Shown: positions 1 to 64,000 of the stretch, in pieces
How positions within the stretch are numbered: the stretch's first letter is position 1
Layout of the letters: every line of letters starts with the position of its first letter
Source of the DNA: Sclerodactyla briareus
Taxonomy: Eukaryota; Echinodermata; Holothuroidea; Dendrochirotida; Sclerodactylidae
Direction: 5' to 3'
Assembly (NCBI GenBank): GCA_026419785.1
Contig: JAODTK010005165.1
Coordinates: 62,001-126,000 of the forward strand
Length of the DNA: 64,000 nt
Program-made: the position numbers and the translations under genes
The notes under the pieces: model-generated
What the model saw: only the letters and a program-made list of their open reading frames with translations
What the model was told of the DNA's origin: nothing
Database searches by the model: none

Positions 1-680
1 CGTAAAAGTCTATCCTCACATTGATAATATTGCGGCTGTCAAGGCTTTGTTGTTCTATTGAAGTGGTTAGTTGAACAATGCCAACTTAGAAGGAACAAAG
101 ATATTCAAAGTGGTCAACAAAACAAAGCAGAAACAACCTGCTATTATTATGGGAAAAAAAGAATTTGCTAAATACTCATCAAAAAATAGTGCTTGTGAAT
201 GGTGGAAGATGGAAGAATGATGTGTATAAACAGTATTAAGTATTCGGCTTTGATTAAACAAATGAAATCCCAATTATACAAAGCCCTTCACATTTGTTGC
301 ACAAGAAGTAAATTTTTTAAAATGGATTTCTTCAAGTCCGACAAATATACCAAAAAACCGTATCATATATACGGTTAAAACAGCGGTATGAACTACAGCT
401 ACACTTGAACTTAAAATATTACATCATGGGAAGCTGCACAATCATATATTTGACAAATTATTTTGAATACAAATTATTAATTTTCATACCTTTGCTGTGT
501 TTATACTAAATTATAACAACAGCTGGGAGCTGATAAGGCATTCAGAATTGAAGGCTGTGATATCACAACTCCTGAAGGAAGCAATATTATGTTGCTCTCC
601 TCTAAAGGAAGGCCGAGTTACTACTGGTTTAAATATACATCCAATTTAAAGGCGCTTAGTATGCTATGCGTTATCTTCCT
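1..680. other. Intergenic, no feature seen
   Basis: AT-rich sequence downstream of the ABCG2-like gene. I see no coding similarity and no clear repeat. Confidence 0.4.
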
Positions 681-1377
681 AAACTGCAGGTTTCAAGCTT
701 GCTGCTGATGTTCAAACTGCAGAGATACAACTACTGCAGGTTTTGAGCCTACTGCTGATGCTCAAGCTGCAGACCTATAACTACTGCAAGTTCGGCTGTT
801 GCTGATGCTCAAGCTGCAGTGATACAACTGCTGCAGGTTTTTAGCCTACTGCTGATACTCAAGCTACAGAGCTACAACTACTGCAGGTTTTGAGCCTACT
901 GCTGATGCTCAAGCTACAGAGCTACAACTACTGCAGGTTTTGAGCCTACTGCTGATGCTCAAGCTGCAGAGATACAACTACTGCAGGTTTTGAGCCTACT
1001 GCTGATGCTCAAGCTACAGAGCTACAGCTGCTACAGGTTTTGAGCCTGTTGCTGATGCGCGAACCGCAGAGATACAACTACTGCAGGTTTTGAGCCTACT
1101 GCTGATGCTCAAGCTGCAGAGATACAACTACTGCAGGTTTTGAGCCTACTGCTGATGCTCAAGCTACAGAGCTACAACTACTGCAGGTTTTGAGCCTACT
1201 GCTGATGCTCAAGCTGCAGAGATACAACTACTGCAGGTTTTGAGCCTACTGCTGATGCTCAAGCTGCAGAGATACAACTACTGCAGGTTTTGAGCCTACT
1301 GCTGATGCTCAAGCTGCAGAGATACAACTACTGCAGGTTTTGAGCAATCTGCAATGTTACGTCTACTGCATGATTTG
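681..1377. repeat. 50-bp minisatellite
   Basis: About 13 head-to-tail copies of a 50-bp unit containing ctactgcaggttttgagcct and actgctgatgctcaagctgc. Each unit carries CTGCAG sites near its ends. Central copies are nearly identical and outer copies diverge, as expected for an array that expands from the middle. The period is not a multiple of three, so it is not coding. Confidence 0.95.
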
Positions 1378-4300
1378 AGCCTGCAGCTGATGCTGAAGTT
1401 ATTCCTCCTTGCCGCTCAATGGTTTGGTTTCCATGAGCAACACCCAGGAGTTTACTGCCCCATGAACTGTGTGATCAAAACGTCTTGAGAACTTGTATGA
1501 TTGTCAGGTTACGAATATGCTCTATCTTTACATACATGGGTAGGAGGGCTGATCAAATGCACCACAGCGTGACACATGGATTCATGCACAGATAATTCTA
1601 CTTAACTAAATTTGACAGTGTGGATTCATTACCCATGTGTGAGTATACTAATTGACTACACGGCTGCACTACCGAGAGGCATCAAGCCACTCCACACGTG
1701 AATACGGGATGAAAATTCAATTAAAGATACTCCACGGAATCCGGTTTCAGCATGAATATTCATGGCACGTAACAAACAACTGAACACGATTGGACGTCCA
1801 TTATTATGAAGACATGAAGCTGGCCCCGAAACAGTTCAAAAAAGAATTATTTCTGTGTGCAATATACCACTAACATAAATGAAAAGGATAGAAAGGTTCA
1901 ACTAATAGATTTTGTGTAAGCGGGCACATGGTTGAGGACAATAACATTCTAACAATTTACTCTCTTTGGTATAAACCATTATAAAGAATGGAAACAGCCC
2001 CAACAACAAGATCCCCCCCCAGACGAAAAAAGTATGGTAAACATTTCAAACAAAATCACTATTGTTACACAGGACCACGAACAATTCAACAGTAAGAGAC
2101 TTTGCGTCATGAATATCCTGAGGCAACAGTCATGGATTGCAAAATGTTACGTGTTAAGTGGTGGGGCAGTTGAACATGGATGAACTTGAATATAACAGAT
2201 AAGTGACAATGTACACCCCAATACTGGCACAACAGCAAAACATGGGGAGAGCCTGGGAAAGGAAGGAACATTGACACAAATTACTGATTTTCAAAGCAAA
2301 CAGGCAGAAAAAATATAATCTGCGCATAGCAGTGATTAGGTCTGTGTCCCGACACTATCCCCTAATTGACAAAAACAGCCGGCAGCTAGGACCAATTCTT
2401 TGGGTTGTTAACGGAAATCTAGCCCAACGATTTTACTGATCATCCATCTGTAGTGATCCCTAATCCATAACAAATTCACGAAATCAAAATACTCCACCCC
2501 CTGAGCCAAAACTCTTACAAGAGAATTCATTATTTTGAGGAGTAAGTACAATACTTTGATCTACTTCTGAAGGTAAGGGTAGGTTTTTTCTTTTCTTGTC
2601 GTTTGGTATTTGTAACACTATTTGAACAACGCAACATCTGCACATGCAAAGAATGTCATACCATGCACGGAAATTACAGCAGCGAAAAAAAAAAGTCTTT
2701 AAGAAGAGAAGCAAAGAGGATTACTTTTAAAATGTCATGAAAGGTAGGGGAATGACTGTATAGACAAAGTAACCACCAATCACTTACGGTATCTCAAAAC
2801 GACAGGGACAACCCGATTAATCCCCTGAACATCCAAAACAAAGCCACTACAATGCCACTATCCCAAAGTTACTACCAAAACTGCCTCTGTAGTTGTAATT
2901 AAACATACATTCCAAGGCCCAAGGCCCAATGTTCATGTTGATAACAGGATGGCCATCAGAGTGTGCCTGGGTAGTCCCTCCATTTTACCACTCCACCAGA
3001 GATGAAATGCCTTCATTACAGGAAAAGCTAGTAGCGCAGGGCTAGTGTTAAACAGTATCAGCAGCAAGTTGATCGCGAGCCGAAGTCATGGCATGAAGGT
3101 ACAGTAGGGAAGCTTGCTGGGTCCCACCCCCCCCCCCCTCTCTCTCTCTAAAGACGCATGCATGACTGAAAACCTATGCACCTATTCCCTCAATGTCTTA
3201 TTGTCTCACGATAGAACTTTATACCCCCAATCGATGCCCCAGGGTGCCTCTGATTAGCCACTTGTAACACTTCCATGGAGGAACCCCCAGAGCTGGGGCT
3301 ATAGTACAACTGTTGTTGTCAGTATTTCTCATGAATAATCACCCCTAGATGCCCAAAACCGCCCCGTTTATGGACTGTGAATGCCAAATACCTACATGGA
3401 TTCTGCACCACCCCAATATGTACCAAGACCTGCAGTTAAACAAGTCCTGATCACCGTTCTTTACCAAGGCTAAGTGCCTTTATAACATCTCCAAAAAACA
3501 AGAGCAGTGATAATTGGGGTTTTGTCAGCTAAAGGAAACCTTCCTGCTCATATGATTTTGAAGAGATTTTAATCTCTTTCTCTCTCTCTCTCTTCTCTTT
3601 TGCCAGACAAAGTTCCTGCATGTTGAGTACTTAATGGGGAAAATTAAATTAAGAACTTCCACTCCTTGAAACGGCACTATACACCCGCAAAATAAATCAT
3701 AGATCGGAAGAGTTTTGGCTCGACGATACAATTTCAGTATTTCTGGACATAAGTACTTTAATGATGACATAATTATGGGGCTCTTACTGATGAAAATCAT
3801 TTTGTGGGAAGCAACCTCGTTTTTATGCCCCCACCCCCTCGGTGTGAAATTTTCATTATGAAAATCACTAGATGCATGCTGAACACCAAATTACAACATG
3901 CGATCAAGTGACAACATGTGCAAAGGATTAATCGAACCAATTTATAAAAGGTAACTTGCACATATAGCACATTTTCATGTCCATGGCAAGAACACCACCA
4001 ATCACAAGAATTAACAACCGCTGCAACGTTTAACTGAGGATGTAACTCTGGTATTGTAGAGACCCACAATAGAATATCGTTTGTTAAATTAATTGCAACA
4101 GAAATGACAGATTATAATGAGGAAAGTCTCCTCCAAAATATCTTCCCATCAAAAAAAGGTTAACCAAACACATTGCGTGCGTCTTTAGGGTGAGATTGAA
4201 GCTGCATGGGCAGAATGGACAGAATGCACACCATGTATCAGAAAGGGGTCCCCTGAATCTACGATTTAATAGTATTGCATACGACAAGCCCCAGAACAAT

Positions 4301-5209
4301 TGTATTAATGCAGTTGAAGAGTTTAGGGGTCCATTCCAACTGTCTGGTTGGACTCTCCTTTTGTTACATGAGCAGGCTGCACGCATAAATTTACCGTCAG
4401 TTCATAAACGTACACGCGCTGGGAGCTCATGATTTTTACCGGGTATGATTGGGCCCCTGCATGAAACAATGATAAACAGACGTTATATGGGGACACAGGC
4501 TTGTAGAGCTTTCTTGGGGTCTAGCGTTCCCATTCCCCAAATTCTAGACAAATAGTGACTTCCACTAGTAAACAAATCAGACAGAATTTTTTACATATCG
4601 TCAAGTAAAAGTGGCCTATTACCAATTCAGACAGCATTGATAGGGTCCTATATCAAAAGAGGATTTTGAGAAAAAACAGTCAAGAATTGACAAGTATTTG
4701 ATAAGGAGCGTGTTTTGAGGCACAGCACGCCTGGTTTTGAGGCTAGGCCCTATCTTCCTAGTCTAACACTACACATGATGTCTAGTGAAATAATAGGAGG
4801 CTTAACTAGCTCTGTACAGAGGGATGCCCCCCCCCCCTCAGGTAGCTAAAGGGTTCACTACCAGTGCCCACAGCCTTCTCTAGTTGTGGAAGCACTGGAT
4901 TATTTCGCCACTCAATGCTCATGTGGAGCACCACACACAACAGCAGTATGCTCTTGATTCTGAATGAAAGTATTTGGTATTATGACCAGACCAAGAATAT
5001 ATCAGCCCTCCTCGTTTGTATGATGCATGATGCCTCTACCATACAGTCAGCTGTGAAAATAAGCTGCGAAGAACCAAAACAATGTCAGATCCAGACAGGC
5101 CAGTCCCCTGCCAGTGGTCCGTGACAACGATCAGACCAGCAACTGGAACTCGGTGGTTATCGATTAGTAAAAAGCATGTAGCTCGCCGCTAGCCAACGGG
5201 GTCACATCG
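1378..5209. other. Downstream flank of the ABCG2-like gene
   Basis: No exon recognised. It holds simple tracts: C-runs at about 2018-2026, 3127-3138 and 4827-4836, and CT/TC tracts at 3139-3149 and 3570-3599. The 3' UTR and poly(A) site of the ABCG2-like gene should lie in the high-coordinate part of this stretch (minus strand), but I could not place them. Short ORFs here look random. Confidence 0.45.
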
Positions 5210-5357
5210 TTACTGCGAGCTGGGCATCCGCCGCAGCTGCACGTAGGAGATGGTCAGCAGCCCAACGATCATGCAGAACAGCGCCATCTCGTTTTGCCAG
5301 AGGCCCCACGTTGCTGTAGTCGAGGCCCTGCTGTTCGAGGTAGGTCGTTCATTAGTG
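5210..5357 (-). CDS. ABCG2-like: ABCG2-like exon 16: last helix, C-terminus and stop
   Basis: The acceptor gattgttctacaacag ends at 5358. It reads CTNE (Cys equivalent to human Cys608, taking TG from exon 15), then YLEQQGLDYSNV, then GLWQNEMALFCMIVGLLTISYVQL followed by a basic end and a TAA stop at 5212-5210. Human ends YLVKQGIDLSPWGLWKNHVALACMIVIFLTIAYLKL plus a short tail. The final transmembrane helix and stop codon place the C-terminus at the same point as in human. Small indels lie near the start and before GLW. No obvious AATAAA was seen on this strand in the first few hundred bases downstream. Confidence 0.93.
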
Positions 5358-6785
5358 CTGTTGTAGAACAATCAGAACATTGTCGCAAGGAGGCAAACAC
5401 TTGTAAGGCAGAAGTACGATATCCCTTTAACAGGGTTGGTGATTTTTTTTTTTTTTTTCAAATCATGATTTGGAGAAGTGATTTAAAACAAATAAATTGA
5501 TTTAAATCAATTTAATCATATTTCAATCATGATTTTTTTTCGATGAAAATCCTGATTTGAATCAGCCTGATTGGAATAAAACAACCCTCCTTTTAAATAC
5601 CACCTTCCTCCCATTTGGTTCCCAACACTAGTTCCCAGGAGTGGGGGCACTACAACCAAGCATGACAGACAGTTGTTAATTTAGACAAAGAAATGGTATA
5701 GGATGACATTACCAGGTGAGCCGACCAAAAACATCAGGACTTAGGTATCCTCATAGGGAACAAGTATGAGCTACACACACAGGCGAAGCCAAGTTGTCAA
5801 TAAAAACCAGCTGAATTAATGGCCAACTATCAATTTTTTCACAGTTTTGGATCCTCATTTTCCCTTTTATTCTTTTTTAATTGACCCCTAGGCTACACAC
5901 AAGGGGCTCAGCACAAGAGATGGAGCAGGGGAGTAAACTGCTGTTCAGATGGCCCTGGCCCTGGCCCTGTTATTTGACATTCACAATAGTGGGCTTGGGC
6001 CAAGGTTCCGTCTCATTCGTCCAGCGACGTGGTTTGCGGTTCCCCAGCGAGTGCCCACAAACTCTCCTTCCTTTAATAGCTGTTGCACTAATTTTACAGT
6101 TAACTGTGTATCATTGCACATGATTATTATATCACTTAGTGAAAGTATCAGTTCTGCTAGAGGGATGGTCATGAAGGAAAGCCCCTGGCCGCCTGGCGCG
6201 CCTTACAAAAAACTTGGCCAAAAACATGGGTGTTCATGAGTGGCGTCATGGTTGTTCGGGGGTGGATTAATAGGGGTGCAGAACCACCAGGGCCCCTGTA
6301 GGGCATGGTTCGTAGGGTTGATGACAAGGCAAGGGCCAGGTCGTGACATGTCAGACCTGAATGACACCATGTTACTAATTAGTACTGACTGGGTCAAACC
6401 ATGTCACTGACAACCATGCCAACCATTTTTTTCATTGTAATCTATGAAATGTGGCAGGTACTTGCGACAGGGTCTATGACATGCCCTGACGTGGGTGAAA
6501 ACTACCGAGGGGGTGCCCAGGTCTGGCCCTGCTTAACCTCCGCCTTGGACATGGGATACCATACAATTGACACTCTTGGTTGACAACCGGGTGTTCATGG
6601 GTGATCACCCCTGTTTCACCCCTGATCAGGGGTGAACAACCCGTCCTTTGCCATGACGCCCCTGGCGACACCCATGTTTTCCATCAGGATTTTGTGTAAT
6701 GTAAGGCGGCAACACATGATCGCATATGTCTACTGGTGGCTTGAGGCTAGCACCTGCATAGGTCAGCCCCTGTGTAATAAACTAC
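5358..6785 (-). other. Intron between exons 15 and 16
   Basis: About 1.4 kb. It contains a T-run and palindromic AT-rich repeat at 5437-5570 (separate entry). The rest shows no recognised feature; a (ggccct)n-like stretch lies at 5948-5970. Confidence 0.75.
5437..5570. repeat. Palindromic AT-rich 'aaatcatgattt' repeat
   Basis: After a run of T come interleaved short palindromes: aaatcatgattt, tgatttaaatca and again atcatgat, ending at aatcctgatttgaatcagcctgatt. Such self-complementary blocks resemble ends of dispersed repeats in marine invertebrates. The family is not identified. Confidence 0.6.
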
Positions 6786-6864
6786 CCATTATCCACCATA
6801 ATATCCATCCCCATGGGAGTCCCCACAGAAAGTCAAGTCCTTCAATTCATTGATCCGCCAAAGC
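6786..6864 (-). CDS. ABCG2-like: ABCG2-like exon 15: large extracellular loop
   Basis: The acceptor ttgttcatttcag ends at 6865. After a one-base slip it reads INELKDLTFCGDSHGDGYYGG, against human HNEFLGQNFCPGLNATGNNPCNYAT. The Asn-Glu and Phe-Cys anchors are kept; the Cys corresponds to human Cys592 of the loop's intramolecular disulfide. There is no readable Asn-X-Thr/Ser matching human Asn596, and no Cys matching Cys603, which links the human dimer. The 3' edge uses ATGG|gtagtt at 6785, and a donor at 6796 (gtggat) is an alternative. Length is about 79 nt against 83 for human. Confidence 0.78.
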
Positions 6865-8740
6865 CTGAAATGAACAAATGTTAGACGTATAACTGAAATT
6901 CACATTCAAAGTGCAGATGGTGCCCATAGCAGTATTTATACATTATACGCCCCTAACATGCACAGGTAGCAAAGAATACTCTCGATTTCATTCATACAGG
7001 AGGAACGCCATGATTTGACATGAGACACAGGTACCAGTAGCCCCGGCAGGCACTATGAACACTGCCTAACCTCAGGTGCTTAACTGGGGACCAGTGATAC
7101 CAGGTGACATATTAACCATTGTCCGCTGCTGTGATTATGGTTTATAGATTATAGTTTCCAGTACCAGTTCTTGTTATAAGGATAAATTTCTGTCAAGCCC
7201 GTTCGAGCCTGTCCATCAATTCAAAAGCACTATATGGAACTAAAAATCTTGTGGTTCCTCGATTGAAGAAGACTGCGCTCCTCAGCCCCTTTATTTAGCA
7301 GCATTCTAACTTGTAGAATATACTACTATATACTCCCAAACCACTATCTATCAACAACATTTTTTCAGGTCAGTAGCTACATGTTTTGAAACTTTTTGGT
7401 CATTTTTATCCTGCCCTCAATATTTGTTGATCTCACACAGCTGATTTTAAGGATTGTATGTGAGAATTATCTGTTTGTCCACTTTGACAGGACTCATTCA
7501 TGCCTCATTCCCCCTAATCTTCTGGTTAACCACATTTTTTTGCGACATTTTCCGTATCAGTTATGGAATTTTTTTCCCCTGGCTCAAATTACTAATACAC
7601 CACTGCAGACATAGAGTCTCATACATTCATAATCATAGTTTAAATCCTGCTTATTCAAGTAATCATCAGTTCCCAATCAAAGACTATCGAAGTCCTCAAC
7701 CAGATGTGAACCCACTTGAGTGGACTCAGTCAACAGAGCTGATACAATTTCCTGATCATTTTTTTCTATCTTCTTTCTATCCCATCATCCTGACACATCA
7801 TTCCAGCAGAATGTTGAGACATTTTACCACAAGTCATTCTATTATCGTCATAATCTGGTCATAATATCAACTCACTTTTGTGTTGGCATGAGACCAGTTA
7901 TAATACTCTGGAGAATCTTCTGATAGAACAATTAACCTAGATTGTTTGAAAGCATAACTCCCCTCCTTTCTTTTCATTCCAACATCATTGGTCCAAGTAT
8001 GGGCATATGAAACTAAGAGTATGGCAGAGTGAATCAATGGCGCTCTTGCAGCAAACATTCTGGTTTTAATTCCACAAGCAAATGGAGGTTTTCCCAAGGT
8101 TGTGTACTTGCCAGTGCGATGGGGCAATGGTTTTGGTCTTCACTCTGCTGTAATACAGTGGATTTATATGCAATGGGTTGTCTGGGGTTTGTCCCAGAAT
8201 ATTGCAATAAGTCGGTTGGTCATCTGTAAGCGTTCAGTTTGGACGTTAATATCCGCTCCTGTCCAGGTTCTGATGAAGTGGTCGTATCCTGGAGTTCCTT
8301 GATCGTCCATTCGGAGGTGTGTGAAATGGTGGTCCCGGAGCATGTTCGACATAGTTAAACCCCTGCCATGCTATCATCTGAGCACTAGTCGGATAAGTAA
8401 GGTGAGTACCCCCAGTGCTCTCCTTGATCAATCCGATAGGGTTCCTTGATGAGCCGTACTTGGCTTCCTGAGCCCACAGAAATTTAGATCGAAATCAATC
8501 AAATGGTGACAGGCGTGTTAAATGCAGGTGTAGGGTGCCTAGTATGAGGGGGAAGCCAGTAACCTGTCTTTTCCCAATTACGTTTTTGTCTTGTTGCCGG
8601 TATTTTGGTTGCTCGTATTTTCACCGGCCCATGATACTCTGACCAATCCATTTTGGGGTATGATTCCACATCTTATGATGCCTCTCTGTGAGTCAAAAGG
8701 AGGAACCAATAGGAGGGTTCAAACAGCGTGATTAACTCAC
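6865..8740 (-). other. Intron between exons 14 and 15
   Basis: About 1.9 kb. ORFs up to 136 codons on the plus strand (7454-7864) and 86 on the minus strand (7867-8127) resemble no family I recognise and are treated as chance or eroded transposon sequence. Confidence 0.7.
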
Positions 8741-8830
8741 GTTTTGACTGTATCTGAAGATGCTGAGATTACTGCAGCCACTGTAACCACCTGGAAGAAG
8801 ATGTAATGTTACAATAAGACCACTGATAAT
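8741..8830 (-). CDS. ABCG2-like: ABCG2-like exon 14: helix 5 end and re-entrant region
   Basis: The acceptor ttctcctttttcctcag ends at 8831 and the donor AAAAC|gtgagt is at 8740. Length is exactly 90 nt, as recalled for human exon 14. Both ends share frame 0: IISGLIVTL at the start and LSIFRYSQN at the end, aligned with human IFSGLLVNL and FSIPRYGFT. The centre reads WLQWLQ in a different frame, matching human WLSWLQ. The segment thus holds two compensating indels that preserve total length, which fits base-calling error and is hard to explain by neutral decay alone. Confidence 0.92.
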
Positions 8831-10107
8831 CTGAGGAAAAAGGAGAAAAAACATGCAATATTATGAACGGATCACAACACCACTTGGCCTTCAGAATCTA
8901 ACCAGGTTTCAGCTTGTTAGAGTATGTAGGCTGTCCCTCTACTGACTGGTCCTTGGGGTCAAGAAAGTTTCACACTTTTCCGAAAAAATCGTCTGTAAAT
9001 AGAAGGTTGCGAAGGAGTAGAAGAATATATATCCATTCTTTCCTATAAGGTAGTCTGCAGTCTCAAAATGTGGAACAAGTGGGTGGTACAAGTGCACTCT
9101 AAACGCCTGGGAGAGTTCAATTTCTGGCAATCCGGGGGCTTGCAACCAACCAAAATTGTTTTATGCGCTACGTGCCACCCACGGTGTGTCTCCGTCTTTA
9201 GTATAGTACTCTGTGCCCTCCAAAAATGTCTGTGCCCCCCAGTATGAACAGTCTGGTAACGCCACTGCTATTTGCAAATTTGACTTAGAGTTTCACAATC
9301 AATTATGGTGCGACCACTTGTTTAAAGTTAGGTGCTTGCACGGTACACATACTAAGCTAATAAAATAGCCTCAAAGATTCGGTCTAGGTAACTCGCAACG
9401 ATTTCCGGGCACAAACATGGTTCAAAATTCAGGTGAGGATAAGTGGTCATGGAGTCCAGCATGAATTGCGCGCGTGACTGTTGGCGAGTGGAATTTTCCA
9501 AAAGTGTTAAATTCTCCGCGATCAGCTTCAAACGCGCAGTTGTTGTTTTACTTCTCATATACTAATTTGGCTACCTGTCTGGTCCCTGATTAGAAGTTCC
9601 TCCATGTGCGCCTGTGGTCCGCATATAGGATGGATGGGGGCCGTAATCTTTGAGTAAAAACTCAGCTATCTAAGTGATAGGTCAAAGAGGGTTCAGTGCC
9701 ATTCGTTGGTCAAATGGATTTCTGCAAATCTTGTGGTTGTTGCCATGCCCCATTTCCATTTGCTCCTTTCATGACTGTACCTAACTGCTGGTATTGTAGA
9801 TGTCACATCACCCCAACGCAGCACTGTTAAGGTGATAAGTTTTTTGAGAACTTTTCCTAAAATAAAATTTGTTTATCAATTCTAGGATTGCTGCGTATCT
9901 GTCCCATAAGGCACAGGAAGTGCCGTTTCCTGCAATCTAGGGGTCGGTCAACGAAAGAAAGATTGTTCGCTACGCGCCAATAACCTGTGGTGGCGCTCCG
10001 CTTAGATAAGTATTCAACTTGTCCCCGCCCCCCCCAACCTCAAACACAAATCGCCGCCCTTGGCATTATTCAATCGCGTCAGGGATGGGAAACCATTGTG
10101 AGACTCC
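8831..10107 (-). other. Intron between exons 13 and 14
   Basis: About 1.3 kb. At 9257-9271 is 'ctggtaacgccactg', which resembles a transposon terminal inverted repeat, but no partner was found nearby. Otherwise nothing recognised. Confidence 0.65.
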
Positions 10108-10258
10108 CATCATTACTACTAGCACATTGCGATGAGGAGGGTTGCGATTCCACAATGTCGACCTTGAGCTAATTGCACAAGGCGATACTTGTGGCCGTTA
10201 GGTGGTTAGGAGTAACGTCAGCACGTAGATGCCAAACGCACTGGCGGTCCTTCTCAGC
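10108..10258 (-). CDS. ABCG2-like: ABCG2-like exon 13: transmembrane helices 4-5
   Basis: The acceptor ctctattttgcag ends at 10259. The readable pieces in order are TASAFGIYVLTLLLTT, TSIAL, SS, IVGIATLLIAMC and VMM, against human KADAFFVMMFTLMMVAYSASSMALAIAAGQSVVSVATLLMTICFVFMM. These form transmembrane helices 4 and 5. The expected donor after ATGATG reads ggagtc, a gtgagtc site with one base missing at 10107-10106. Length is about 151 nt against 155 for human. Several single-base gaps break the frame, so the exon is invisible to ORF finding. Confidence 0.86.
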
Positions 10259-10440
10259 CTGCAAAATAGAGATTGGTGGTTCAGCGTATTAAAAGCTACA
10301 TTACAGTGTAGAAGGGAATTCACCTTCAGGGACCGTTCACACAGACCACCTGGGATCACTTGAGCAATTGATCAACTACTAGGTGTGCCCAGATGGATTA
10401 CCTGGGCAAACGATTCCCTCTGTTACTCCCAGGTTAGCAC

Positions 10441-10740
10441 ACAGCCGGCCTGGAGAACTCGGATTACCTCAGTCGGTTGAGCCTTAGACTTGTGATCGAA
10501 AGGTCCCGAGTTCGAAACCCGGCCGGTTGGCATTTCCAGTGCATCTTGGGCAAGGCGCTCCATCTCCGTACCTCATCCTATCCAGGCGTTATCGGGAACT
10601 TGAGTAGGTTACTGTAATCCTAAGTGCCGCGAATACGGCAGCATGTGGGGGAATGTTCCTGGGACCATGCTGTGGGCAACCATAGCGGTTGCCAGGACGT
10701 GATAGCTTGATATGTGCACATAGTTGCGGGACGAACAAAT
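10441..10740 (+). mobile_element. tRNA-derived SINE
   Basis: The head is tRNA-like: an A-box region tacctcagtcggttgagc (10465-10482) and a B-box gagttcgaaaccc (10509-10521), with a cloverleaf-like stem ccgagttcgaaacccgg. The tail contains 'cttgggcaaggcgctc', a motif shared by SINEs of several marine invertebrates. RNA polymerase III promoter boxes plus a non-tRNA body indicate a SINE and not a functional tRNA. The 3' limit is approximate. Confidence 0.8.
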
Positions 10741-10864
10741 TACCATTGGACCAGGGGGTCAGGTCTCCAGCGCTTTGAGAACATTTACATATAAAGAACG
10801 GTACAAGTATTAATCATTAATACATAAAAATACCATATATGTGCATGTGGACTACATTAAAAAG

Positions 10865-11180
10865 CACTGTGAAGGTTTCCCCGCGCACAACCTTGACTCC
10901 TGCAGATGTGCCGTTCCCACATACCTAATTGACTTGCGTGAATGCTTGGGTTCAGCAGAATATCATGTTGAAAGCTTTTGAGGTTGACCTCTGGGGACCT
11001 TGAATGATCTTGAATTTAGGCCATAAAGAAATAGGGTTCATAATTGGCAGATGTGTTACCCACATTACCTAATGTGAACTTGCGTCAAGGTTGATTCAGA
11101 GATACTCATGTGACAAGCTTTGCCAAGTTTTGCCCTCCCCAAACCTTGAATTCACCTCAGACCATTAGGTTATATCCTCG
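10865..11180. repeat. Degenerate tandem repeat, about 180 bp unit
   Basis: Two diverged copies share gcagatgtg..., cccacattacctaat, acttgcgt and gacaagcttt-like segments in the same order. The second half carries 'gaccttgaa' motifs like the larger repeat families described elsewhere in the window. Confidence 0.55.
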
Positions 11181-11621
11181 TCCTATTGATGTGTAATACT
11201 GATTTATAGGTACATGCTTTCGTTCATTAGATATGTGGTGACAAGAACCTCATCAGAAAAGGTCACAATGCTTGTTCATACAGTGAATACTCACAAATAT
11301 GATCATGTTCTGAGTATGCTTTTACCTGTTTATGAACGCACTAATTCAGCATTACACAAGATTCTATTGGGGGCCTCTGTCTCGTTCTGAATGACAAAGT
11401 ATATAACCTGTCAAAAAGTATAGGTGTTCCAAAAAAGCGAGTTGGAAAAACTGAATATTTTTTTGTCTCGTAACTCAAAGCTCCTAGTAGACAACCTTGG
11501 AAAGTCATCCACTCCCACTTGGAGAACATGCATAAATCCTCTCTCCCGACCAGGGCCCTATTATGAAGAGGTCAGTTCATATATAGACAGCAATATTTTA
11601 TAGAAACGAGATGGTACCCAC

Positions 11622-11750
11622 CAATCATCCAATAGGTATCGTACAATATATCAAGGAGGGTAATGTTCGCAGGGGGGGAAGGTCACAGATGAGACTGGGA
11701 GCAGAAGTGGAAGAGAAGCGATAAAAACCACCTAGCCTGATCGTGTATGT
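11622..11750 (-). CDS. ABCG2-like: ABCG2-like exon 12: transmembrane helix 3 region
   Basis: One open stretch reads GGFYRFSS, LICDLPPLRTLPSLIYCTI, matching human SGYYRVSSYFLGKLLSDLLPMRMLPSIIFTCI. The Arg of PLR corresponds to human Arg482, whose replacement alters substrate choice in drug-selected cell lines. The start (human HEYISG) is garbled and the acceptor AG is not visible, so the 5' edge near 11750 is approximate. The donor GATTG|gtgggt at 11621 follows YWMIG when one base is skipped, matching human YFMLG in phase. Length is about 129 nt against 125 recalled for human. Confidence 0.83.
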
Positions 11751-12002
11751 GAGAAACAAAATCACAAAGGAGGGAGAAACTTGGCTGCTGATTTTTGAAA
11801 TAAATCTCAAAACGTTTCAAAGATGGAATGCGATATTATGCAGAACAGTGAAGGGGATTTGTGTCACTTGTAGTGTAAGTGCCTCAACTCCACAATATCA
11901 TCCCAATGCATAAATGTGGAAAATTGTGTAAAAGCTAACAACTTTTTTCTTCCTTCACTAACTGTCAATTAAGGAATAAACTGCAACTGGGATAATAAAA
12001 CA

Positions 12003-12092
12003 GTCTAAGACTCTTGATTTAGCTAAATACAGACGAGGCGCAGCTGGAGTTCATTTTATTAAGCTAAATTCAGAGTCAAGACTGCTTATGCG
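12003..12092. repeat. Imperfect inverted repeat (hairpin)
   Basis: The arm agtct-aagactct-tgatttagctaa pairs with ttaagctaaattcagagtcaagact about 60 bp further on, with a loop containing acgaggcgcagct. It may be a small foldback element. A related stretch (gctgcgcctcgtc) occurs at 19171-19190. Confidence 0.6.
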
Positions 12093-12104
12093 CCAGTTAG
12101 AACA

Positions 12105-13120
12105 TTGTAAGTATACAATGGCATTCATTGAACTGTCAGCATTCAACCTGAGCACCTTCCTCCAGTTCTCCTATTAAAAACATGTAAGTATACATTGAAC
12201 TGTCAGCATCCATCCTAAGCACCTCCTCCAGGGTTCCTGTAAACATGGGTATATGTAGACATAGGCATACATTGAACTGTCAGCATCCATCCTAAGCACC
12301 ATCTACGGTTCGGCTGTAAACATCTGGAACCAATACCATTGAACTGTCCGCATTATCTAGACCATCCTCCAGTTCTCCTGGAAAACATTGTAAGTCTACA
12401 TAGGCATACATTGAACTGTCAGCATTCAGACTAAGCACCATCTTCAGTTCTCCCTGTAACATGGAGTATACATAGGATACATTGAACTGGTAGCATCATC
12501 CTTGGCACCATTCTCAATTCTGCTGTAAACATTGGATGTATACATAGGCATAATTGAACTGTCAGCATTCACCCTAAGCACCATTCTCAAGTTCTGCTGT
12601 AACTTGTAAACATACATAAACATACATTGAACTGTCGCATTCACCCTGGCCCATTCTCAAGTTCGCGGTAAAACATTGTAGTTATACTTAGACATCATTG
12701 AACTGTAGCATTCATCGGAGGCCCACCATTGCTTAGGTTCTGCTAAAATGTATTATACAAAGGCATACGTGGAATGTCAGCATTCATCCTAAGCACCATC
12801 CTCAAGGTTCTGCTGTATACATTGTATGTATTACTAGAGCTACATTGAACTGTCAGCATTCATCCTAGGCACCATCTTATGTTATGCTGTCAAAACATTA
12901 ATTTTACATAGGCATACATTGAACTATCAGCGTTCATCCCAAGCACCCAGTCTCACGGCTTGCTGTAAACATGTAAACATTACATCTGAACTGGCAGCAT
13001 TCATCCTTGGCACCATCCCTTAGGTCTGCTGTAAAATTGTATGTATACATAGGAATACAAGTGAAAAACAAACAGTCAGCATTCATTCTAAGCCCATCCT
13101 CAACTTTCTGCCTGTAAAGC
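12105..13120. repeat. About 77-bp minisatellite
   Basis: About 13 copies built on acattgaactgtcagcat, cctaagcaccat, ttctgctgtaaacat and tatacataggcat. Copies differ largely by scattered one-base gaps, for example gtcagcat, gtcgcat and gtagcat, a pattern typical of unpolished long reads over repeats. Confidence 0.93.
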
Positions 13121-14300
13121 ACTGATAAACTGATCATGCTGGCAGGTGTTAGTTACTTCAGCTGTGGAGATGTAAACAAAAAGTAGATTGAGAAACTTGA
13201 AGATACAGCAATATCACCAGGTTCCATAGCGCTCCCAAAAGAAAAAGAGAGTACCCAAGAGTTCACATACCTATTGTACTTCAAGTGGCTACCAGCAGTA
13301 AATCTCATACATCTCCACTTTAGACCAATGATTATTTTACAATTTGGAATATCTCTATTCAGGTGATTGGCAAAATTAAATGGGTAACCATTTTTACGTG
13401 AAATAGTACCCACAACCAGTGATTTATGTAATAGGTTCAACCAAACAATAACTTGCGTACCAATCCAAATGGCCAATAATTTCTTCAACAACATCTGCCG
13501 ATGTATGATTTGATTATATGTTTATAAAGTGATTTATTGATATGAACAATGGAACAAAGTTCCAACAATTTTTCAGGAACCAACAATGTATGATGGGATG
13601 ATTTCAACCAATAATTTGAAAGATATTGTCTCTTTCATTGCCTCACCTTACCCAACATATCGACCCATTCAGCAGTTCTCAGCAGCAGTTTCAGTGCGTT
13701 GCGAGGGATTCGCTTCATCGGTATTGAAACCAATCCATCTCGATTTGTAGAATTTCTGTGGAAAATCACACGCTTCATTTGTGCCGATATAGGGCCCTAA
13801 TTTTTGGCGATCATAGGAAGATCTCCAATTTGCTGATTTTCTCTGCAGAAAATCACAGAAACAACATGTCCTTTACCGCGATGACGGGAAGTTGCCAGTG
13901 GTAATGATACAAGCCCGATACGATTACCGAACCAATTATCGTAGCGCCATAATTCTGATGGAAGCAATTATTTACTGAGTAACTTAGTTAGTGATACGAT
14001 CACCTAAAAAAGTTGTGTGTGATAGTATGATAGCCATGAATGCCTACAAAGCAGTACACAGGGTGCCGGAGAAGTCTGGCGACAATTCCCATGATTTTTC
14101 ATGACATTTTCACGACCAAATAAAGGATTCCATTACATGGTATTTATGAAATCTTCATAAGGAATTTTCAACGGAACATTAAAAAAAAAGAGCCGAAGCA
14201 ACAACAGTGAACAGTGTGAGGAAAGTAATGTAGTATGATTACCAAATAGCACAAATGTGGCTCAATGTCAATTGTCCAAAATGGAACGGGCCATACTCAC

Positions 14301-14388
14301 ACAATATTTTCCTGTCGTTTATGAGAGCTCAATGGCACTATGTTTACCAAACAACTGCTGCATAATGAGAAAGAAGAAGGCACCGACT
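14301..14388 (-). CDS. ABCG2-like: ABCG2-like exon 11: transmembrane helix 2, substrate pocket
   Basis: The acceptor tgtttccctcacag precedes 14388 and the donor TTGT|gtgagt is at 14300. It reads VGAFFFLIMQQLF, then SAIEL and (one missing base) INDRKI, against human AGVLFFLTTNQCFSSVSAVELF and VEKKLFI. Helix 2 lines the drug-binding cavity of ABCG2. The phenylalanines equivalent to human Phe431, Phe432 and Phe439 are kept, while positions of Thr435 and Asn436 read Met and Gln. Length is 88 nt against 90 recalled for human. Confidence 0.87.
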
Positions 14389-14959
14389 CTGTGAGGGAAA
14401 AAAACAAAAACAAAAGATTAAACAAACTCTATATTGATCATCACAGTGATACATCCCACATCCATTCTTTCCAATCATTGAATACCTTCTTTCCACCTGT
14501 ACAAACTCTCTCTACTGTGCTATGAGTAAAAGGATACATTGGTTTGCCAACATGAGCTGAGTCAGGAAACACCTAAATTATGCTGCCATTTCAGGAAGGG
14601 ATAAGACATATCTGCCATATTCACAAGATTTTACATTATTTGATTGACAAGGACCATATGTAGGGATGGGCAACCTGACACTGTTGATCCTCCCCGCACC
14701 CCTCCAATCCCATGTTCTCCCCACACCTCATAAATTGCATATCACCTCGACTCAACTGCCCTAGGCTCCATCCTCACCACACGCCCCTCGTCATATAAGA
14801 GATGCCATCACAAATCACCACAGCCAACCTTTGTGCCGCTAGGACCTGGCTCATTAACACAAACACTGGAAGCAGGTCTCAATGGCGAGCTCAACACCCT
14901 CCCCATCTACCTTTCCCCCCACCCCCCACCCTCGTCCCGCCACCAAACAAAGAAACCAC
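14389..14959 (-). other. Intron between exons 10 and 11
   Basis: 571 bp. C-rich stretches occur at 14690-14790 and 14905-14940. No repeat or gene recognised. Confidence 0.7.
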
Positions 14960-15042
14960 CTGTTATGAATACAGATCGACTGAAGTGTCCAGCTGGAGTA
15001 GATACCACCCACGACTGAGGGAGAATATGCGATGGTGCTCGT
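14960..15042 (-). CDS. ABCG2-like: ABCG2-like exon 10: transmembrane helix 1
   Basis: The acceptor ctttccccccaccgcag ends at 15043 and the donor AACAG|gtggtt is at 14959. Length is exactly 83 nt, the recalled human exon 10 length. The frame reads STIAYSPSVVGGIY and, after a base is skipped, FQLDTSVDLYS, aligned with human IIVTVVLGLVIGAIYFGLKNDSTGIQN. The Gly-Ile-Tyr at the outer end of helix 1 and the Asp-rich loop are the best anchors. Similarity alone is moderate. The support comes from exact length, clean splice sites and position between exons 9b and 11. Confidence 0.82.
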
Positions 15043-16267
15043 CTGCGGTGGGGGGAAAGAGTTAAGAGTTGATGATGGGATGGCCCAGTGTGGCTGAACC
15101 ACAGATATGATCAAAGGGGACCGAGGTAGAGAATGTCATTGACACAACAACAAGGGCAGGTTACATCATGTCTTCTAACTTTCAGCATGGATCAAGTCAT
15201 TCTGAGGTAATTTCGTGAAATTCTTACAAACTGCTTATGATTCATGCGGGAAAAAAATTTGTGCACCTCCACCCCCATGCGAAGTTGTGGCTATGCCCTT
15301 ATGTCGACACTGAGGTAACTTCGTACAAGCTTAATCAGGATCGCGGGATATTTTTTTGCCTCATCTCTTCCAAGTAACCATAGGCCTATGGGGACCCCTT
15401 AAATTTTGACTGGAATAAGTGAAAAAGTTTTTCCTTTTAATACTCTAACTAGTTGACCTGACTGGAAATTCTGTATGGATGTGACTGTCCAGTTGCTGAC
15501 GTCATTATTAACGAGGCAAACATTGAAGTGACTCTAAAAACACGTTGTGGAAATGTTTTTCTTCTGGTTAGTACCCGAGGGGAAAATGTGACCCCTCTAA
15601 ATTTACATTTTGAAGAGTCTGTCATAGGGGAATGGTGAACCTGATTTGACTTGCTGTTGAATTGATTGGAAGGAAAGTAAGGGCATACCCACAAGGTTTG
15701 ATGAAAATCCAACAAAATTTCCCTACTCCTGAGGGGCACACAAAGGGCCGGTCCGAATTTTTAGCATTGAAGTTCCCCGATGAAAAACTGAGACAACAGA
15801 ACTTTCAGCTGCAAGGAGGATATCCATTTGTACATTTTTTAAAACTGTTTTTACCCACGTATGTCTCCATGTTTCGTTTACCCTTTTTGTTATTTCAAAC
15901 TCCCTTTTCTCATGATGTTATCTGTGTTTCAGTATTTGTCCTAATATTTTACTGCAGACTTGTAGATATCCAATCCCCCCAACCCCCACCAGCCCCCCAC
16001 CCATCTATCCATCCATTCATCTATGTCCTCTTCATGTGTCTCTACAATACATTGGTTAATACAATCAGTGGCACACAGTGGCACATTGCCCCCATTACCA
16101 TGTACCTGGTTTGATACCTATGCAAAGCTATATGCAAGCTGTACTAGTCCCTATTGGTCCCTTCTGAAGATTCCTACCATAGGTCAACCTGGCCACCCCA
16201 TCGCCTCCCTGATCAGTGAAAAGCTTATTATAGGTGCAGAGGGATAGGACCGTATAGTCTCACTCAC
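15043..16267 (-). other. Intron between exons 9b and 10
   Basis: About 1.2 kb. 15200-15420 has two diverged copies of a roughly 110-bp unit (ctgaggtaa-ttcgt... then gcggga and a T or A run). 15970-16020 is C-rich with tctatccatccattcatcta. No coding similarity seen. Confidence 0.65.
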
Positions 16268-16329
16268 CTGTAGATAGTCAGGAATGGCTTGCGGATTATG
16301 TTCTTCACGGCTCTCTGGGTACGTGAAAA
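16268..16329 (-). CDS. ABCG2-like: ABCG2-like exon 9b: first membrane helix approach
   Basis: The acceptor tactctccgtccaactcag ends at 16330 after a good pyrimidine tract. The reading is FSRTQRAVKNIIRKPFLTIY, matching human LRWVSKRSFKNLLGNPQASIAQ: the amphipathic connecting helix leading into transmembrane helix 1. The donor CAG|gtgagt is at 16267. Codons just upstream of the chosen acceptor (TLRPTQ) also resemble human TTSFCHQ, so the true exon may begin up to about 20 nt earlier, at a site now lacking its AG. A 42-bp minisatellite begins about 160 bp upstream of this exon. Confidence 0.76.
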
Positions 16330-19300
16330 CTGAGTTGGACGGAGAGTAAAATGCAGTTAATTTTGGACTTTTCAATTTTGAAATCTCTCAAAGACATCGA
16401 AGACAGTACTACCAATCTGGGATATACGAGGGGGTTACCTATCTTGATACCCATATGTTTTCAACAAGAGCCAACCCCACAGCTTTTCGCTGTTGCTTGA
16501 TAAGAGCCACCCAAGGCCAGGCTCTTCGGCAGTTGGTTGAACACACCACCCACAGGCCAGGCCACTCCGCAGTTGCTTGAACAGAGCCACCCACAGTCCA
16601 TCCCTCTCTGCAGTTGTTTGAACAAATGAGCCACCCACAGGCCATGCCACTCTGCAGTTGGTGAACAGAGCCCCCCACATGCCGGACCCTGCAGTTGTTG
16701 AACAAGAGCCCCCCCACACGCAGGCCCTCTCGCAGTTTGTTGAACAGAGTCACCAGAGGCCAGGCCTCTCTGCAGTTGGTTAACACGAGCCCCCCCAGCC
16801 AGCCACTCTGCAGTTGGTTGAACTAGAGCCACCCAAAGGCCGGCCATGGCTGCAGTTGGTAACAAGAGCGCATTCACAAAGCCAGCCCCTCTCAGTTGGG
16901 TGAGACAAGCGCCACCCACAGGCCAGGCTCGATCTGCAGTTGGGTGAACAAGAGCCACCCACAGGCCAGCCACTCTCAGTTGTTGAACAAGAGTCACCCA
17001 CAGGCCAGGCCACTCTGCAGTTGGTTAAAACAAGAGATCACCCACAGGCCAGGCCACTCTGCAGTTGGTTGAACAGAGCCACCCACATGCAGGCACTCCT
17101 CTGCGTTGGTTTGAACAAGAGCCACCCACAGGCCAGTCTCTCTGCAGTTGGTTGACAAGAGCCACCCACAGCCAGGCCCTCTCCTGCAGTTGGTTGAACA
17201 AAGAGCCCAGCACAGGTCCTTTTTTCGCCAGTTGCTTGAACGAGAATCCCGAAAAGGCTTTTCTCTAGTTTGGTTGAACAGACCCCCCCCAACTGCCGAA
17301 AAGCGATGGCTTTGGTTTTTCCTCATCCACGCACAGTAATGAAACTGGAGAGTTTCAACATAGCCGCTGATATGGCTGGGTGCTGGAAAGTGTTGGTGTG
17401 TGGACTAACAAATTCCACCGGGGTAACTCACGTGTATGGGATACGGATATCGAAAAGATGCAATCAAGAAGACTATTGTTGGCAGATCCAGGCCAACACA
17501 GCATTCCGCGAATATCCAAATTTTGTTCGGACTACTTCTCTATATTCGTTACCATTCTACCAAAGATGCAAAGATGCAGGAATAAGTATGACCTGCTAAA
17601 GATAAAACACATTTGAACATTACTTGATGATATTATTGGAAGGGGCGGGGAATATTGTTTCTGACATTTGCCTAACTGTAATTCGGTATACAAAGTCGTG
17701 TTCCGGAAACAAAACTGGAGGTCAATATGAATGACTCAAACATCCGCTCCATAGCGTCTGTGAACGATCTCGTATCCCGCGTCAGTGGGTAGACTAAGAC
17801 CTGTTGTTTATCATAATAACTGTTTTCGATTCTCCTTCCTAGGCAGTGGCATCACTTTCAACTCGAATTCACTAGTAGTTGTCTTTCACATTCATATATC
17901 TGATGCTTTTCGATGAGCCTATGTATATATCATTCTATGCATTTTTTTATAGTCTTTTACACATTCTATTTTCTAACCACATGTGATTCCTAGTACTCGG
18001 TCGTACGTGATTCTATTATCGTCTTCCTTCTTTTAACTCTGTCCCATATGTTGTTTGCAGACATTTAATTCCTTTCGAGGAGGTGATAAAGTTTATCTAA
18101 TCGATCTTCTTATCCATCCATCTATCTAATAGAAATTGTTCGGCAAGCAACATCCTCAACGCTTTATAATCAGCCTGCTGAGCAGATGATGGGGAAAGCC
18201 TGTTCCTTAACAACGAGGGGGTATCTCGTTATTGGTCTATCAGATGTCTGCAGGGTTTCCTTTGACAAATCCCCCAAAATTGGAATCTCTCTCATTCAAT
18301 TAATGGATGTAGCTGTCAATCCTGACAGCGCATGGCCATCGAACCATATTCCCTATTTGCAACACTAATGCACTACTGCCAATCTTGAATGTTAGGCTCC
18401 ACCCAAGGCCCCTCAATAGTTGTGTGAATCTCATATCGACAGCTAGCAAATTTCATTAGACCAAAGTCAGTCCTAAAGGTGTTTGTATTGGAAACCGCTG
18501 TTGTCGATAGCGTAATTGGTTAATCTCGTTTATATAGAATGGAGAGCCTGATCATATCATGTGAAAACATCAGATTCTACACCCCCACTAATCCTTATGC
18601 GAATACAGATTCGATTGGCTAATCCCAATCACTTGACCGTCTGCCTTTTTTGGCATAACAGTCAGCTGGGCACAGTAACCCAACATCGAATAACTTGCTC
18701 GATTGCTTGGTTTATCATCTTTTCAAAAGCGCAAATGTTACGTTGCGTGAGCCTTTGGAAGTACTGCTTCGAAATACGAACGGGCGACAACAAAGCGTAG
18801 CTCGTTGCATTCGTGAACGTCATGTTCACAACCGCGCAGAACCCTCCAGTTCAAGGCACGCGCGGTATTGCGTCTCACAGTCTCCGTGGAAATTGCACAG
18901 CACGCCTGCTAAACTTCTGTGTATTTACGCAATGCAATTCACTACTTCGATCGAACTAGGCGCAATAGTTTTACCCTTGCTGCTTATTTACTGTTTAGAG
19001 ATCCAAGGATATAGATCTAGAGATATTGATATCTCTAATCGTTTGGGTAATACTTAATTGGGGGGGAGGGAGTTGCGAGGTTGTTAAAACAGGAAATAAA
19101 CTACAGCAGGTCGACCTTTACTGGTTCATAACCATTCTCCGACTCTGCCAATTAGCCTAATAACAAACTCTCGGCTGCGCCTCGTCCGTGTATTCGTCAG
19201 TAAAAGTCTGCCAGTTGCAGTTTTATTTCCTTACGACGGTTTCATCACCATGGAGCTACTCTATTAACTGGAGAGAACATCAGAGCGCGTATTGTTTGCC

Positions 19301-20095
19301 CGGTTCATTTTCCTGGCAGAGAACCAAACGCGAAGTGATGAGGCGCACAGTTGTGTGTAACGTCGTAAAATACATTCAGTTTGTTTTCCTCTCTATTTGC
19401 GAATTTCCTCGACCATAGACCCCCCCGAAAATACCTTTGCTGCTCCTTAGTAAGTAAAGTGGTTACCATAGTGCAAGATTCTGCAACCTCTTCAGTGATG
19501 TTACCCTGTTTCAGAAAACGCGGAAAATCAGCGATCTATTACGGAAGCCAAGAAAAACATTATTATCTGGAATAACTATATCTATGCGTCTGGCAGAAAC
19601 AACCCATCTAGTCGTAAGGTATGACAACACTGAGTGAACTAGAGCTGAGATACTTGGAGCTCGAATCATAGGAGGCTGTCACAACGGGCATATCTAATCT
19701 GTCCGACGAAATGCCAATCTTGTCGCCTGAATGCCATTTCACTATAACTCCACTGTCAAGTGAGGGCGCTGTTTGCCCTAGCAACGCGGCTCCTCACTGA
19801 CTCGTTTTGTATAGGAGCTTCAGTACAGCAATGTCCGGGGCTTGGTTTCAAAGACTACTTATCATGACTCGCAGACCTCTCCCCATGGATATCCCAACTA
19901 GGATGGAGAGGCCATCTCATGGAGTCTTCTGCAGACGTAGAGAATGTGGGCACCGGACCCAATTACCGCGGTTCAGAATCAGGCCTCTGCTGACAACTGG
20001 CGCATGCGTGGTCGCGTGAAGCAACTCCCGTGATTCAGCTGATAGGGAAGATTATTTCAAGTTGAACGACATTTTCATGTCCTCTCGCCGGTAAC
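16330..20095 (-). other. Intron between exons 9a and 9b
   Basis: About 3.8 kb with no counterpart in human ABCG2, where exon 9 is undivided. It begins (low-coordinate end) with the 42-bp minisatellite. 17300-20095 has no recognised element apart from a stretch near 19170 that resembles the loop of the 12.0-kb hairpin. Confidence 0.55.
16490..17300. repeat. 42-bp minisatellite, codon-phased
   Basis: About 19 copies of a unit made of cagttggttgaacaagagcc, acccacaggccaggccactc and tg. The period is a multiple of three, so overlapping ORFs of 60-178 codons persist on both strands (repeating Trp-Pro-Val-Gly / Cys-Gly-Trp patterns on the minus strand). They look like by-products: no start context, several frames open at once, and intronic position. 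Copies vary by one-base gaps. Confidence 0.95.
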
Positions 20096-20281
20096 CTGTG
20101 TCATGAAAGACTTGGGTAATGTGGATCAATTGCTCCTCCTGTACCCTGGCTTCCTCCTTCTTGTTGGGAGTTGGTCCAGAATCTGCTGAGAGGCAGTCTG
20201 TAGGTCAGAGGCAGCGTGCTGCCCTTGAACTCATCCTCGGGGTACTCTTTTGCAATCTTCTGATAAACTCCCAGCTCGTGT
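20096..20281 (-). CDS. ABCG2-like: Probable ABCG2-like linker exon (5' part of human exon 9)
   Basis: The acceptor tttctctccag ends at 20282. In three successive frames the segment reads YQKIAKEYPEDEF, then DLQTASQQILDQLP, then NKKEEARVQEEQLIHITQVF. Human exon 9 has EKLAEIYVNSSF, KAELHQL, GEKKKK and ITVFKEISY in the same order, so this is proposed as the charged linker between the two domains. Two donors are possible: AG|gtacag at 20144 or ACAG|gttacc at 20095; the longer is preferred because it keeps ITQVF. With exon 9b it sums to 248 nt, against 251 for the single human exon. Sequence identity is low in this fast-evolving region, so it could instead belong to another gene. Confidence 0.55.
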
Positions 20282-22604
20282 CTGGAGAGAAAGGAGACAA
20301 AATTTTGAAATTTATCAGAGGTGCACAATCTCTAGGTGATGGCTAGGTCTCCACTGGAAGACAGTACAGTGGTCGACATGTGAAGTAAGGCGTAGGAAAG
20401 TCTCGGAGCGCCAACTGGCCACATGGACTCCTAGCCTAAAGTTAAGCTAGAAGCTAGGCCTACCACCTGTAATGAGTCGGAAATTTCACACGAGGAGTGA
20501 AAGAATAATTCCCAAAGTCTTCCCAAAAGTCTCTCAACTCTCAAACAGTCAAAAACACGGCATGAACTACCAACAACACCAGAAGTCACCAAAAAATGAA
20601 CCAACAGTAAGACAACTTTCTCCAGCACTCAAACCCCTTTTGTCAAACGTTTACGTGAAGGCGGGCTGAACGACTGGACGTATGGCCAGCGCCCAGCTAA
20701 ATAATATGGCCAACCCAGCAGCTATTATGTGGTAACTGCAATGTAAGTGGTGAAGGGTAAGTACCATTCGTGCAATAATTGGTTAATTTGAACCAATTAC
20801 ATGTTATAACATTCTTCTAGTTATTCAATTGACATAATTTAAATCTCAGATGGAATTCCAGGAGATGACATATTTGCATGATCAGATACCCTTGAGATGC
20901 ACTCACTAGAACCTGTGTCTAAACATGGTATTGCTCACCCCTCCATTAGAGAGCCAGTGGCGGTATTGATAACAAAGACCTTATGAGTTTTTTTTTCAGC
21001 CTGACAGTTGCATTTTTTGCAGAATTTCACAATGGATGTGTGGGACCAATGACAATCTTGTGCCATCAACTTCTCTGTGGAGTTCCAGAGGATTCACCAT
21101 GTTCTGTCATCATTCCCGCTGTGGTATCCCTTTCAAGATTCCGACATCATCTACATTATCCTGATAGGACTGAGATCATACAGAAATGTACCTTATGATG
21201 CCCGTTATGTGGGGCCCGTACATCTCCCAGCCAGAATATTGTTTGAATGCACACCGTTCCTGTTGAGAGTAGGTTTTCAATGGCAGGAATGTTTATCATG
21301 CAGAATAGTGTGTTTAGCACTGTTTTGGAATAAACCTCGACTGATCGGCTGTAGACGTGTGAGTTGAGAGGTCTTACAGAGGGATGCACCGTATCCCTCC
21401 TCCCACTCGAGACAAATTTCCCCTACAAACCAGTGCAACGAGATATGTGATGTATTGTTAATAGGGCAACCCTAAGCAAATGCCCATCCCATTAGCTTTC
21501 ATGTGAAATTATTTGTTTAGCTTTCGATTGGTAATTCTGATGTAAATCCATTTTTTGTGACTTTTTTTCCTGTTAAAAAATGAAAATATTTGGTTAATTT
21601 CAATCACCAATATATTGAAAATTTGAAGAGTCAATCACATTTGTCCCACGATTATGTTTCCCAAAAAAAAAACACAAACTCGTTTTTTTAATATGAACCT
21701 GATTTTCATGAAAATTTATCTAGTTTGTGTTTTTTTTTGTCACACATTCCAAACTTTAGATGAACCTGTGAAAAACCATGAAAAATCTGACATAAACGGA
21801 TACACTGCAACGCACACACAATACTTCACTTTTTGAGTGCACTTGATCGTTAATCATGCAGCACCCTTGGGTACCCCACCACAAGGTCCCAAGGTCACCC
21901 CTCCTCACAATAATTGTTATGGGGACCATTGACAGTGAATTAGGTAAATTACTTAACTGTTGACTACATAACTCCTTCCGCCCTCCGAGTAGAGTGTGTC
22001 AGCAATGAAGCATTAGGAAATCGCGAGCAATACTGAAAGATTGACAAGTTATAGAGAAAAAGGTGGTTTCAATCGATGATAGCGGGGCCTTTAGCTATGT
22101 ATGCTCATACCACTGAACCATGAACGACACATCACCACATACGTGAGCATTGGCCGTTGTGTGTGTTTGTTTTTTATGCTGTGAGGCAGATTATTATAGC
22201 ACCCACAATATCTCTCTGGTCGCCTCTCATGGCAGGCCTGTTTTACAGCCAAGTTTGTCATATGGAAGCCACCCTGTTTAACTACAACTGACAATGGCAT
22301 GGAAACCAACCAGTTCGGGTTCCAAACAGCCTTTGGCATGTGATTGCAGGCTTTCTTGAAATGCTGGTATCTTTATATATCTTAGTCTTCCATGGCCAAT
22401 AGGCCCAATAGTTTGTATAGGTGCAGGACCAACATAGAGCATCAAAAATAACCTTTCATCTCCAAATATCACAACCCACAGCTCTGCACGGTGGTTAGTC
22501 AGAAAGGTACAGCTTTAATGATACCGCCTTCTATCCATGAGGGTAATAATATTTCTCCTTGCACAACAGAATAGAGTGTGTTGGCCTTAGCACAGATGCA
22601 TTAG

Positions 22605-24300
22605 AAAATACAACAACCAAAGCCCAAAGACTTGTGATCCTAGACTCTCCCTGACACCTATAGCTAGACACGAGACAAATGGAAGTTTGCACCAGCTCAT
22701 TATGGGCAACATAACACTGACAATTCCGTTTATTTTCCCAACACCAATAGAGGTCCTATACTCTTGATACGAAAGCTACACACTGAAATTCAAGATTCTC
22801 TGACCTTTGACCTTGCGACCTCAGAGACTCTCTGACCTGACCCAAAACAATAGGGTTCAAGTACTCATCGTGGGGGAACACATCCCAGTAGTAGCTTCTC
22901 CATCCAGGCCGGGTCGATTATCGTGTTTACAGCCAAAATTGGCCAAATATCGACTTTTCCACCAAATTTTCTATTTTGACTCAAATTCACCTCCGACCTA
23001 TACCAAAAACAAATAGTGTGTCCTGTACTCCCCATAGGAAAGCTACACACCAAATTCAACCTGATGAGAACAAACTATTCTGGCCTTTATCATGTTTACA
23101 AGGTTTACAGACTTTGATCTCTGGTGAACTCAGATGACCTCTGACCTCCATAACCAATAGGGTTTTCATGTAACCTCATATGCGGACCACACCATAGCCA
23201 AGTATGAGCTTCAATCCATCCAGCTGGGGTCACGTTATCGGTTCAAAGCCAAAAATTGGCTAATTTATTGACTTTTCACAATTTTCTATCTTTGGACCAA
23301 AATTCACCCCACCCTATATAACCAAAAAAATGGGTTCCGGTGCTCCCCTTAGAAAAGCTACACCACAAAACACCAAATCAACCTGATCCACCACCCATTC
23401 TGACTCTCGGTTTACAATCGTTTTTCAACACGTGACCTCTGTGACCTTTGACCTACACCCGAAACAATAGGGTAATGTACTCCTCATGGGGAACCCATAC
23501 CAAGTTATGAGCTTCATCCATTCAGGCGAGTCGAGTTTATCATTTTTATAAGCCCAAAATTTTTGGGGGGGGGGGGGCCCCCCCCCAAAAAAAAATATTG
23601 ACTTTTCATTCACAAATTTTCTTTTGTGAGACCAAAATTCATCACCCCCAACCTATACCAAAAACCAATAGTGTTCCTGTACTCCCATCCCCATAAGAAA
23701 GCTACACAACCATTCACCCTTATCAGACCAATCATTCTGGACTTATTGTGTTCCCAGGTTTTTCACAGACCTTGACTGCTGGTGACCTCAAATGACCTCT
23801 GCCTGACCCCAAACAATAGGGTCCATGTCCTCATTGTGGATACACACAATACTAAGTATGAGCTTCATTCATCCATGCGGGGACGAGTTATCGTGTTACA
23901 GCCAAATTTCGGCCAAAATATCAACTTTTCAATTTCTATTTTTGACGCAAAATTCCCCCACCTATACCAAAACAATCGGTTTCTGTACCCCCTAGAACTA
24001 CACAAACCCAAAACAAGTACAACCTTACCAGACCAGTAATTCTGGACTTATCATGTTTACAAAGATTTTCAGACTTTGACCTCTGGTGACCTCAGATGAC
24101 CTCTGACCTGGACCCACAACAATATGGTTTATGTACTCATCATGGGGAAACCATACCAAGTATGAGCTGGACCTACCCAGACCTGATCAAGTTTCGTGTT
24201 TACCAGCTGGGCCGTCACAAATACAAACCCACACACCACGACGTGACTAATAGATATCCCTCGACCTTCGTCAGTGAATCAAAACTCCTTCAGAGATTAG
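22605..24300 (+). mobile_element. Helitron/pearl-like tandem-array element, copy A
   Basis: The left end has aaagcccaaagacttgtgatcc. The centre is 4-5 half-units with caatagggttcatgtactcat, accaagtatgagcttcatcc and gtttacaagccaaaattgg modules. Next comes a short CA-rich tract (24210-24240) and a right end atccctcgaccttcgtcagtgaatc. The same order of modules occurs in copies at 32.1, 58.7 and 59.2 kb. The layout of core repeats, microsatellite tract and terminal palindrome is that described for bivalve pearl and other non-autonomous Helitron-related elements; that assignment is inferred from structure only. Confidence 0.6.
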
Positions 24301-25429
24301 TTAGGCTATAAATTATGCGTCACAAATGACAACACAAGACCCTACATAGCATTCGGAACCACTGATTTTTACTATTATACTTTTTCATCTTTTGCATTTG
24401 TTTTGCCGTTCTTGAATGCTGATACCTACATGTGTTGTTGTTGATTTTTTTAAAAACGTTCGATAGCTTTGAAAGCATGGAGCCTAGAATGGACATTAAT
24501 CACTTTTTTTTTCTTCAGATATTTCAATGATATGCTTTCATCACAATGCCTGTCACCCCCTCCCCCACCTTAATATAGGAAGGTACATCTTCTGTTCATT
24601 CCTACTTGCCGTAAATACTCACTCTGATCGGCCGAATCGGTCAGCTGACCGAGCATTAACCGGCGTTAATGCCAATATCGGCACGGTTAATTGGTGTAAT
24701 GAATTTCGATTGTTCAGTGTCACAAGCATATCCTTCACAATGCTTTCTCCTGTAAACGCGCTACTCATACTTGACTATGATGGAGAGATCATTGTGCATT
24801 ACATGTCACGAATTGGCGCATTGACCAGAGCCATTAGTGTAAACACTTCGACGTTTTTGTATAAACATGCATGTCCCATTCACCCAATAGAGCGAGATAA
24901 CACCCAATGTAATGCTTGTCATGCCACATGTGAGGCGTGTTGCTCCCAAAGACGTGTGTTGACGTGTTGGACGACTTTTTTACCCGTTCAACGTAGACAC
25001 ACGTGGTCACAAACACACGCTTTGTTTTTGCGCTTATATGCGAGAGAAAGACTGTTGCAAGGATGCTTGGAAAATCCACAAAATTCCTGGAAGTTCATTA
25101 GGCTTAAATGCATTAGTTAATTTCGAATGAATGGGGTACGGTTATGGAGGTTATTCGGGGACTTGTCACTGTTAGTCAAGTCCAGACTCAATCTGTCAAT
25201 CTCAACTGCATACAGATCAGACACATCATTTGCCTCCACTAAAACAAGGACACCTGCACCTATTACTTTTTCCTAAGAGGTTGTTATGCATGATTTAGAA
25301 AAGACAATATTCCTGAATGGAAGCCCCACCCTAAATAAGAAAGAAGTAGAGTAGAGCAAGTTGAGCAGGCTCTCGAACAGATTCTGGAGTTAACTATCTT
25401 AGGGTTTTATACCATATGTCAGTTGTACT

Positions 25430-25730
25430 GTAGGCTGAGACGACTATCACATGAGCACTCACATAGAGACTGATATAATGCATTTTGTCTGCGGCTTTAT
25501 CTTGATGCTTAGATGACTATCACATGATCAATCATATGAGACTGATATATGCTATTTGCTGCAGGCTTTATATAATGCTTTTATATGACCTATCAAATGA
25601 ACAAAAATATAGACTTATAAATGCTTTTGTCTGAAAGAAGGCTTTAATTAATGCTTATAAACGCCTTACCTAACACTCACATAAGCAATCTCCACGCAAT
25701 CATATGGAGACTGATATAATGCAAACGGAA
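25430..25730. repeat. Short tandem repeat, about 80-bp unit
   Basis: Roughly four degenerate copies of gactatcacatgagcaatca, atgagactgatataatgc and tttgtctgcaggctttat. It lies in the exon 8-9a intron. Confidence 0.75.
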
Positions 25731-27118
25731 CTATTGTGTTCAACCAACAAATCTGGCACTTTTTATCATATTCACGAAAGGCAAAATTTTTGTCATAGCA
25801 AGAGAATGTTAGCATGGGAGTATGCAATCTAACCTAAAGAAATCCTACATTGCAAGGAAAAGCATGAAATGATAACAACCTCCAGTTAACCTACCCTCAG
25901 ACCCACTGACTTAATGACTGAGGCACATCTGCATCTGAGAAGAAATCAGGGGTAATGTGGGGTGTTGTCATTCTGACTGATGTGCTGTGAGTTGATCAGG
26001 TTCATGTGGACCTGGATTGAGGCAGATGGATGTTTGTGTATGACAACGTACCTCTCACAATACATATCCTGCAACCTATTGCCAAATCAGATCACATAGC
26101 TCCTAATGTTGTCTATGAACAGTAGACAAGGGTGTCTTGTCTATTACCAACTCAAACAATAACTCACAAAATTAGCTATTTACCCAACTTGATCAGTGAC
26201 TTCCGTGCCTGGAATCCAATTCATGTCATGTTCATCCACCTCATACCACATTCAGAAATTCCCCGAAATTGGTCTTACAGTACAGCTTCTGAAAATCCTG
26301 CTGTGTTTAATGGTGTTGACCGACATAAACACATACATATGCCAAAGTGATCACAAAGTCTCTTCCTGAACTTCATTCAAGGGAAGGGAAATTAGGGATG
26401 AAATTCCAAACTTCTGAATTAACTAGCAGGATTTGTGGCCAGGATTAAAGTTTTCTCCTTCTTCTCTCTCGACGCAAATCATGCTCAACCACTCGATAGG
26501 TCCATTCCGTGTTTGTTCCTTGTCTGTGAAAATATGGTGTGCCATCCACACCTCCGCAATGCATGCATGAATCTACCCTGTATGTAATGGCATCTTTCAG
26601 CATGACTACGACGTTTTCTTCTGGTCAGACAAAAGAAGGCAACAGCCTTTTCCTCATCTAAGATAAGCAATGAAGAGTCAGATATTAACACATACAACAT
26701 AAATACATTCTGTAACCAATACGCATTCAAGATGTTGGGGGGTACAAGTTCCATCTCATTCCCCCTTCTGACATGGGGGTCGGAGAGGGAAAGAAAGGTA
26801 TGGGTAACTCACCTCTATTCTACCTATCCTACAACCCTTATAGCACACTGGGTTGACAATTGTTTTTGCAATTAATCAATTAAATCAGGACTTACCGCAG
26901 TTCCAATTTTGGTCTTAGAAGGTATCACACACATCTAATTCTTTCCAAGGGAGGTACAGAAGTGCTTGTGTCCCTTTTCAAAACAAGACAATTATGTGGG
27001 ACAATGGAATATACATATAATGGTACTCCACATGCCAGGGAAAAGGTGTGATGGTCAAATTTGAGGTCGCACAGGGCCACCCGACCATCGAGTAAGTTGT
27101 GGGATCAATCAACGTTAC

Positions 27119-27217
27119 CTTCTGCTTTTGCTTTGAGGGCAGTGACGGCCTGTACTGGTCCTCGTTGATTTATCCAGGAAGACGTCTGGAGGGTTATTGT
27201 AGCTTCACATTCATAAC
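27119..27217 (-). CDS. ABCG2-like: ABCG2-like exon 8: NPADFF-type linker start
   Basis: The acceptor gcttttgtcag ends at 27218. The exon reads YECEAYNNPPDVFLD across one missing base, against human YHCEAYNNPADFFLDIING. This is the conserved end of the nucleotide-binding domain in ABCG proteins, where the linker to the membrane domain begins. A variable, charged tail follows, ending ...KAKAEG. The donor AG|gtaacg is at 27118. Length is 99 nt against 102 recalled for human. The first two bases (GT) complete a glycine codon with the G at the end of exon 7, the same phase as human Gly281. Confidence 0.88.
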
Positions 27218-28206
27218 CTGACAAAAGCAAAAATAAAGAATTTTAACAATTCGAGCTCCGATGTTTTCTACACAGGGCATTGGCAGAAAACGGGCTGGTG
27301 GAAGGGGAGGGGGAAAAATTAGGGGAAGGGGGGGGGGGGGGTTGAAGTGTGGCATGCAAGGGAGCCATGTGCGCCTCATCCCAATTTTGACCCCCACAAA
27401 ATATTTTCCGAGCATTTGAGAGATCGTCATTGTAGGAGGTAGGGTGAAGGTGTAAATATGTTGAATAGTGACTAAAATAGCACCAATTGGTCCTAAGGGT
27501 GTTTCAACACAACATCACGGTTTGAAACATCACTAAGGAAGATGAGGCACCCCCTTCCTTCCCTCAGATTCCTCCCCCATATTCGTCAACAATCAAGAAT
27601 CAAACCACCTCCCAATATGCCTCCCAGTCTGGCACCGCCCCTGGCATGGATAGCACACAGCCGGCAGACCAAATCTAGCCTATTTTCAAGATATTTGGCA
27701 ATTGGATTGACTCATTTTTAATTATTTGTCACAAGGCAAAAAGTTTCAAAACAAGAATCTTCATATGAATTCTGGTAAATTCAAAAGTATGGATTTGGAC
27801 TGAAGAACAACGACTCAGTTTTCTGGAATTGCTGTTTTTTAAGAGATTTGAAGAGTGGAAGATGAAGTGAATGGTTTCAAAATAGTGAAGAGTCCACAAA
27901 ACGTAATTTCAACTGCAATTCACAATAGCCAAATAACTAGATGACCAGAATCATTGACAGGTTTGCCATAGATTTTGCATCTCTGTGGATTTGGCCCCAC
28001 GTTTCTAGCTGGCGAGCTGCTTAATTTGCCTTCCTACTGCACTCCGTTACCGATGTATGAGCTGTCACAATTTGATGGTATTATTTACGCTCTACTCAAG
28101 AAGCCCCTAGCTCACCTGACCTGAACTTAAGACAGCAACCCCCAGCTGCTCTAACCAATAAACCCTACAATTGATAAGGTTTCTGGCATGAGAAATATGT
28201 GCTTAC
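27218..28206 (-). other. Intron between exons 7 and 8
   Basis: About 1.0 kb. A G-run occurs at 27330-27341, with G/A-rich flanks. Nothing else recognised. Confidence 0.75.
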
Positions 28207-28370
28207 CCTGTCTGAAAGTAGTCCAGGGTTTTGTCCGGCGGGCCTGGTAGGAAACGTGTTACCCCGGGAGACGGAGGTGTAACTGTCGAAGAGAGGCGGT
28301 AGATGGTGTACGCGAGGCTGGTGGATGGAGAAGAAGATTATGGTCCTCGTCCTCTCTTGGACACGCGCAT
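28207..28370 (-). CDS. ABCG2-like: ABCG2-like exon 7: H-loop (switch histidine)
   Basis: The key stretch is SKRGR, then TIIFFSIHQPR, human SKQGRTIIFSIHQPRYSIFKLFDSLTLL. The His of SIHQPR is the switch (H-loop) histidine that senses the ATP gamma-phosphate. Downstream come LFDS and then, in another frame, GPPDKTLDYFQTG, human GPAQEALGYFESAG. The donor GG|gtaagc at 28206 is canonical and falls at the human position to within a base. The 5' edge near 28370 is approximate, because no clean AG acceptor is visible before the ATG that matches the human MSKQG start. Small duplications (an extra TTC, an extra GG) make it about 12 nt longer than human. Confidence 0.86.
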
Positions 28371-28994
28371 TATCGGGGACAATCCCCCCAGAGGACCAAT
28401 AAAAGGGGAGTAACTTTTACTTCATTCCACTTAGGGTCGCCTGTCGTCAGCAGGCTAATTCCCAAAAACTTTTGGCCCCCACAGAAATGACGTCACACTA
28501 TAACTCCTCCTAGAGATCTCAATTGGGACTGGGTACGCCACTCACTTGTTATCATGATATATATACCTCTTTCCTACCTGTTTCCTTGTAATCTCATCAA
28601 AATCACGTTACTGGAGGAGGATGATCCACACAACAGTTCTGCACTTCAATTAGATAACAATTTGCCTTCACATTGTAATTCCAGGGGTGGATAAGTCTAA
28701 CATACCCCAACTATATGTTCAGATTTGCTTTTCTGATGCCTCCTTGGTAGGAAAAAGTGTCGGATATCTTTCTTGAGGAATCTAATTGCACCTAAATAAA
28801 CCTGTGGTAACAAACTTCTCTGGAACCTATCCCCCCTCCCCCCAAAAATCCTCAAGCATATGGTTGTACCCATGCTAACACAGTTGTTTCCTCTGTTTCT
28901 GCAATTTTGTTGAAGTCAAAGAGTAGGTGTGTGGCATGCTCCTATCGTGATCACAATCTCAGACCCTTCCCAGTTTAATTTTCCATCGACTCAC

Positions 28995-29169
28995 TTCGCA
29001 AGGAGGTGCATGACTGCGGCTGGCGGGTGTGGCCATCCAGCCTGTGGGGCTCGTTTTTTTCCCAGGAGGAACAGGAACAGGAGGGTGGGTTTGATGACAG
29101 TTCCCATTACCGACGCTGGTCCTCTTACGCTTCCCCTCCTGACACCCCTCTGATGGACTCGGTCCCCAC
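28995..29169 (-). CDS. ABCG2-like: ABCG2-like exon 6: ABC signature and Walker B
   Basis: This encodes VGTESIRGVSGGE, then (after a one-base slip) RKRTSV, matching human VGTQFIRGVSGGERKRTSIGMEL; VSGGE is the ABC signature (LSGGQ) loop. Further on come LLFL and, after an insertion, EP-TGLDGHTASAVMHLLA, human LFLDEPTTGLDSSTANAVLLLL (Walker B and D-loop). The donor AA|gtgagt at 28994 is phase 2, as in human. The segment is about 17 nt longer than human exon 6, and the excess sits between the Walker B FL and the Glu-Pro. The 5' edge is set by homology; the base where acceptor AG is expected is AT (29171-29170). A longer exon from the AG at 29201-29200 is possible. Confidence 0.87.
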
Positions 29170-29846
29170 ATGCGAGTGGAAGTTTTTTTCAAGAGTGTTC
29201 TGTGAGAATATCCACACCTAAACATTCTTCAAGGAGGAAACAGGGGACAAATGTTGAGATAGAAAAAGATGGGCAGGAAAACAACATAAATTTTGATGAA
29301 AAGTGAGCAAAATGGAAAGGAAATAATTATATTTCTTGCATTTCATATTCAGTGGCATTTTCCTTTCGATTGGCTGGAAATTGTGATGAAATTAGAAGTG
29401 GTGGTTAGTGGATCAGGGCGGGCCAACCTTGTTTGAGACTCAGTAGCAGCAACTAGCTCTCCTCAATCGACAGTGAGTGTCCAGTATCTAGATCCTATAA
29501 TATATTGGCACAAAATCCCCTCTTCAGTCCACTCTCTCTTACAAGGGCGCAACCACACTGTAAAAGTTGGGTGGGCGTCCTAAGCAATGAAGAGCATCGA
29601 TTTCTGTGGTGTGGTGGAAGAAAAAATTGCGGAGAGAGGCCCCAGTGTGGATTGAATAATTGAAATAGCGGAGAGGTTTGGCTACGAAGAATATCCAACT
29701 TGTAAACTTTAGATTCACAAACGGTACCTTGAATACAAAAGTCTATGTTGGTGGACAGATAGACCCAAGACGACCAGGACAGACAGACTAGAACAGACAT
29801 TTTGTAGGTAACGGCACCCCGAGAGAAGACGAAGCCTATTACTCAC

Positions 29847-30000
29847 CTTTCGGTGTCTGCACAATGAACCAGTCCCAGTTCTTTGATAACATCATCGACC
29901 CGGTCTTTGCGCTTCAGACTCGAGATATCCCTTCGGAAAGACGGAGAGCAGCAGAGAATGCCAGGTTCTCCCTGACTGTCAATGTCCCATGACAACATAT
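29847..30000 (-). CDS. ABCG2-like: ABCG2-like exon 5: helical subdomain (VRENL)
   Basis: The acceptor tttcctctgactcttcag ends at 30001. After a damaged start (expected DDVVMG) the frame reads LTVRENLAFSAALRL, almost identical to human LTVRENLQFSAALRL, and then, after a frameshift, KRKDRVDDVIKELGLVHCADT, human ERINRVIQELGLDKVADS. The donor AAAG|gtgagt is at 29846. Length is 154 nt against 153 recalled. This is the alpha-helical subdomain that couples the ATPase to the membrane domain. The residue equivalent to human Gln141, site of the common Q141K reduced-function variant, reads as Ala here. Frameshifts lie near the start, in the middle and at the last codon. Confidence 0.95.
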
Positions 30001-30317
30001 CTGAAGAGTCAGAGGAAACAGGATGACAGAAAGATTGACACGATGAACAAAGAAATATTTAATTATTTATTGCAGCTAACAGTGCTACATTTGCTAGTTG
30101 GTTTAATACAATCCAACCCGGTTCTGATATCACTCAAAAGGAGTGACACGGACTACCCCAAAGGAAATAAGAAGAGTGCCTATGAAGTTGTGAAATTTTC
30201 TGGTTATTATCTGACCAAATGACTACTGGTCAGCTATTAAGTGGACCTTGAGGTTTAGGTAAAAAAAAAAAAAAAAACATGAAGCTCCCCAAAGAATGAG
30301 ATTGTGTTGCAATTGGG

Positions 30318-30890
30318 ATAATAATAATATAATAATACATGGTTCTTATATAGCGCCAAACAAATTACGGAACGTAATTCTCATGGCGCTTAACAGCAAA
30401 AGACCGAAACAATTATAACTTATATATGCCTTAGTTTGAAAAATTAGGGGTTAAAAAAGTTTGTCAGACACGACAAAGTTTTGACAGACTGGCACATTTC
30501 AGAAGAGAGTTCCAAAGAAAGAAATGGTGCATTGTAGAAAACATTCGTTGAACCATAAGTACGAGGATTGATCCTGGGGACGAGTAACGCTCTATGTGAG
30601 CCGGATCGGAGTGATCTTGGAGCTTGCCGACCGAAGTGGAAGCATATTAGAGAGGTCGATATGGCCCTTGATCGTTTAGGCATTTATAAAACATCAGTAG
30701 AATCTTATAATTGATTCGTTCAAGAATCGGAAGCCAATGAGCTCAACCTTGGCCGAGTACATGGTCATATTTGGCAATTCTCGACACGAGACGTGCATCT
30801 GTGTTCAGTACAACATTGTAATCTGGTCAAGGTCTGCAATCTGCAGTCCATACAACATACCCTTTAGATGGACCTAAGGGATGAAATACC
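30318..30890 (-). repeat. 'tatatagcgcc' dispersed element
   Basis: One end is (aat)n-rich followed by tggttcttatatagcgccaa and tctcatggcgctt, a motif widespread at the ends of repeats in marine invertebrate and some vertebrate genomes. Further in are agagagttccaaagaaag and cattgtagaaaacattcgtt, also typical of that family. Orientation is taken from the A/T-rich tail lying at the low-coordinate end. The far limit is approximate. Confidence 0.6.
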
Positions 30891-31261
30891 ACTTTCCTTG
30901 CTTGCATGGCATGAAAGTGTGTTTTCTATTTCCGTGTTAAATTTGTGTAATTGGATACTAGAATTGAAAGAAAGCTGCAATTTATCAATGGTGAGTGAAT
31001 CTCCCTAAAGGGATGAAATACAATACTTTTCTCACATGGAAGTGTAGTGTTGGCCCTTTCTCTGTGTTTGCATTTGGTTGTATCGATTGGAATCCTAGAA
31101 TTTTTAAAGCCAGTCCCATAACCCTACTCTGGCTAACTCTCTATAAAGACTGCATAATGCAGTATGTGTCAATCGCGGGATAGATATGAAGACCAACACC
31201 AAACACACCACTGCACAAAGCTGACACTGGTTGCATTTCAGCTAGGCAGTGATTGTATGTA

Positions 31262-31930
31262 GTTCTGGGGTGTCAGGGGAGGAGTTACCCTGTTACATAA
31301 ACTCAGAGCCAATTAGACATGTTCAGGCGGTAAATCGCCGACGGGATAACACTGCAGGAAGGGCCTTTGTTGACATCGTTTGAAGAAAGCACATTGAAGT
31401 TCACTGTTTCCATTTGCACCTTATGGTGACTTTGAAATGACCTAAACTGTTTATTCAAGACCAACTGTAGTTCACATTATCCAAGTTTCGTTCGATCTGA
31501 CAAAGTTAGAAAAATCTCAAATAAAACGCAAATTCACTCTGGTGACTTGAAATTAGCGTCAGGTTTGTCGGGACCCACTTACTCATCAAGTTTCATGTAA
31601 AGCAGGATCTAACTCTGATTTGTCGCGAAAAAACAGCAAATTTGACCTCCGGTGCCTTGAAATCACCCCGTAGGTGTCAGGGACATTTTTTGTCCCCCCC
31701 CACCACCAAGTTCATGTAATTGCGGACCAACTCGTTAAAAACCTGCAAATAGAGCGCAGCAAACATTGCTTAGTGACGCCCCCACTTTTCGAGCTCATAC
31801 GAGATTTTGCTTGGACGGACATGTGTACCAAGTTTTTTCAGTTCCATCGGAATGAAGCGTAAAGAGTTATTGCGCTACGCCTAAGGTTTCCGGCGGGGGC
31901 GGCGGCGGAGACGGAGGCAAACACTGTGGC
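31262..31930 (+). repeat. GC-tailed interspersed repeat, copy 1
   Basis: Shares its whole length and order with 38905-39540: a start with aaatcgccgac, then gaagaaagcacattg, ccaactgtagttcacat, ccaagtttcgttcg, two internal units of aatttgacctccggtg ... gggacc ... tttcatgtaa, and a tail gcctaaggtttccggcgggggcggcggcgg. Direct orientation. Family unknown. Confidence 0.8.
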
Positions 31931-32091
31931 GGGGTATGATGACGCCTGCACAGGCACCAACATGGTCCTACCCTTCAGTCATCTCCAAGGGTACTGTGAA
32001 TCCTAGGAAGGAAGTATGAACCTTAGGCCCAATGGCAAGATCCAATGGGATACCCCCCCTCCCCCGAGGGCTATCAAAACAACGAAAGAGA

Positions 32092-33705
32092 AAACCAGAA
32101 AGCCCAAAAGGCTAGTGATTCCTTGGGACACAACGTATGGTGTGTTCAAGTCTAATTTCTACTAACACCAGTCGTGCTTAAACTGAGATCAATAGCAATA
32201 AGGTAATAGGCATGTTTCATGACCAGCCAGGAGGTTGGAACATAGCATTGATTACAAGGTTAAAGTATTCGGCCCAAAATTCCAGCATTTTACAAGCACG
32301 TTATTATGATGGAGCGCTTGAACTGTTGAAATGTTGTACAACAATAAATAGCTTGCATGCATCATCATGGGAAGCAACCCACCAAGTTTGAATTGATCCC
32401 ACCGGATTGTTGGACTTTGCCTGATTACAAGGTAACAAGTGCCAAAAATACCAGAATTTTACAAGTATCATTTTGCCCAAGGTGACCCTGACTCATTACA
32501 AAAATAAAAGCATTATGTACTCATCAGGGCAAGCACACCCACAAAGTTTGAATTGATCCCACCAGGCCTGTTTGGACTTTGCCTGCTTACAAGGTAAAAG
32601 TGCCCAAAATACCAAGAATTTACAAATTTCCACATTTTCACCAAAAGTGACCCCCAACTCATAAACCATTAAATAGTTCATGTACTCATCATGGGAAGGC
32701 CACCCACCAAGTTTGAACTTGATTCCACCAGGCATGTTGACTTTGCCTGATTACCAATGGTTAAAAGTGCCCAAAATACCAGAATTTTACATGTTTTATC
32801 CACTTTTTGCCCAATTGACCCCCGGCTCATACAACAATAAATAGGTACATGAATCATCAAGGAAGCACACCCACAAGTTTGGAACTGATCCACCAGCATG
32901 TTGGAACTTGCCTGATTACAAGGTAAAAGTGCCCAAAATACCAGAATTTTACAGTACACTTTTTGCCAAAGTTGACCAACTAATACAACAATAAATAGCC
33001 GTAAAGGACTCATCATGGGAGCCACCACCCACCAGTTGAACTTGATCCCACCAGGCATGTTGGACTTTGCCTGCATTACAAGTTAAAAGTGCCCAAAATA
33101 CCAGAATTTTACAAGTTTCCACTTTTTGCCCAAGTTGACCCCATACTCATACAACAATAAATAGCGTTCCTGTTATCATCATGGGAAGAACACCCACCAA
33201 TTTGAAACTGATCCATCAGGCGGTTGGCTTTGCCTAACTAAGGAAAAAGTCCCCAAAATACCAGAATTTAAAGTTTTCCACTTTTGTGCCCAAAATGACC
33301 CCTACCCATACAACAATCAAAAGCATTCATGTACTCACCGTGGGAAGCACACCCACCACGTTTGAAGTTGAACTCCACCAAGCATGTTGGAATTTGCATG
33401 ATTACAAGGTTAAAAGGCCCAAAATACCAGAATTCTTGTTTAAACAATTTCCAAACTTTTGCCAAAAATGGACCCCTACTCATACAACAATCAATAGTAG
33501 CGTTCATTTTACTCTAGGGGGGGGGAAGCAAGCACACCCACCAAGTTTGAACTTGATCCCCACAGCAGGTTGGACTTGGCCTGCTCTACAAGGTTAGCGC
33601 GTTACATACAACATACAACAATACTAAATACACACATCCACACACAACGCCCACGCGGGACTGCATAGATCTTGGGACTCCAGTACAAGGAATCAAAAAG
33701 GAATG
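32092..33705 (+). mobile_element. Helitron/pearl-like tandem-array element, copy C
   Basis: The left end is agcccaaaaggctagtgattccttg (hairpin arms agcc/ggct). The centre holds about eight copies of a 165-bp unit with catgtactcatcatgggaag, cacccaccaagtttgaactt, gatcccaccaggcatgttgg and gtgcccaaaataccagaatt. A short CA-rich stretch follows (33625-33652), then the right end gcatagatcttgggac...caaggaatcaaaaag. The 165-bp monomer aligns module by module with the half-units of copies A, E and F, although diverged. Confidence 0.65.
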
Positions 33706-34499
33706 TTAGTTCAAAGATAGGTGTAATTTTTAGATATAGCTCAATTGGTTAGCCAAAATTGCCCACGGAGAGGGGCGGGCGGGAGCGCCCCAGCACCGCA
33801 CCCCCCACCCCCCCCAAGGACAAACATTTCAGGTGATTCATGCACTTTAATGCCTAAACGCACACCACATGCACTGCACAATATTAATACCGGATCGTGA
33901 GATATGGACCTTTGTACCTTTTCATCATCGCCAGGACCAATATTTGCTTTTTGAGTTGTTGTGTTTTTTGGTGTGTGTGCTGTGTGGGTCTGTGAGTAAC
34001 AGCTGTCACGTGTGACCGACCTTGTTAAAGCCTCTCTTATATAAGGTTCATTTATCCAACTGGTACGACAGGTTGTCCACAGACATTTAGGTCGCACTGA
34101 GGCGTTCATACTGTGTCAATTGAACACCAAGGGAAGGAAGGAAAGAGTGGAAACGAGATCCATGCACCAAAAATATACGAAAGACCAATTTGGGGAATAC
34201 GGGGGTATTCAGAGATGAACTATGAACCCCTCCACTCCCTCTGCCATTGACAAGGTATCCTAAATACGGACTGGATACAGGAGGGGTGGGGGTGGGGGAG
34301 AGGCAGGGGATGAGCAGCAAGAAAGTCTGGGGTATCAGTCAAATGCCATCCTTAACAATCCAGTACAATCCAAAAGATGGGGTGGGGGGCATGGCACAGT
34401 TCTCCCTTTTATTGTCACAAAAGATCCTCATTGGATTTTTTCTTTCATAAGCATGTGCCTCAGTTAACTATCATTATTAAGGACCAGGGAACAGTGTAA

Positions 34500-34720
34500 A
34501 TGGTGGTACATTAAACAAACTTTCACGCCCTCCCTGACCAGTGGAAACCTGGTATAATTGGCCCTAATTCCCGTGAAAATTCTGGCGACCGCTACTGTCC
34601 ATAATTCCAGGGGAAAAAAGCCTGGTGATCACTATTACCCATAATTCCAGTGGAAACCAGGAGCCTTCATTGTCCAAAGTCAGTGGAAGAAGGCCACTGA
34701 TAATTGTCTAAACCCACACC
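34500..34720. repeat. Degenerate tandem repeat, about 65-bp unit
   Basis: Roughly four copies of ccataattccagtggaaa followed by ccaggag or tctggcgacc variants. Part of an overlapping minus-strand ORF (34667-34903) falls here, which argues against that ORF being a gene. Confidence 0.65.
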
Positions 34721-35649
34721 AGGATGTAATTCCACTAGCTTATTGTACAAGGAAATTACTACTTCATGGGAAAGGGGCTCGGTACAAAAGACCGTAATCT
34801 CTACGGCTGGGGACGGTTCCACCCGTGCTAGAATGGCCAGGAAATTCGGAGTCCATAGACAACGCTCAATAATCCTTGCATGGTCTATGCTGCAAAAAGT
34901 CATTGAAAGACTGTAATCCTACATACTAGGCCCCACTGGAACGACAATACAATCGTCGGGATAGAGTTCATAGGGGAAAGGCTCCATTTAAGGGCCAGTG
35001 GCACAGCTGCCCCCCCCCCCCATGAGAAAGATCGAGAGGGCTAAATCAGGAAATCTGCAAGCGAAAAAACCAGGCAAGGAAATAAAGGAGGAGGGAAGGG
35101 GGGAGACAAGGAGGGAAAAATGAGAAAAAAACGGAAAACCAGAAAAATTCAGGAAAAAGTCCGGACTGAATTGATAATTCAGTCCCAAAAGTGGCATTGA
35201 AGGTGATGGGGGCTATGGCGAGTACAGGAGCCCTCTCCTCTGACGCCCCTCATGCGAGATGGCCGTCACCTTCCCCACCCCCATAAAAAAACAGAAAATG
35301 GAAATGAAAATCATTCAAATATAGCCACCATTTCGCATCTCAGATCTCACCCAGCTTGTGTTGAATTTTTTGCAGGCAGGGTGAATGTGCTGAAGTTAAA
35401 ACAAGGTAGGATTATATTATTTGACACTGACAAAACCTGCTCAAGTGAACATATCACTCTCCCTATCATAATATGTACAGAGCAAATACACTAGGTCAAT
35501 AGGTTGACACTTTCGACGAAAACATTATGATTATATACAAGAGCAAAATATACATGACAATGCAAACAAAATGCTAGATCCATACGTAGGTTACACTTAG
35601 GATTACCGGAGCATCACTATTCACTGAATTAACCATCTTACCACATGGA

Positions 35650-35900
35650 TGCAGGCACGTACTGAGATTTGTCTGGGGGGGGGGGGGGGGGGGGGAGGGG
35701 ATGAAGTTCAGAACCCAAATAGCAGTGCGCCCTCAATATGTGGCCTCACCTCCCTATTGGCAAATGAATAAGTACTGGTTATGGGCCCTAGATACATTGC
35801 TAGCTGCAATATTTTTGTAAATAGCTGAAAAACCTCCACTGAAATGCAAAAATCAGGTTTTTGTGTTGAAATTTTTGGGTCACTGGGTCAGGGGGGGTTC
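35650..35900 (+). repeat. Poly-G dispersed repeat, copy 1
   Basis: Starts near gcaggcacgtactgagattt, has a long G-run (35677-35694), then agtgcgccctcaatatgtgg, cctcacctccctattggcaa and, at the other end, gggtcactgggtcaggggggg. The same blocks occur in inverse orientation at 47800-48110. It resembles non-autonomous DNA transposons with a gcagtggcgtac-type end, but no complete terminal pair is clear. Confidence 0.6.
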
Positions 35901-36619
35901 TTCTGACTTTGTCTCAGGCAAGACACAAAGTGGGGAAGGTTGGAGTTTCAAGCTCTTTGCTTATTTCTCTGCCCCTGATAGAAGCTTTAAAATGGTATGA
36001 TGAATGATATGATCCTGGAACTGAACCATTCATATGTTTAACTGTAAACAGCATATCAATGTGACCTTTGAAGTGTGTAACGAAGAAACATGACAAAGCA
36101 CTGCATGCGAGGGGATCGAAAAACAAACTTTACCAGGCATAAGGCATAGATGATACACCCATGGAAGATGCGCCCCAGAGCGCACAAAACACTGATGCCT
36201 TACTGGGCCTCCCTAGAAGCTGAGAAAATAGAACAATATCTCCCTGCTTAGATGCTACTTGCTAGGTGTCCATACCACCTATCCCCAACTCATCCCTCCT
36301 CAAGATACATGCTTGAATGGTGCAATGTCATCCCATATGTGTCCCTTAAAAAAAAATCGGAATTGTTTGGCAGTCGTAGCCTACATAGCTAGACTACTGC
36401 AAGTAATTGTTGTACATTTCACAAGAACTCTGAGCTCTAACAGCGGGCACGAGAGGAAATACGGAGTACAGGTAGAAGGAAAGAAGACGCCAGTGAATAA
36501 CCTTGCACATATCTTAACGGGACTTACAATCAGAGACCACTTGAAAGTGTTTTTTTTTGTTTACTAGTAGTATATAGGAGGAGGGAACTGCAGTGAGTTC
36601 AACCTTACACACATCTTAC

Positions 36620-36733
36620 CTGGACTACATATCGAGAGACCAGCTTGAAGGTCTTTGCTGGGGCTTAACATCAATCAGGACCAAGTCCGACAAGCGTTGG
36701 GTCCTTTCTGGCAGCAAAGGTTGTCAAGGAAGT
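36620..36733 (-). CDS. ABCG2-like: ABCG2-like exon 4: post-Walker A to Q-loop
   Basis: The acceptor ttccttctttcatgatag ends at 36734. The exon reads FLDNL, then (after one extra T) AARKDPTLVGLG, then (after another indel) VLID and finally YVVQ, matching human LLDVLAARKDPSGLSGDVLI ... GYVVQ. The terminal Gln is the Q-loop residue that contacts the nucleotide's magnesium ion in ABC ATPases. The donor CAG|gtaaga at 36619 lies directly after that Gln in phase 0, the human position. Length is 114 nt against 115 recalled for human. At least three frame changes occur inside it, so no ORF of useful size covers it. Confidence 0.87.
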
Positions 36734-36929
36734 CTATCATGAAAGAAGGAAAAGGGCAAAATTAAAAAAGGCGATCGCCACCAGTGTCTCGCCTGGTGGC
36801 GCGATCAGTGTTTACTTCTATTAGTCACCATGCAACAATGAAGGCTTCCAGTGTCGCTTGAAGATTTTGGTATTAGCATTTAACAGAAGCAGCCTACTAA
36901 TCTGGACCAATATTTCCAAAATTCGAAAA

Positions 36930-37650
36930 AATGATTATTGACAATGTCTACCAAAAGGAGTGAAAGTCTTGGGAATGTGACTAAAATTTCCTAAATTATG
37001 AATTTAGGCAATTTACCAAGGTTCACGAAAATCTGGCAAACTTTAAAATAACGCATGAATTATGCAAATTTAGACATGTTGAATGACCTCCAGTGACCCT
37101 GAATTATGACAAAAAATTTTGAACTCAAGAGTAAGCCATACCCACCAGGTTTCATGAGATCCAAGCAACTTAGAGATTTCGCATAAAATTAGCAAATTGG
37201 CGTAATGAAGACCTCATTGACCTGAATCTTTGTTAAAAAGTTTTGGGGACTGAAGGTAGAGCATATTTACCAAGTTTTGTGAATCCAACAGCCTTCGAAA
37301 TTTCGCAAAAAAAATATGCAAATTAGACAACTTATGAGCATATTTTAGCTGAAAATCCGACTCGTTCTGGTACCTTACTATCGCATCCATATTACTAAAC
37401 AAGTCACCATAGACCTACGGTTATCCTTTATCTTGCTAACAAGCCCAAACAATAAAATTACATAACATAGGGTAATACACCTTACTCAATTGATTTATGC
37501 CCAAAATCTAATCAGATCGTGTCACCCAACCCCAATGCTACCCTGAAAATTTTGGAGCATTGCACTTTACCGTTCGAAAAAATATCCGTTAACGATAAAG
37601 TGGAAACACCGGCACGCACACACACCACAACGCCAGAGTGACCAACACAC
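36930..37650 (+). repeat. 'tgcaaattagac' interspersed repeat, copy 1
   Basis: Degenerate 100-120-bp internal units built on aatgacctccagtgaccctg, ccataccaccaagtttcatg and atgcaaatttagacatg. It ends with caaaatctaatcagatcgtg, ttcgaaaaaatatccgttaacgat and a short CA-rich tract (37613-37630). Copies at 49195-49740 and 56390-57200 share the order. The final layout (cgat-aag, then CA tract) parallels the Helitron/pearl-like elements. Confidence 0.65.
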
Positions 37651-38629
37651 ATGCTAGTTAGTGACCAATTTTTTTGTTTTCAACTCTCCCAACTTTCATT
37701 TTATCATTTTTTTTACTCTTCAACTTAGTTTGTATGTCCATGTTCATCGTGCAGCTTTCTATTCCAAACGTCCAACAGACATGTATTTGGTTGCGGTGGC
37801 ACAGCCTTAATTTTTTTCCACATACAAAAGAAGTATTAGCTAATCAACCACAACCAAGGTGGGAATGAATATGATTGTTGCGATCATCATGTTATCAATT
37901 TCAAACCTAGCCGTTGCAAGCTGTCCAGAGACCTCCAGGCAACTGGACCCTAACAAGTCTGATGTACAGTATGTATTTGATAGCAAAGCCTGGCTAGGCC
38001 TGTCCATGCTAAACAATGTTAGGCTAGAAGCCTATATCCCATGAGACACAAGAAGATAACGGGCCTACGGGATGCTTCCTGAGAAGAAAAGTTACGTTTA
38101 AAAAACGTTCTCTCTGAGGAAAAAACATGTAGGATAGATAGCAGACCATGCACCATAGAAGAACTCTCAAACAAAACAGTAGGATAGCAGACAGTGACAC
38201 ATAGAAGAACTCTAAACTTTTGTTTAAAAGAATGAGAAGGAGGAATTCTAAAGCCGCATCCCGATGACAGAACTGGGAGCAGATGCTTTACATCTTGGTA
38301 CGTGGCAGAAATTAATGAGGGTGGTCCCAAGTGGGGTTGACAGTGGCCCCTTTTGTTTCCCGACAGATTAGGAGCTACGAAATAGGACTTGGGCCATATG
38401 TGTACAGGTAGACTGCAGTGAATCAATCAAGAATTTGGGACCAGAATACAGAGGAGGTTGTACAGGAATGGGAAGGATGAGTACTGGATAGAGGCTTAAC
38501 AGAGGGTCGAGACTGAATCCGAATAAAGGGCGCACTACCTGAAGCGAAGTAAGACTCGGTCGATTCCATTCGGAACCAAGGAGTTGATTTGCGGAACTAC
38601 TGTAGCCCATGTGTACTGTGGCCACCAAT

Positions 38630-38800
38630 ATCAGATACACGGGGTTTTCCAAAACCTATGTTTTGACTCAGATGAACTTGGACCTCATTCAAAAACAATA
38701 GGGTTTATATACTCATTATTATGGGGAATCTGCATACCAAGTACGGTCTCATCCAATCAGGTAGATTTGAGTTATGTCCAGAACATATTTATTTCTTTAT
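38630..38800 (+). repeat. Single monomer remnant of the tandem-array superfamily
   Basis: One isolated half-unit: aaaaacaatagggtttatat, actcattattatggggaatc, accaagtacggtctcatcca and gagttatgtccag, matching modules of the arrays at 59-61 kb. It sits about 100 bp before the GC-tailed repeat copy 2. Confidence 0.7.
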
Positions 38801-38904
38801 AATGTTTCTCACTTTCCTTCAAATTACCCACTTTTACACAAACCAATGGATTCTACTTTATTTCTCCATAAGAAAGAAGTGTCCAAATTCAAGTTTGAAA
38901 CTAT

Positions 38905-39540
38905 ACAGTCATGCGGGTAAACCGCCGACGTGTAATTCCCCGCGAAATGGCTTTGTGAACCTCGTTTGAAGAAAGCACATTGGAGTTTATGTCCATTTGA
39001 TTTGAAATGCCCTACCTGTTGTTCAAGCCAACTGTAGTTCACATTCTCCAAGTTTCGTTCGAATCTGACAATAGTCAGAAAAATCTCGAATAAAACGCAA
39101 ATTTGACCTCTGGTACCTTGAAAAAATTACCGTCTTTTTTTTCGGGACCCACTTTTGTCCCACTCATCAAGTTTCATGTAATCGGATAACTCTGTATTTT
39201 CGCGAAAAAAAACGACCGCAATTTGACCTCCGGTGATTTTGACATCACCGCAGTTTTTCCGGGACCATTTTGTTGTCCCCACCCACCATTTTTCATTAAA
39301 TGGACCAACTCTGTTTTTTTTTTCGTTCAAAGCCTGAAAATAGAAGGGCAGCCCCAATGCAGTGACGCCCACTTTCGAACTCATCCGAGATTTGCTAGGA
39401 CGGCCATTGTACCAATTTCAGATCAATCGGCTAAAGCGTAAAAGAGTTATTGCACACGCCTAAAGTTTCTGGAGGGCGGCGGCGGCGGCGGAGATGGGCG
39501 CTTACTCCCCCCAAACCATAATATTCCCGAACACTTACAG
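38905..39540 (+). repeat. GC-tailed interspersed repeat, copy 2
   Basis: Same order of blocks as 31262-31930, including aaaccgccgac, gaagaaagcacattgg, ccaactgtagttcacattct, the two internal aatttgacctccggtg units and the tail gcctaaagtttctggagggcggcggcggcgg. Copies differ by numerous small gaps. Confidence 0.8.
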
Positions 39541-42500
39541 TGTTGCGGGGATATTAATGAACCAGCCCGCCATAACCAAAACCTCACCACCTGTTTCAAG
39601 GTTCCCCCTTTGACCCCCGTCAACCTTGAGTGACCTTTTTTTTATTTTGACCCTAAACATAATCCAGTTCATAGTTTCCTAAAGTGCGCATGCCACCAAC
39701 AAACATTTTCAGAGGAATAACAGAGAGGTCAGATTTCCCCCATAGGCAATATCGTTATGGCTTATTTTTTTAAACTGTCCACCAACTCACCACCATTGAA
39801 AATGCAACCATTTTATCCCATCTTTTTGGATACTTAGTGTTGAATATGGGGGGAAATCTGAAATGTTTTGTGATGATGGCAGGATTCGTAATTGCCGGCA
39901 GGGGAGCTTTTGAAAGAATTGATTGCACAATGTACGTTCAAGTTGAACTGCGGCATTCCCCTATGACCTCTGACACAATATCATTTATCATCTCATAACT
40001 GTAACTCCAACTGGCTTTAATAATTTGTGTTTTGTTTTTCCAAAACCAATAACCAGTTGAGTGGGAGAGTACGTGGAAGTTGACAAGAAAGTTTATGGAA
40101 AGCAAAAAGGTTAAGTATCTCAAATAGGAAATGCATTAGATTCTGGGAGTTTTTCAGATGAGTTTCTACTGCTGGTGGCCGACAGAGCTTCGTTTTAGGT
40201 GTGCATAAGGGTTTCATAATGCTGGGGCACATAGCTAAAAGAACTTCCCTAATGAGAAAGCAACGAGTCTTTGCAAGAGGGACGGGAGGGGCCAGTGGGG
40301 GGGGAGGGGGGGGGAGGATGTCATATGTGAACTGGAGCAACACCACACAGAGCTGAGAAGTAGATCTGGGTTATCGTGAATAATATGGAACAGGAGACCA
40401 AATGTACAACATTTAATACTGACATGTACAAATTTATGCCGTGTTTTATTAATAATAACAATCATAGGAGGGATACATTACACCAGCACCTACAGTCCTC
40501 ACTGTATCCATTTGTGCATCGACTTTCAGAAACAACCCACGACACAGAGTGATGATTAAAAAACATTGTACAAATCAGGCCACCTTTCTGCGCTTGCATA
40601 ACAAATTTTTTCGGGGGTGGGCTTGAGTGGTTGAGATAATTACTGGCACACTCAGTGGCCATATTACACTCCCACCAGATTGGACACTGATAACTTGAAG
40701 CTGAAAAAGCAAACAAAATGATGCAGGTACCTAATTTACACTACAAAGTTCTGTGTGGTAAGAGAAAAGAAAAATGGATCTAGAGCTGCCAATGCAGGAT
40801 TGTATCAAGGCATTGTTGTGTTTTGTTCTGTAGTAGTAGCTGATTAGTACAAGGCTCAAGTACAACTATACTGTAGTGGAGGCGTGGGTTGGGACACAGT
40901 GAGGACACATTGAAGAAGTTATTTGCCCATTAAGTTTTTCCCGGGAAAGAAGGAAGAACAATAGTGAATTCAAACATCTCCATCTCATATCTGTCACTCG
41001 TAATTGAAAAACCAGTGAATCCAACAGAAATATGGGAGCTGGAAATATTCTGCCTTAGTCCACTTGAACGCCTGACATGGAGAGTGTGAACGTGTATTTA
41101 GATGGGCCAGAAATTGCCTGTGTTTGTCCTGGTTGGGCATGTTATGAAAATCCAATGCCTGTGCAGTGAAATTACCCCCCGAAATTCCATCTCAGAATTT
41201 TCCAAAATGAAAGCACTTAAAAAGCATTTTCTTAGGGAAAGTGTCAGGGAAAAAATGTGGTGTCATACAAATAGTGTAATCCCCTAAGCCTAGTCTTGGA
41301 GTTTGAACGATCATCAGTGGTAGTATGGCCCAAATCTCTTGTACCCATTTACAAATGTTCATGATTTTATTCACCTTCGGCGGGGTGGGGGTAGAGAGGG
41401 GTTAGAGTTCACAAGAACGTATTCCGGCGTCACTTCCTGCAACCACCCGCAGGTTAGCCGGAGTTAGTTTTTGGTGTCACGGCATATTCTTCATAGTTGA
41501 CGAAGGGAGGGACCGACCACGGTGCCCACACTGGTGCTTGGCGCTTGACCGGGATAGTTACCGAATATGATAACTAATACCCATTCATGCATGATTTATA
41601 GAAGAATTAGAGCACCTCGATTGGCCGGAGGAATTTTGCCCCATCCGTAGCTACCAAGACGTTTCGACTTGGCTGGTGATTCCAAAGATCCATACGTTGC
41701 TACTAGGCGGCATCTCTAAAATAACCAATATCCTGTCATGAGATGTTAATCCAAGCAATGTTGCGAAAAGCATTTCGCCAATAATGACCTGTATGTAAGC
41801 ATATTCTTCAAGTACCGGGAACTTTACCGTCAACTTGACGTTCAAAGTGGTCATGGATGAATTCTAAATTGTCAGTGCTTGTTGGGGATGATCTGTAAGA
41901 TCACACTTTCCATTTCCTGTCTGAGTTTTCTGTGTAGCATCACCTTTAGTCTGGGGCAATTATCACTAAGAGAAAAAAAAGCGTGATGGCTCAAACTGTT
42001 AGATCACTCATGCGAGAGCACTCAAAATTCCATCAACGCTAAAAAAAAGGGCTACTTTATTCATCTAAATCTACGTTCTAAATGTCAAGATAGTGGGCCT
42101 AAAATATATTAAACTTCACATGACGTTTTGGTGATCAATTAGCAATACTTGACACGTCAATGGTTAACTGCAAGAGTGTCAATAGGTGTCTGGCTGTTAA
42201 AAATAGAGGCAATTTGTATGAGATATCACAAGTGCTGAAACATTATGCATGTTATTTGGATCATTATTTGAACATACATTGTATCTAAAATCTCCCTATG
42301 GGCTCCAAGCCGAGTAAGATTGCGGGGGCAAAAATTTCCCCAAGGCCATCATGTTGAAATACCCACCGGCACGCGGTCGGGGCGGGTAAAATCGCTACCT
42401 GACCGCTTCGAGAACCGCCTGCCCGCCCGCGGCACGGACACCGTCCATTGAAATATATGATGAGATTGAGAATCATGCGCTTGTTGTAAAATTCATCTAA

Positions 42501-45500
42501 AAATCCCACCAGTGATGGAACCAGTGCTTTTGTGAGCAACAGTAAAAAAGTTTGCAAACTTTGGCATGAGTCTGCGCCTAACATCCTGCTGCCAAGATGA
42601 TGTTTGCAACTTTTTCCAACAACAGTGCATTTAATTGCATGCAGCATTGTCCCCAAAACCAGTATAGATTTCAAACAGAGTTCCTGGCACTTCTCGCTAG
42701 GGACTCCATGAATTTTCCTTCGCAGACATTTTTCAATCATACCTACAGTATCGCAATCCAAACAGGAACCAACAGGATAGTCCTGGAAGACTTGCCCAGT
42801 GGTGTACCACTATTCGTTAATGCTTTTGTAACAATGGTCCGATACAAATTAGGGAATGATAGGAAGTCCTGTCTCATATCAATTAGCATATGTTAGGCGG
42901 GTTCGGAATATGCTCACAATATTCCCTGTTTGCCATACGCAGTAAAAAAAGCTAATGAAGAGTATCTGACTTATGCATATAGTATGAGTATAGTCCATGT
43001 GCCATGGCAGAACTACCTGAAATTGGGAATACAGTGTTACAAATTTTGGCAGTGATTAATCTTCCATTTTCCTTCTTTTTAAAATTTGTGGCAAGTCAAA
43101 TTCCCTAGTGTGGGGGCCATTCGATTTGTAGTGCACAACCCTCTTCTTCACAACTTCTTTGTCGAAGGTCAGTGCGTCAAATTAGCGAGGCACTGTGTCA
43201 AAATGCGTCCGGAGTCCCTTAGAGGAAACCTGATGGGATAACATCTATCTCAAATTTTGTAATGAAAAATTAGTTTTTTGACTAGTGTGAATCATCAACA
43301 TCCTCGTAGAATGACCAACTTCTAACGCAAGTGGGAGTCACACCATTCAGAGATGTGCCCACACCAGGACTGGTGCCGCCCGGCACAGGCCATTTACCCC
43401 CGCACTCATAAAAATTCAGCCCGACTCACCCACCACCTCCCCATGTTTTCTTTTGACGTACATACTGCGCTCGAAAGCTGTCGACTGTCATCCATGATCC
43501 AATTTTTAACCGCCCAGCAAGACCTATCTGGGTACATCCCGACCATGTTAATGGTGGCACCACCTGCTCTGACAACAGACATGGTTTCACACACGATAGA
43601 CCCAGCCTGTTGCATGTGGTATTAACAAGGGAAGGCTATGAAACTGTTGAACACTACACATGGAACTGTTGATGTCAGGGTTCACAATGAGCGGCCAGCA
43701 GTGGCACAGTGGCTACTAGCCCCCTAAAATCATCAATACCCCAGGGTCCTAGTGGAATTTTCTGAACCAATAGCATTTTTGGGGTGGGGAGGCTATAGGC
43801 TTTTGGGATCTCCCCCTGGTCACATTCAGATAGGCCTACTAATCATGCAGCAAGCAGACACTTCAGTGTATGTAGAAATGCATGTGAGCTAAGTTTTTTA
43901 GCCTCTGGGTTGATTGCCAGATTCCACGAACCAGGGACACTTTCTATGAAATTCCCCCTGGACTCTAATCCCTTTTCGATTCCTGATTGAATGTGTTGTT
44001 TTTTAAGCTTTACCTACCTACCCACCTTACATGGAATTATATACGATAACACCGAGGATACATTCCACTGATTTGCTTTCAGTTTTAATGAGTAAGCAGA
44101 TCGACACCTGTCCTTTACTTTCATTCACAGCTAAGGTAAGGAGTGATGCAGTATTACTGTGTTTCCTATGCATGGCACCATTTTCAAGTGCCCTATTCAT
44201 TATCATGGATAACTTCATTTTGTAGCAAGTGGATGTGAAAAACTTGAAGATCAACCCCTGTTTCCATCTTACTGTTGAAATTTCCAACCTATGCCAACTT
44301 TTGGCATTCCTTCAGCTATGTATATAGTTCAGATATTCATTCAGCTATCGATTGTGATTATAATGTGAAATCACATTTTCACAGAAAAAGATTTCTTGAA
44401 AGGATAACTGTAATGCGATGCAAAGAAAATAAAGATGGGCGCTAATGCATAGGGGTTAATTAATTCTGAATAGTCCACAGAATCTATTGTGGTGATACAG
44501 CAGAATATACCATAACTTTTTCTGCATTCCGCCATACCTGTTGATTATTTCAGCCTCTGTGGGACATATTCTCACTGCAAGCCTAATACATCGTGCCAGA
44601 CGCTCCACCAATCCGTTACGTGAACTTGACATAAACAAGTCAAGTCACATTCAAACTTATGGATCTAATTTAGCTAGCCCCGCCGACCTTGCAGATGTGC
44701 ATTTCACTGTTAGGGAGTTGAAATGAGTCTGGGTCCAGGTGAAACAGCCCCCTACCCTATCCCTCAAAACAATGGTTCCATACAGCCAGAAGAGGGAGGT
44801 ATTCGGCTCATTTTAGATGAAATATGTTTCTCAGTTCATATTTTCCTGGCAACCTCGTTTTGTATGCCTACTCCCATATGCATGGTTTTACCGATAAGAC
44901 TCCTTACTGAGTGCATCCACATTTTAAGATATTCTTTCTGAAAACATGGAGACCAAAATTAACTGAAATTCCTATGAACCTGCTCGCATCGATAAAATGG
45001 ACAGACAATGGAAGAAAGGCCAACTTCTTCAAATCTGTTTGCTAACGATTTCTCTCTGCGAATTTTCAGATTTTTCAATACTTTCTGGTATCTCCACTCT
45101 CCCTGTACATTTTCATGAAACGCACCAAGATATCTGATTCCGAATACCGCCCGTAATTTTTGGGAACACGTGGAAACACTGCTCGTACCAGGATCCAGAT
45201 GAGTAGGTAACATGAGCTCTATGGTAACAGATGTCACCTTCATTACTGTTATAATGTTTTGAGGACCCACATAATAAACTGACTATCACAACTAGCCTCG
45301 TGGGCTGAGGCTAGACAAGAGGTGGCTACCCTGGTGGGTGTTTTCAGCGGCCTAGCAATGTCTGTGCAGGTAGTCGTGCCATTTGAGGTCTTTGTGCTTG
45401 GAACCGGGTCACCCATTGAGCTATCTTGACCGACGCTCACTGAACCTTAAGAATGAACAACTCTGTGATGTTACTACTTGAAGCCCCTGGTCATGGATAG

Positions 45501-46714
45501 GACTTTTGGTATTTCCATTTTTACCTTATGAAGCCAAACATCCATCCAAATTCCGCCGATCCAGGCGAGTCGATATTGTAAGTCAATGTAGAACATTACT
45601 TTGGAAGTACTAATGTACTATGGATCCAAATAAAACTTACAAAACATTTGACAAAATATTAACAGAACTACTGGTTCATTTCTAATTGACTACCTATTTT
45701 CGTATAAATCCTGTTACAGTGGCGCAAAATGTCAGCTTTTACTGTATGGAGTGACCGAGTCCTGGGGCCTTTGAAATGGCTCCCTGCAGTAAATTGAAAT
45801 AACTTCAACTCAACCAGGCAACATGCTTGAATCTCCAAATTTGGTGTTGGGGTCTTGAACTTGACATGTTCCCCTCTTCACCTGCCTAGTTGAAGGAAAT
45901 CTGATACTGACCAGTAGCCTTTAACTAGCACCTAAAAAACATAGTCGATAATATTGTCCGTGGGGTAGTTGAGTAAATGAGACTTTTCTACATTTGCAAT
46001 TCTCCCACTTTTACTTGTGTTTCTCTGTGCATTCCATTTTAGTATTCATTTTCACACCTGAAATTACATACATAAGTTACATACTATTTATGAATTTTCC
46101 TGAACACATATCACAGAATCATCTGGATTATAACTTAAATATCTGTGATATTCCAATGAGAATAGCATGTATTCATTCTCATGCCAGGGTATAAATTAAG
46201 AGGACTTCCTTCCCTGTGTTCTGGGGTTGTAATAAGTCCTTTGGAAGGCATCAGATAGTCATATCATAGTTTCAGACGTTGGAACTAACACTAGCAGTGT
46301 CTAGCAACTACTGATATTGATTCCCAGATTTTTTCTAGACCTCTTCCCGTTTAAGTTTGAGAAAGCCTCAAAACAGTCTGCACAGAAATGGTCAAGCCAA
46401 CAGCCTTAATTCAATAACACTCCTGGTGTGAGATTTCCAGTTTTGCTAGAGATGGTATAATGTTTTCCTATATTCGGGGTCACTGGCGGGCCCACTCCCC
46501 AAGGGGTTGTTTAGCTCTTGGAGACATCACTGGAAACACATACAGGGCACAGTTTTAAAAGCTGTGTTGAACTTGGGCATGCAGCTGTAGGAGTGGCTCC
46601 TCCCTCCCCCTCCATGCCCCTCTTCCCCCACCACCTTGATGCTCACTAGGTGCTTTAACATATCTGCACTTTCCCAGAATAATCTGTTGTAAAGAATTTC
46701 CAGTTACACATTCC

Positions 46715-47070
46715 ATATTGACCCCTGATGACCTTTGGTGACCTTGAACCGAACCATAGCATTCCAGTTTTTAGACTTTGCCCCTCTGTTTGACCTTAGG
46801 TGACCTTAATCAGATGCTTAAAACAAAAGAATCATTTATTCCATAGACCCAGTAAGGCGTATTGCTTGCAACTACTAGGTTAACACTCTACAGTTTTTTT
46901 TGTTGTAAAACAATTATCATTTACAAGGTTATTATACTTCAACCTTTGTGTAACCTTACCTGACCCAACTTAGAAATGGACTTCTACACCATATATGGAT
47001 AATTTAAATGCCAAGCATGAGCTTCCTAACACTTTGCATTGAACAGTTTGTTTTTACAAGGTGCATCAAC
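46715..47070 (+). repeat. Remnant of the TGACCT-bearing repeat superfamily
   Basis: Contains ttgacccctgatgacctttggtgaccttg, with three TGACC(T/C) half-sites at four-base spacing, and later gacctta/gaccc motifs and a stretch resembling accaagcatgagcttcc. Strongly diverged. It ends about 320 bp before the Walker A exon. Confidence 0.5.
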
Positions 47071-47392
47071 ACACATCAAACATACACCCATAGGAGCACT
47101 ATTGCCATAGATCCCTTTGTTTGAAAGAAATGAAGACGCTTGCAACATTCTCCACATTCCACAGATAAGCTGACTGGATCCATATTTCTTCTAGAGTTTT
47201 GAGGAAACTCATGACTGAGCAAACCATATTATGACTCCTAGGATGAACGAAATCCCAGATAAGTGTACCAGAATTTTTTTTTTCAAGACAATATCAAAAC
47301 ATAACTATGTGTACATGCATGCAATAAGTGTGGTGAAGAATTACAATACAGACGATACTGGACCTTTTTGGCATACATATTGAAAATACTAC

Positions 47393-47448
47393 ATGTCTTG
47401 CCACTCCCTGTTGGCCCCAGGATTGCGTTCATACCGACCAAGACTAGG
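47393..47448 (-). CDS. ABCG2-like: ABCG2-like exon 3: Walker A (P-loop)
   Basis: This encodes GMNAILGPTGSGKT, the ATP-binding P-loop; human ABCG2 has GLNAILGPTGGGKS. The acceptor ttttcttgtcag ends at 47449, and AG from exon 2 plus the first C restores a serine codon. The segment is 56 nt, against 60 recalled for human; the lost codon lies where human has the KPG stretch before the P-loop. The donor is ACAT|gtagta at 47392. Joined to exon 4 it reads GKT-YFLDNL, matching human GKSSLLDVL, so the frame is continuous across the junction even though the phase differs by one base from human. It lies 14.3 kb downstream of exon 2. Confidence 0.9.
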
Positions 47449-47799
47449 CTGACAAGAAAACCATACAAGGATATTGAGAAATATAAATTTGGTGGTGGGG
47501 CTTCCTTTGGCGATGCACGCCTCCCGGGGCTCCCTGGCGCGCTTCCTGGCGGACGAGCCTGCTTTCCTGTGTGAACGGAATCCCGTTAGGTTATTACATG
47601 ATGTTGATGGAAAATCCCTTCTTGATTATGAGATCACACTCCTCTCATGAAAGATACCTAGCTGGGAATTCCCTCCCTTGTTCAATTTCCTCATCACTAT
47701 TAAACACTGTGTGGCATGTGTTTTTCCCAAAATTTTATTTTTTTTTTTTTGTTTTTTTTTTAAAAAAAAAAATAATTCATTAAAAATAAAATAACTGTC

Positions 47800-48110
47800 A
47801 TGCCAGTGGCATACCCACAGGGGGGAGGGGGGGAGGGGTCCAGAATCCCCCCCCCCCCATTACCGAGTGATCAATATATTTTTAACAGAAAACTTTTTTT
47901 TTTTTTTTTGCAGTTCAGTAAGGTTGTTGCAGCTGTTATTTAAGTGAATATTGTAGCAGTATGTTTCCAGGCCTGTAAATTGACTTATTTGCCAATAGGA
48001 GGTGAGGCCATTAATGATGGCGCACTTCGCTTGTGTTCCAACCTCAAACAATTCCCCCCCCCCCCCCCCCCCTCAAGCCCAATCTCTCGTCCCTCCTGAT
48101 TCCTGTAAGT
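47800..48110 (-). repeat. Poly-G dispersed repeat, copy 2 (inverse)
   Basis: On the minus strand it reads like 35650-35900: a poly-G stretch, agcgaagtgcgccatcatta, atggcctcacctcctattgg and caaataagtc. Its other end, ccagtggcatacccacaggg (47802-47821 on the plus strand), resembles the gccagtggcgtac terminal repeats of common DNA transposons. Confidence 0.6.
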
Positions 48111-49194
48111 GAGAAGTCACGCCAGAATTTTTGTAATAAGGAAAATACATTTTGCCTCCTTTGCGTGGATCCAGTATTTTTCCTCCCCCGTTGTGTCATG
48201 AAGACTTGCATAATAGTGGGTTCTGTCCCAATTCTATCTTAGGGACTGAAATCAGTTTGGGAGATGGATTTCGTTCTTATACTACTCCATAAGGAATCAC
48301 AATCTTCAAAATCATGTTTGCACTTTTCCTGATCGCTTCAAGGTTCTATAACTCTGCAATGTAATGTTGTATGGAGATGAGTTTGGTACTTTGGTCCAAT
48401 AGATCAGATTTTCTTCCTCTAGAATTAGGCCCTTTAAATAAGCCACTCTCGAAACCCATCAACATACTCCTTCTCCACTATGCCACTACATATAATATAC
48501 TAAGTACTATGTCTACAATATGACATCTTTATGACCTAGTTCCTCATTTTCCCATAGTCCCAGCTTTGTAAAGTATATGCGTGATATCATATTGCACATT
48601 GGTAGGGATGCTCATTGCACACTGCCTCCACACACACATGTGGGCTGAAATTCAGTTAGTGGTTCGTACTAAATAGAACACCGGAACCCAAAAATTGACG
48701 CCAAGTCCACATCGTCTATTGGCCTTTGACTAAATACAAAAGTGAACATTGGTGGGATGACCCCAACTTTTATTGCTGATGACTACCTCGGAAACTCGGA
48801 CAATACTAGGAGGAACTGCAAGCAATTATCTCTCTCCTCTGAAAATACTCACTCCAGCGGGGAAAAAGCCCACCAGGATCTCAGTCATGTGGGCCTCGGT
48901 TGGACAAAGGACTTCAAAAAGATGATGACATCACTGTCTCACAATCCACAAAGGCACATGCCATGTATGATCGCAGCTGGGGGTCCATTATGGGCAAGCA
49001 AAAGGGACCAATCAACCATGTTGGCTTCCTTCCTATTAGTTTATCATCTCATCCGCAAGGCTCTAAAATAACATTCATATTCAGCCTTAACAAACCCAGG
49101 GACAACAAATAAAACAAAGGAAAGGCTGCTCTTGCAGTGTCATTTTTCCAGGGCAGTCCTGGTGAAACATGAGCAAGAATCTGCTGGCTCCCCC

Positions 49195-49740
49195 CCCCCC
49201 TCCCCATGAATTATGTGACTTATGCAAATTGGACACCACTGAATAACCCCCGTGGATTGACCATATGTAAAAAAAAAAGTTCAGGGAAAATCGAACAAAC
49301 TGAAATTTTGCATGAAATATGCAAATTAGACATAACTGAGTGGAACTCCAAAAGACCTCAACTCTTTGTTGACATTTTCGGGACTAAAGGTACCACAAAC
49401 TATACCGACCACGTTTCATGGAAATCCGAACAAACTTTGAAATTTTCAAAATTAGGCAAATCAGTTAAAGACATCCAGAGACCCTGAATCTAGTTTAAAA
49501 ACTTCTGAAGGTAAACCATAACGACCAGTCCCATGACAAATGAAATGGAAATGCTAATGCGTCCCCAATGAATTAAATAAAAAAGGCTAAATCCACCCTG
49601 CATACTTAGTGGCTTCCGTGCCCAAAATATCAGTCGTGTTCACCCAACCTGATACTAATTTTATCAGAATCATCCCACCGTCTTCACGAAAAAATCCTGC
49701 AACGATGAAAGGTTGTCACACACCCACGACAAGTGAGCTT
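49195..49740 (+). repeat. 'tgcaaattagac' interspersed repeat, copy 2
   Basis: Units with tatgcaaattagacataac, accacgtttcatggaaatcc and gaacaaactttgaaatttt, then gcccaaaatatcagtcgtgt and, at the end, cacgaaaaaatcctgcaacg with cacacacccacgac. Order as in 36930-37650. Confidence 0.65.
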
Positions 49741-52700
49741 TAAGTTCCATTCTGACCTTCATTCAGCAGTGAGACAATAAGGGATTTATCAACTTCCTGA
49801 TGCCAAAAAAAAAACTACAAGCCAAATACGAGCCCTCCGCATCTTCCATCACACAGGTTGCAATAGTTTACAAGGTCTTGCAACTCTGACCTCTGTTGGC
49901 CTTTGGACAGCCAGCTGAGCCAAAGTCAGTAGGGATTCCCTAATTACACTACTCCATTTTAATTTACCCAGTTATTTCGACCTCTGTGACATTAGACCGA
50001 AAACACTGATCAATCGCCTTTTCGCGGTTACAGTTGATGAGATTATAATTATATCGTGTCAGGGTTCATAGGGATACAAGGAAGTTTGACGTTGCACGGA
50101 CAGAGTGCAGCGCACGCTCTTTTGGAATTCCCCTGACGAAAGCTACATTCTACAAGCATGAAACTTGATGGATTCCCCTATACATCTCAACAAGAACCAT
50201 GATTAGAAAAGATGGGGACGAGTATTGGTGCAGTTCTCAAGAAGTGGTTACAGCTGCAAAAATAGGCCATAAGATGAGATATGTATGAGGAGAATTTGCC
50301 TTACCCCCCTGTTTTGTGGTGAGCATGCACATCTAATTCACCACGTGTAAAGCCTAAGGCTATACACATGCCAACATAATGCCACGTGAAGCCTTCCTTT
50401 TGCACCTTTTTGTTCTTTGGGCTGCCAAACATCTTCGTGCTGACAGTCTTCTGACTTTATTTAGGCCTTCGTTGACTTTACCGGAATGAAAGCCCCAAAA
50501 GGATTATACCACTCCATACCAATGCAAAGTATGGTGTACAATAAATTATTTTGTTGCCACACCCATTATGTGAACAATGTTTCACAAGAGGCAGACGTGG
50601 ATAACTGCACTTTTTGTCAGCGGGCAAATCCTCCGCAGGTACACCGAATTGGGTCTCTTTGAAGGTACCTTACGTGAAGGTGGGGGTGATCAAACACAGA
50701 CAGCAACATGCAAATGCCCTTCCTGTTAGTCCATGCCCCAATCCCCAATGCTGAAAACCTAGCGGGAAGGGGACAGGAACCATTTTCAAAGTCTTTAGTA
50801 TATCACCCAAACCAACCCAACGGGGGAGTTCAAAACCCAATCTCAGCAGGTTGGTAAGCCAACCTACCAAACTGTGCGAACCCATCTGTGACATCAGGGA
50901 CCATGGACATGCCAGAACAGAAGAGATCACCTACAACATAAGACTAACCTGCACGCCAAGTATGAGCCATTCACATCCTTTTGTGGAACAATTGATCATG
51001 TTCACATTAGAGCACAACAGACACGCCACCATCAGCATAAAGCGCACATAAAAATCGCATAAATTCCTCTCGCCCCTGGCGAGGAACATTGAAGCAATTT
51101 TATGAAATCTGCATGAGCAATGCAAAATGCAGCAATTTAGGAGTGGAATGTATGTCAAGGCTGACTGCAACACTTGCCACCTGAATGAATATTCCAGAAT
51201 GTTGCCTGTGAATTGATTCATCAAAATCATGTACCGGGGGCAATTCCAGCTAAACAGTCTCAAGGGAATTAATACAAACTATCAGGTGCTTCACAAAGTA
51301 GAGATGTCATTGTTGTAACAGTAGCATTCAAATTAGAAATTCCTTAAAGTTTCTCACCAAAAGATTGTTTGCAATGTTGTATTGAATAACTGAAAAAACG
51401 CTACTTTGCGGGTGAAAAAATTCCTTCAGAGACCATGCATAGCAGTTAAATGTTGTTACACAAAGTCAATTGAGCAACTCAAACAGATATATGTTGAAGT
51501 AGGCACTGTTTAGTTAGGATCAACAACAAAATTCTCATTTCTATGTGATAGTGGAAGCCAAAGAACAAAGTCAAGACCCCTGAATATGTAAACAAACTAA
51601 CAACATTCACTACTTTTTCTCTTACCTTATATTGCTTACCATATAGGCATGAATTTTATACAACTATTTTTGCCAGTCCTACCTAGTGTCATCATGGACA
51701 GAAAATGAGGTAATGTCAACTACCCTATTAGTACAGCAATGTCAAAGACTGCATAACAAAACGAAAAATGTAAAGAAACCAACGCAAAAATAGGGTATGT
51801 AACGAACTAACACACCAATTTCCAACAAGACAATACAACATGGAGACAATGGTCTAGTGTAGATCATTTAGAAAGAGGGGATGCAGTAAAATGTAGGTCA
51901 AAGGGAATTGAAGTTAAATGAGCTATTCATGGAAATCCACAGAATCTCAAATTTCATACATGATAGCCAAAATATTTTACAGCCGTACCCTGACCAGGTG
52001 AATACAAGTTATCAGGAGTGTCAATCTAAGATTAATGTAGGCGTAATTTGGTGTAAAGGGCTGATTCAAAATAGTAATGTGCAATGAATGGAGAAGAGGA
52101 GACGGGGGAGGGGGGCATCACTGAAATTGGAATATCCTGATGATAATCAAATTGGATCTTTTGTTCATTGGCACATCTGAATACACACTCAGCCATAGTA
52201 AATGGTCTTTGGTATCTGTCAATTTATTATGGCTGGGTATGTGCAAGGTAGTGTGGATTTGAAAATGTGTAGCCTATTTTGACAAGATGTAACCGGTCAT
52301 CTCAGTTTTGCCATAAGTTTTGCTGAGGATTGAAAGACAGTTGAAGGGTAGCACCTTTTTACCTTCAAAACAAGTCAGGGAAAATGCCTACATTTCTATA
52401 TACACCCTACAGTGGCCCATTGCAGTAGTGTAGAGTCATAGAAGTATTGTAATGAGGGGTGGTTTCAAAGTGTAAAGTCGCAAAGTGATTAGGCCATCAC
52501 CAAGTTGAGAATTCCAGGCTTGACCACCAAGGAGTCAGTACAATTCTTCAGATCTTTCTCCTATAGTTAGCAGTTCCTCTGCATTGGCTGACTGCCCTCA
52601 TGTGTTGCAAGTAGGTAAAAGTATACTGCAAGGGGATGGGTGGTCTTGGAGTTGCTAGATTGCTTTAAAAGCCGTTTCTAAGGTTACTGTGGCCATAATC

Positions 52701-52895
52701 AACTGAAATATGGCTGTATTTCCTGTTGCATAATATCTGTAGTTTATGCAATACTTTAATACGGAAACCTTACAGGAGCTCTGTCAGACTTGCAAACATT
52801 AATTTATTGTGTTGGTGTCATGTCTAATTCGCTCAGTGCGTTTTTTGAAGCCCAGCAAGTTGAACCAACTTATCCAGGGAATCCCAAACCATGAA

Positions 52896-54553
52896 CAGGG
52901 GCGTCGCCAGACCATTCCTTCTGGGGGGGTGTACCTCCTATTTTTGCCGACTAACATGATGAGTTTGCCGACTACCATGCTGAGTTTGCCGACTAACCCC
53001 GCCTTCATATATATAGAGGGAACGCCGCCACAAAATGTCACCCAACAGTGTGTCTGTACCACGGTAGCAGGCTGGGTGTTTGATTAATGAAGCCGTGCCA
53101 CCAGCGGATTGCGCAGAGGCAAAGCTTTAGAGTTAGTTATCAAGGTACCCTCAGCTCTACCATAGGGATACTAACTGAGCTCAGGCTGCATCTGAAGTAG
53201 TCGTCTTATTCTGGACACTGGGGGGTGGCATATTAGTTGAGTAGAGCTGGGAGTAGTGTACTATCCAAGCGGAGCGCCACCTTTGGTTGGCGCGGAGCGT
53301 TCCAGAAAATTTTTGGTTTCGTAAGCCCTCAGATGGCAGGAAACGGCCCTTCCCAAGTGTTTTAGGCTGCATGGCACTGATGTGAAATTTCTATACCGCC
53401 ATAGATTGCCAAACATTTTTATCCTCTCTTACCGGGCCTTTCAATTCTCACTTCTAAAATGGGCGGATGAATTTTTCAGTCCCAAAATTTTGATCAAGGC
53501 AGTTAGACCAAACTTCAGTTGAAGAATACTCTAGACGGACTAGACGTCAAATGATTTTCCACCGAGATTGAGTGACTGAATGTTTTGCCTTAATTGACTG
53601 GCTTTCAATCAAGAAGGTGTTTCCCGTGCCTCAACTGAAATTCCATTTTATTAGACGGAAATTTCATTCCATCATTCAAGAGAGTTTCTTCAAGCGGAGC
53701 GCCACCTTTGGTTGGCGCGGAGCGTTCCAGAAAATTTTTGGTTTCGTAAGCCCTCAGATGGCAGGAAACGGCCCTTCCCAATGTTTTTAGCTGCGTGTTA
53801 TCCATGCCTCAACTGCAATTCCATTCTATTGGATCGGAAATTTCATTCCATCATTTCAACAGAGTTTCTTCATTTGCGCCGCTGGGGCACAAACAATTTC
53901 TTTCTATATATACTGACACAGATTGCCGGAGATGGCCTTTCAGACCATTTTTAGCCAGAGATATTCTGAAGAGTTGAATGTAAAAGTTTTCACTTTCGCT
54001 TTTTCGAAAACCCTTCCTTCCTTCTTCTAGCCCTTTTGACGTTTCAATTTGCTTAGTTCTGAACCACTAGAAATTGCCAGCCGGACTTTGTGAAGGGTTT
54101 TTTGAATCTACAAGTTATGTTTTCTCTTCTTTTCAAAACCTTCCCTCCTCTCCATCAACATTTTACCGCCTCAGGGGTCACATTAACCCTCGTTCCATTG
54201 TTCTCCAATTTGCCTACTGGGCACGAAAGTTTGGTTTCTTTTCAACGTTTCATTTGTTCTTCAATTCGCCGACTAGACACAAAAGTTTGGTTCTATACTA
54301 CCATAGACTGTCTGGAGATGGCCCCCAGGCCATTTTGAGCCAGAAATATTTGGGATTGGTAAAAAATTGAACATAAAAGGTTTGCTTTTCCGTCCATAAC
54401 TGTTTATTCATCACGTTGGCTAAAAAAACTCGGTCACTTGCATTTTCCTAATCAGTATGTGCCAACTGGGGGGCAGATTTGGCCGCGGGGGCTTGAGGTG
54501 TGAAACTGGGGTGTGTCACACCCCCCTACACCCCCCCTCTAGCGACGCCCCTG
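52896..54553. mobile_element. Non-autonomous hAT-type DNA transposon
   Basis: Terminal inverted repeats: CAGGGGCGTCGCCAGA at the left (52896-52911) and TCTAGCGACGCCCCTG at the right (54538-54553); one mismatch in 16, with further pairing through ggggggtgta. An exact 8-bp target duplication, ACCATGAA, flanks it (52888-52895 and 54554-54561), the size made by hAT transposases. The interior has no transposase; it contains degenerate tandem copies of a unit with attccattctattggacgga, tttcattccatcatt and agagtttcttca, and two nearly identical 100-bp blocks (53268-53370 and 53694-53795). Confidence 0.87.
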
Positions 54554-55204
54554 ACCATGAATACTACAATCTTGATGATGCCAAAAATCAAGTATTCACC
54601 CCTAAAAAATGCAAATCAAGGAATTTTCCAATTTTCAAAGACATTTTCGAGAGAACCAATTGCTACGCATACATAACCAACTTTATCAGCTTAAGCATAC
54701 ATGAATTAGCAATGGTATTCAAAATTAGAGTGCTCCATGAATCTCCCATACATAAGCATTGTTAACGAATCTGTACGAAACTACCGTATACGAACCAACA
54801 AGATTTTTTTAAGTTTCTCATTTCTCCTAACATCACCATGATATGTTTGGCCAATTAATCTGATGTTGTAATGGAGCTGAATAATTCACTTTCACACATA
54901 AAAAAATACCACTGCCATAACTCGGTGGTTGAGCGAGAAACTGAATTTAAACATGAGTGGTAAAAAACCCATGAGATTTTTGCGTAACGAAACTAACGAG
55001 GGCAAAAAGTACTCTGACATTGAGATCCACCAAGGATTCCTCTGCCATTTTTGTTGATGATATTAGTATGGACCCAAGGTTTATGTAGCACATTAACATG
55101 AATCGTTATTTACAACTATGAGACAATGTTACAGGACAAAAGTTGAACTGGTACAAGCAGTAAATGTAATGAAACTACAGTAACGCTGGAATTGCCCACC
55201 TGCA

Positions 55205-55605
55205 AGTTTGATTTGATTTGATTTCTTTGGGTTCAGGAAGCCAATTAAGGCTCATCTATGAACCCCTGGTCGTATTGATCGTGGATGAGCACTGGCGATA
55301 ACTCGCCTTCTCTTCTCGACTAGTGCTAGATGATAACAAGGCATGGGTGTGACCAATCCCAACCTGCTCCAAGGACCACCATTTCATGTCCTCCCATTCA
55401 AAAAGACTATCAGTGAACTCCAGGACCCAACCTGAGGAGCGCATCACAACGGAACGCATATTGAAGCCCACGACCTCGCCCATCACACTGCAAGTACAGA
55501 CACCCAAGGAAAATCGTCGGGGGACTGCTGGAATTCGAACCCGGATAACTTTGGTTGTAAAGTGTCACTGATACCATCCTTCGGTCCCTCGAGAGTTGCA
55601 AACGA
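55205..55605 (-). mobile_element. tRNA-derived SINE, minus strand
   Basis: The minus strand starts with a degenerate tRNA head: a B-box gggttcgaattcc (55534-55546 complement) preceded by accaaagttatcc. The body runs through the complement of gcatgggtgtgaccaatccc and ggaccaccatttcatgtcct. The far end includes gaacccctggtcgtattgat and a TTTGA-rich tail (tttgatttgatttgatttct, 55208-55227). This accounts for part of the longest open frame in the window (55410-56063), which is therefore not a gene. Confidence 0.65.
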
Positions 55606-56389
55606 ATTGGAGGTAACGATGTAGGACATGCAGGAATTGCTGTGTGATTGCCATCCATACACTTACACAATAAATGCTGGTATTTGCAGCTTTGACGTTT
55701 GACGGAAGAAAGACTGCAGAGTGGTATTCGGGAAGAAATGATTGGGATTTCTCCAAATCTCGTGAACAACTTTGTAAAAAAAAAAATGAGATCCCAAACA
55801 CAGTTTTGACAGGGTTCCCAGAAATATACATGCTGCATTGATTTTGTATCACCAATTTCATTCCGCTTGTTGTCTGACAGAGAAGAAAGAACAGCTTTAC
55901 ATGATATTGAGTGGCAATTTTCACAGTTCACGCTTGATGGACCGTCACCATCCAAAGAAGTACGGCTTTTGACGAGCATGAGGTGCAATTTATAACAGCA
56001 TGACCAAACTTCCCTGAAGCAAACAGTCCCTTTTATGACGATAATGGTTTTACTACAAAGCATGATACTTTGTGAATTGGCTGCATATGGGTCAGGTGGA
56101 AAATAAATAGGCTAATATTGCATTCGAGCAATGCCCTTTGGCTGGGGGGTGCCCCTGATGGTAGCTAGTACCATGGATCTCTAGGTGCCAAAAAAACATA
56201 CAATATAAGAATTCCGTCACTATATAACCCCATGTTCACTAGGGCCAATCTGTATGGTAAGTAGTTCACAGTATTGTGAATGAAACTTAAGGGCGGTAAT
56301 TGAAAACTAACATTCACTCACGCTATTTGGAGAGTATATTGGGTTGTGACTGAAATTGCCTAATTAGACACAATACTCAACTTCCCTAG

Positions 56390-57200
56390 ACCCATTTTCT
56401 CATCTAAATCTCATGACTCAATGGTGAACTACACCTAATACGTTTCATGGGAAATACACCAAACTTTAACATTTGCATGAATGAAGCAAATTATACACAT
56501 GGAATATACCCCCAGTGACTTAAGTTAATGTTGACAATTTGGGGACTAATGGTAGACCATACCCATCAAGCTTTGTGAAAATCAAACAAACTTTGAATTT
56601 GGAATAATTATGGAAAATAGATGCCCACTTGACCTCCAGTGACCTCCAGTCTATGTTTAAAAATGTTGCAGAGTGAAGGTAAGCCATACTCACCAAAATT
56701 CATGGCAATCTGTCAAACTTCAAAATTTATGCAGAAATTATGTCAAATTGACACGTGAATGACCTCCAGTGAACCTGAATTCATATGAAAACTTGGGACT
56801 TAAGTTAAACCATACCCACTGGTTTCAAGAAATCCATTTAACTTAAGATTTCACATAAAACTGTGCAAAGTATAACACAACTTGAACTGTCCATTTACCC
56901 CAAAATCTTTGTTAGGAAGTTTCGGACGAAGGTAGACCATATTCACCCAAGTTTTGTGAGAACCTGATAACTTTGGAAGTTTGCATACCTTAGTCCAAAT
57001 TAGATGACTATCGATTAACCTTATTTTTTATGCTGAAAATCTAATCATGCTAATACGCTGATTCTACCTTATACCTGCATCTATGTGCCATCGCAAATCA
57101 CCATAGCACCTAGGTTCATTTGTAACCTTGCGAACAAGCTTGAATTATCAATTAGATGACTGATTACATATTTTTGCTGAACAATCTAATCACGTTAATA
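56390..57200 (+). repeat. 'tgcaaattagac' interspersed repeat, copy 3
   Basis: Four or more degenerate units with tgacctccagtgacc, accatacccatcaagc, gaaaatcaaacaaactttga and tgcaaattatacacatg. It ends with gctgaaaatctaatcatgct, given twice (57030-57060 and 57170-57195), suggesting a duplicated end. Confidence 0.6.
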
Positions 57201-57827
57201 ACACTGAAATCTGCCTTCCCATGGATCTTCAAAGGCCCAATCGTCATGTAACAGATCTCCTTCAAACTGACACCGGTGAAGAGAGACATGCCAAAACCCC
57301 CTACCCACACCCCAAATTTGTAGTTTCAGCATTTTCTTTTGTTGTTGAATTACTTCAAAGAATTTAGGAATTTGAGGATGGATGCAAGACACCACCCCGG
57401 GGGGGGGGGGGGGGGGGGGCGGGGGTGAACGGTTCAAAGGCGCCCACACGGATTCAACAGTATATCCAAATGTTGTTTTTTTTTTTGCGGCCATGAATAA
57501 CAGAAACACAAAATTTTCCTGTCTCAATATTTTGTGAAGGATTTGTTTTTAATCGAACGCTAATCCCATCTATATTCTATTTGGTCACCAGTGCTTTAAG
57601 AAGTAGATGTTTTACATTGACTTGTACCACGGGGATCCTGTGTTCCCCCATGTGTCCAAGTACATTTTGGCAAGCTTTATTGGACAGATTGCGCCTCATC
57701 AGCTCACTCAGATCAGCTAAAATTAGGTATGGAGGTCCCAGCAATTTTTTCCTCCTTCGTCCGGTACTAGATGTTTTCAGTGCTCATTAATCCTTCACGA
57801 GAAGTACCGAAAAATGGGGGCAGTTCC

Positions 57828-58650
57828 TAAATCATAAAGCCAAGAGGCTTTTGATTCCTTAAACTGGGATAAATGGAACTTTGCCACAAGCTCATTATGC
57901 AGGATAACATTTCTCACAGATTTCCCATTTTTTTCACCAAAATTGACACCATTTCGCCAAAACGTAGGGTTTCCTGTACTCTTGATTAGAAAAGCTACAC
58001 ACTAAATTTCAACTTGATCAGATCGAGGCATCCTGGACTTATCCTGTTTACCTCTCTCTGACCTGACCCCAACCAATGGGTCTGTACTCCCCTAAGAAAC
58101 GCTACCACACACCAATCTACAGCTTCATCGGACCGACTTTTCTGGACTCAGATGAACATCTAACCTGAACCCCCAAAACAAATAGGGATCATTACTAGAT
58201 ATGGGGAACACACATACCCAATATAGCTTTCATCCATCCAGGTTGGTCTTGGGTGATGTTGTTTAAGAACCAAAATTGGCCAAATCTCAATTTTTTGACA
58301 TTTCCTAATTTCTTTCTTTCAAAAAGGTCTCCCAAACCAGATGCAAAATAATAGGGTTCTTGTACTCCCTCAGTTGGCTCCTTAAAACATTCACTCGCCA
58401 TTTGAATACCCTCTTCTTCTAACTAACAATTGGTTCTCCAACCCAATGCTCCTCCAAATAAACTCAAACAAACAACAGAGTAACAGCCATGGGTGGGATG
58501 TTTCTAAGCGGTCTTCAAATTTTCACGTTACCACCACCAAGGGTCGTCACTCAATGCCTGCCGGTGGCACGAGGCGGTGCTATCCCACCCTCAACATTTC
58601 CTTTCCATCCATCATAACTTTCAACCAAACAACTAAAGAGATCTAGGAAA
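57828..58650 (+). mobile_element. Helitron/pearl-like element, truncated copy D
   Basis: The left end aaagccaagaggcttttgattcc (hairpin aagcc/ggctt) is followed by the left-arm block ctcattatgcaggataacat and cagatttccc, then three diverged half-units. The CA tract and right palindrome are missing, so this copy is truncated. Copy E follows directly. Confidence 0.6.
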
Positions 58651-58654
58651 ATTC

Positions 58655-59235
58655 AGAGATCAAAAAAGAAACCAGGAAGCCAAAAGGCTTAGTTGATTCC
58701 CGACTCTTTATGACAACCTATAGCAAGGACAATGGGAGATGGAACAGTCATATGGGAACCATAATTCTGACAAATTTCCCATTTTTCCCCTGACCAAACA
58801 ATAGGGTCCTATACTCTTGATAAGGAAGCTACAACCTAAATATCAAGGTTTTCAGACTCTGACTGCTGGTGACCTCAAATGAACGCTGACCTGACCCCAA
58901 CAATAGGGTCGTACGCATCATGGGGGAACTCACATACAAGCATGAGGTTCATCCATCTGGGTGGGGGTCAAAGTTTATCATGTTTACAAGTCAAAATTGG
59001 CCAAAATATTGACTTTTCAAAAATTTCATATTTTTAACAAAAATACCTATGACCTGGACCAAAAACAATAGGGTTCCTGTACTCCCCATAAGAAAGTATA
59101 CACGAGATCTCAACCTGATCAGAACAAAAATTCTGGACTTATAGTGTATACAAAGCATCACACATACACCACACACCACTACGGACATGACTTACAAAAG
59201 ATTCCTCGACTTCGTCAAGGAATCAAAAAAATGCT
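58655..59235 (+). mobile_element. Helitron/pearl-like element, short copy E
   Basis: A complete small copy: left end aggaagccaaaaggcttagt, left arm ending gacaaatttccc, about one dimer of core repeat, a CA-rich tract (59160-59180) and the right-end palindrome at 59200-59224 with arms GATTCCT and AGGAATC around cgacttcgtca. It is the best copy for defining both ends. Confidence 0.7.
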
Positions 59236-59239
59236 GTAC

Positions 59240-61735
59240 CTGGACAAACCAGAAAGCCCAAAGGATTAGTGATTCCTTGACTGTTTTTCTGTCACTCACG
59301 CCCGACACATGACAAATGGGAGATGTACCAGCTCATTTAGGCACATAACTTCTGACAAATTTCCTATCGTACCAACCAACTAATAGGGTTCCTGTACCCT
59401 TGGTAAGAAGCTACACACTATATTTCGAGGTTTTTCAGACTTTGACTCGGTACCCTTAGATGGACCTCCGACCTGACCGCCAAAATAGTTGGTTTCGTGT
59501 ACTCTCCATGGGGAATACACAAACCAAGTATGAGCTCTCTTCACCCTGCCCTTCACCAAAACAATAGGGTTTATGTCTCCCCATAAGAAGATAACACCCC
59601 CAATTTCAAGGTTTTTCAGACTTTGATCTCCAGTGACCTCAGATGCCTCTGACTTGACCCCCCACAAAATAGGGTCCATGTAATCACCATGGGGAAAACA
59701 CACCAAGTATGAGCTCAGCCACCATGATGGGACTCATTTATCGTGTTTACAACCAAAATTGGCTAAAATATCAAATTTTTTCACAAATTGTTTATTTTTC
59801 GAATCAAAATTCACTCCTGACCTGACCAAAAGCAATAGGGTTCCTGTACTCCCCATAAGAAAGCTTACAACCTAATTCAACTGATCCGACCAAACAACCT
59901 AATGGACTTAATCGTGTTTAACGGTTTGCAGACTTTGAACCTCTGGTGACCTCAGATGAAACCTCTGACCGATCTCAACGATAGGTTCTATGTACTTATC
60001 ATGGGACACACATACCAAGTGTGAGTTTCATTCTCCGGGTGGGGTCGAGTTATTGTGGTTTACAGCCAAATTGGCGAATATCAAATTTTCACAATTTTCT
60101 ATTTTCCGGACCAAAATCGCCCGACTGAACCAGAAACAATAGGGTTCCTGACTCCCCATAAGTTACGCTATACACCGAATTTCACTTGATCAACCAACCA
60201 TTCTGGACATATATCGTTTTTACAACAGGTTTTCAGACTTTGACCTCTGGTGACCTGCAGATGACCTCTCACCTGACCCCAAAACAATAGTGTTCTCTAT
60301 CTACTCATCATGGGGAACACACTACCAAGTAATGAGCTTCATCCATCGAGGTTTGGTCGATATCGTGTTTACAAAGCCAAATTGGCCCAAAATATCGAAT
60401 TTTCACAAAGTTTTCTATTTTCGACCACTATTCATCACACCCGCCCTGGACAAAAACAATAGGGTCCCTGTACTTCCATAAGAAAGCTATACACCTAATT
60501 TCAACTGGATCAGACCAACCATTCTGGACATATCGTGTTTACAGGTTTTCAGACTTTGACCTCTGGTGACCTCAGATGACCTCTCACCTGACCCCAAAAC
60601 AATAGGGTTCATTACTCATCATGGGGAACACACATACCAAGTATGAGCTTCATCCATCGAGGTGGGGTCGAGTTATCGTGTTTACAAGCCAAAATTGGCC
60701 AAAATATCGAATTTTCACAAATTTTCTATTTTCGACCAAAATTCACCCGACCTGGACCAAAAACAATAGGGTTCCTGTACTCCCCATAAGAAAGCTATAC
60801 ACCTAATTTCAACTTGATCAGACCAACCATTCTGGACTTACCGTGTTTACAAGGTTTTCAGACTTTGACCTCTGGTGACCTCAGATGACCTCTCACCTGA
60901 CCCCAAAACAATAGGGTTCATGTACTCATCATGGGGAACACACATACCAAGTATGAGCTTCATCCATCCAGGTGGGGTCGAGTTATCGTGTTTACAAGCC
61001 AAAATTGGCCAAAATATCGAATTTTCACAAATTTTCTATTTTCGACCAAAATTCACTCCGACCTGAACCAAAAACAATAGGGTTCCTGTACTCCCCATAA
61101 GAAAGCTATACACCTAATTTCAACTTGATCAGACCAACCATTCTGGACTTATCGTGTTTACAAGGTTTTCAGACTTTGACCTCTGGTGACCTCAGATGAC
61201 CTCTCACCTGACCCCAAAACAATAGGGTTCATTACTCATCATGGGGAACACACATACCAAGTATGAGCTTCATCCATCCAGGTGGGGTCGAGTTATCGTG
61301 TTTACAAGCCAAAATTGGCCAAAATATCGAATTTTCACAAATTTTCTATTTTCGACCAAAATTCACTCCGACCTGAACCAAAAACATAGGTTTTTTTTGT
61401 ACTCCCCATAAGAAAGCTATACACCTAATTTCAACTTGATCAGACCAACCATTCTGGACTTATCGTGTTTACAAGGTTTTCAGACTTTGACCTCTGGTGA
61501 CCTCAGATGACCTCTGACCTGACCCAAAACAATAGGGTTCATTACTCATCATGGGGAACACACATACCAAGTATGAGCTTCATCCATCCAGGTGGGGTCG
61601 AGTTATCGTGTTTACAAGCTGGGCGTCACACACACACATACACACACACCCACACACACACACACACACACAACACACACTACGTACTGCATAGATCCTC
61701 TGACTTTCGTCACGGAATCAAAAATTAAACAACGA
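59240..61735 (+). mobile_element. Helitron/pearl-like element, long copy F with 310-bp array
   Basis: Begins right after copy E (agaaagcccaaaggattagt) and ends at gatcctctgactttcgtcac before ggaatcaaaaa (about 61727). The core is about seven 310-bp units; the last four (60.5-61.6 kb) are nearly identical, showing recent expansion or homogenisation. Each 310-bp unit is a dimer of two diverged halves, both with caatagggttc-tgtact and ttatcgtgtttacaag. The array ends 7 bp before the CA tract and about 165 bp from the first coding exon of the ABCG2-like gene. Confidence 0.72.
61626..61683. repeat. (CA)n microsatellite inside copy F
   Basis: Almost pure CA repeat with a few interruptions, lying between the core array and the right-end palindrome. 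The equivalent position is CA-rich in copies A, C and E. Confidence 0.95.
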
Positions 61736-61789
61736 ATACAAACAGCGTAACTTAGACAACCTATGGAAGAAACATAACTTTATATCAAC

Positions 61790-61982
61790 CTTATATTTGT
61801 CAGAATGGTTTTCTTGCCCATCTTGCCGTCAACTTTTGCCCGGACTTCGTAGTTGATATCGTGGCAGGAGACGGTTGTCCCAGTTATCCCCGTGTCGAAC
61901 CTGTTGCGTGTCCCATTGCTTGGTTTCGTGCTAGGCGTCACAGGGTGACTTTGGCTGAATGGGGCTATTGAATCCATCAAAC
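61790..61982 (-). CDS. ABCG2-like: ABCG2-like first coding exon (human exon 2): N-terminus
   Basis: The acceptor at 61985-61983 follows a T-rich tract (ttctttttaacag) and the ATG is at 61977-61975, five bases into the exon. This resembles human ABCG2, where a non-coding exon 1 is followed by an exon with a short 5' UTR before ATG. The frame is open for about 62 codons with no indel: a polar, low-complexity start (MDSIAPFSQSHPVTPS...) and then the conserved strand VSCHDINYEV and TILTNI, matching human VLSFHNICYRV and EILSNI. The donor is AG|gttgat at 61789. The phase-2 break falls in the codon matching human Asn68, the same position as in human. An upstream in-frame ATG at 62133 lies in the presumed intron and is not preferred. 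Confidence 0.87.
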
Positions 61983-64000
61983 CTGTTAAAAAGAACATTG
62001 AAAGATACCATGATGTTTTGAGTGTGTGATGGTGTTTTGTCAAAAGTCTGTCTATGTTGTTGGGTATTCGTCCAGGAAGATCTGAAGGAAAACCTGCACC
62101 TTTACAAACTTGGGCAAATTGGTAAAGGGACAACTGCAGGAGGTTGAGAAAGAGGATATATGATAGCGGGGATAAAAAACTGAATGCGTCAGGTCCAAAC
62201 GGGAATTATAGGACTTCCATTACAGAGTTAAGCCTTTGACGTTTGTGTATTGTGAGAATGTGTATGAGCAAGATTGAAAGGCATCCCATCATGAAATAAT
62301 AAATGATAATCATACTTCCACCACCCTGCAAACATTATTTGTGTTCTATGGATTCAAACAATCATTTCACTTCGAAAAAGATTAGTCTTGGGGAGGATTG
62401 CTGTAGTGGGTACCATGGTAGGTGTGATGGTACTTTGGTAAGAGAAGACAACAGATCTTCGGCTAAATGTTGACCTATTCAACAAATGAAACAAGAAAAC
62501 CTAACATACATTTCCGTGTTGTCCATGTGGATGTAATGCGTATTGTGCAATTGGGTTCTCCAATTTTCAACCTAATGCCCAAACTTGAAGGCCAATAACT
62601 CCACATTGGAACATCGCATTGAAATAAGGTTTGGACATATAGATGAAGTCTTCCATTCTCAGGAAAACCTCTGTTGTATCCGAGCCTGCAATTAGCCTTT
62701 GAATGGTGTTCTCACTGTTCTGCACATATTATTGCCTCTTGCCATCAGAACGCTGACTGTACACAAGAACAATGTTGAACACTTGAATAGTGGGTATGGG
62801 CTCATAGGATTAAACAAAAAGTATCACTTCCCAAAAACGATAGTTGTTAGATGATGTGAAGTTAAAAGGTGTCACATAGCCAACCCGGTTCTCATTGCGG
62901 GCGAATGATCTATTCGCCAATCCGAAACACAAGTGGAGACAAAATGCTCGCGTCACCAGGGAACTAATATATCAGGAGTAATCATGATAAGTCAGGGCGT
63001 GGCTGGGAAGGGGGAGCATGAAATAAAGGCTGAATGAACTCTAGTGTAATATTAGGCCATCAAACATCAGGCATCTTAGGCCAAGCATTTGTTTGTGTAA
63101 CATTGTATCGCACAGAAATGTGAAAAGGGCCAAATACATGGTTTGGGGTAGTGTAGGGATGGTGTAGTGTCGTGCCAATATCTTAGGCAATATCTGGAGC
63201 GCGAAGGACATCATCATTGGACGAACAACAGGCTAGTTTGAATCATCTGTTTATATACTTAAATATATAAAGAACTATTTCTCTAAAAATTGTGTTTTAA
63301 AAGGATTTTCCACTGTTAGCAGACTGTGTCCAGTAACTCCACCTGAAATAGTACCTGCAGTATGTGCGAACAGATCGGGCAATCAAACGCACACCACGTC
63401 TCATATCAGGATCTTACAAATTTTCAAGATCCCCCCAAAATGGACCATACCACCAAGTTTGGCGGAAATCAGACAAACTGCAAACATGAACTCAAACTGC
63501 CCTTCACCTTTGTGAAAGAATGTAGGCTGGCACTTTAACCAAATTTTGTTCAAAACCAGGAAGCCAGAAGATTTTCGTTCAGATTTCTTGACTGCCAGAT
63601 GTTTTCTGGCTATTTAAGTTCCATTCAGCCATTCTTTCATGTCCTCCTTCCCAGCCACATCATAACTTATCATGAGCGGTCATTTCATGAATCGGTCAAT
63701 AGGTCTTTCTTGTGCGGTAGCATACATGTACAAACCCTTCCCGATGAATTGAACTGAGTTCCTTTGGAGTAACTCTGGGGAAGAATGCTAGAGGAAGATA
63801 GTCCATGGAATCAATTTTGCTGTGAGGTGGCTTCACTGCCCGCTATTGGTATGTGCAGAGAACTTTGCCCTTTCCTATATATACATAGATAGAGAGCAAC
63901 TTCCGGGCAACTCCATTGGAAATTTAGGAGCACACTAATGATAACACATGGAGGTGACTTGTTCACGAACTTAGGTCTTGTGTTACCCGAGCAACAGATT
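61983..64000. other. Upstream of first coding exon: intron 1 / promoter side
   Basis: By analogy with human ABCG2 a non-coding exon 1 is expected on the minus strand above 62 kb, but none can be identified by eye. 63420-63620 holds fragments of the dispersed repeats (ccataccaccaagtttggcg; accaggaagccagaag). A TATA-like tatatatagg sits on the minus strand near 63876-63885; without an identified exon it is not called a promoter. Confidence 0.5.

What the first reader, a model, noticed from the sequence alone, without database searches (positions are those of the whole stretch)
5210..61982. A full-length ABCG2-like gene hidden in apparently non-coding sequence
Sixteen short minus-strand segments, none forming a long ORF, align in order with the whole of human ABCG2, including Walker A, VRENL, VSGGE, SIHQPR, NPPDVFLD, the helix 2 pocket, LPPLRTLPS and the last helix. 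Thirteen of fourteen internal human exon junctions fall at or within a base or two of the human place, and the summed length (about 1966 nt) matches human (1968 nt). Automatic annotation would probably miss it because of indels.
Basis: partly seen in the sequence, partly recalled or inferred. Interest (0 to 1): 0.85.

Follow-up and report, generated by a model that had tools for sequence, protein, structure and literature searches.

The report
Ordinary sea-cucumber ABCG2 gene, error-ridden sequence
The stretch holds an ordinary animal transporter gene (ABCG2), very probably of a sea cucumber, and it looks hidden most likely only because much of this stretch of the assembly is of raw-read quality, full of one-base errors.

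Summary
On the minus strand, 16 short exons between about 61,977 and 5,222 spell a near full-length ABCG2 in order. A splice- and frameshift-aware alignment scores 1095 against an echinoderm ABCG2 profile, versus at most 178 in 10 local shuffles. It is ABCG2 rather than ABCG1 (742 against 378).

Closest relatives are sea-cucumber ABCG2 proteins, not human.

The indels are most likely not biology. Tandem arrays near both window ends (683-1345, 60,543-61,619) carry about 6 indels per kb; six array pieces inside carry about 72 per kb, mostly one base, together as many as the substitutions (280 to 240). The change is sharp near 60,540. Exon 2 lies in the clean part and shows no frameshift. The other 15 exons show 49 frameshifts and no in-frame stop in 517 codons. 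Simulated errors of about 7% indels and 4% substitutions reproduce this except for the missing stops; decay with four or more substitutions per indel does not.

Best reading: an ordinary holothurian ABCG2 gene under an unpolished long-read patch. The whole-genome check could not be run. Low interest.

The parts
61790..61982 (-). Exon 2 (N-terminus; ATG probably at 61977, acceptor TTTTTAACAG ending at 61983); no frameshift; lies in the clean right zone
   Evidence: printed sequence
47393..47448 (-). Exon with Walker A (GMNAILGPTGSGKT); no frameshift found in its 56 nt
36620..36733 (-). Exon LLDVLAARK..SGYVVQ, 3 frameshifts
29847..30000 (-). Exon GTLTVRENLAFSAALRL..KELGL..CADT; 3' end uncertain (donor GTGAGT at 29846, another at 29830)
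28995..29170 (-). Exon with ABC signature RGVSGGE and the damaged Walker B region; 5' edge approximate (29199, 29149 or 29157 in different runs)
28207..28355 (-). Exon RTIIFSIHQPRYTIYRLFD, several frameshifts
27119..27217 (-). Exon YECE.YNNPPDVFLD
20096..20281 (-). Exon of the linker between NBD and TMD
16268..16329 (-). Exon RAVKNIIRKPFLTI
14960..15042 (-). Exon VVGGIY.QLD
14297..14388 (-). Exon GAFFFLIMQQLFG..SAIEL
11618..11736 (-). Exon GFYRFS..CDLPPLRTLPSLIYCTI.YWMI
10105..10258 (-). Exon ASAF..LTLLLTT.TATSIA..GIATLLIAMC
8741..8830 (-). Exon SGLIV..WLQWL.LSIFRYSQN
6797..6864 (-). Exon INELK..FCG; 3' edge differs between runs (6786 or 6797)
5222..5357 (-). Last coding exon YLEQQGLDY.TWGLWQNEMALFCMIVGLLTISYVQLRRMP; last few residues and stop codon not modelled
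683..1345 (.). 50-bp tandem array, clean: 5 indel events in 663 nt
60543..61619 (.). Clean part of the 310-bp tandem array: 5 indel events in 1,077 nt
59607..60540 (.). Noisy part of the same array: 65 indel events in about 935 nt (40 in 494 and 25 in 441); sharp change at about 60,540

Best explanation
The window holds an ordinary, intron-rich ABCG2 gene, very probably of a sea cucumber (Holothuroidea). The real gene is presumably intact and encodes the usual ABCG2 half-transporter: an N-terminal ATPase domain followed by a membrane domain, which in the family works as a homodimer that pumps compounds out of cells with ATP. The gene looks broken because the middle of the window, from somewhere between about 1,345 and 5,315 up to about 60,540, is sequence of raw or low-coverage long-read quality (about 7% small indels and 4-6% substitutions) set between cleaner sequence on both sides, for example a gap filled with unpolished reads. 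Shown: colinear exons, subfamily, closest relatives, uneven indel density, fit of an indel-rich error model. Inferred: that the true gene is intact, the cause of the noisy patch, and the transport function.
For: Gene: 1095 against at most 178 in 10 shuffles; ABCG2 742, ABCG1 378; PF01061, PF00005 and PF19055 above cut-off. Sea cucumber: one search lists unnamed P0121 first, then Apostichopus, Holothuria leucospilota and two more Apostichopus proteins; P0121 scores 1294, vertebrate-like P0160 801. Even with the human-guided query, P0121 and P0122 show the higher identity (45% and 44%, listed primate proteins about 41%). Noise patch: by my sum, six interior array pieces carry 280 indel and 240 substitution events in 3,908 nt, the arrays near the ends 10 and 39 in 1,740 nt; one search shows the step near 60,540 within one array. 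Exon 2 has no frameshift in 165 nt, where about 4.6 would be expected at the rate of the other exons (49 in 1,741 nt). Simulation: 4% substitutions and 7% indels give on average 51.1 frameshifts, 68.8% identity, 82.0% of invariant sites, score 1547; the real exons 49, 69.1%, 80.9%, 1586. The rate fitted on exons is close to the rate in the interior arrays.
Against: No same-species intact copy, reads or second assembly could be seen; the genome tool did not complete. The real exons have 0 in-frame stops, whereas the best simulated cell has 3.2 on average and no run of 20 without a stop (4 of 20 at 2%/8%); stops were not part of the fit score. Cells with up to about two substitutions per indel still fit tolerably (8%/4%: 5.4 against 0.7 for the best), so the exon fit alone does not exclude a mildly indel-biased decay. 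Frameshift sites are not enriched in homopolymers: 16 of 50 have a run of 3 or more nearby, background 36.8%. Extra and missing bases are balanced, 25 to 25 (from the step lengths), unlike the insertion-skewed PacBio errors described in PMC3504050 (passages), so no platform is identified. Array copies can diverge naturally, older copies more. One tiny interior array (52,943-52,997, 55 nt) shows no indel, and the Walker A exon (56 nt), inside the noisy stretch, no frameshift.
Confidence: 0.88

Rival explanations
1. An unprocessed ABCG2 pseudogene: a real duplicated copy with its introns, decayed by neutral mutation, while a working copy sits elsewhere.
For: Frameshifts in 14 of the 15 exons outside exon 2, and replaced residues at otherwise invariant sites: 56 of 65 kept even at 5 or more steps from any indel or exon edge. 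Apostichopus has several ABCG2-like proteins. Simulated cells with about two substitutions per indel fit tolerably.
Against: Decay simulations with 4 or 8 substitutions per indel (10 settings, 10 runs each, up to 30% substitutions) reach on average at most 37 frameshifts, and then with 38% identity and 6 stops; observed 49, 69% and 0. The 5 grid cells with a ratio of 4 or more fit far worse (41-290 against 0.7). Exon 2 is clean, and non-coding arrays in the same stretch carry a like indel load while the end arrays do not.
Confidence: 0.08
2. A misassembly or consensus artefact of another kind, for instance two diverged haplotypes or paralogues merged in the middle of the window.
For: Would also give a bounded noisy stretch with clean flanks; indel signs are balanced and not tied to homopolymers.
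Against: Merging two working alleles should mostly keep the reading frame; 49 frameshifts and broken invariant residues do not fit.
Confidence: 0.035
3. A working gene that is really out of frame in the genome and is rescued by massive frameshifting or RNA editing.
For: No in-frame stops and good conservation between the frameshifts.
Against: About 50 frameshifts at unrelated sites, broken invariant residues, and a like indel load in non-coding arrays; no precedent known to me in animals (recalled, not searched).
Confidence: 0.005

Closest known systems
ABCG2 of sea cucumbers: P0122 (Apostichopus), P0123 (Holothuria leucospilota), and the unnamed P0121 (81% identical to P0122)
   Same: Colinear over the protein; 361 of 570, 340 of 572 and 382 of 578 aligned residues identical through the noise
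   Different: Window copy carries about 50 frameshifts, none found in exon 2; the true identity cannot be read until the sequence is cleaned
Human ABCG2 (PDB 6eti)
   Same: Domain order, Walker A, signature, SIHQP, membrane part to the last helix
   Different: About 40% identity through the noise; 16 coding exons modelled here, human 16 exons in all (passages)
ABCG1, ABCG5, ABCG8
   Same: Same ABCG superfamily fold and domain order (family knowledge)
   Different: Much weaker match: ABCG1 378 against ABCG2 742; 121-141 bits against 426
Gap filling with long reads (PBJelly, PMC3504050, passages only)
   Same: Noisy stretch bounded by cleaner sequence; the passages give about 15% raw error and list filled gaps of 68-76% accuracy
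   Different: Indels here are balanced between extra and missing bases, and the stretch (some 55-59 kb) is longer than I would expect of one filled gap (my inference); tool and platform unknown

Membership tests
ABCG2 (ABC subfamily G member 2) | Colinear near full-length match, better than to other ABCG subfamilies | tested here: met
   ABCG1 only; ABCG1, 5, 8; query guided by ABCG2
ABCG2 (ABC subfamily G member 2) | N-terminal nucleotide-binding domain, then ABC2 membrane domain | tested here: met
   PF00005 at 51-184 and PF01061 at 357-563 of the read-through
ABCG2 (ABC subfamily G member 2) | Walker A, VSGGE signature and SIHQP switch motif present | tested here: met
ABCG2 (ABC subfamily G member 2) | Walker B LFLDEPTTGLD | tested here: inconclusive
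   LFL is followed by frameshifts and a garbled stretch at about 29,070-29,020
ABCG2 (ABC subfamily G member 2) | Six transmembrane helices, homodimeric efflux activity | not testable with these tools
   no structure run; function needs a bench test on an intact sequence
ABCG2 (ABC subfamily G member 2) | Exon junctions shared with human ABCG2 | not tested
   no human gene structure available; only recalled coordinates
Unprocessed pseudogene | Disablements with substitutions well in excess of indels, and stop codons | tested here: not met
   49 frameshifts, 0 stops in 517 codons; best fit has fewer substitutions than indels, ratios of 4 or more fail, ratios up to about 2 still fit tolerably
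Unprocessed pseudogene | Second, intact copy in the same genome | not tested
   The genome search did not complete

The most novel reading that the evidence does not exclude
The indels are real DNA: a bounded genomic stretch of some 55-59 kb in a sea cucumber accumulates one-base indels about as often as substitutions, in a gene and in satellites alike, so that an ABCG2 copy with all its exons is being destroyed by an indel-biased mutation process.
Probability: 0.02. Interest if true: 0.6.

Novelty: new member of a known kind. Interest (0 to 1): 0.1.

Why it matters
As biology it matters little: ABCG2-like proteins are already listed for Apostichopus and Holothuria. As a warning it is useful. 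A bounded, noisy patch can make a normal gene look like a pseudogene or like non-coding DNA, so that it may be lost from annotation and from counts of detoxification genes. Comparing the indel load of tandem arrays inside and outside the suspect stretch is a cheap, reference-free check.

Tried and rejected
Homopolymer signature of the indels: looked for and not found. Homopolymer density in 4-kb bins: the last bin (60,001-64,000) is lowest for runs of 5 and of 6 or more, the first bin does not stand out, so no clean verdict. phmmer of the exon-2 ORF against the PDB: no hit. Rfam at gathering threshold: 0 matches. tRNAs: 0. Pfam on 8 other long ORFs of the 39 ORFs listed: no hit in any of the 8. 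Papers holding 'sea cucumber' and 'ABCG2': 44, of which 15 were listed; from titles and abstract starts none of the 15 is on a sea-cucumber ABCG2 gene. Papers on long-read polishing, gap filling, echinoderm ABC transporters and ABCG2 exons were seen as search listings, except the passages. A better match to another ABCG was considered and rejected. A processed (intronless) pseudogene was rejected because the model has 15 introns. Structure prediction was not run: a read-through with X at about 50 places would add little.
Full report
WHAT IS THERE. A splice- and frameshift-aware aligner written for this purpose gives a chain over nearly the whole protein: score 776 with human ABCG2. With the eight relatives tried it scores 1294 (P0121, unnamed), 1249, 1117 and 1077 (Apostichopus P0122, P0177, P0128), 1157 (Holothuria P0123), 1008 (sea urchin P0136), 959 (sea star P0167) and 801 (P0160, unnamed, 70% identical to human). 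With an echinoderm profile and settings that favour frameshifts over extra introns, the model has 16 coding exons from 61,917 to 5,222, 1,869 nt, 384 of 553 aligned residues identical to P0121, 50 frameshifts and no stop. The start codon is probably at 61,977, just after an acceptor-like TTTTTAACAG (sequence printed). The last few residues and the stop codon were not modelled.

CHANCE. The minus strand scores 1095 with the profile. The plus strand scores 141, the reversed sequences 153 and 154, and ten local 3-mer shuffles 132-178. With human ABCG2 the minus strand scores 776, the plus strand 283 and five shuffles 294-328. A reversed P0121 on the minus strand scores 298 (all).

WHICH FAMILY AND ORGANISM. 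Human ABCG1 (residues 94-678) scores 378, its three shuffles 275-288, the matching part of human ABCG2 742. Against solved structures the read-through gives ABCG2 426 bits, a plant ABCG16 156, then ABCG8 141, ABCG1 136 and ABCG5 121; that read-through was guided by ABCG2. Pfam finds ABC_tran, ABC2_membrane and PF19055 above their cut-offs. With the echinoderm-guided query the top five of the protein search are P0121 (no name), Apostichopus, Holothuria leucospilota and two more Apostichopus proteins, followed by sea urchins; 1674 of 7992 scored candidates passed and the best 120 are listed. With the earlier human-guided query three over-long vertebrate proteins came first by score, but P0121 and P0122 followed with higher identity. 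So the window is very probably holothurian; the species is unknown. No listed protein looks like the same gene of the same species: the best, P0121, is 61% identical through the noise.

WHY IT LOOKS BROKEN. Tandem repeats give a reference-free measure of sequence noise. Each array was aligned with its own consensus. Near the ends of the window, 683-1345 (5 indel and 32 substitution events in 663 nt) and 60,543-61,619 (5 and 7 in 1,077 nt) are clean of indels but for these few. Inside, 12,101-13,059 has 64 and 82, 16,492-17,207 has 53 and 41, 25,434-25,633 has 10 and 14, 32,337-33,434 has 88 and 48, 59,607-60,100 has 40 and 36, and 60,100-60,540 has 25 and 19. My sums: 10 indels in 1,740 nt outside, 280 in 3,908 nt inside; indels outnumber substitutions in 4 of the 6 inside pieces, and 234 of the 280 are of one base. 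Left out of this sum: two overlapping rows of the same arrays (12,337-12,947 and 16,502-17,207), one 55-nt array (52,943-52,997) with 0 indels and 2 substitutions, which goes slightly against the pattern, two arrays of short unit (47,733-47,761 and 61,627-61,680) that the script skipped, and the dispersed copies of the 310-bp unit (73-153 indels and 64-126 substitutions per kb), which may simply be old. In the 310-bp array the change from noisy to clean comes at about 60,540; an older edge and a young, homogenised core could in principle look alike. Exon 2 is to the right of that point and has no frameshift in 165 nt. Of the 15 exons to the left, 14 have at least one; the Walker A exon (56 nt) has none.

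ERROR OR DECAY. The 15 exons left of exon 2 (1,741 nt) give 49 frameshifts, no stop in 517 codons, 69.1% identity to P0121 and 169 of 209 invariant residues kept. Sequences simulated from the relative P0122, scored with a profile that leaves P0122 out, match best at 4% substitutions and 7% indels: 51.1 frameshifts, 68.8% identity, 82.0% of invariant residues (42 cells of 20 runs; fit on score, frameshifts, identity and invariant residues, stops not included). That is close to the interior arrays (7.2% indels, 6.1% substitutions by my sums, some natural divergence included). Decay settings with 4 or 8 substitutions per indel fail: on average they reach 37 frameshifts only at 30% substitutions, with 38% identity. 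Ratios up to about two still fit tolerably. Two results fit less well: the best simulated cell has 3.2 stops on average against 0 observed, and the frameshift sites show neither homopolymer enrichment (16 of 50, background 36.8%) nor an excess of extra bases, so the sequencing platform remains unidentified. The simulation also assumes that the true protein is about as close to P0121 as P0122 is, and the exon borders came from the same aligner.

CONCLUSION. An ordinary ABCG2 gene, very probably of a sea cucumber, lies for the most part under a bounded stretch of unpolished sequence. The gene and its family are shown. The intactness of the true gene and the gap-fill origin are inferred, and transport by an ATP-driven homodimer rests on family knowledge. 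The whole-genome test was not possible: the genome search did not answer in ten attempts.

Noticed in passing
window 22,963-24,150; 38,650-38,760; 58,173-61,619: Dispersed copies of a roughly 310-bp repeat unit, tandem at 59,607-61,619; the 160-bp array at 32,337-33,434 shares part of it at about 65% identity.
   Followed up: partly
window 35,675; 48,054; 57,399: Very long G or C homopolymers (21, 19 and 21 bases) inside the noisy stretch; none of the 40 runs of at least 8 G/C or 9 A/T lies at 1-2,000 or beyond 57,500. Could be real or read artefacts.
   Followed up: no
relatives P0122, P0128, P0193, P0199: Four Apostichopus ABCG2-like proteins whose longest contig has the same length (18,957,574), so possibly on one chromosome-scale contig: perhaps an ABCG2 gene cluster in sea cucumbers.
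   Followed up: no
window 683-1,345: Clean 50-bp minisatellite with two main sequence types of the unit.
   Followed up: no
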